From: Asterochloris sp. CNOR1
Taxonomy: Eukaryota; Chlorophyta; Trebouxiophyceae; Trebouxiales; Trebouxiaceae
Assembly: GCA_963969365.1 (NCBI GenBank)
Contig: OZ017749.1
Coordinates: forward strand, 434,001-498,000
DNA length: 64,000 nt
Direction of reading: 5' to 3'
Shown piece by piece: positions 1 to 64,000 of this stretch. The notes under the pieces are model-generated. The model saw only the letters and a list, made by a program, of their open reading frames with translations, was not told the origin of the DNA and searched no databases. Each line of letters begins with the position of its first letter. The first letter of the stretch is position 1. Both the position numbers and the translations under genes were made by a program.

Positions 1-2271
1 CTTGTTGCCACCCGCAGCCAAAAAAGCGCGCTGCTGGTCTCCCAAAGTTCGCGTGACCTGCTCATACACTCTGTGTCTGATCTCATAGGACCTGAAATCA
101 ACTGTACGGGTTTTGAAGTCGCCTGCACAGCAGTGGTGGCAGGGTTGGGTGACTGCAAACTCGGCAGTTACACGACTGCAGTGCTGTTCACCACTAGACA
201 GGAATGCTAACCAGATCTCCAAGCAGGAGCTGAGATCAGGAGTAGCCTATGGCTGGCAGTGTCAGGGACCCCCACTGCGTCAGGGTGAAGCCTGAGACCA
301 ACTGTTCCCACACGAGATTGTCCAAAGCATCCTCAGCATCAGCCAAAGGGTCATTCTTCGGGTCGGCAAAGACCTGCCGGGGGATGCCACCAAGAGATTT
401 GAGGCGCTCCTTGACCTGCATGCAGCTTTTGATGGTGGCAAACCTTGGCCTGGAGCAAGGCGCGCTCTACAATTGCATGGTGAGCAGCAGGGCGAGATGA
501 CACGGTTGGGCAAGTTCAGTGACTCTTTTGCTGCCAGCTCACCAGCGAGCGACTCAGCTGTGGGTGCAATTTTGCCGCCACCTTGGAAATCTCAGTTGGG
601 GTCCAAGGATCCATGATGAGGGCCTGACTGGAGACAGTCATGAATTGTTTCTGATAGTCCTTGAAGCGATCAGGCTTGTAGGAGTGGGCCACAAGGCTCA
701 GATCAAACCTGTACATTGCATTGGCAAGGGGACTGCATCATCCACCAGGTAGCATAGCCACCCTCTTGGAGCAACTGCAGCAAGGACCACATGCTGGCAC
801 CTACTGTAGGCTCACAATGCTTGAGATTGTGGCTCATTTCATCTGCGTGCTGTCTTCTGTGCCAGATGACAGCAAGCCTACCTTGCTGGCTTGCTCAACA
901 GTGATCTGCTTGACTCCACCTTTGCCGTCAAAGACAAAAAAATTCCCTGCCAACCCGAGTTTCAGCATGCCAGAGCACCTCCTTGCCATCTTGAAGCAAC
1001 CTGCAGCATTGTCAGGATTGAGGACTGCGCAGCGCAGGGTGCATGCCCAGATGGATCGCTGGGTGCTAGTCTGCCCTTGGCAACGGTTGCACAGCAGGAG
1101 TCAGGCCACACCTCACTGTATGCATCCCCCAAGCACCCTGAGCTGCCCTCACTTGATGAGGGCCCACACCAGCCACCACGACTTGCCAATCCCTGCGTTG
1201 CCGCTGACCACAAAGCCCTTGAGGCTGCTGTCGGTGACATGGTCCCAGAGCGCCTCATAGACTTCGCGCACGAACAGGTCTTGTCCCCCTCCCAAGCATG
1301 GGACCGGCACAGGGAAGTGCAGGAAGCCGTCCTTATCTAATTGCTTGGGAAACTTGGGGATGGCCGCCGCAAAGTCGATCCATTCTTGAGCGGTTTCCAG
1401 CCCTGCAGGGCAGCACCCTAAAGTCAGTCCTCCTGCCGTGGCGCGCACGGAGCCAAGGTCTAGCAGCCGACCAAAGGTTGCGGGCCGTCACACCATGCTG
1501 GGCAGCAGCAGGTCTTGCAACGACCCAAGGCTCCACCGATTGAGAGCTGATCAATGTCTCCAGGATGCTTCACCGCGTCCCATGTGCAGCAGGAGGCCAC
1601 CAGATTCCTTTGAAAAGGTGCAGCGACCAGCAGGGCAGCATGGCGCTTCCGTGCAATTGTGCAGCTGTCAGGTCAGCCACATGCAAAGGTGCAGTGCAAG
1701 CTGATGCCGCCTGCTCCAGCACTTGCCACCATGCTGCCACCTCCAAGGAGCTGCCCTACCATCATGCCTTACGGTCACTTGACAAGGCGAAGACGCGGCG
1801 GCAGGGACGAGGGGCTTCTGCAAGGTGTGGTGCGCAGCATGCAAATCGCCTGTGCCCTGAGGTGCCCTGTTGCGTGCATAGCCCCGACTCCTGCTGGTGC
1901 CGCCAATTGCAGCAGGTGGACCACCGCAGCCACCGCCACTACCTGGGAACTCAGGTGCTAACGGGACCTCTTGCCGCAGGATGCTGGACGGGCCAAACAA
2001 GGTGGGCTGCCTGCCACCCTGCATCAGGCGCTGTGCCCCACTGCTTCAGGCGCTGCTCACCTCCACGCTGGGGTTCCAGCCGATCCCGCTCACTCAGCAG
2101 CTTCTTCTCAGCTGCAATCCGCAGCTCCATGGCTTCCTTCAGTCGGTCCAGCTTAGTCTGATCTGGATTGTCCTTCAGCAGCTCCTCCTCCAGTTCCTCC
2201 TCCAGTTCCTCCAGTCTGTCCTGGACTCTGTGCAGCCGGTCCTTGACCCTTTGCAAATCCTCCGCCTGCAT
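1..2271 (-). CDS. Crinkler/RHS-like P-loop NTPase, C-terminus beyond window
   Basis: A spliced minus-strand gene starts at the ATG at 2271 and leaves the window at position 1. Exon 1 (2271-2061) encodes a highly charged coiled coil (LEELEEELEEELL, then AAEKKLLSERDRLE) and ends at a GAG-GTGAGC donor. An exon at 1402-1153 contains FVREVYEALWDHV followed by GNAGIGKSWWLVWALI, a Walker A-type loop. The exon near 1000-882 (VLWHAETRVGREFFVFDG), one near 706-520 (LIMDPWTPTEISKVAAKL), one near 421-270 (LKSLGGIPRQVF) and one reaching the edge (DFRSYEIRHRVYEQV) follow the order seen in Crinkler (CRN) and retrotransposon-hot-spot (RHS) family NTPases, where a GG-P-R-VF element follows the P-loop domain. 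Family members occur widely in protists and algae, often in lineage-specific expansions. The region between 2061 and 1402 is not resolved into exons. Family membership is inferred from motif order; the cellular role is unknown. Confidence 0.6.
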
Positions 2272-3029
2272 GCAAGAGCTGCCAGCTTGAGGTTGTAAGA
2301 CAGCACAGCTCAGAGCATGCAGAGGTCACTCTCAGGGGACCTTGGCAGAGTGTTCAGTCATGACGACCTTGCATGTCCGCGACATGCAGCCTGCAGCAGT
2401 GTCAACCCTGTCAGCATGCAGGAGGGTGCCTGACTGGCACAGTGGGCGGCAGGGTCCGGTGCCTGCCACCTGAGAGAGGGCACAAGATGTTTCCTGAACT
2501 GGCTGCAACCACCCTACTGGGGCACCGCACTGCTCCACTGGCTACCACTCCCACTAAACTACATCAGGGCGGTCTGTGCTGACGCCTCTGCTTGGACAGA
2601 GCCAGCATGTGGCACCACATGGCTTGCCTGTGAGGAAGGGCCCCCTGTGCTCTTGCTGGCTGCTCTCTGTAATCTACCCTTCCTGCTACTGCTCGAAAGA
2701 CCAGTCCATACAACTCCCCGAGGCCTCCAACAAGAAAGCCAGCCATTTGCAGCATGCACGGCTGCAGGCACATCAGCTAAACAAGCCCTCTACCTCAGCA
2801 AATTGCAGGTCCCCGTGTCGAGTCTGCGCCTGGCTGCTGGGCAGTGTACAGCAAAGGTTTCCATCTTGTTGGTGGCCCAAGTCAATCTACAGCTTCGGAC
2901 TCTTGCCGCCAGATCCGTGTCCGGTGTGCAGTCACTCAATGGTGTTTCATGTGGTCAACAGTCAGACTCTCGACCTAGACGCTAGGTCAAATAACCCTAG
3001 CGCGCCAAACCAGATCGACCCACCCCTTC
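2272..3029. other. Intergenic region between divergent CRN-like genes
   Basis: These 758 bases separate the divergent starts of the CRN-like NTPase (minus) and the CRN-type kinase gene (plus). I see no convincing conserved coding signal; open frames here lack any recognisable motif. It probably holds both promoters, but no specific element is recognisable. Confidence 0.35.
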
Positions 3030-6000
3030 ATGCAGCACTACCAGGTGCCATCTGCTGAGTACAGCAGCTACATCAAACATGTCATCAGCCTGGGGCTGGC
3101 TGAGGACTACATTGCACATTTGCGTGCCAGATGCTCCCCAAACAGCCCCCCTTCCCTCCAAGCCTGCAGACACCTGTCTGGACTGGTGGATGATATCCAG
3201 CCAGTGCCGGCTGGTGTGCACAGTTTAGAGACTTGGGGCCAGCAGAAAGGAGCACCAGTCTCAGAGGCAGCAGTTGGCTTGGCAGCAGCCATGCCTAAGA
3301 CGCCTGAGGAGGAAGCTCGAATCCTACACATCACCCAGGGGATCAATGCCCGTCATGCTGTCGCTAAGCCACAAAACACAGTCCAGGCTGAAAAGTCTGC
3401 TGCCAAGCTCTGGAAGGTAGGCACCGCATGGCCTTTACTTCTGTTCTTTTCGCGCCCTTGAGGCTTCCAAGGCCATGTCACTGACACACATGTGGTCCTG
3501 CAGAGATACTGTGAGCAGGAGGCGCACCGGTACCCTGATGGCGACCTCATGTCTCAGGCCAAAATTCTTGAGTTCTCGGTGTGGCTTGTGGATGAGGCAG
3601 TGCAGCAGAATGGTGCTCGCTACTCGTTCAGCAGCTTCTCCCGCTTCACCACATTCTTCTCACAGCTGTGGTCTTGCTGGTGCAGGCACTATGGCGCTGA
3701 TGTCCACGAGGCAGTGGCTTCAGCAGGAGCTGGGGGTTCTCAAGCTGGCGAGCAGCGTGGACAGTCAGAATGAGGGAGACAAGTACTCTCGGGGGCCCGC
3801 AACAGTGGCAACTTGGAATGTGACAGGCTCCATACGAGAGCACGTGCAGGATGCAGATGATGTGCGTCTCCTGCACCCCCCGCTCAGCCAGGATTGGGAG
3901 CTGGATGCTGGCACAAAGGAGGGCATTGTGACCAGCTTCATCCACACCATCACCAGGTGCCTCAGCTCCCCACGCAGCTGCCAGATGCTTGCCAGATGTA
4001 GCAATATTCTGGTGCAGTCACCATGCTGAGGCCCGCCTGTTTGCTCAGATGTCTCTCTCTCTGCAGAGGAGTCACAAACCTGCTCCACAGAGTGGCTGGT
4101 GTTGAAGACGAGGGACGGTACCTCTGGACTTTGCTGCAGGCTACTACATCCATCTCTCAGCCTGCGACTGGGCCAACGGTATCTGTGAGCAAAGGGCAGG
4201 TTGCAGCCGCAGAGGCGCAGCCAGACAGCCCACTGATGCAGGCAGCTGCCAGCAGGCCAGCAGCAACCAGTGACGCAGCAAGGTGTGTCGCAGCTGCAGC
4301 GACTCCCTCTGGTGGCCAGAAGCAGCGCAGAGGTTTTGTGGACGTGGGGCTTGAGGACGGAGTGACGCAGCGCAAGTTGATGGCTTGGGAGCTGAAGCGC
4401 CCCAGCGTGATCCCGGTAGCACAGCAGGGTGCGCCAGATGCAGTCGCCTGCTGGGACATCCGCTCAGGTGATGCTCCGCCATGCACTAGCATGCTTGACC
4501 GGTGGGTACCTTTGGTAGCTGCTGGTGCAGTCATCAAGCTTGTCGCCTGGCTCACAGTAAGTGAATCAAATGCAGGCAAGGGTGAGGGGGTCGACCTGGG
4601 AGGCATTGCCTCAGGTGTGGTGGACAACATCGTCGAGGTCATCTGCCAGCTGTGGCTCTACCTGGCAAGGCAAGTTGCATGCATGCTGCGCAGCGTGTGC
4701 CTCAGCTGCCCATGGACACTGTGCGCATCTGCAGCACCATTTCTGCCAGCATCTCACTGCTCTGCATTCCCGCGAGCGTGGCCTGGCTGCAGCCTGCAGC
4801 ACAGTTATGCTGCTTCATTGGCCAGTGGTGACTGGCTGTGCTCTTCTGCAGGAATACTGCCCGCTATGGTGTGATCACCATGGGGCGGACCTGGTACTTT
4901 TGCAAGGTGGACAATGGTGCTCTGCACATCTCACCGCCTGGGACAGCAGGGACCCTCCACTGCTGGCAGCTGTGTCATACATCATGAGCAAGGCATGGGA
5001 GGACCAGGCCAAGACCATCTCAGACTTCCCAACAGGTCAGGTGGAAGCCACGCCTCGCAGCGTGTTGTTGAGTTGCACGTGCCCCACTTCAAGGTGGCTG
5101 CCAAGCTTCTTACCAGCCTTTGGCTGCATCAACATCCTTATTGCGCCCCGTGCCGCCGCCGGCAAAGGGACCCCAGTGCAGGCCATGTTGCAATCAGCCC
5201 TGGCCCGCCACCCTGCCAGCTCCTTGCTGGCTGCTCCCCAAGCCACCAGTCCAGGTGCAGGTCCAAAGCCACGGGACAGCTACAGCAGCTCCGAAAACCA
5301 TGCGGGGACCAGTTCAGAAGATGGCATGGACAGCGACTACCAAGAAGGAGGATGGACAAACACACCATCAGAAGCACGTACTAGCACATGGTGCGCCCAG
5401 CAGCTCGACGCTCAGCTGCTGTTGTCTGGTGATGCTCACCTGAGTGAAGGCTGCCCGGCCAGCCTGACTTGCTGAGCCTGTGCAGGCTGAGCCAGCAGAA
5501 CATGAATCTCGTACTGCTCTGAGCATGCTACTCTGCTTTAGTCAAGTCTTGCCTGGCAGCTTCCCAAGCGCACTGGCATGTGCCTGCCTGCAGGCACGGC
5601 GCAGGCAGCCACCCTAACGTCCAGGAGAACCAGGAAGCAGCAGTCAGACCACAGGACGCACAGTCAGGCTGGGCTGCTTCCCAGGCTGCAAGACTGCCCT
5701 GCAGAGAAGCTGGAGATGCAGGCGCAGCCATTTGCCCACAGCTGGAGCGGGCGCCTGTGGCGTGGGCACATTGGCAGCGTGGAGGTGGTCTACAAGCTCG
5801 CTCTCATCAACTCTGCCAGGGGCAAGGTGCACAGCTAAAAGCCTAGGTGCCATGCCCTGTACCTGCCACTTTGCTGGGCCGCCGGACTGTCAGCTGCGGT
5901 GCATCAGGCCTTGCTTGACACGCAGTGCATGGTGCTTCTCTATCTTTGCGCTGTATACTCCATCACAGGAGCACCAGAGCTCAGCAAGCCTATGACATGC

Positions 6001-6398
6001 AGGTACTGCTGAATGGAATCCTGGCCTACATGCGGCTGGTCCACCTCTGGAGCCAGCATGTGCCCAAGTTGTGGTACTGCGGCACGACCTGCAACGGCAG
6101 CGTGCTGGTGCTGGCCACAGAGCTGCTGTTGGGCGCCTCGCTGGCGCAGCATGGCTTGATCAGCCAGGAAGCTGCACAGGATGCTCTGGCTGCGCTGAGC
6201 GCTGTGCATGCCGCTGGCGTGCTGCATGGCAACATTCACGCTGAGAACGTAATGCTGCTTTCGAGTGACGCCCGCCCCTGTGTGCAACTGCTAGATTTTG
6301 GATGTGCACAAGATGCTCAGCCTGACAGGATGAGTAGGGAAAGCAAGCAGTTCAAGCAACTGTTGAACAAGCTCGCCAAGCCTGCATCAGTTCAGTGA
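3030..6398 (+). CDS. Crinkler-type kinase-like protein with recombinase-like N-terminal segment
   Basis: Exon 1 runs from the ATG at 3030 to 3416, and exon 2 starts at 3504. Their junction reads NTVQAEKSAAKLWK-RYCEQE, then YPDGDLMSQAKILEF. This resembles the N-terminal SAM-like core-binding region of tyrosine recombinases of the Crypton/Gcr1 kind; no catalytic recombinase domain is visible. Middle exons (about 3690-3955, and from 4065) include DVGLEDGVTQRKLMAWELKR and, near 4855-4930, RYGVITMGRTWYFCKVDNG, a pattern typical of the region before CRN-associated kinase domains. A weak N-lobe (GRLWRGHIGSVEVVYKLAL, near 5745) is followed by the last exon (5969-6398). That exon carries AGVLHGNIHAENVMLL and VQLLDFGCA, matching the kinase catalytic loop and DFG. 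The usual catalytic Asp of the HxD motif is Asn here and the glycine loop is poor, so it may be a pseudokinase. Exon borders between 3660 and 5969 are not fully resolved. Confidence 0.55.
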
Positions 6399-6849
6399 TG
6401 TTCTGCATCTTGTGTGGACGTCTCTGTGTTTGGCACCCACCAAGTTAGGAGATGTATATTGCCCTACTGAGACAGGGGCTCACCTGGAGCCCACTGGCTG
6501 CCAGATGCAACAACTTGGATGGGGGACTTAACGTTTTGGTGGCTCTCAAGACCCTGCTCAGCACTTCAGACAGCACCTGCGATGATTCTCAAATGCTGCA
6601 AACAAGGCAGCATTGCGGGGTGTCACATGGCCTGTAATCTTGTGACCTAGTTAGTTTGAGCATCCGCCCAACCAAGTGAACGTGTGTACACTTCTTGATG
6701 CCAATGGGCAGAGGCAAAGGAAGGCATGCAGGGACTGGCAGACAAAAGGCAGCCAGCAATGCAGCTGTCTTGCAAGCAGTGTGTCCCTGATGCAGTGCTC
6801 TCAATGCACTTCGTGCAGCCATGCCCACACAGGATTCAGGTGCCTGCAG
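6399..6849. other. Intergenic region and probable first exon of the RNF32 gene
   Basis: This stretch separates the kinase-like stop codon at 6398 from the first recognised RNF32 exon at 6850. The true start codon and first exon of RNF32 probably lie here, but none of the ATGs (for example the one near 6702) gives a convincing conserved N-terminus. Confidence 0.3.
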
Positions 6850-9323
6850 GTGGCCCTGCAGGACCACTTTGCAAGGATGCTGCAGATCTCGTCTGGCGCC
6901 AGGCTCAAGCCAGTGTCATATGAGCCAGTGAGTAGGCTGCATGCACAGACTGCAAGCGCTAGCTATTCCCTGTGCCTTTCAGGCATTGCCACGTCTGTCT
7001 ATGTGGTGGGCAAACGAGCTGAGCAATGCTGCAGGGAGCAGACATGACCCTTGCACAGCGGTACGGCCTGGTCAAGCAGCCCCCCAAGCTGCTGAATGAA
7101 ATGCAGTGGAGGGCAGTGCATGCAAAGTCTCAGGCGCGTGAGGACAGCACGGGGGAGTGCTGCATTTGCCGCGAGCACTTTGGCCCGGGGGAGCAGGTCC
7201 TGCTGAGCTGCAGCCACAGCTTCCATCGCGACTGCCTGGCGAGCTTCGAAAGGTGGGGCGTGCGAGATCTGGCATGTGTGCTGCATGCACAGCTGCGACC
7301 AGGCGCGCAACTGCAGTTCGTCCAGCTGAGTGCATTGGCAGAGGCACTATGACAAGCTGGCTTCATGCCTCCCAGCATTCTGCGCTTCTTTTCATCCTGG
7401 AGCTATGTGCACGCCCTATGCCCGTTGAAGGCATGCCAGGCCAGCGCTGGTGCCACTCCCCGCACCTCAGGCGCTCTGAGGAGCAGTTGGGAGCCCATTG
7501 CAGGTACGCTCGGCAGCGCTGCTGCCCCCTGTGCCGGGCAGAGACCTACCAGAAGCGGCGCATCACTGACGGCCGCGAGGTGCACCGCCATCGCTGCGCA
7601 GTTCGCGTGCAGGCGGTGCGTTCACAAGCCTGTCTGGGGCCCTGCCAGAGCGCGTAGCGGTGGATGTTTTCAGCAGGCAGGGTGATGTGTTGCTTGCCTG
7701 TGTGGTGTGGCAGTTGTTGCCAAGAGAGGGGCACTGGCCTGGCCCATCGCCGCAAAGGCGGGATCCATCTCTGCGGATCATCTCTGCTGACTTGCGGGTT
7801 GAACTCAGGTCAGGCAGCAAGGCATGATTCAGGCGAGGTGCACTACCAGCCTTGCTTGCCAGAACGTGAGCTCCAGGTCACCATCAAGCAGCAGCCTGTG
7901 TTTGCTGCAGGCTGTGCGTGGGTGGCTGGGGCGCAAGTGGTACCGCCAGCTGCGGCGGCACCTGCCCCCGCAGGATCACCGCCTACGCAGCAAGTGGGCG
8001 GCTGAGCAACTGCAGGTGGGGCGGGGGCAGAAGTTTGAAATGCCTTCTGATTGTGCTCGAGATGCTGTCGCCTGGCTGCGGGACAAGATGCTGTGTTGCT
8101 GATGATGGCCTGGGCAGTGTGAACTGCTTTTGTGGGAATGAGTCCTTACATGAGCTGTGGTTGCATGAGCCCTTTGTATGGGCGGTCAAGGAGAAGGCTG
8201 CCGCGACAATCTGTGTGCCATGGCAGTGCCTTGAGGGCTGCCCAGAAGCACCAGGCAGCGGGACTATGCCAAGATGGGCTTGCGGCGCCTGGTGACTTTT
8301 CAGTGACAGGTTGCGCATGGTGGTGCCCCTGAGGGCCGCAAGGCTGCCACACACCTCTGTGCAGCCAGCACAGGGCCCAGCTGCAGTCCCCCTGGTCACT
8401 GCCCAGGACCAGCATTACATTACAGCAGCCCTGAGGGCTGCCAAGCAGCCCCTGTGTTCAGGAAGGCAGCTCAGCTGCTTTGAAATTTGCTCCTCCAGCA
8501 GGGGTTCAGAGGTAAGCAGCTGTCCCTCTATGCTGCAGGACAGGACTAGACAGTTCATGAAGAACATGGCTGCAGAGAGGGAAGACCTGGACGCCTTGTT
8601 TGCTCAGCTGGATGCAGCCGCCAGCGAGAGCCGCCTGCTGTTTGCAGCGCTTGAGGGCCTCAGCAGCAACCCTGCGCCTGCTGCTGCTGCAGCTGTTGCA
8701 GCCAATGCAGCCAGCCAAGCCCCATCTGCCCAGAATGCAGCGCTGCAGGCAGCGCAGGCTGCCCTCCTTGTAGAGGCTGACAGCCTCTCCGGCTCAGGGG
8801 GGTTGCAGGTGCCTGCCTACGTACATATGGGCAGCCCTCTCATTGTGGAGGAGCCTGTGGATGCAGCAGAAGTGGGGACTCTCTGCTGCCCTGCAGATGG
8901 CCTGCAGGACATCAATTGGTAAGCAGTTGAGTTCAAACTCATGGCAGGCACCCACAGAGGAGCCTTGACAGGCTCAAGTGCACATGCATGAGCGGCGTGC
9001 TTCAGCAGTGCAAGATGATGTTTGCTGGGCTTGCATGGTCAGCCCTGTTGGGACAGGGGAGTACCCCTGAGGCGCTGGCTGATGTGCCTTGCAGGGAGGC
9101 GGTCAAGCAGAGGGCGCGGCTGCGTGCTTGCGCCGAGTGCCCCATTTGCCTGCACCAGTTAGAACGAGAGGGCAGATGTGAGGCCCAGGCACTGTTGAGC
9201 TGCACACATGTCTACCACCTGGACTGCATCACGGCCTTTGAGACATTTGAAGCCGCCAGGGCTGGCCAGCCTGCTTGCCCTTGCTGCAGAGCAGCTTATA
9301 GCCGGGTAGTGGTCCATCTTTGA
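6850..9323 (+). CDS. RNF32: RING finger protein 32 ortholog (RING-IQ-RING)
   Basis: Resolved exons are 6850-6927, 7035-7252, 7504-7615, 7911-8015, 8539-8918 and 9095-9323, all in consistent phase and ending at the TGA at 9321-9323. The order of parts matches animal RNF32. There is a first RING-H2 (CCICREHFGPGEQVLLSC, then HSFHRDC, with CPLC on the next exon), then GREVHRHRC, then an IQ motif (VQAAVRGWLGRKWYRQLR). A helical linker follows (EDLDALFAQLDAAASESR), then INWEAVKQRARLRACAECPIC and a second RING-H2 ending CPCCRAAY. The split of RING1 between exons and the GRKWYR element are especially diagnostic. RNF32 is presumed to be an E3 ubiquitin ligase or scaffold, with the IQ motif a potential calmodulin site. 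An Ala-rich stretch near 8680-8780 extends the linker. The N-terminal exon is missing from this model. Confidence 0.85.
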
Positions 9324-9512
9324 CTGTGGTGTGCTATTACACATTGTTTTGGCATCCTCAGTGGAGAAATGCGAGCACTTTTGAAATGGCGATGAAATGT
9401 CAGAGCAGGGTCATCATTGGGCAAAGCGTTTGTGAGTCGACGCTGCCAGTCAAGGTCAGACTGTCTCCAGAACCAACTCTACAGGCTGCAGCCAATGCTG
9501 GGCACTGCCGGC
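9324..9512. other. Convergent intergenic region RNF32 / CCT4
   Basis: The stop codons of RNF32 (plus) and CCT4 (minus) are only 189 bases apart, so the two 3' UTRs probably overlap. A TGTAA on the minus strand at 9348-9344 fits the chlorophyte polyadenylation signal and would serve CCT4. No plus-strand TGTAA was found right after RNF32. Confidence 0.4.
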
Positions 9513-12500
9513 CTATCTGGTGGGCACAATGTCATCTGCAGCAGGGACAGGACAAAGTCAGTCGAAGCCCCTGCCTGGGCGCTCAGCCTTCCAGCAGGTT
9601 GCACAGCGGCAAAGTGAGAGCCAAGCAGACGCCCTTCATTGCAGGCAGACTGTGCACGACCGACAACCAAGACGTGGCCGTGTCAAGCTGAAGTGAGCCA
9701 TGCCTACCCAAGGTAGACTGCATCTCACAGAGATGAGCTGATGCCACAGACACACCTATTTTGAGGATCATGCGGACGCACTCGCAGGCCAGGTTGATGG
9801 CCGACGAGGTGACTAGTAGGGGCTGCACCACATCCTCCTGAAGCATGTCGCTGACCGTGCTCCTGCAGCCACATTGCTGCATGTGTGATGAATGTGGGCG
9901 CTACAAGAGCACATGGCATGCATTGTGCAGCGCAGAAGGTATGGCAATGATGGCAAAGCACTGCTCTGTCTCTCCATTTGTTTACAAACGCTTTGCATTG
10001 GCAAGCTTGAAAGAATGCTGGGACCAAGAAACAGTCCAGGGAGTGTCATAACATGTCAACAGTCCTGCTCAAACCAATGCCCACAAGTCCATGAGCTCAT
10101 GCGGCACACATACCCGCAGATGTTGTGCAGCAGGCCGAGCTCAGCGCCTGCCTGCATGATGTGGCAGGGAGGTGGCCTAGCCCAAAGCCTCAGACCAGCT
10201 GACCTGCGGACATTGATGCCGGCCGCCTTCATGCCGCTGGCATGCTTATTCCGCAGCTCAGTGACAATCTGGATGGGATTGAGCCCGGCATTCTCAGCCA
10301 GCGTGTAGGGGATGACCTCCAGAGCCTCAGCAAAGGCCCGCACGCAGTAGCTCTCCATTCCCTGCAGACAAGCGCCAGGCCAGGGTCTTTCACAAGCTCA
10401 CTTTGAGGAGAAGTAGTGCTGACAACACCCTTCACTCACGACAGTTCCCTGCTGTCAGCAGCATGCCAGATCACAACTTCCCTTGTAGAGGGGGGCGGCA
10501 ATCTTACGAGACTTATGCACAGAGCAGCTCTCTGATTGCACACAGGTGACACTCACATCAGAGATTGATACAAAGCTGCACATGCGGCAGACTGATGCTG
10601 AGAAGTCAGCGAACAAGGTATGCTGGCACAATCCCATGTGTGCGGCCCAGGACGCTCTATAACGGGTGCAGGCTTCACTGCCTCACAACCACTGGAGCGA
10701 AGCACCAGCCTCATTCCCACCTGCAGCTCCTTGGCCCACTTGCTGAGTTGGGTGGTCATCTCCACCTCAGGGGCCGCCCCTCCCGCGATCAGCGCCCGCT
10801 TGTGCACCAGGCACCGTATCACGCACAGAGCATCGTGCAGGGAGCGTTCTGCCTCCTCCAGCACCAGCTTGTTGCTGCCGCGCAGCAGCACAGTGGCCGT
10901 CTTGCCCTTATCCTGGATGCCAGAGACCTTGACGATCTTGCCCTTGCCAACCTGCAGGGCACCACGGTGGACCACACTGAAATGGAACGAGTGCTGCGGC
11001 GCAGCAGGGTGATAGCCAGCTTGCCCCTGTCCCAAGTGCCTCAAGGCCTGCACAGCTTGTCCTTTCCAGACTCCAGGGGGAAGGCAACGTGACGGACAGC
11101 AAGGTGCCTGTGGCAGTCACATGGGTCATACTGCAGTCCACCAGCAGCATTCTTTCCAAATGAAAGACAGTCTGCTCATTCGTGCTCTAGAGTCCAACAG
11201 CTCGCAGCTGCTGGCCTTTGCTTGATGTGTGCAGCAGGCAGCAGTCAGCGCCAGGTGGCCTGGCCCAACACTCTTTCCTGCCTGAGCCCTTGCAACCCCA
11301 GGAGACGTCCAGCCAGCTCCCGTCACATGTTGAACAGGGCTGGTATCGCCCAGCTTCTCAACTACCAGCACACAGAGGCCCTTCGCAGAGCGCCAGACTT
11401 GCACTCACCTTGCCTTGCATCCCCCATCAGCCCAACAACGCTTGTTGCTGGACACCACACACCTAAGGTGCAGGCAGCCCTCAACCACGAACCCACCTGC
11501 ACCTCCTCCACCAGGGCTGCGCTGCCCAGCTTCTCCTTCTTCATGTGGTCGGGATGCGCAATGGGCAGGCAGCCCAATGTCTTGCTGATGTACTCAATGT
11601 CGTCCCTCTCCACATCCCGGACCACCATGATCTTGGCCTTGGCCTGCACGGCAACAGCATGAGCGCAGCAATCGGTGGCTGCCTCTGGCTGGCAGGTGCT
11701 TGAGGGTGACGCCGGCATTGGCGTGCAGAGCACTTCAAGGCAAATGAAATAAAAACGTGCAACAAACTCTAGATCAACAGGCTGGCAGAGTATTGAGCCC
11801 AGCCTCAGCCTGCAGGGTAGCAGGCCGCAAGACAAGGCCTTTCCCTTCCAGGCTCCCCGTCCCTGCACAGAAAGTGCCTCATGTGCTTCATTGGGATATA
11901 ACCAGGCAGTTGGCAGCTCGCTGTTTTCCTGCTCCTATGCACGTAGCAGAGACTGCCATTGCTGCTCTGGGTCTGCCCATACACAGCCGGGAGCTGCCAT
12001 GACCAGGTGTGGCAGGGACATGCTCGTGCAGCGTGGGTGTCTGGGCTGAGATCTTGGCCGCAATCCCGCATTACCAGCAGGTGTCATTTTGGCGCCGATG
12101 CCAGCAGGGCCCTGCCTAGGCGGTGCAGGGAGCAGTGGTGACTGCATCAGCATGCCACTGCTGACAGGCTGGCAAGCACACTGGACACCAAGGACACAAG
12201 CTGGCATCTGCTGAACATGACCGTGCTGCAGATCAGAAGCCCAGCCAGTCGTCACTGACGACGCAGCACCCACCAGGTAATGCAGAGAGAGGTCGGTGAC
12301 CGCATCGCGCAGAATGCTCTTCTGGATGAGCAACACGTTGCACCCGCTGGCACGGATCTTCTTGATCATCTGCAGGATGTAGTTGCGCTCCTCTTTGAGG
12401 ATGCGGTCCATCTGCTGGTAGTCGCTGATGACCACCTGCAAGCCAGGCAGTAACGTTTCCACCTGGTGTTGCGCCTATCTGGTAGGCTTACCCGCATCTG

Positions 12501-15500
12501 TGCCATCTGCTGATGTTGAAAGGTAACCTCCTGCAATGGGGAGCCGCCTTTAATAAATCTGGCTGCACAAACCTCACTGCATGCAAGACTGGCGTCCTGA
12601 CTCAAGCGCTGCTCACTGGCAGTTGCTGATGACCCAAAAGGGTTCAACTGCAGCTCAGTCACAGGCAACATGATGGGCACAGCTGCTTAATGAGTGCAAT
12701 TGTGGCTGTGATCATCATTGGTTGTTACAGCATCACATCATCATCTGCTGGCCAGGCAGGCTTGTCAGCAGGAAGGGGCCTCAAGTGGCCGTCATTGCAC
12801 AGGCACAGCCTTCACATTGTCAAGCAGACCCAGTGCATGTCTTGATCACCAACAAACCACAAGTCTCTCCACAGCTTGCACATCTGAAGATGATCCAGAC
12901 GGGGCTTGCAACCTCTGGCAGCCAATGAGATGTGCATCAGGGCAGGGCAGTGCATGCAGGCGTGGTGTTGGAGTTATGATATCAGCAGCACATTGCAGGA
13001 CGGTTCCTGGCTCTGTGAACAAGTGACAGGGGCAGCCTCTGTGTATAACTGTAAGAACTGTTGCTTGGGCTGCACGATTTGGGCTTGCACCTGTTGCAGA
13101 ATGGGCTGCCTGGCTGCAGCAAGTGTGCCGCAATATGTCGGCCATCGCCAAGCAGCTGGACTCACATTGTTCTCCAGGTCGGTCTTGGGCGGCGAGATCT
13201 GGAACTGGATGAGGCCGATCTTGGCATTCTCCATGCGTGTGGGGCCCCCTGCGGACTTGGCAGCCTTGTGGTCAAACACCATGCCCTCCACCTGCTCTGA
13301 GTCGTCCACCGTCCCCCCCAGCTTGGTGACCACCTTGATGTCCTTTAGGTCCAGGCTGCAGGCGGGCAACTCACAGATGCGCATGTACATTTGACCAAGT
13401 GGGAACCTGTGCAGCCCTGCCAAAACAAGGCTGCCCAATTGCCCTGCATCAGTTGGCATGAGTCCAGGCTGCAGGCAAAGAAGGAGGGCTTGGAGTGACA
13501 GTTGGGGATAGCAAGGTCGACGATTTCTTGCAGGAGGTGCATGTCAGCAGGCAGGCAGGGCCTGCACAGCCATGAGGCAGCACATCCTGAGCTTGTGGCC
13601 ATGCACTGCCAGCTTGGCAACCACCTTGATGGCCTTCAGGCTGCAGGCAGGGGGTGATGGGGCACAGCTACGTGTTTTCCCAATCTAAGCTGCCCAAGAG
13701 GCTTCACAAGTGGGCTGCAGGAAGCAGAGGGTGCACGGTACTGGCCGCAGGGCAGTCAAATCTGTGGCTTGGCTATTGGCATGTGTCAGGTCTGGCATGC
13801 AGGAAGGCAAGAGGTGGGGGGCTCTGGCAGCAGTGCAGTCAGCATCACCCTCACCGTTCCAGATCGACCATCAGGGAGAAGTGAATGCGGGTATGGTTCC
13901 CATCCACGGTGCCAGAAGTTTATGAGACAGGTGGCAAGCTGGGCAGACGCTAAACCCAGCAGGCCTGCAAGGCCTTGGGGGTCACACGGCTCACTCTCCA
14001 GGTGCAGGGTGCAGCCAAGCCCACACTGCGTGCAGCTCACAAGTTGCAGCGCTTAGGGGTGCAGCTTTGCCTGCCTCTCCCCCAACAACTAGGCTGAACA
14101 AGCAGCTCAACACACCCCGCTTACGACCTCAACTGACAGGCCCTGCAGCTGACGAGCCCTGCAGCTTACTTGCCCATTTGACAAGCTTGATAAACTCACA
14201 AGTCAGGGCGCTCTGGATCCAGCACCTTCAGCACGCTGTCCACTGCCATGGGGGACAGCAGGCTGGAGTACTGTGAAACCACCTTGCTGCTCAGAGATCT
14301 GCAACGCAGGCAGCAAGGGCTGTCAGGGCAATTGGCATGTAATGACTGCTACTGTGTCAGGGGAGGTCTCAAACATGACCGAGGTATCAAGGACCTGCGA
14401 GCACGTAGCCAGGGGCCTTTGGTGTGCCAGTGAGCCCCTTTGCTGTGCTGCTGCCGCATAAGAAGTAAGTGTCAAGCTGAGCACGCGGCAAGGGGCTGTC
14501 AGGGGGATGAGCACACAACTCAATGCCAGCACGTACAAGGTGTGACCAAGCCATTGCGCTCCAGTCATGTCATGTTGGCAACAGGGGCCCTTGGTCAGTG
14601 CTGGTTGTCAAGGTGCTGCTTCTGCTAGTTGATGCAGATCATAGGTCCAAGATGCACCACATGGCTGCCGTGAATGCAGGCACTGCAGCAGGCAGCAGCT
14701 GGGGCTGCATGCGGTCGTGCAGGCAGCCGGGTTGCAGGGCTCACGTGTTGGCGGCCTTGATCAGCGCAGCCCTGTCCGCCAGGTCAACAGGAATGGACAT
14801 CCCCTCCAGCACCTGCATGGGCCAGGGCCAGTGGTTTCTCTATGTGGAAAAGCAACGCAGACACCAGACAAATGTTGTTTGTAAGGCTAAACGCCACCAG
14901 TCCAGCTAGTTCGGCCTGTAAGCTGGTCAGTTGGAATCCCATTCTGTGCTGGTGCACATGCTGTGCCTCGCTGGAAACAGGCAGCAACAGTAGGATTGCG
15001 GTCAGCGGGACTTTGCCTCCTGCACGGCCTTCAGGCAAACATCTCCACAGCAGCTCCTACCTGCTCTCCCTGCCAATGCACAAGCTGTGCCATGCTTAAG
15101 CAGAGCACACCACCACTGCAATGCAGAGTCTCCAATGTACTTGTGATTCGCAGAGCACCTCAAGGTGCTCCCCGCCTGGGCCCCTGACAAGGCATCTGGT
15201 CATTGCCTCCTGCATGTGCTGTGCCCTGCTCTGTTAACAATGCCCGCCCAAAGGCCGCAATCGCCTGCCAAACACCGTGTCTCAAGCAACAGACCTCATT
15301 TGCCATTTGCATGGCGCTTAGGAAAGCCCCTTGAAATCCTCGGGGGTTGCCTCAGAGCACCACTGATTGCTGAAGGACGCCATCAGGAAGGCCTCTAAGA
15401 CTGTACGGCATTGCCCTTCTGATCATGTTGAGTGCAGCACACCTCGTTGGCCTTCTGGGCAGCCTTCAAGAAGGCGTCCGAGATGATGGTGGGGTGCACG

Positions 15501-16891
15501 CCACGCTCCAGAAGGTCCAGGCACTTCTTCAGCAGCGCCCCACAGATCACGGTCACTGAGGTTGTCCCGTCCCCAGCCACAATGTCCTGCAGCACCATGC
15601 AGACATGTGTGAGCATGTGCAGTGACTGCTGCCTCTTCTGAGCTGTGACATCCACCTGACAAGGGGTGGTGCCTTGGCACCTTGGGACTTACTAGTATCA
15701 TGGTTGTTGTTGTAAACGAAGCAGCCCTGTAAACCTCCACTTTGACCCATCCCTCGCCCAGGGTGGAGACTGCAGCCAGCCCTGCCAGTCCGCAAGACTG
15801 CTGGGAAACCGCCACACAGCAGCATGGCCAAGCATTGTACAGCTTGTGTGTCTCGTCCCCATGTGAAGAGCTTGCAGTAGAGGCTGCCAGCAGCCAGTGG
15901 CAGTCCAGCAGAGAGGTGAAACCATGATCACCTTCGACTTCATGAGCTGCACCAGAATGTCCACAGAGCTCGTAGCTGAGTCAGCCGAGGACAGCCGGCA
16001 GCTCAGGAGACGAGAGCACCCCTGGCTGCCTGTGAGTCAGCCAATCCCCATCAGAATCTTGTTAGCTGACCCCATCCACGCAGAGTTGCTGGGCCTAGCA
16101 AGGAGAGCTGTATTCCAGGACAGGAGTGGAACACGACTCACCTGTGACTTGGCCAGCTCCACCAGCATCTTGGCAGCTGGCTGGGTCACAATCATCTTGT
16201 TCAGGATGGTGGCGCCATCGTTGGTAATGATAACCTCCCCATCAGCTTGGCAGACCTGCACCAGGCAGCAGAGAGACTCTGTTGCAAGGGTCTGTGAAGT
16301 GCTCGGAGAGGCGCCCAGCATCGGCACTTTGCCATCAGGCAGCCGGCCACCAGACATGCAGCATGTCATGGCACATTCTTGCCCTCAGGCAGCATGCCCC
16401 ACGTCTGCTTGCCTGCAATATGGCTGCAGAAAGGTGGTGTAATGGCCAAGTCAGCAGGCATGTCCCAGGATGACGGGCAGTCCTGCCACTAAACCACAGG
16501 CAAAGTGGTGGACATGTTCTCAGGCAGCTGGCGTACCATCTTGTCCATTCCGCGAGGACCCAAGCTGGTCCTGACTGCATCGGCCACTGCCTTCGCGGCC
16601 TCAATGTTGGTGATGCGAACATCCTTCTTCTTGGAGTTTTGGCTGCAGCAGCAGGGGGCAGCAGGAGGCGTTGGCAGAAGCAGCAAGCCTCTTGGCAGCG
16701 GTGAAATCACTGGGCACATTGTCTTGAGCTGATGGCTGCGCAGAGCAGTTTAAATAGCTCTGATCTGATCCTGGGAGGGCTGCCATCAACGCAGAACATC
16801 ATGTCAGGCCTGCACATTGGGACATGTGCATCTTGGCGCACTTGTAGGTGTCTCCCTTGGCCTTCCTCGGGGCCACAGCTTCGACCGCCAT
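9513..16891 (-). CDS. CCT4: T-complex protein 1 subunit delta (CCT4)
   Basis: A complete 13-exon model with unbroken phase gives 532 residues, close to the family's usual length. Exons: 16891-16842, 16642-16537, 16255-16142, 15586-15443, 14812-14745, 14298-14200, 13355-13166, 12435-12274, 11643-11497, 10951-10721, 10361-10204, 9862-9756, 9535-9513. The start reads [16 protein letters not shown], and the last micro-exon supplies DDIVPTR before the stop. Diagnostic segments are [20 protein letters not shown] (nucleotide site), [21 protein letters not shown] (with the hydrolytic Asp), [37 protein letters not shown] and [20 protein letters not shown]. These identify the delta subunit of the cytosolic CCT/TRiC ring that folds actin, tubulin and WD-repeat proteins. 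The usual GGGAPE motif reads GGAAPE. Introns are long for the exon sizes; the one after the sixth exon (13356-14199) carries a relic of exon 7. Confidence 0.97.
13610..13650 (-). repeat. Decayed copy of CCT4 exon 7 start inside the preceding intron
   Basis: This stretch closely repeats the start of CCT4 exon 7 (about 13319-13361): it keeps the bases for TKLGG...VV, the upstream CTGCAG acceptor and part of the pyrimidine-poor flank. It lies about 290 bases upstream in the gene's own intron. A shorter copy of the acceptor region lies at 13461-13477. Confidence 0.6.
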
Positions 16892-17854
16892 CTGCACCTT
16901 TGAGATGGTGGGCGATTGATGCAATGCTTCAGTGATGCCCGCCGCTGCAAATGCAGACCTGGCGGTGGTGACTATATCGACGAGCTGAGCCCCCAGCAGG
17001 CCAAGGGCGCAGCTTCTGATCTCTTTGTTGCCCCGCTGAGCTTTGATTACAATCGACTGAGCTTGTTTTGTGGCATTCACAACGGGCTCAGCAGTTGCCA
17101 GCTGGGGAGTCTTCTGCCTTCCAAAGAGGTGCTTGGCAGTTGAATTGGCCAGGCAGGAGCATTTGGTCAGCATAGTTGCTTGTGGGCGCTGCATTTCTGG
17201 AGACACGGCGCACAGGCTGCCCCAACTCAGACCTCCAAGTCTGCAGCAAAGCGCTGTGCCTGCCCACTTACAGTGAGAGGGTTGCTGTGCTGACAGGGTC
17301 TTGTGTCATCATGGGAGTCTTGTATCCACCATGGCTGGCCCATGCATGGCGCACAGCCTGGCCCCTCTCCTTAGTCTCTTCAGCTGCTGCAGGCGAGCGG
17401 GCACCTGAGGCGCCTCACAGAGGAGTCCTGCAAGCTGCGCATGTTGCAGTTGCTGCATGGTGGAGCCTAGCATAGGGCAGGCTTCAGCGGACATGTTGCA
17501 GCCGTGACCGCTTCCCTCTACGGCTGGCTGCCTGCCCCAAAACGCCGACCTGCTGCGCGGCAGGCAGCTGCGGACACTGGGTGTTGCTGCAGCGCCAAGC
17601 CCAGCCGGATTCTGTTGGCAGCACTAGCGCCGCTGCCGGCAGCCTCTGAGCGTGGCCGGGGGCAGTGCAGGGAGCCAGCAGGCCCGGAACAGCAGACAGT
17701 GGCCTGCTCTGGTCAGCAAGCGTGCCACAGCGCACTGCCAAGCCGCGCTGCAACGGGCAACAGGGCTCAACGCGGCCAGCGGGGCCAGCACCTCAGTGCA
17801 AGGCAGCCAGAGCCCTGCTCCAGCCACAGCTGAGAGGGAGGCTGGCTGCAAAGG
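16892..17854. promoter_or_regulatory. Divergent promoter region CCT4 / PI4KB
   Basis: These 963 bases lie between the ATG of CCT4 (minus) and the ATG of PI4KB (plus), so both promoters and 5' UTRs should be here. Long open frames in both directions show no recognisable domain. I see no TATA box or other specific motif. Head-to-head placement is observed; co-regulation is inference. Confidence 0.4.
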
Positions 17855-30520
<12,666 letters not shown>

Positions 30521-31081
30521 GCAGCTGGCCTGCACTCTGTCAGCTGCAAATATGACTGGCAGTCTCAGGCCCTTGGAGGGTCAGCTGCATCATGCTAGGG
30601 ATCAAGTTTCGGCCTTTAGCTCCGTGAGGCAACACCTCTGTCTTCTGAACAAGTCATGACAACGGGCTTTCCCCTCTGCATCTGCTGTTGTTTCATTGGG
30701 CCCTTTCCCGTTTAAAGTATCGCATCCTGACTGCATGCAATCAATCTTCTGCCAACTTCTCTGTAACATGCACCTGACAAGGAGTCAGCTTGTTGGGGAA
30801 ACAGGGCCATGGTGATGTATTGTCAATGTGCCTGTTGCAACCATCAATTGAGGGATATGCTGGGTCTTTAGCATTGCACGTCAGTATTGCAGACAAGGTC
30901 GTTTGGCAGCTTGACACATGAAGTGCCCATGGAAGCGTTTGCAATCCTCCTTACTACGTAAGAAACCCTCCTCATTACAGCCCGCAAACTGTCCTTTGAT
31001 AGCTCACATTGTTCAGATGTTTGATCAGAAAGCTGGACATATGGTACATGCTCCGAAGTTGTCAGGGAGGCAGTTCAGCGG
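30521..31081. other. Intergenic region downstream of PI4KB
   Basis: This contains the PI4KB 3' UTR and relatively AT-rich sequence. I see no coding signal. Confidence 0.4.
30757..30766 (+). terminator. Possible PI4KB polyadenylation signal
   Basis: A TGTAA, the usual chlorophyte poly(A) signal, lies near 30761, about 240 bases after the PI4KB stop codon. The assignment rests on the motif and distance only. Confidence 0.3.
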
Positions 31082-31532
31082 GTGGCGCAGCAGGTAGTGA
31101 CTTCAGCTGTGACAGCACAGTTTGGTAGCACATTTGGGCTACCAGCCAGGTACCAGGTACCACCCAGGTACCAGGTACCACCCAGGTACCAGCTAGCCCA
31201 AACGTGCTACCACACCGCATACGATAACGGTCAGGAGGCATTGGAACAAGATGACCAAGCGTTTGTCAAAGCACCCTGCATGAGTGGATCAGGTGACCTT
31301 CTTCTGCTGCAAGGCTGGCGGCTGCCACCACGCTGAGATGAGGGGCAGCTTGCTCCAGCCCGACTGGTATCCTAAAAAGGACAGAACATCATGCTTCACT
31401 GACACCAATTATCTCTGGGTCCAGCGGTGCGAACCCTTCCTCATCCATACAAATGGTGCACAAGAATACATCGTCCCTGCAAATCAAGGCTACTGTCTGT
31501 TACGAGTTTGGGTCGGCTTGCTGGGCAGGTAG
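31082..31532 (+). other. Weak coding signal with YQVPPR repeats, unrecognised
   Basis: Two overlapping open frames in different phases cover this stretch. The first encodes a short repeat of YQVPPR; the second includes FFCCKAGGCHHAE and PYKKD-like and QRCEPFLIHTNGAQEYIV segments. I recognise no family. The composition is less GC-rich than in flanking genes. It may be a short gene of one or two exons or a decayed fragment; no start or splice sites can be fixed. Confidence 0.2.
31146..31192. repeat. Tandem 18-bp repeat rich in GGTACC
   Basis: Two identical 18-bp units (31146-31163 and 31164-31181, CCAGGTACCAGGTACCAC) are followed by a partial third unit ending at 31192. Each unit itself holds two GGTACC palindromes. 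Confidence 0.9.
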
Positions 31533-31545
31533 CATGATGAGGAAC

Positions 31546-33726
31546 CTACACTATGTGCATTGTGACAGTTGAGACCGGCTGCAAGTATGACCAATAGCAG
31601 CCAAGCTGTGGCGCAACGGATATTCCTGTGCCTTTGACATCGAGCTTGCCGTCAGTGATGGAGACCGGAATGGGCGTCTCCATCTTTGGCCTGACCCAGA
31701 GGATTTTCAGTTTACCTGCAGCAGAGCGCAGCATCACTTCTTTCAATTATCTGATGCACATAGCTGCTTGCAAAGCATCTCGGCAACGGCTGGAGAACAA
31801 GATGCCATGCAAGGAACAGGTCTCAAACGCAGGGGTTCTGCCACTTGCTCCCTGCACAATGCCGTCTGGAGGCTCATGCATGGCACATTCCAGCTGCAAT
31901 GCTCTGCTGGAATCCTGCAGCCATTGACAACAGCGCTGCATGCAAGCTGCTCCCTCACACAGCTCAGCATGCCACACAGCCTCCTGGTGTGACCACTGTG
32001 ATGCCAGGACCCTACGGCAAATGGATGCCAGCTTGCCAGCAGGGCAGCATGGCGGTTGGGCAACCCCATGAGATTGCATCTCACCCCCTGCACACATGGA
32101 GTCAGCTGGCTGTGCAACAGCTGCAAGGTGCCTCCGATGGGCAGGCTGCTCCAGCCAGCACCTCAGCTTGAAGCAATCCATGCAGCCGCCCTCATCATGG
32201 ACACAGCAACAGCCCAGCTGCCCCATCAACACTGCTGAGGCGGCGCAACAAGCTGCTGCCTGTGCAGCACAATGTCAAGGAAACTGGGTTCGGCATCGCA
32301 GCAAACAGGGCAGAACCGTGAAGTGCAGATGGCCCTCGAGATGGCACTTGATGCACCTTCGAGGCTGCCCCTGCAGATCCTCACCTGTGCCTGCATGCTC
32401 CTGCTTGTGCACAGGCCCTGCTGGCAGGACCCACGTTGCCTTGCTGTCGCACCCCATGCAGGTAAGGTACCTCTGCAGCCCTTGCCAGACCCTGCTGACC
32501 TGCAGGTGCTGCCTGGAATCCGTGGATGCAGGCGAGCCTCCTCCAGGTCTTACCCGTGAGTTCCTGTGGCCTGAAGTTTCGTAGCGCCAATGAGCCTGTG
32601 TGACAGGGGGCTCAGCACCACCTGTTGCCGCACCCTGGCGCACATGCTTACATGCAAATGACGCTGCCCAACCAGTAGGTGCCCCGTTGCCCTCTGCTCT
32701 GCTGATGCGGACCAGCCCTGTGAGTGGAGCTTGCCCAACAAATTCCTTGCTGCGTACTCCAGTGTTGCATATATTTTCAACAGCTCAGCAGCCCCCGCAG
32801 GCATGGCGCAAAAGCTAATTTTGCGCTTGATGCCTGTCAGCAGGCAGCCCAGTGCTCTCAGCGCTGCAACCACAACCAGCAGCCAATTGCGTGCACCTCA
32901 CCTCGGGATAGAGCCTGGCAGACAGAGGCTCACCTGACAGCACCCCGCACTGTATGTTGTCACTCACCCCTCAACCCATACCCTGCAGCTTTGACACCCA
33001 TGAACGCCAAAGACTTTTGCATGGACCAGCAGGAGGCCGACACCCTCGGCTGCGGCAGGACAGGCCACGAGGTGGTTCACGACGTCCACCAACCTCACCT
33101 GAGGGCTCGAGCATCAATTGGGCACTTGTTGCAGTACCCTGAAGAGGGCCTTCCAGGAGACACAGTGCTTGCCTGCCACATACATGCAGATGACCTTTGC
33201 AGCCCCGGCCAACATGCTGACCCTCTAGTGACGCCCACCCCAGCAGGAGGCTCATCCTCCTCACCTCTGCTGCTGCAGGTGGACGGACGCCTCCAGCAAC
33301 ACTCACCTGTGGGCTCAGCAATGAGAGCAACCACGGGCCCTGGTAGGAGGATCCTGACCAGACCTGCTTGCAAGGCAAACCAGAACAATCTCTGCAAAAC
33401 ATGCTCAGTGCCTCGCGCCTAGACATAGCAGGGTGGCCCCAGCTTTGGGGTTCCACACAGTGCCACCCGGGTTGCTCACCTGTGCAAGGTGTGAGGCCAT
33501 CTGGGTTGAACTTTGCCAAGAGGAGCCTGATGAGGGCTTCAGGGAGTGCTGGTGGCTCTCTCAGCATGGCCACATCTGCAGTGCACAGCGCCACCGGCGT
33601 CCTCAGCCCCTTGTCGACCAGGACTTTGAGGTCTCTCTCAGAGAAGCCGATGAGGACGCCCTGTGCCAGCTGCTCCTCTGCCAGCAGCTGACGCATTTCA
33701 GCAGCATTGCATGCTGCCCAGGGTTC
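31546..33726 (-). CDS. Hypothetical gene, two plausible exons
   Basis: An exon at 33726-33480 (minus) has good borders and encodes a helical segment including GFSERDLKVLVDKGLRTPVA and PEALIRLLLAKFNPDG. This looks like a helix-hairpin or small helical domain. A possible terminal exon at 31714-31546 encodes KLKILWVRPKMETPIPVSIT and DGKLDVKGTGISVAP before a stop. Between them, MPAGAAELLKIYATLEYAAR (near 32810-32750) may be another exon. I cannot join these into one model or recognise a family, so they may belong to different genes. A link with the CRN-like genes at the left of the window is only a guess from the helical segment. Confidence 0.25.
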
Positions 33727-34141
33727 CTGTGCAGCACAAAAGCATGAACTTGGCTCATTGGGACCAGCTTCTCCCTGTACAGCATGCCAATGTCTTGACA
33801 GGACTCCTTCTGCATGCAGAGCGGTCTTTTGGTGGAACAATGTGCAGATTGTGCTTGTTAGAGTTTGCATGCCCTTGGTTGAGTGTCACCTGCGTCTGCT
33901 GCTCCGCTGCAGCCATGGTGGCAGGAAGGCCCAGTGGGTTTTCAGACTGTAACACAGGATTCAAGGGCAGCACGAGTCACCCGACAACCAGCTGTAAGTA
34001 TGCTCACAGCAGCTGCTGCCCCTCAGGCAAGGGCGCTTGCATGCTCACATTTTTCCTTCGTGTCATGATCGACCATGACAAATATAACATGTGAGCATAA
34101 GTTGCCTGGCACCTGGACTGCATTGTGCTGCTTGATTGAGT

Positions 34142-35892
34142 ATGTCCCCGGCTGCCATCATGTCTCGTCCAGGGGGCCCAGGCAAGGTGGTGCACTGGCC
34201 AGGTGCGCTCTCAGCCATACAGCAGCTGCACCACACCATGCAAGGCAGCAGCAGCAGCATGGCCCAGGCAGCTGTCAGCGTCCTTCAGCTACAGGATGAG
34301 ATCAGCGAGGTAATGTTGTTTGGGCACAAAGGAGGTCGATGGCAACATGACTGCACGCCGTGTCCTGAGCGTCGCCTACATGTTTGCCCAAGGCCTTCCC
34401 CAATCTGCTGCCGCCGCAGATGCTGGGTTGACCTGGGCAGCGCTGGCCAACTCAGCGTCAGTCAGGGCGCAGATCTCTTCAACAGTACCAGCAGGCCAGC
34501 AGAAGGCTCATCAGGCCGCAGCGGCTGCTGTGGTCGCCATGAGTCCACTGTCAGAGGCCGCAGGCTGTGCACAGGTGACAGAGTCGCAGCCAGCTGTAAC
34601 CTTGATGCTTCTTGTTGACCTTGTTGCTTCCTGAACCTTGATGCTTCTTGTTGACCTTGTTGCGTCAGTGAACAGCATCATCCAGACAGCCTCACAGCAT
34701 CAAAATCGACATCATCTCCCCCCCTCCCCCCCAATCTTGCCCTGTCCTCTGCTATGTCTCATTTTGCCAACTACAAGTCCCAAGCTCCCTGGCATGGCAT
34801 CACCATGGCAGAGCTCAAGGCACATTTCCCAAACTGGGTTTACAACAACGACCAACTCTGCGAGGCATTCATTTGCCCCGTGGAGGATTGCCCTGTATTG
34901 GGGTATCGCACCCGCCACTCGTGGTGTAACCACGTCAACAACAACAACGAAGCAGACCATGCAGCGCTTCGAACGGGCAAAGTGTGAGCGGCAAGTTCTT
35001 CCCTGCTGTCAAGTTCTTTCTTGTGTCAGGTCACTCACGCCGCCATGTCTCCGCAGGCTACATCCCATGGGTTGGAAAAGGCAGCTGATAGCTGGCCAGG
35101 GCGGAGAGGATGCCTCCATTGAGTGGGATGACACAAACTGCAGGCATGCAGCGTATGCTGTAGGATCCAGTTTCAGCGAGTGCGGCAGGGAGCCCACAGA
35201 CCTGCAGATAGCTGCTGAGAGTGTTGCAGAGGAGGACGAGGTGGGTTGCTGTGGATATACTGCTGCCAGAGCACACGCTGTCTGGTCAATGCTATGCTGC
35301 CTGGCCTTGCACACAAACACACACAGTGGGCTGCCGCGCTGCCGCTGGGAGTCAGTGATGCTGCTGTCTGCAGCCGCTGCCTAGACTGACACATTAACAT
35401 TGGCCAACATGCGTGCAGGCATAACCCCATTCATGTCATTGCAGGTGAACCAGTCCCCAGCAGCAACCCCCCCCACTGCCAATCTGTCTATACAGGGACA
35501 GATCGATGCCACTCTAGTACTTGGCCAGATTAGCATGACAGACAGGCTCACGGCAGACAGAGTGCGTCTCAAGGCTCTGCTGGCCAAGGACCTTGAGGAG
35601 AGGTGCAAGCCTCTGCACATGCTCATGAAGGAGCACAGCACCATCCGCCACAAGCTGGTGAGCTTGCTTGATGGCGCAAGCAACTGTGCAGACAAGGTCC
35701 ACATCAGGCTCACACAAGGCCGGTTTCTGGCTGCAGGAACAGTTGCAGAACGATCAGGAACATGTTTTAGAAGCAATTGATAGAGAGAAGGAGGCCATTC
35801 AAGATTTCAAATATGAACAGAGATCCAAATTGGCACAGTTTGATAGTAGTGCTTTTCCCAATGGTTATGTGCCTCCTGATGAGTTCTGCTGA
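34142..35892 (+). CDS. Unknown protein with CxxxxC...H zinc-finger-like exon and coiled-coil C-terminus
   Basis: The gene starts at ATG 34142 (MSPAAIMSRPGGPGKVVHW), and the first exon ends at a GAG-GTAATG donor near 34310. A likely second exon (from about 34332) includes GNMTARRVLSVAYMFAQGLP. An open segment with its own ATG at 34754 encodes FICPVEDCPVLGYRTRHSWC followed by NHV and ADH. This C-x4-C plus His arrangement resembles a BED or C2H2-like finger and may be an exon of this gene or the start of another. The last three exons are in phase: about 35080-35240 (DASIEWDDTNCRHAAYAVGS), about 35445-35655 (LTADRVRLKALLAKDLEERC) and about 35739-35892 (EHVLEAIDREKEAIQDFKYE, ending PPDEFC). The final exon is markedly AT-richer and uses different codons from its neighbours. 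No function can be assigned. Confidence 0.45.
34598..34664 (+). repeat. Tandem 36-bp duplication
   Basis: A 36-bp unit starting AACCTTGATGCTTCTTG (34598-34633) is followed by a second copy (34634-34664 identical, then diverging). It lies in a probable intron of the unknown gene. Confidence 0.9.
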
Positions 35893-36316
35893 TGAGACTT
35901 TGATACTTATGCATTTCCCAATGGTTAGGCGCTGTGCTTGCTAACCTCCCCTGCTGCCCCTGCATCTGCAGCAGGCACAGCTTGCAGGCAGTCTGTCACG
36001 CTCTGCCTAACAGACACAGCATCTCCCCTTGAAAACCCAAAAAGACGACATCAGGCTGGTCAACAATCATGTCTATTGTCAAGCAAATGGTGCTTGCTAC
36101 AGTCCTTTAAGCACATGCAGCACACAACGCAGAGACACAAAGCTGATCAGAAAGAGAAGGCATGGCTGAATTAGGTGCAGAGTCTCATGTTCTTGGGGGT
36201 GGCTTTTAAACACAAAAGCTCAGTTGGTGTGCTCTGCCTTAGCCAGGTACAAAGTAGATGACTCAGTACTGCTGAGCCTCCTTCTGCGCCTGCTTCTCCT
36301 GCTTCTGCAATCCAAC
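35893..36316. other. Intergenic region
   Basis: Apart from the 29-base relic near its start, I see no coding or regulatory signal in this stretch. Confidence 0.35.
35899..35927 (+). repeat. Relic of the last-exon sequence just after the stop codon
   Basis: These 29 bases (TTTGATA...CCCAATGGTTA) repeat 35839-35867 of the last exon of the preceding gene, 60 bases downstream and just past its stop codon at 35890-35892. Confidence 0.6.
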
Positions 36317-36583
36317 ATGATGGACAGTTTTGCTCCAAAAAGCATGCACAAGTTTGCATGTAATGCAGACTTTCTCATGCGTCACACAAAGGCAAAGCCC
36401 AGGCAGTACACACAGACAGACCTGGATGACAGGTGTGGGGTCCGTGGCCTTGCGTCCATGCAGCAGGTTGCTGATCTTGCCACCAACTCTGCACAGCAGA
36501 AATTTTTGCTCTCAAACGATGGGCATCTGCAACACACCAAGAAAGGCCACAACCTAGGGCCAGAACCTGTAGAGCTTGGCTAG
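36317..36583 (+). CDS. Small hypothetical ORF, 88 residues
   Basis: An uninterrupted frame from ATG 36317 to the TAG at 36581-36583 encodes a polar, basic protein with SMHKFACNADFLMRHTKAKP and QTDLDDRCGVRGLASMQQVA. It has no recognisable domain. It lies 65 bases from the convergent end of the Gly-rich gene. It could be an independent small gene, a terminal exon or chance. Confidence 0.2.
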   Translation: MMDSFAPKSMHKFACNADFLMRHTKAKPRQYTQTDLDDRCGVRGLASMQQVADLATNSAQQKFLLSNDGHLQHTKKGHNLGPEPVELG

Positions 36584-36648
36584 CCCTACAAAGGGGACTA
36601 CTTCAAAGAACCTGACTTCAAGGGAACTTCCCCAAGATTTTCAATAAC

Positions 36649-39600
36649 TCACCCGGGCTTCTCAGTGGTTCCAGTGCCAGTGCCTGTGGTGTCACCGTAG
36701 CCCTGCCCGCCAGTTCCGGTGCCTGCAGTGCACAAAGCGCCAGCAAGTCAGCCGCCAGCTGCAACATGGTGAGGTAGACCTGCCCACAGGACCAGTTGCA
36801 GGGACGAAGTTCTGGTTGCATGTGCTAGGTTAGGTCAGGTTTGTGCACAAGAATGTTGCTCACCTGTGTCCTGGCCGTAGCTGCCCTGGTCTCCCTGACC
36901 ACCGTAACCCTGCCCGCCAGTCCCGCCTGCAAAACATAGCGTCAGCAGGTCAGCCGCCAGCTGCAGCACACAAGTATCGAGAGGAACCTTGCAGCCAAAG
37001 CCTTGACCTGACCGTGAGTCTGGCCACCCTGGCCTATCAGCAAGTCAGCTGCCAGCTGCTGCATGCAGGGTGGGGCCTGCCCATGCACTGAGAGGAGCCT
37101 TGCAGCCTAATCTGACCTGACTGAGAGTCAATTCCGCCCTGGCCACCGTAGCCCTGGCCCCCGCCTGCAGTACATAGCGTCAGCAGGTCAGCCGCCAGCT
37201 GCAGCGCGCAGGGTGGGGGCTGCCCAAGAATTAGTATGAGCCTTGCAGCCAGACTTGACCTGACTGTGAGTCATAGCCGCCACCGTAACCCTGCCCACCA
37301 GATCCGGTGCCTGCAGTGCAGAGCGTCAGCAAGTCAGCCGCCAGCTGCGGCATGCTGGGGTAGGCCTGCCCAAAGGACCAGACTTCTTAGTTGCAGAGAC
37401 GATTCTGGTTGCATGTGCTGGGTTAGGTCAGGTTTGTGCACAAGCTTTCAAGAATGTTGCTCACCTGTGTCCTGGCCGTAGCTGCCCTGGTCTCCCTGGC
37501 CGTAGCTGCCCTGCCCGCCAGTCCTGCCTGCAATACATAGCGTCAGCAGGTCAGCCGCCAGCTGCAGCACACAAATATCGAGAGGAGCCTTGCAGCCAAA
37601 CCTGACCTGACTGTGAGTCTGGCCACCCTGGCCTATCAGCAAGTCGGCTGCCAACTGCTGCAAGCAGGGTGGGGCCTGCCCATGCACTGACAGGAGCCTT
37701 GCAGCCTTATCTGACCTGACTGAGAGTCGATTCCGCCCTGGCCACCGTAGCCCTGGCCACCGGTCCCGCCTGCAGTACAAAGCGCCAGCAAGTCAGCTGC
37801 CAGCTGCAGCACGCAGGGTGGGGCCTGCTCATGTATTGAGAGGAGCCTTGCAGCCAGACTTGACCTGACTGTGAATCGTAGCCGCCACCGTAACCCTGCC
37901 CACCAGATCCGGTGCCTGCAGTGCAGAGCGTCAGCAAGTCAGCCGCCAGCTGCGGCATGCTGGGGTAGGCCTGCCCAAAGGACCAGACTTCTTAGTTGCA
38001 GAGACGATTCTGGTTGCATGTGCTGGGTTAGGTCAGGTTTGTGCACAAGCTTTCAAGAATGTTGCTCACCTGTGTCCTGGCCGTAGCTGCCCTGGTCTCC
38101 CTGGCCGTAGCTGCCCTGCCCGCCAGTCCTGCCTGCAATACATAGCGTCAGCAGGTCAGCCGCCAGCTGCAGCACACAAATATCGAGAGGAGCCTTGCAG
38201 CCAAACCTGACCTGACTGTGAGTCTGGCCACCCTGGCCTATCAGCAAGTCGGCTGCCAACTGCTGCAAGCAGGGTGGGGCCTGCCCATGCACTGACAGGA
38301 GCCTTGCAGCCTTATCTGACCTGACTGAGAGTCGATTCCGCCCTGGCCACCGTAGCCCTGGCCACCGGTCCCGCCTGCAGTACAAAGCGCCAGCAAGTCA
38401 GCTGCCAGCTGCAGCACGCAGGGTGGGGCCTGCTCATGTATTGAGAGGAGCCTTGCAGCCAGACTTGACCTGACTGTGAATCGTAGCCGCCACCGTAACC
38501 CTGCCCACCAGATCTGGTGCCTGCAGTGCAGAGCGTCAGCAAGTCAGCTGCCAGCTGCTGCATGCTGGGTTAGAGCCTGCCCACAGGCCCAGACCTTTAG
38601 GTGGCATGCGCTAGGTTAGGTCAGGTTTGTGCACAAGCCTTCAAGAGTGTTGCTCACCTGTGTCCTGGCCGTAGCTGCCCTGGTCTCCCTGGCCACCGTA
38701 ACCCTGCCCGCCAGTCCCGCCTGCAATACATAGCGTCAGCAGGTCAGCTGCCAGCTGCAACACACAAGTATTAAGATGAGCCTTGCAGCCAAACTTGACC
38801 TGACTGTGAATCGTAGCCGCCACCGTAACCCTGGCCACCAGTCCCGCCTGCAGTACAAAGCGCCGGCAAGTCAGCTGGCAGCTGCAGCATGCAGGGTGGG
38901 GGCTGCGCAGATGTTAAGATGAGCCTTGCAGCCAAAGTTGACCCGGCTGTGAGTCAACTAGCCACCCTGGCCTGTCAGCAAGTCAGCTGCCAGCTGCAGC
39001 ATGCAGGGTGGGGCCTGCTCATGCACTGAGAGGAGCCTTGCAGCCTGATCTGACCTGACTGAGAGTCATATCCGCCCTGGTCTCCCTGGCCGTAGCCGCC
39101 ACCGTAACCCTGGCCACCGGATCCGGTGCCTGCAGTGCAAAACGTCAGCTAGTCAGCCGCCAGCAGCAGCATGCTAGCGTTGCGCAAGCCAACTGTCATA
39201 CCAGTAGAAGCAGCTCTCTGCGTGGCAGGGAACAGGGGAGGCCAACAGGATGCCAGCAGGAGCAGTCTCCCCAAAAAAGGCACAAAAAAGTGGTTCAGGA
39301 ATGTGTGCAGAAGTGATGCCCAGCACCCTATCTAAACTATATCAAGCCACATAACGATGCGCTGCAGTGATGGCAGCATCATCACTGAACTGGTTGGCGC
39401 TGCTGGAACAGCCTGACTCATGCCTGTGGGTGCAGAGCAAAGGCATGAGCGCTGCAGAGATGATTTCACCCTTCAGAACCACAAAATTGAGAACAAAGCT
39501 TGACACTCCAGGCTGTGGCAGCAGAGCAAAGGCCTCAGCCCTGGAAAGATGCATGACATTCGAGGGCTAGCATGTACTCCAACCTGCAGCTGCCATGAGA

Positions 39601-39791
39601 CACATGTAGCCAGGATGTAGTTGGCCGGAAGGTGCCGACTGACACACGCGCTCACCTGTGTTGCTGCTGTCAAAGCCAGTGCCGAAGGCTGTGCCGCCGC
39701 CGCCGCCAGAGTTGTCCATGTCCTGCACAGCCTGGCTACCCATGCCACCCTTGCACATCTCCTTGAGCTCTTCCTTTGATGGCTGAGACAT
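36649..39791 (-). CDS. Gly/Gln/Tyr-rich low-complexity protein encoded by a micro-exon array
   Basis: Exon 1 (39791-39656) starts MSQPSKEELKEMCKGGMGSQ and ends GTGFDSSNTG at an ACAG-GTGAGC donor. About 16 small exons follow between 39134 and 36649, all phase 1 at both ends, so any subset can be joined in frame. They encode variants of GTGGQGYGGGYDSQSG and GTGGQGYGGQGDQGSYGQDT, and a very short GQGGQTHSQ type. The last exon (about 36721-36649) reads GTGTGGQGYGDTTGTGTGTT, then EKPG and TGA. The product should be disordered, Gly-rich and possibly phase-separating or stress-protective. The introns are as repetitive as the exons, each carrying CAGCAAGTCAGCYGCCAGCTGC-like cores, so whole exon-intron units were multiplied. 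The neighbouring gene at 42226-43987 shares the TG[YF]DS-N and GTGTGG elements and is probably a paralog. Confidence 0.7.
37271..38480. repeat. Recent 605-bp tandem duplication within the micro-exon array
   Basis: Copy 1 (about 37271-37875) and copy 2 (about 37876-38480) appear nearly identical base for base; for example, the 110-codon minus frames at 37448-37780 and 38053-38385 translate identically. Each copy holds four to five micro-exons with their introns. The array around it is built of older, more diverged units of about 110-150 bp. Confidence 0.9.
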
Positions 39792-42225
39792 GTTGAGTGA
39801 GTTGTTGATGCCTGCAGGCAGGCAAAAAGCTTGCGCTGGCACCCGCATGCAGGCTTTTGCATGACACCCGCATGCAGGCTTTGCACCGTCAGCAAGCGAT
39901 TGCATGCTTAGATCCCGCTTCAGCACCCAGCTGACAGCGTCACAGACCAGGCAGGGCCCAGCAGTAGTTTTGCTGGCTATCTCTTGCAAGCAGAGGCCGC
40001 GAGATTGACTTCCAAGTGCCAAGGGGGCCTCGAGGAGGTCCGCGTAGGCTGCTCACCTTTGAATCTGTGATGCGGGATTATTGGTTATTCTTGGTGGAAA
40101 TGTCGAGATGCGATTCGAATTAGGTCACCTTGAAGGAGGGGGGAAGGACTTGTCCCAGGCGCTGTTTCAGGGTGACCCAAAATTGCTGGGGCAAACACAT
40201 GTGAAATTGAACACGTGCAGGAGCCCCTTGCAGCACCTGGGGAAACCGCAGCCCCAAGACGCTTGCCAGCTTGAGTGCAGGTGAGCCGGACACCCGCCTA
40301 TCTCTTGCCCAGGGCTAGATTGAGCTGTAGCATGCAGGCAGTCCTGTTCACACAGCCTGATGCCTTGACAAAAAGAAGTTGACGTTCCCTGCTGGCCAAG
40401 AGGCCCCTAGAAAACTCCTGAGTCACCCCTCGCCAATGTTGTCCTCGCAGGTAAGCCTGCACTGCCTGAGAACCACAAAAGGAATGTCACCTGCTGGTTT
40501 AGAGAGCGGCCAGCTGTCCCGCTACTTCTGTCCTGGGGGTGCTGCCCTAGTTTCCCAGGCCTACAGACGACCAGCATATGAGCATGCCGCCTCAGCCGGT
40601 GAAGAATGATTGCAGCAACCACAATGACTCACACCTGTCTAACTGCATCACCTGACTGCAGAGCTGTCAGGCGCAAATGCAAGGGAAGCATCTGTTGCAC
40701 TTTCAAAACACATCAAGACCAGAGGCTGCTGTCCTCCCACACCGCAGGGGCCCTGAAATGCAGACGAGGACTGCACATGCTGCAGGTGACTGCCAGCTGA
40801 TACCAGAAAAAGGCTCCGTTGCTAGCCCAACAATGATCTGCCCCTGCTGCTGCCTCTGACTGAGCTAGCTGCAGTCGCTGCAAGCACCACAGACCCCGGG
40901 CATGTCCTGAATATAACCCACTCATGATCGTCCCATTCAAAGGACGCAGCAGCTCCATCAACTTGTAGGACAACACAGCAGGCAGTTCATGCTGCAGGCC
41001 CATGTAGACACAATGGAGCCAGATCTGAGGCAGACTTGGACTGGCCGTGGCGGACGGCGCCTTAGGTGGCTAGTGCTTTCAGGCCAGGTGCACCTGAGAC
41101 CGGATGATACAGTCACCACATGATGGTGGATACTGCAAGTAGCTCTCTCTTGAACAGCAGGTCAGCATGCCGCCGGCATCCTGTCAAGTATGCATGGCAT
41201 CTTTTTCGATCTTCCCATGAGGTCTGAGTGCAGCGCTGCAGCCCACAGCCATGGCCCGCCACAGCAGTCCAACCAGTCAGCTTTAGGACCAGGGAGGGCA
41301 GCCCATGCAGACAGAACAAGTCGCCGTCACACCAGGAAGCTGAGTGTTGCCATGCAGCCAGTAGTAGCGATGTGGTTTCAGACAATGGTCCAGTGCTGCA
41401 CATGGCTGTGCAGCGACTGGTGAAGCGTCATGCTGGGGCCCCAGTGTCAGGGAGTACTGCAGCCAGAAGGTCAATCACCTGCAGGCTGCTAAGGCTTATG
41501 TGCAGCCTCCTCCTGCTCTCGGCCAAGAGGCCCAACAGAGGCAGCCTGTGCAGCTGCCCTCGCGGCAGCCACCGCGGCAGCCACTCACAGTTGCCAGATT
41601 TGTGCAGTGAGGTATCCCAAATTGAAGCGAACAGATGACTGTGTGATTCAGACTGGCTCAACATGAAACAGTGCTGCAGACTGCACAAAATGCATGTGGG
41701 TGGCACTTAAGCCAGGCTGCCTGTGGCAGCTGCAACCAGTCCCACAGCACGAGCGCTCTCCAGCATGAAGCGTTGCGATTCCTCAGCCTCAAAGATGCAT
41801 TCTTGATAACAGCGCAGTGATTTACACCACATGCTGACCTCCTGCAAAGGTCAACATACCATGCAGCCTGCCACGGTGAGCAAAGCTGGCTGGGGTGCCA
41901 GTCTTGAGCTTGCTGATGCAAAGCCAACTGTGCTAGCATAAGATCACCTCCAGGGAAAACTGCCTTGATTCTGCAGACGGCGGCTAGTGCAGGTGACCAG
42001 CAGGCGAGTGTCACGGCCCTGGAGGCTAGCCAGCAGGGCAGGTGCTCGTTGCAGAGCAGGTCCAGCATGTGCTGCTGTCCCACATGGGGTGTTGGCGTGA
42101 GTGCCTTGTTTGCTTTACAAAATCTGAAGGCTGCTATGGGCAGGCCTTCATGAAATGCCGACAGTGCTTCAGACACACAAAGATGGACATCTGCTGTAGA
42201 CAAAATTGCTGGGCACCAACTTTGC
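39792..42225. other. Intergenic region between the two Gly-rich genes
   Basis: These 2.4 kb contain the promoter of the 36649-39791 gene and the 3' flank of the LEA-like gene. Just upstream of the ATG at 39791 a roughly 20-base element (CACCCGCATGCAGGCTTTTG-like) occurs twice at 39840-39886. Elsewhere, scattered open frames such as that at 41658-42248 (minus) have no recognisable domain. Confidence 0.3.
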
Positions 42226-43987
42226 TCAATACTGGTTCTTGCCCTCACCCTGCAGGCAGAGCAGTGGTCTGATCAGCTGCCGTGAGACTCCAGCGATAAG
42301 GACACAAAAACAATGGCAAAGCCTAGTAACAACGCACCTGTTGACAACAAAATTGCAAGGCAGACAGCGGGTGCTTACATGGTGGGGGTTGTTCACGTTG
42401 GCACTGTTGCCAGCTGAGTTCTTGCTGGTGACAGCATCCTTGAGCTTCTGGCCAATGCCGCGCTGCTCTGTGTTGGGCTCTGTGGTCTGGCCCTTGTGGG
42501 TCACACCGGCCTCAGAAGCTGTGTTGCCCTGAACACCATCCTCCACACCCCTGTTCTGACCTGCCGCACAGGGAAAATGAAGTTGTGGAGGGCAGCAGGC
42601 ATAACTGTATGGATACGCCAGCAGCCTGCAACATTGTGCCTCCCAGCTGGCCTGCCACACCTGAGAAGGCTGGAATGGCAGCACAGGAAGTGGAAGCTGC
42701 ATGCCAGCAGCATACACAAGTCCAAACGCAGTTACACGATCAGCAGTGCTGAAGCGCAGAGCTGTGCCACCACTTGCTTTGCAAAGGACTGGCTGGACAA
42801 CATACAAAACGGCATCTGAGAGGCCCTCATGCACAACCTGCATGCTGAACTGAGTCACCCCCCAGAAGAAGCAAGTGCAGGGCCATCAGGTTTCTGGGGA
42901 ACCAGCTGGAAGGTAAAGATAGCCAAGCTACACAAAGAAGAGCCATTGTGGATGTGAGCAACCGCTGCGAACTCACGAGCTGCATCCTTGCCGCCAACCC
43001 CCGCCCCAGTGTTGCCTGTCATCCCAGAGCCGCCAGTCCCTGTGCCGGAGTGGCCAAAGCCAGCGTTGTTAGCACCGCCTGTCCCTGTGGCAGAGTGGCC
43101 GAAGCCAGCGTTGCCAGCGCCGCCTAGCATCAGAGCACACAGAAGTGGGGCTACAAGCCCTCGAGAATGCAGCTGGCGATTTGGCAGCAAAAGCGCTGCC
43201 AAGCCCTGTCGGCACCCTCATGCCAAAATTGCTGAAACCTCAACAGTGCAAACAGCTCCAGGGAAGGCAACGGACCTGCACTGTTGGAGTCATAGCCAGT
43301 GTTGCCTGCAGACAAAGGGTGCAGGCTTTGACAAGCGCCTGAGATCAGTTGAAGCATACAATTCTGTGTGGAACATTAGGTCCAGTTGTGTGCTGAGATG
43401 ACATGGAGTGTGGCCCACCTGTCCCAGCGCTGGGGTTGCCCATATTAGTGTTGGCGGCTGCAGGCAGATGTTTTCAAGCTTTTAGAGATCTGTAAGATGT
43501 GCTTGAGATTGCAGAAACTGTGAGTCCCTAGGGGTTGTGTGCTGCGGTCAGCCAGCAGACAGAAGCAGCATGGGCATTTGGCTAGATCCCTCACCTCCTG
43601 AACCTGCGCCGGCCTGGCCGTGAGCACCTGCCTTAATCTGCAGGGCAGAAAGAGGGGGCACATTCTGTTGATGCCCACACCAGCATGCAGGGGAGCAGGT
43701 GTCAAGAAGCTGCATCGCAAGTGCCAACAGCAGGCTAGCCGGGTCCCAGCAAGAAGCTCCCTGGAGCCTTGTGGGCGCCCAGGTGGCCTGTCTGCTGTGC
43801 ACACAGCAGGCCTCCGGGTCCGCGGGCTTAAACTCCGACATCGAGGCAACCCTCAGCACGGCCAGCACTGCCATAGAGCGTTCTATGTCATCCAACTGGA
43901 GGCAGATCCGGAAGCAACAGCTGGCCATCTTAATTTTCAGGGCAAAATCAGGGCAGTCTTGCTCACCTGGTCCATGACGCCTGACAT
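42226..43987 (-). CDS. LEA/dehydrin-like hydrophilic Gly-rich protein
   Basis: A complete seven-exon model gives 161 residues: 43987-43967, 43637-43595, 43457-43419, 43305-43276, 43123-42977, 42560-42379 and 42249-42226. It starts MSGVMDQIKAGAHGQAGAGS. The fifth exon holds an internal repeat (NAGFGHSATGTGG / NAGFGHSGTGTGG). The sixth encodes THKGQTTEPNTEQRGIGQKL and KDAVTSKNSAG, an amphipathic, Lys-rich segment. The protein ends GEGKNQY. Composition (Gly, Asn, Ser, Thr; almost no large hydrophobics) matches LEA or dehydrin-like stress proteins, but no named Pfam-type motif is certain. Exons 2-5 share phase 1 borders, as in the neighbouring Gly-rich gene, suggesting common descent by exon-unit duplication. 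A role in drought, cold or osmotic tolerance is inference from composition. Confidence 0.6.
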
Positions 43988-44691
43988 GATGATGTAGTGG
44001 GTGTGGAGGTTGTGAAGGAGCTGTAAGCGGAGACTGAGGGTAAAAGAGCTCAAACTGGTTAGTTGCTCCCGAACCAGAACTTAGATTCCATGGCCTGCAG
44101 GCTGCTAATATGTCCCTATTGACTTGACCAATGTCCCTATTGACTTCACAGCCACGATGCCGTAAACGCTGAGACCACATTAGATAGCCTGCTTCTGCAC
44201 AAGTATAATTGAGGGGCAAACACACTGCGCACATGGGCAACTCTGCGGATGTTCGGCTGCTACAGGGGCCAATAAGGCATTCACTCAAGATGCAATTGTT
44301 GCAAGCTGCTGTTCACTCTTCTCTCTGTGATCGCATGGGGGTTGCAAGCTCTCGTGCTCGTTTTTTTGCAGGACTGGACTTGTGCATGCCATTGCCACTG
44401 CTCCTGCAGACACACAGAAGGGCACTCTGGAGCACTCTGCCTGGCAGCTGGCCCCGCTGCAAAGCAATGCAACCATGAGCTTGGCTGCACCCAGATGCAA
44501 CATGTTGCCTGAAGCGCAGCAGTGGCTCCTGGCAGCAACAGTCACACACCTCCTGGAGGATGAAGCAGCCCAAGATACAGCACAGCCCAAACAACCAGGC
44601 ACTGAAAATTGCATCATAGTGGCCGCAAACACCACTGAGACATGTGCAGCCCCAAAATCCTGGGGCAACTCGGTCAGAGGATGCAGCCCAC
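43988..44691. other. Intergenic region LEA-like gene / L-aspartate oxidase
   Basis: This holds the promoter of the LEA-like gene and probably the last, unresolved short exon and 3' UTR of L-aspartate oxidase. A 19-base direct repeat (AATGTCCCTATTGACTT-like) occurs at about 44108-44148. I see no other signal. Confidence 0.35.
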
Positions 44692-47600
44692 CTGCTCTTG
44701 GTGAGCGTGCGTACAGGCCCAGCCCTGCCCATCAGCTCAAAGCTGCGCCGGCGCGGCAGTGACCTGATGACAGTGGCCCGGCTCTCCTTGGCGGTGTCAG
44801 GGAAGTCGACGCAGTAGTGCAGCCCGCGGGACTCCTTGCGCTGCAGGGCGCTGCCCATGATCAGCTCCCCCACCTCCACCAGGTTGCGCAGCTCCAGCAG
44901 CTGGGGGCTCACGCCACAGGTGGCTGTCAGGGCCTGCACCTCGTGGCGCAGGCCTGCCAGGGTGTTCAGGCAGCGCTGCATGTCGGCGGTGCGGCGCAGG
45001 ATGCCAGCACCCTCCCACATCAGCGCCGTGACCTGCAGCAGGGGAGGGTGGGCAGGTGAGGGAGCATGCCAGTGGCCGATTGCTAGCAGCAGCTGGGGTG
45101 GGCGGCCAGGTGAGAGGGAGCAAGCTGCTAAAAGTGGGGTTGTGTGCTGGCTGCAGCAGTGGTGGGCGGGCAGGTGAGGAGGTCAGCTGGTGAAAGTGGA
45201 ATGCGGCCAGTGGTTCTAGCTGCAGCAGTGGTGGGCGGGGATACGAGGGAGCTAGCTGGTGTGATTTGATGTGAGGGCTAGCTGCAGCAAGGGCAGATGA
45301 GCGTGCACCCCGGGGGAAGCGGTGGCTGCCGTGCGGCCGATGTGCATGCACTTGGGACTCTAAAGCTGCCGACACTCAAGGATCTGATGTAGTCCTGACA
45401 AGAACAGGTGCCAAGGCCGCCATCAAGACTCTGACTGAGCAGCAGCTAGCAGACCAGAAAACAATGCGATTTGCCACAATCATGAATCACCTCCTTGCGC
45501 TTGGCAGCCACCCACTCCACAGCAGGCGCAGTCAGGCTGCGGGCAACGCTGGAACCTGTAAAGTCTGCGTCGATTGCTGCGCGGTGCAGGGCAGGGCCCG
45601 CGTGCTTGAGGGCGTACTCAGCGTGACTGACTGAGGGTTGCACAGCCTGCACAACAGGTCAGACGTCAGTGATCTACTGCTGGGGATTGGTAACTGCTGT
45701 CCAACAAGAGAGGCCCTGAACAGTGCTGCACACTTAGCAGCGATACGTAGCCACAGACCTCCCCTCCAGCGGTGCTCGGCCATTGGGCCTGACAGCTCCT
45801 CAAATCGTCAAACTGGGACCAGCAGACTCCCAAGCAACATGCAGCCACAAAGGCAGTCTGCCATTCAATCAGACTACTCACCCTGTTGGCAAAGACCAGT
45901 CCCTCCAGCAGGGAGTTGCTGGCCAGGCGGTTGGCACCATGCAGCCCTGTGCTAGCCACCTCGCCGCAGGCGTACAGGCCCATGATGGAGGTCTCTCCCA
46001 GGAGGCCTGTCTTGACGCCCCCGCACATGTAGTGCTGGGCGGGTGCCACAGGGATGGGCTGGCGGGTGATGTCCACGCCACTGGCCTGGCACTTAGCTGC
46101 AATGTTGGGGAAGTGCTCCAACACCTGCAAGAAGGCACAAAGCACAGGCTGAAGCGCCACAGACGAGCAACAGAATGTATCAGGAAAGGTGAGAGAAGGC
46201 AGCAGCTGGGAGAGTCAGCATTGTGTGTACGATTGGCCCAGCTAATGACGAAGCAGCAAGCCACATTCTGACCAAGGAGCCTGAAGCAAACAGCTGCCTG
46301 ACACCTGCTGGCTCTCACAGCGCCACAAAGTGCTACGATGCAGCATGCATGTCCCCTGCCTGACCACCTGACCCAGAGTGTATGCCTGTCCTCACCTCGT
46401 CAGCCTTCCTGTGGCTGATGTCCAGCAGCACGTGGGTCTCATTGCGCTTCAGCATCTGGTCATAGATGCTGCGCGCCACCACGTCCCGGGGAGCCAGCTC
46501 CAGCCGATCATCATAGTCTGGCATGAAGCGCTCCATTGCCTGGTTGTACAATAGGCCACCTGCACCATGAGAGAGCGCTGTACCTGAGAGGGAGGCGCAC
46601 CCAGCACAGCCTGCGTGATGTACAGATGCAGTGCACATTTTGCCACAGCAGCAGGCCATTCAAAACATCAAAGGACATACAGGGGACTTCTGCATCATTT
46701 GCATGCGTCAGCTGATGCAATGGGGGTCCTGCACCGACAGGTTGCTGCACAATGAGGCAGCAGGCAGCCCTTCCCCCAATCTAAGACACGAAGCGCAGCC
46801 CAGCAGGGAGCAGCAAGGTCAGAAGCTGCAGCTTTCAGATGACCCACCTTCACCCCTGACTGCCTCAGAGATGAGGAAGGTGCTGCCTGCAGCCTGGCTG
46901 CCTGTCCAGAAACCGGTGGGGTGGAACTGCACAAATTCCATGTTGCTGATGTCAGCCTGGGCACGGAAGGCCATTGCCATACCGTCCCCAGTGCAGACGT
47001 GGGGGTTGGTGGTGATAGGGTATACCTGCAACCGGCAGTGCATGGGGTTGGGACTCTTACCATGAATGAGAAAGCAAGGGAGGGGCTGCTGACCTGCTGC
47101 ATATGCATGCGAGGCCAGGTGCAGTGCCTCATAAACGCTGCTCACCTGCCCAGCGCCACCTGTGGCCAGCAGAGTGACAGGGGCTACAAAGCGCGTCATC
47201 TGGTTGCTCTTCTTATCCAGCACATCGGCGCCCAGGCAGTGCCTGACACCATTGACTGTATCGTATACAAAATCAGAGGCCAGGTGGTGCTCATGGAACT
47301 GAATGTTTGGGTTGGCCTGCACAGCAGAAGAATGCACAGATGAGTCAGGCCGACCCCGAATGCATGGGATGCACATAGTATCTGCAACAGCATTGCTGCT
47401 CAGGGCTCCCGCCAGCGCAGGTGTTCATCATGCTAGTGGGCGTGAGCAGAGCATGCTGAATCAGATTGCATTCTGACACTGCAAAACCAGGATACTGGTG
47501 ACAGAATGCTGCAGCTGCACAGAAAAGCTGTCAGATTTTAGACAGCGGCCCTGCCACAATCCAGGCACAGCCCACCTGCGCTGCAGTCAATAAGGCCCGC

Positions 47601-49370
47601 TCTATCTCCCGCCCCGTCACGTCAGCAGCATGCACGATGCGGCGACTGCTGTGGCCTCCCTCGCGAGTCAGGTGCAGGCTGCCGTCCTTGTTGCGGGTGA
47701 ACTCTGCACCCAACTGGGCCAGCTCCAGCACTGCTGAAGGGCCCTCGCGACAGACTGCTTCCACAGCCCTGCAGAGCAAGGCAATGCTTCAGCTTGAGGG
47801 TTCACAGCAGTGAACATCTGTGCCTTGGGCACTCGAAACGAGACACTTGACTGCAGCGACAGAACCCCCCGCAGATGGTCGCATAGCATGGCAGTGCAAG
47901 TCTATATGCAGAAGAGCAGGTGCTGCTGCCCTCTCTGCAGACAGCTTGACCGAAACAATGGTGCACCATCCATGACAGGGCGCACTCAATAATGTGCTCC
48001 TATTCACTCCAATAGTGGAGTCCTGTGCTTTGTCTGGCTGGCATGCAAAGGCTGTCGGCGGTACGAGGTGTCTGTGCAAGGCAGCTCTGCACATGCATGT
48101 ATCAAGTCTGCACCTGCATGTATTGGGTGGCCGGGGTCAGACTCACTGAGCTGCACTCAGGGAAGAGGCCCTGCCACAACATGATGCAGGCGCAGTACCC
48201 AGCAGGACAAAGCCCTTCACTCACTCAGGAGAGTTCAGGAATGCCCCTGCCACGATGGTGTCGCGCGCATGCTTCTCCACTGAGTCCAGGGGGTCCAGCA
48301 CTGCACAGACGCCACCCTGGGCATAGGTGGTGCTGCCCTCCACAGCCTGGTCTTTGGTGACGATGGCCACCGTGCCATACTCTGACACCTGCAGGCAGGG
48401 AAACAGTAGACAATTGTGAAGCAGATCAGGGTAGATGAGAACCAGCTAGGATGACACCAGGAAGTATACTGTGGACTGACAGATTTTGCATTTGGGGGGC
48501 TGCCTGACATAAGGGCTGCCTGACATAAGGTGACATGCAGTGTGCTGGCTTGATGCTGGCTGGAACACCATTTGCAGGCATGTTCCAAGGATCACGCCCT
48601 CTGGTCAGCTGTGACTGCAGCAGTATGCACAAACCTGCCGTGAGCCTATCACCCAGAAACTTGCTCTAAGCAGCCATGTGCATGGATAAGCTACGAATTC
48701 GCAGTGACAGCAAGCAACACCGTGCTTCATAGGACACAGGACCCTACCAGAAAGCACTTCAGCCCGCCAATACACTTGTGGGCAAAGGTGAGGCTGCAAC
48801 TGTGACCACATACAGGCATGGCGTGCTCAGCTGCTCTCACGGCAGCAGGATCCTGCTCAAGGCAAGGTATGCCAGATGCGGCCAGGCTCTCTTTAACAGC
48901 TGCCCCATGCGCCAGCATGTGCACCTTGAGGGCGAAGGCATGGCCTCATGCATGCACGCGGCCGTGCATGTCTGAAGCATGCAGCTACTCTCACAGTGCA
49001 GTGGTACCCTGCTGGACCATTAAGCTGTCCCTTCAACATCTGCAAACCCTGCAATGCGCACCTTCAGCGCATAGGTGAGGCCTGCTATCCCGCTCCCCAG
49101 CACTAGGAAGTCGCAGCTCTGGACTGAGGGCGCTGCCTCAGCAGAAGCAGGGGACTTCTGCTTGAGCTGGAAGCCCTTGTACTTGCTGTACTTATCAGCA
49201 CTGAGGATGGCCTGAGGTGGGCTGACCCTCTGACGCCTGGGCTGGCAATGGCCCCCCAAAGTTTGTGCCTGTTGCAGTGCAGTCCCCAAAAGGGGACTGC
49301 GTCTGCTCAGGCCTGCATGAAGTGTGCTGGATGCTCCTGCTCCTCGGCTGCTAGCTAGCTGAGGGTCCAT
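44692..49370 (-). CDS. L-aspartate oxidase, plastid NAD biosynthesis
   Basis: This flavoenzyme oxidises L-aspartate to iminoaspartate, the first step of plant-type de novo NAD synthesis (EC 1.4.3.16). Exons: 49370-49062, 48388-48225, 47768-47576, 47316-47146, 47025-46848, 46559-46396, 46124-45882, 45646-45491, and 45032 to about 44692. After an N-terminal extension of about 80 residues rich in Ser/Arg (a likely plastid transit peptide) comes the FAD-binding [18 protein letters not shown]. Next are [80 protein letters not shown] and [20 protein letters not shown]. The Glu of TREGGHS, the Arg of RDVVARS, the His of HYMCGG and the Arg of ANRLASNS are the conserved active-site positions that fit aspartate oxidase. 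[16 protein letters not shown] marks the C-terminal domain. The final short exon is unresolved. Confidence 0.93.
45033..45290 (-). repeat. Iterated 3' splice-site-like units in an aspartate oxidase intron
   Basis: The acceptor region before the exon starting at 45032 (minus: CACCTGCCCACCCTCCCCTG then CTGCAG) is repeated about four times upstream in the same intron, at roughly 60-70 base spacing, each with a C-rich tract, CTGCTGCAG or CTGCTGC and a CTCACCTG element. It is a degenerate tandem array abutting the used acceptor. Confidence 0.65.
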
Positions 49371-50067
49371 GCTGCCTATGGGGCTGGTTGTCTAAGTGTG
49401 TGCTGCGTTGGCAGGGGGTGGTGCTGGCTGCCTTGCTGGAAGTGCTCTTCACCTGCAGCATCAGGCAGCACATGTGCCAGCAGCTCCTGGGCGCTTGCCC
49501 CCTTTGCATGTATGCCAAGGCTTGTCACCGCGTGGACGAGGGTCCCACACTCACCTGCTCTGATAGTGGATTGGAAACTTCTTGTTGAACACCCAGGTGC
49601 GCTTGCCGCCCTTGTGGCTCTGCAGCAGAACAGCCACCATTACAAGAGTGCTGCACGCGTCTGGCACCCTGTTAATGGCTGCAAAGCCACTTAGATCAGG
49701 TAAGTCCACCCCACAGACAGACAGCGGCTGGCAGATGCCCTACCTGCATCGAAGCTCCCTCTTACACGCTGGTGTCTGTCATCAGGCGGCCACTCATATA
49801 GCTGTGCTCAGAGATTGTGGTGTGTTGCTTGCTGTGTGCTGGAGTCTGACGATTGCTAACGTGTAGCACAGTCTGACGAGAGCTGGAAGGCAAGGGGAAA
49901 ATGACCTAATGTAAGTAAAGACCAGTGCAATCACATGATGACCGTCTGCATCCCTCGATCTGGCCCTCCTGTGTCCAGCTGAACCGGCATGATTCAGCAT
50001 GATCTGCAATCCAGCACTCCACATATCATCCACTCTTGAAGTTGGCATGGTAGGCTACAAAAAAGTT
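49371..50067. other. Intergenic region: aspartate oxidase promoter and BIN4 3' flank
   Basis: This holds the upstream region of L-aspartate oxidase and the 3' flank of BIN4, both on the minus strand. No recognisable coding segment or regulatory motif is seen. Confidence 0.35.
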
Positions 50068-51714
50068 TTACTTTTTAGAGCCTGCCTTTGTGGCTGGCTT
50101 CCTGGCTTTAGAGGTGAGGACTTTCTTTGCAGGTTTTGCCTTGGCTGGCTTGGCAGATTTGGCTGGGCCCCTTGTAACTGGTTCATCCATGGCATAGTTG
50201 TCGTCATCATCCATCACAAACTGCCGGCCCTGCGGCAGAGCATTGTGTTTTTGCGTTCACAGCATCTGCTACTGGCAGCAGATTGGAAGTGGTGACTTGG
50301 AGATGATAAAGCTGAACACGTCAGTCATCGGGCAGGGACTGCATCATCGCGGGTTGGGTGATGCCAGACAGCCCCTCTTCAGCGCGCAGGCAGACTTTGA
50401 GTCCAGCCGCACCTCTTCATCATCCGTCAAGCCTGGTATGGGCCTCTCATGCAGGTTGATGCAACAGCTGTGCACAGCTTCAACTTTGGCGGTTGTGCCA
50501 CTTATGCTGATTAGCATTGCGGTGTTAGCCAGGGGCACAACAGCAGCTCGGTACAAGACACCTGCAGGACAGGACAATCAGCCCATTCCTTGCCACAGCA
50601 GGCCATCTTGCAGCTTTTCTGGTGGCATAGCATACAGAAACAGTCCGGGACACAACAGTAGAGAAAGAAAGCTAGAGCAGTTTAGGTGCTTCACCCAAGC
50701 ACAGGCACAAATAGTGGTGACACTGTCAGGCTGGCTGCATGATGAGCAAGCAATCAGAAGTATGGAATGGAGGCTCTCAATGATATGAGGCTTTGGACAG
50801 CCCACCTTTAAGGTCAACCATGAGTTCCTCACCCCCATCGCGCTCGTCCAGGCTGAACCTGCCAACAGCACCTGCAGGGCGATGTGACTCAGCACAGCAG
50901 CAGCTGTGGCAGGCAGCCCTCCTGCTGCTCACATGTTGTCAAGCACCGAAATTTCACTGCAATTACTTTTGAGCATGTCGCAGGGAGCCAGGTTCGTGAA
51001 TGTGCAGGCTGCGAGGCGTTGCCTCATAGTATCCACGCTGTGCAAGGCTGTAGTGCTCATGTTGGTTGCAATGCTGAGAGGAGCGCCAACTCCCCACAGG
51101 GGCATGCAGGCCCTTTCTGTGTTACCGACCCAGCCGCTGTCTCAGTCAGCCACAAAGAGCTTGAACAATAAAAAGCAGGGGTCCTTCAGGCCGGAAGCAT
51201 GCCACTCTGTCACTACTGACCTGCATCTCCTGTCAGGTCCATGCCCCCCAGCTCCGCCAGGTATCTATTCTGCACCAGCTTGTCCGGCAGCATGATGTCA
51301 ACGGTGCCTGGCGCAGATGCAGCATCGCCCTTGCCCCTGGCAGGAGCAGCCTGGCTGGCAGCCTGGCTGGGCTGCGTGGCGGACTGTGTCCCCTGCTGCT
51401 GGGATGGATCAGGCTGGCCATCCTCCTCTGTTGCCTGCTGGGCGGGCTCTGTGTGGCTAGGCAGGGGTTGGACTGTGGCGGGGCCTGTCTTTCGGCGCTT
51501 AGCAGGCTGTGATGAGGGGCCAGGGCTGGGCTGGCGGGCCTCAGGGGAGTCGATGACCTGGCGCTTCTTGCCTACAGCAGTTGGTCTTGACCTCAAACAA
51601 CACCCAGCAGCACTTGGCTGAAGAGACCTGTGCAACATGGGGGGGCGCCTCACACACACCTACTTTAGGGTTGACTATCAGCACATCATCGTCATCACTC
51701 TCATTGAGAGCCAT
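50068..51714 (-). CDS. BIN4: DNA-binding protein BIN4 (topoisomerase VI complex subunit)
   Basis: A complete five-exon model in consistent phase gives 260 residues: 51714-51660, 51571-51221, 50871-50806, 50561-50413, 50229-50068. The conserved core spans exons 2-4: DLTGDAG-AVGRFSLDE, then GGEELMVDLKGVLYRAAVVP and SISGTTAKVEAV. This aligns with the diagnostic region of plant BIN4/MIDGET (GDMGAVGR, LDLKGTIYK, GQTEAKIEAI). The N-terminus is acidic (MALNESDDDDVLIVN) followed by a Pro/Gln-rich region with KKR and KRRK basic clusters. The C-terminus is an acidic patch (FVMDDDDNYAMDE) and an AT-hook/histone-H1-like Lys/Pro/Ala tail (KPAKAKPAKK). BIN4 acts with the plant topoisomerase VI A and B subunits and RHL1 in DNA decatenation during endoreduplication. 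It is shorter than land-plant BIN4 (about 450 residues) because the N-terminal region is reduced. Confidence 0.8.
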
Positions 51715-52066
51715 CTGAAGAGATGCATGCTGGCCATAGGGGGACTGCAGTCAGACAGCTCAGTGTCACATCACATGGCAGATTTGTCCCGATCATAATA
51801 GCAATGCACACAGCAATCCTACTTCCTGGAGCCAATCTGGCAAAGGGAGTGACGTCTCCCGATCCGAATCCATGAAAGGAGCAAGGGCTGCCAGCATTGA
51901 CTTTTAGGTTTCGCAGCCATTGGAGCTCAAAATTTGTTGGGCATAGATCTGTCGGCCTCAACAATCGATCCTTGTAGATAGACTCAACATCAGGGCACAG
52001 CTACTCTGATGGCAGGTGTGCTAGGGAGGAGGGCTGCCTCAGCCCTGGCAGGCAGGGTGCTGCACA
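51715..52066. promoter_or_regulatory. Divergent promoter BIN4 / mitochondrial EF-Tu
   Basis: About 350 bases separate the BIN4 ATG (minus) from the tentative EF-Tu start (plus). Both promoters must lie in or around this space. No specific motif is visible. Confidence 0.4.
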
Positions 52067-56376
<4,310 letters not shown>

Positions 56377-56700
56377 AAGCCCTCATGCCGTCCACCAGTC
56401 TGGCCCTCCTTTGTGCTTGCTGTTGTCTTTCACTAGCTGTGCTGTATGCTGAAACGAACTCGTGTCAATCTGGCGCCTCCCCTGTGTGAAGGGCATGAAC
56501 CTGCTGGGGACTCTGGTGCTCACGGGAGATGTAGGGTTAGCTGGCATTGCTTCATGGCTCTCAGCTACTGCGACACACACATGCACTGCCAGGTCAGCCA
56601 GATGGGGAGGCTTTTACCGTGGATTGCAAGAGGGAGTCACAGATTCAGTTGTAGGTTCACATGTAAAACACTGATCTCAGCTCAAACTGACCATATTGCA
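56377..56700. other. Convergent intergenic region EF-Tu / CDCA7-like
   Basis: The EF-Tu stop (plus) and the CDCA7-like stop (minus) are 324 bases apart. A plus-strand TGTAA at 56662-56666 could be the EF-Tu poly(A) signal. No gene is seen. Confidence 0.35.
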
Positions 56701-59700
56701 TCATGCCTTCATGGTTATTGCCTGGGACAAAGACATTTGCTCCAATGTCCTGCAAAACACCCCACCATGTTTGAGCTTGATGGTCTCGGCTATCCAGGGG
56801 GTGCGTGCTTGGCAACCGCCTGATGGTGAGCAGCTCTATTGAGGGGACATGCGACGGGTGCACAGCGCCGTACCCAGAGCAAGTAGATTGACACAGGGCA
56901 AGCTGCTACTCAGCAAGCAGATGGGCTCAGAATGCATTGCTTGTATCTCCATGCGGCCTGAGGGCTCTTGCTCCCACAAGAACCCCAACATGAATTTGGA
57001 CAGGACGACACAGCATACTCACTTGGACCCACTGAACTGCACTTTGCACAGGCCTGTAACATGGTCGACTTCAGTGACCTTGCCCAGCCTCATGCGGCGA
57101 GTGCCCTTCATGGCCTTGCGCACTGCCACACCCAGAATGTCCTCTGCAGACGAATACCTCTTCTCAGACACAAACTGTTGCTATGGCACAACATGGCCAG
57201 CAATCTGCCTTTCACCGATCTGGGGATGATAGGGACCATGCGGTCTGCCCTGCAAAGAGTGGGGATGGTAGGGCCCACGCTGTCAATGCTAGCTGTAGTA
57301 GTCACCAGGCTTCAACACCCAGCAGGCAGCCTGCAGCTCATACAGGGCAGCCTGCACGGCGGACTCCCATAAATCAAGGCATCAGAGCAAGCCAGGAGCT
57401 GGCTCTGCAAGAACACTCAAGCCTGCCAGTGCAGAGATACAAGTCGTGTGCCATCACTGCTCATGCCTAAGAGGGCACAGAGCAGCCTGATACAGCCCTT
57501 GAATGTGCACAGGAACACACAGAGGTCTAGTCTGCAGTATGCAGGCGCTGGCTGTGCCTGAATCAAGTCTTTGACAGTGAAAGACCAGGAGAGTATGGCA
57601 GACTGCGCATTCCTTTTCATGGCAGCGCTGCCTTTGCTGAGCAATGGACATCCACCTGTCAAGCCCTGCACAAAAGCTGCGGCAGCTATGCAGGCCGTGA
57701 TGGGGCAGCAAGCAGCCTGAGGCAGCGCTGACTGGACACAGAGTTATGAGGCACCCACCTGTCAGGCCACGCGCGGGAGATGCGGCAGCTACAGCTGCCC
57801 CGCTTGCCTTCTTGCCCCGCTTGGCACTGGCTGGACGGGCAGTGTTGGCTTTCCTGCTAGGCAGACTCAGCTTCTGCTGCACGCTGTGGCGAGATGACCT
57901 GGTTGCCCTGCCAGATGCAGCTGCCCCTGCAGGTGCAGTCAAGTAGGCAATCCAGCGATTTGGTAAAGCACCAGATGTTTCAGGAGGCTTAGCTTCTGCT
58001 GGAAAAGCAGTGGAGGGCCCGATGGGAGGAGGCGGCCCCTGTAGGTGCAGACAGACAGGCATCTTACCACAGCAGCTGAATGGCATGCACCATTGGCTCA
58101 GTGAAGATAGGGATGCTGCAATAAGAGGCCCTGGCAGATGCCTCTGCCCCTGCAGTCAAGTTGGTTTGTCACCACAGCAGTTTGACACATTCTTAGGCAG
58201 GCTCAGCTCCTGCTGCACATGCCCCACAAGGCTCTAGATGACATGCTGGATGTGATCGACTCTGCAGGCGCAGGCAGGTGGTGTCAAGCCAGGGGCTGAT
58301 CTGCAAAAGGAGTGAGAACTTTGTGCTGGCTGGGAATAGGACTTCTAGAGCAAGACACCTGCAGGTGCAGGCGAGCAACAGGCACAGAAGCTTGTTGCTA
58401 CAGCGAGGTTCAGGCCGGTGGCCAGGCAAGCCTTTAGTGCTTGCAGGGCAGCGCACCTTCCGCTGCCTTCATGGCGGCTGTGCCCTCAGCGCCCCCGTCT
58501 GCTGCGTCTTGTTCCTGTGGCGTAGCGCCTGACGCATCATCATCTGCATGTACAATGCCAGCTTGCTCAGCCCTGTGTAGCATTGCACATGTAAGCCCTC
58601 AATACAAGAAGTGGGTCACGGGGCATCTGTGATGGACATGCCCGCTGTCCATAGAGAGCACTATTGACGTTCAGCACATGCAACAGATGATCTCCCTCTT
58701 TCATCACAAAGCAGCTGCTGGCACAAAACGGCATACCTGCGGCCACTGGAGCTGCTGCGACCATGTCGTCTGCAGCAGGGGCAGCCTCGGCACCTGAAGC
58801 CTGCTCTGCCTCTGCAGCAGGTGCAGCTGCCTGGACGTCCACCCCCTCTGCTGCGGGCTGAGCACCAGCCTGCTGGCTCAGCACCAGGTAGTGCGCCACT
58901 GACTTGTAGCCTGCAGCAGATTGTGCAGCTGCAGTGGAGCACAACTGCTTTGCATGTGCAGTGCCCCTGCAAGCCGGCTGGACCAGCACCAGGCAGTGCG
59001 GCAGGACAGTCTGGCCTGCTGCAGGATGTGCAGCTGCTGGCATACTGGCTGCAGCCGTCATGCCCTCCCTTCAAGAAACTTGACATTAATTTGCCAGGGC
59101 ATTAGCAGGCACCATCGTCCGCCTCTGGACAGCCCACCACATCAAGATGCTGAGTACACTGCACCACAAAGCAGAGAAAGTCGTCCTGCGTCGAGTTAGC
59201 CCCTGGCAGTGCAGCATGCCAGTGAGGCACGCCCTTCTTGATCCCAAGCGCAGCGCAACACCAGCTCAACTTCAGCCTGCACACAGCATCTTGTGAAGCT
59301 GGAACTGGCTGATGCCATATTTTCACACTAGACAGGCTTGGTGGCCCACCCCTCCCTGTGCCCAAGTGCAGCACATTGCGCACTCAGCACTGCTAGCCCG
59401 CCTTCAGCTGGCAGGAGAGCATGCGAGTAGAAGACTACTCTTCTGAACGCCACAAAGCAGCACAGCATTGGCTGCTCAAATTCAACTAGCGACGGGGGTA
59501 CAGCGTGCTGGTGGGAGCCCTTTAGGACGCCCAAAACAGACTATGTTCAACCTTAGCATGTCAAATGACATTAGCCACTGTGTGACAGTGGAAGTTGCCA
59601 GCGAGAGCCCACCCCTCCTTGAACGCCAACACAGCATGTCACAGACTTAGCACTGTCACCCTGCTTCAGCCAGCATCCCGTGGCACATGTGCCTGTGTCA

Positions 59701-62588
59701 GCCTGGCTGCGTATATGTAAAAAAGCTGCCACAGGACTGGCTAGTAGCCCACCTTCAGCCAGCGCGCGGCGGTACAGCGTGCCGGTGGGGGCCCACCCCT
59801 TCTTGATGCGGTGGAAGGAGCAGTTGCACAGGTCGCGGCACACGGGGCACATCCAGTCTGGCTTGGCCTGCACCTCCGTGATGTTCTCCCCGTAGCGCAT
59901 GTACAGGCAGTCGCCGCACAGCACGCCCTGCAGCAGAGGCATGCACTGTCATTGCGCAGTTCTGGTGTGTCTTTGGAATGGTCAGGCCCTGCAGTGCGAA
60001 CGTTCTTTCCAGCAGGAGCCATGCCTGTACAGGCAGTCACCGCACAGTAGGCCAAGCAGGCAGCCATTGGGTTGGCTGCAGGGTTGACCGAAGTGGCGAC
60101 CTCAAGCAAAGAGGGGCCACAATGAAGACACAGGCCCTGCAAGGCAGCTGCAGCAGAAGGCAGGCACCAACTTTGGCAATGCCAGCGCGGCCTGGAGAAG
60201 CTGGGCTTGCAATGCAAACCAGTAGCAAGGAACCAGCCTGCAGCAGATGCGAGCACAGCATTGACCTGGAGTGGCAGACATACAAGGGGCTGCACAGGAA
60301 GTGGCAGTGGCTGCACAGCACACCCTGCACGATGCAGAAGCACGGCTCATTCCTGCCTCTCAGGACAAAATGCTGGATGAAGCTGTAGCGGCCAAGCACA
60401 CAAGAGCTCGTGTTTTGTGCTCTGCATAGGGTGATGCTTCTGCATGGCGCACTCTGCAGCAGCAGGAGCGAAACTTTACGTCTGAGAATAAGGCCGTGGG
60501 CAGTGCCACCCAGGGCGGCTCACCTTGGCTTGCATACCCTCATCTGACAACGCATGGATGCAGGCTGGCTTCAGGGTTTGGTGTTGCATGCACATGGGCT
60601 CAGGCACGCTGATCTGGAGCTGCAAAGGGGTGCGACTCACCTGCAGGCTGCTGCAGGAGGAGCACGAGGTGTGGTGGCCCAACGTCTTCTGGCGGCACTG
60701 GTGGCACGTCATGCCGTTGACCTTGTCATACACACGCTTGCCCGTGGAGGGGTCGTAGCCGTCAACAAACAGCTCCCTGCAAGACAGCGGCTGCAGTCAG
60801 ACATGCAACCAGAAAAGCATGAGCAGGGAGAGAGTCGTAGCAGTCAAGGCACAGCTCCCTGCAGAGGACCCATCTCCAAGAGGATTTTTGCAGAGCACAT
60901 GCAGGCCTGGGTGAGACATCCTAGAGCAGGGGGTCAGGGCCACAACAAAGCTTGTGTGGGCATGGATGTGACATGAGCATCCAGCAGGTCAGCCCTTGTG
61001 GATTTGAGCAGGCGGGCAGCTCAAGAAGGCTTCAAAAGTGTCCCGGCAAGCCTGTGCTTCTCATGTTCTTGGTGAGGCAGGCAGGGTGGGGGAGTACAGG
61101 AGGCATTGCCCAATGCAGGCTGATGCTTGACGATGCTGGCGTCGGGCTACTTGTAGCATGCAGCAACAGGTGCAAGGCTGAAGCGCCTGAATTCTGTGAG
61201 GCAAGTGCTCACCAGGGCTCCTGGTAGTCACCCAGCAGCCTGACGTGTTCTTGCGTGTACACCTCCTCTGTGGCACCAGCTGCAGATCAAGTGATGCTGT
61301 GCTGAGCATATTGCCAATGAAAGAAGAAAAGCAACAAGATAAATTGGCACACATTTGCGTGCTAATTGGGTAAATGCAGTGCCGGGTTCTCCTTGGCAAG
61401 CACTGTGCTCAATTAAAAGCCTGCCCACCCTGTGATGTGCATGCAGCCGCAAGGTTCACACCCACAGCCAGAAAGCCCAAGCACATCCCACACTGTCTCT
61501 GCAAGTCCTCCCATACACATGCAGCCTAGGGCTGCAGACTCCTTGCTGACAGGCTGCAGCTGCCAATCATGCACAAGCTCTCTCTCCCAGTGACATGCAC
61601 ACCTTGCTTCACAAAGCCAACTGGGGCTGGCCAGGCTGTTTGTAAGCAACCAAACAGGGTCAGCAGCACTCACGCCTCAGCTCCCCAACAACGGTGCGCC
61701 CCTTGCCTCCCCTGCGCCTGACGGGGGCGTCCACCAAGTCCAGCACGCTCTCGCTGTAGCTGACTGCAGGCTGGCCCTCCCGCCGGGATGAGCGGCGCGG
61801 CTCCACAAAGCACATCACCTGCAGCAGATGACAGGTGTGACTGGTCGCAATGTACTGCGTGAGAGTCAGGCTCCAGGGACAGAAGGGCCCGGGAGACACA
61901 CTGTGACCCTTCCTGCAGCACACCATTTGCAGCAGGTGCCAGGGCAAATCGTGGCTGCATTGCTGCACAGAGGGTCACTGGAGCCTGTGGGGAGGGGAAA
62001 GCAGAGTGATCAAGGGGCGGGAATGTCAGCAACTGTCATTCAGGCGCAAGGGAGGCAGGAGGTACAGGGCAGAGCTACTCAGTGCAACCTGCAGCAAGCC
62101 CAGGCAGGCCTGTGCACCACACAGATTCATGATACAATGCTCCACGGTGCAGGCCCTGATACCTTGGGAGCTGGAGCACTGCGGGGCTTGCTTTGTGCCT
62201 TGCGCTTGGCAGCCAGCCCCTGAGCCAGTGTGCTTGATATCTGCAGGGACGGGGCGCAAGTGGTCAGGTGCATGGTGAATGTTGCAATCTTCAACCTCCC
62301 GGCCTCTGCAGCTTTCCGGCTTTTGGGACCGAGCAGAGCATGTTAGCAGGGACCCCTCTGAAGGGGACATGCTGACAGAATCGAGCGGCATGATGCGGGA
62401 CAAGCATTGACCTGTCTTGGTGATGAACACCTTGACTGGCATGTTTCCGGTGCCTTAGCCCAGTCTGCTGCCCTGACTCCATGCAGGGGCTCGTGAGGAA
62501 GGCAGGAACCCACCTGGCTGAGCTGCATTTCCCTCATGCGCTTCTTGTTCTCGGCGATTCGCTGAGCGCGTTGCTCCTCATAGCTCAT
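56701..62588 (-). CDS. CDCA7-type zinc-finger protein with C-terminal Tudor-like segment
   Basis: Twelve exons in continuous phase give 445 residues: 62588-62514, 62240-62163, 61984-61922, 61818-61674, 61279-61213, 60776-60641, 59927-59753, 58910-58737, 58543-58457, 57926-57759, 57143-57023, 56749-56701. The start is MSYEEQRAQRIAENKKRMRE, followed by basic and RRSSR segments, then EEVYTQEHVRLLGDYQEPW. The zf-4CXXC_R1 domain (about residues 160-245) reads MTCHQCRQKTLGHH, CSSCSSLQGVLCGDCLYMRY, DWMCPVCRDLCNCSFHRIKK and GWAPTGTLYRRA; then YKSVAHYLV. Positions mutated in human ICF syndrome (Arg of CRQKT, Gly before CG, Arg of RYGE) look conserved. The usual CNCSFC is CNCSFH. An Ala/Glu-rich and Lys-rich linker leads to LGVAVRKAMKGTRRMRLGKV and TEVDHVTGLCKVQFSGSK, which resembles a Tudor/PWWP-like barrel. 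CDCA7 partners the remodeler HELLS in DNA methylation maintenance. Confidence 0.85.
57948..58210 (-). repeat. Relics of CDCA7-like exon 10 in the preceding intron
   Basis: Copies of the exon 10 start (57926 downwards) and its CTGCACCTGCAG acceptor recur at about 58000-58060 (with CTGCACCTACAG) and 58129-58210, each followed by the bases corresponding to the QQKLSLP-coding segment (GCAGAAGCTAAGCCTCC-like). Both copies have diverged. Confidence 0.55.
58965..59040 (-). repeat. Relic of CDCA7-like exon 8 start in the preceding intron
   Basis: The copy lies about 112 bases upstream of exon 8 (58910) and matches it strongly: its translation reads HCLVLVQPAC beside the true HYLVLSQQAG, and the CTGCAG acceptor and GCAGCTGCACAATCTGC-like flank are repeated too. 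Confidence 0.75.
59212..59690 (-). repeat. Several relics of CDCA7-like exon 7 end in the following intron
   Basis: Fragments matching the end of exon 7 (59753-59830, coding for KKGWAPTGTLYRRALAEG) recur at 59212-59253, 59493-59527, 59603-59633 and 59659-59685. Shared pieces include GTACAGCGTGC-GGTGGG on the plus strand, the CCCACCCCTTCTTGA block and CTTCAGCC at the donor. Confidence 0.6.
60018..60345 (-). repeat. Two relics of CDCA7-like exon 7 start in the preceding intron
   Basis: Exon 7 starts at 59927 with bases for GVLCGDCLYMRYGE. A copy at 60018-60066 still translates to CGDCLYRHG, and another at 60288-60345 begins GVLCSHCHFLC after a TGCAG. They lie about 120 and 400 bases upstream in the same intron. 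Confidence 0.7.
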
Positions 62589-62871
62589 GGTGATGGGGTG
62601 TATTGTGGGTGACCGCCACCGATTGAGGGGGCGCTTGGGAGCTGAGGAGGACGGTGTGCTTGGGAAAATGGAAGTCTGGCAGATGTGGCAGATGTGGCAT
62701 CGGCGGTGGCCCACACAGCACTCTGGCAACGAGCAACATCTCTGATCAATATGCTCTCCTCGTTGTTATCGTTGTGACATTGACCATGTGCATCTTGATT
62801 TCCCACACCTGATCGCCACTCCTGCATCCGTCATCAGATCTGACCTTATTTTGATCCCTGAGGGAACTGCC
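62589..62871. promoter_or_regulatory. Compact divergent promoter CDCA7-like / LTN1
   Basis: Only 283 bases separate the two ATGs. Short direct repeats (GCAGATGTG at 62676-62694) and the stretch CTCCTCGTTGTTATCGTTGTG (about 62756-62776) are the only features noted. Shared regulation is inferred from spacing. Confidence 0.5.
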
Positions 62872-64000
62872 ATGGGAAAAGACAAGGAGAGAAAGTCCTA
62901 CCAGCCCAGCAGCAGCGCCAAGGCAGCTGAGCAGCTAGCATCCGGCGGCCCCAAAGCTGCAGGATTTGCATTTGGCGGGTGGGCATACTTCTTATGGCCT
63001 CCCCTCTCTGCAAGGACTTCTTTGTTATACCGAATTGTCATGTTCTGCCAAAGTCTGACATATACATGTGGGCATGCAGGTTCATGGGCGCCCAGCCGGT
63101 GACAGGAATTGCTGCTGGCCTCAGCTTTGCTCAAAAGCAGCAGCAAGCTGCCGCAGGCAGTAGTGAGGCTGCAGCCAGCAGCGAATCGGACTCTGCGGAG
63201 ACTACCGGGCTGCTCACTGCTGACGTGGACAGTGAAATGGTGCAGCACCTGAGGCGTCTGTCAAAGAGGGACGCCACCACTAAGCTCAAGGCTCTGCAGG
63301 CATGCTGAAAATCAGTTCCCCTACAGCGTGGACGATCTGAACTTGTGTCAATGCAAAGCCTGTTTGCATGGGCTGCATGCATGCTGTGTCAGTTGCCACA
63401 TTACACATGAGCTGCCCGCATTGCGCCTGGAGCCACGGCTGAGACACGGCCATGTGCTTGCTGTTCCAAGCACACAGTGTCATGCGTGCGCTTACAATTT
63501 GAACTCCAAGCCTCGCCATGCTGTGCTTGAGTCGTGCCTTGACATGTCGCACGCCTGCCTCACCTAGAGCGCTGCCTGCTGCAGGCCCTGCGGACCCTCG
63601 TTCATATTAAAGATCCAGCCACACTTGCAGCTGCAATGCCTGCCTGGATCTACATATACAACCGTCTGGTCATGGACAACAGCAGGTGAGGCCTTGCACA
63701 AAACGCAAAGCAGAGCGAGGAAACTGACATTGCCTTCAATCATGACAGTAGCAGTGGATATGCGTGAGCCACTGAAGGCAGTGCGTCCTGTGCCCTCCAC
63801 CATCTTGGCATGGGTCTGGCAGGGGCCTACACAATGCCTGGAAACGGGCATGTGCCGGCGCGACAACGATGCTTCAGTCTGTCAGGGCTTGAGGAGCTGT
63901 AAGCTGCAGTTCAATGCAATGAGGGCGAGCGTGACAGCAGTGTTGCGACCAGTGCTCTATGCCCTGCTCCATTTGCTGCCAGAGCAAGCTTGGCAGCCTC
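62872..64000 (+). CDS. LTN1: Listerin E3 ubiquitin ligase, N-terminal part
   Basis: Exon 1 (62872-62978) encodes MGKDKERKSYQPSSSAKAAE and GFAFGG. Exon 2 (63080-63299) encodes FMGAQP through DVDSEMVQHLRRLSKRDATT and KLKALQ. Exon 3 (63585-63685) encodes ALRTLVHIKDPATLAAAMPA and WIYIYNRLVMDNSR. This order matches Listerin: basic start, R-P-S-SxxAAELL, GFxGFG, then LxKLSKKDxTTKLKAL followed by the first HEAT repeats with PxWxxIYxxLxxDxxRRVR. Listerin ubiquitinates stalled nascent chains on 60S subunits in ribosome quality control. The exon 2-3 intron must be GC-AG (CAG-GCATGC) to preserve KLKALQ-AL. A further exon near 63908-64000 probably continues (ASVTAVLRPVLYALLHLL). The catalytic RING would lie far beyond the window. 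Confidence 0.88.

Follow-up and report, generated by a model that had tools for sequence, protein, structure and literature searches.

Decayed copies of exon edges in the introns of Asterochloris sp. CNOR1, probably left by untargeted short tandem duplication

Tandem duplication at splice junctions in described systems

The AGGT model of intron gain predicts that a copy of the upstream exon end lies flush at the end of the intron and a copy of the downstream exon start at its beginning. Tandem exon duplication involves the same type of mutation, with a unit that holds a whole exon. It differs from what we describe here, where most cases copy one edge only, although a Gly-rich gene at 36-39 kb of the window (the whole 64,000-nt stretch of DNA analysed, C4:434001-498000) resembles its whole-exon outcome. 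This gene (36263-39722, minus strand) is predicted to consist of tandem exon-intron units, in which exons of 63, 51 and 54 nt, all divisible by 3, recur about every 600 nt, with sub-units near 149 nt; a Pfam search with its protein gave no match.

Tandem duplication beside or across splice signals is described for ATP2A1 and a potato RdRp gene (PMC4974935). As in those cases, the duplication found here lies at splice signals and the duplicate sequence is hidden by splicing, but the intron pre-exists, no new intron is formed and the AGGT geometry is absent. In human segmental duplications, internal tandem repeats occur at exon-intron boundaries, where they are likewise spliced out and elongate introns; they are minisatellites with mean units of ~30 bp in primate-specific paralogs and sometimes gave novel introns (PMC2812944), whereas the units of Asterochloris sp. 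CNOR1 are diverged, measure about 140 nt and are also found in conserved genes. The potato and human cases indicate that splicing can conceal tandem units located at exon borders (PMC4974935, PMC2812944). Novel intron positions in Drosophila have been attributed to tandem duplication or intron sliding (PMC2891723); the exonic duplication followed by splicing away of one copy is similar, but the product there is a new intron position and not a relic beside an existing intron.

A comparison of Chlamydomonas relatives states that the advantage of introns well above the minimum length is unknown and that the mechanism driving intron length is probably ancient (PMC8226300). Relics tied to a known parent sequence allow intron growth to be dated and counted. 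The exact pattern reported here, decayed edge relics beside existing introns, had no description among the literature matches listed, from a search that most subscription journals lie outside. What we add is how common such relics are beside existing introns, and that untargeted duplication with selection on mRNA would be enough to produce them.

Exon-edge copies in adjacent introns

The window was analysed together with two further stretches, 200 kb from C1 and 50 kb from C8, all from a genome of 56.4 Mb in 21 contigs. Genes were predicted with a two-strand exon finder built for this work and trained from EF-Tu and PI4KB exons, which returned 36 genes, 582 exons and 546 introns (median intron length 292 nt) over the window and the additional 250 kb; its seed recall was 13 out of 13, but the same seeds had served as the start of training. 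Pfam matches were obtained for the products of five window genes, namely CCT4 (TCP-1 chaperonin), PI4KB (PI3/PI4 kinase and PI4KB accessory domain), EF-Tu (all three EF-Tu domains), aspartate oxidase (FAD-binding oxidoreductase, which fits this enzyme) and a CDCA7-like gene (zf-4CXXC_R1, which fits this assignment), while gene models beyond these are predictions without outside support. GC donors look common, being present in 79 of the 546 predicted introns, a share that is perhaps inflated by training the finder with GC donors. Three of them lie at homology-backed borders of EF-Tu or PI4KB (52421, 53167 and 29038, plus strand), and the 13 predicted introns of CCT4 contained none.

Each edge was queried with at most 60 nt of exon letters only, so that shared splice motifs gave no score, against at most 400 nt of the adjacent intron, and an SW score of at least 100 was taken as a match. 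For exons of at least 40 nt and introns of at least 80 nt, 54 out of 990 edges matched their own adjacent intron and 2 matched the reversed intron (24 versus 2 among 498 acceptor-side edges and 30 versus 0 among 492 donor-side edges). When the intron flanking the opposite edge of the exon was searched at equal lengths, matches fell to 1 out of 462 and 1 out of 463, compared to 24 and 27 in the adjacent intron. Accordingly, 51 of these 925 paired edges matched the adjacent intron only and 2 the opposite intron only (p 3e-13), in agreement with the first-pass annotation, which had placed copies of an exon start upstream and copies of an exon end downstream. Matches were found in the window (12/183), C1 (28/628) and C8 (14/179). 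The comparison of own with swapped introns that had been proposed alongside that annotation gave 20, 43 and 17 edges by region scoring above all 60 swapped introns, where 3.0, 10.3 and 2.9 were expected. A separate ungapped scan for direct repeats at 35-450 nt yielded 172 repeats with a score of at least 30, compared to 4 at a control offset of 10 kb, and 127 versus 0 at a score of at least 34; the copies are direct and local, as the suggested short tandem duplication would have them. Exon-edge copies inside introns are therefore genuine, as had been claimed, and are present on both strands and in each of the three contigs sampled. The process had been proposed to be lineage-wide; the present data extend to these three contigs of one genome.

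Joining the edge scan with the ungapped-repeat scan gave a set of 91 relics (52 donor and 39 acceptor) at 79 of the 1,092 edges that border an intron, i.e. about 7% of exon edges; 3 relics belong to the Gly-rich gene. The exon part of the relics had a mean identity of 0.80 and the median spacing was 141 nt. Reading frame was scored in 72 of the 91, the remainder having a short exon part or belonging to the Gly-rich gene. Since 56 of these 72 carried a frame-breaking gap and mismatches were nearly even over the three codon positions (0.217/0.178/0.219, a slight difference with p 0.02), most relics are without coding constraint. Of the splice dinucleotides, which the relics had been said mostly to include, AG was kept in 22 out of 39 acceptor relics and GT or GC in 36 out of 52 donor relics. 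These dinucleotides decay at about the rate of the exon part, near the neutral expectation (identical in 22 acceptor and 32 donor relics, with 25.0 and 34.2 expected from exon-part identity). Sites scoring above 2 in the site models remained in 27/52 donor and 18/39 acceptor relics (51 and 39 for the true sites), and 10 donor and 5 acceptor relics equalled or exceeded the true site in score. About half of the relics thus retain a splice-site-like sequence, in support of the spare sites anticipated earlier. By our own count, ungapped blocks reached the junction exactly in 27 out of 40 donor-side and 13 out of 25 acceptor-side cases, and their offsets modulo 3 were not strongly biased (remainders 0/1/2: 12/18/10 and 11/6/8).

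At least two copies were present at 29 out of 76 edges (SW of at least 85, a list that may include chance copies; the three edges of the Gly-rich gene were taken out). The first two spacings were near-equal at 11 of these 29 edges, compared to about 11% by chance, and not near-equal at the other 18. Recognisable repeat pairs were present in 103 out of 546 introns and covered 8.3% of the intron bases, the Gly-rich gene included. These figures probably understate the real coverage, since old copies become unrecognisable. The claim that introns are lengthened agrees with median lengths of 462 nt with a relic and 279 nt without, but long introns also offer more room for finding one.

Relics in five conserved genes of the window

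Across the homology-supported parts of these five genes, 10 out of 79 edges (summed) reached an SW of at least 95. The earlier report of exon-edge copies in CCT4, PI4KB, EF-Tu and the CDCA7-like gene was borne out at this threshold in all four, and the fifth gene, aspartate oxidase, contained intron-only copies.

In CCT4 (minus strand), the start of exon 13166-13355, which was defined by the gene model, Pfam and alignment to TCP1 delta, is copied 291 nt upstream at 13584-13640, where 13609-13640 matches 13318-13349. A second copy of the acceptor of the exon start at 13355 lies 113 nt upstream (13462-13476, 15 nt identical). Further relics correspond to the start of exon 10721-10951 (11013-11068, D 119) and the end of exon 16142-16255 (16030-16070, D 111). 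The relic at 13584-13640 is open and in frame and was called as a 57-nt exon by the exon finder; in the alignment it forms a 19-residue insertion without counterpart in the solved TCP1 delta chain. Judged from its sequence, it would be either a relic able to fool a gene finder or a true new exon, and of the new exons that had been proposed this case is a suggestive candidate. Relics can lead gene finders astray, CCT4 being an example, and offer ready material from which new splice sites could arise.

PI4KB (plus strand) carried relics of both kinds of edge. Exon ends were copied at 18820-18864 (exon 18539-18725, D 141, with a further copy at 18955-18969, D 273), at 20804-20863 (exon 20450-20662, D 201, with another at D 381) and, more weakly, at 23176-23234 (exon 22974-23131, D 101). 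Exon starts were copied at 28164-28215 (exon 28238-28402, D 74, AG kept; a third copy has its junction at 28089, D 149), at 29342-29401 (exon 29419-29574, D 78, AG lost) and at 29973-30022 (exon 30067-30228, D 95). The stretch 29248-29628, the sole locus searched for the near-identical copies at many loci that introners would leave, gave one match in the genome search. Downstream of PI4KB, an 18-nt tandem repeat, TACCACCCAGGTACCAGG, is present in 2.9 copies at 31140-31192.

In EF-Tu (plus strand), the end of exon 55058-55209 is copied at 55328-55389 (D 178), with a further decayed copy near 55485 recognised by eye only, and an intron-only tandem repeat with a period of about 74 occupies 53647-53749. 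Aspartate oxidase (minus strand) had none of its 18 edges at an SW of at least 95, the best being 79. The splice-site arrays noted in this gene correspond to intron-only copies at 45033-45261, beside one acceptor, that of exon 44692-45032, at offsets 64, 69, 118 and 187.

The CDCA7-like gene (minus strand) carries an array. Copies of the end of exon 59753-59927 lie in 59393-59752, with relic junctions at 59662, 59568, 59478 and 59393, i.e. at 90, 184, 274 and 359 nt from the donor, and the repeating unit is visible in the alignment. The start of the same exon is copied at 59989-60053 (D 126) and again at 60303-60329 (D 397), so that this exon has copies on both sides. The starts of exons 60641-60776 and 58737-58910 are copied at 60811-60858 (D 82) and 58951-59007 (D 104), respectively, and the end of the predicted exon 57759-57853 has a relic at 57656-57696 (minus strand, D 104).

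Origin of the relics

We consider it likely that untargeted short tandem duplication, combined with a splicing buffer and selection on mRNA, explains the exon-edge relics. Short tandem duplications with units of mostly 45-400 nt would arise over gene bodies with no aim at splice sites, presumably by slippage or unequal exchange at the DNA level. A duplication within an exon would damage the protein and be lost, whereas one within an intron would be neutral. A unit across one splice junction could also be neutral as long as the mRNA is unchanged, for the spliceosome may go on using whichever donor lies closest to the upstream exon, or whichever acceptor lies closest to the downstream one. The second copy, left in the intron, would then decay while intron length rises, and the outcome would be exon-end copies downstream and exon-start copies upstream, the outward-only pattern being a consequence of selection on mRNA. 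The copies are direct, local, one-sided, sometimes repeated and mostly frame-broken, and their offsets, without strong modulo-3 bias and near-equal at part of the multi-copy edges, fit tandem duplication followed by decay.

Outside the Gly-rich gene, intron-only and splice-crossing repeats numbered 53 and 63 (0.84), with events that are non-independent, as arrays were counted several times in both classes. Untargeted duplication was simulated on the real gene models with 6,000 units per setting, adding decay with the exon copy constrained and the two intron copies free, and gave intron-only/edge ratios of 0.92, 0.96 and 0.93 in three settings. These ratios assume uniform ages of at most 0.5 changes per site (the relics seem older) and chosen indel rates, and any detected block of an edge unit is scored as edge. 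Random placement put 49% of the units inside introns, 25% across an edge so as to include 20 or more exon bases and 7% within an exon. Because the observed 0.84 is near the untargeted 0.92-0.96, splice-site targeting is needless for the class ratio, and the earlier proposal of a process acting specifically across splice sites found no support, although a modest enrichment below about two-fold is possible. Exon-exon repeats outside the Gly-rich gene were 8, of which 1 lay within a single exon; the remaining seven each link two predicted exons, six of them including a short one (33-66 nt) that could be a relic misread by the finder. This scarcity of within-exon repeats points to selection on mRNA.

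A different origin, in which exon edges are copied into the neighbouring intron by a splice-site-directed process without contiguous tandem units, is improbable, even though several observations lean towards it. Ungapped homology often stops a few nt past the junction, donor-side blocks numbered 40 compared to 27.0 by random placement (acceptor-side, 25 and 27.2), and 73% of 33 testable relics had no flank homology at z>2, a share above that simulated. Against it, untargeted duplication is compatible with the class ratio, spacing in the CDCA7-like array is regular, flank homology is plain in some relics and arrays (e.g. the donor at R1 124447, z 6.5) and part of the drop at the junction is predicted by single versus double decay. 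An mRNA intermediate was also considered and is disfavoured because the relic flank does not run into the neighbouring exon (mean z -0.05, 4/91 above 2). That the relics would be functional alternative exons or splice regulators under selection seems quite unlikely. Such a role would agree with the splice sites that still score above 2 and with the CCT4 relic, an open, in-frame stretch that the finder took for an exon, but this relic is an exception among predominantly frame-broken copies with nearly even codon-position mismatches, and the dinucleotides are lost near the neutral expectation.

Intron gain through AGGT exon duplication (the Rogers model) shares the type of mutation but can hardly account for the relics: none of 88 relic junctions came as close as 20 nt to the far end of the intron, and over 511 introns the identity between the upstream exon end and the intron end was 0.326, compared to 0.328 when swapped, which supports the distinction from this model that was drawn at the outset. 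Equally remote is an explanation by chance similarity, shared splice motifs or assembly artefact. The sequence is G+C-rich with recurrent CTGCAG-like words, as noted by eye, but the queries were exon-only, the reversed, opposite-side and far-offset controls were near zero, swapped introns were clearly exceeded, and the copies are about 20% diverged with indels, unlike assembly duplicates.

Some results fit plain tandem duplication less well. Among them are the excess of donor-side over acceptor-side blocks, the slight difference between codon positions and the spacing that is not near-equal at 18 of the 29 multi-copy edges. Flank homology past the junction reached z>2 in 16 out of 62 relics. 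Among the strictly testable ones it did so in 27% of 33 (54 detected), compared to 58%, 42% and 30% in score-matched simulations, and the mean z was 0.86, with simulated values of 3.9, 3.0 and 1.8 as indels become more frequent and larger. These runs supersede a simulation without score matching (mean z 6.0 versus 1.0 observed). Relics with a better-preserved exon part had no more flank homology (Spearman 0.02). Intron turnover may be higher than one would judge from what is still visible of the relics, which would account for the weak flanks; otherwise, some relics are non-contiguous duplicates. Ungapped repeats in intergenic space were 3, compared to 12.0 by random placement, in only 28.9 kb that may contain missed exons or regulatory sequence; this deficit speaks against a fully uniform process, and the duplication rate over the genome may be uneven. 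In addition, relic scores were below those of constant-rate simulations, young copies being scarcer than simulated, and for this reason the relics look old.

More tentatively, splicing-buffered tandem duplication could be a main driver of intron lengthening in this lineage, although we regard this as rather doubtful. It would act as a one-way ratchet with occasional in-frame exons, such as the 57-nt relic of CCT4 and the repeated exons of the Gly-rich gene, and would pile junction-spanning duplicates outward from exons, with partly working splice sites left behind at several percent of exon edges. As a side observation, predicted exons of 42 nt (R1 122473-122514) and 36 nt (R2, near 5.7 kb) themselves copy a neighbouring exon edge.
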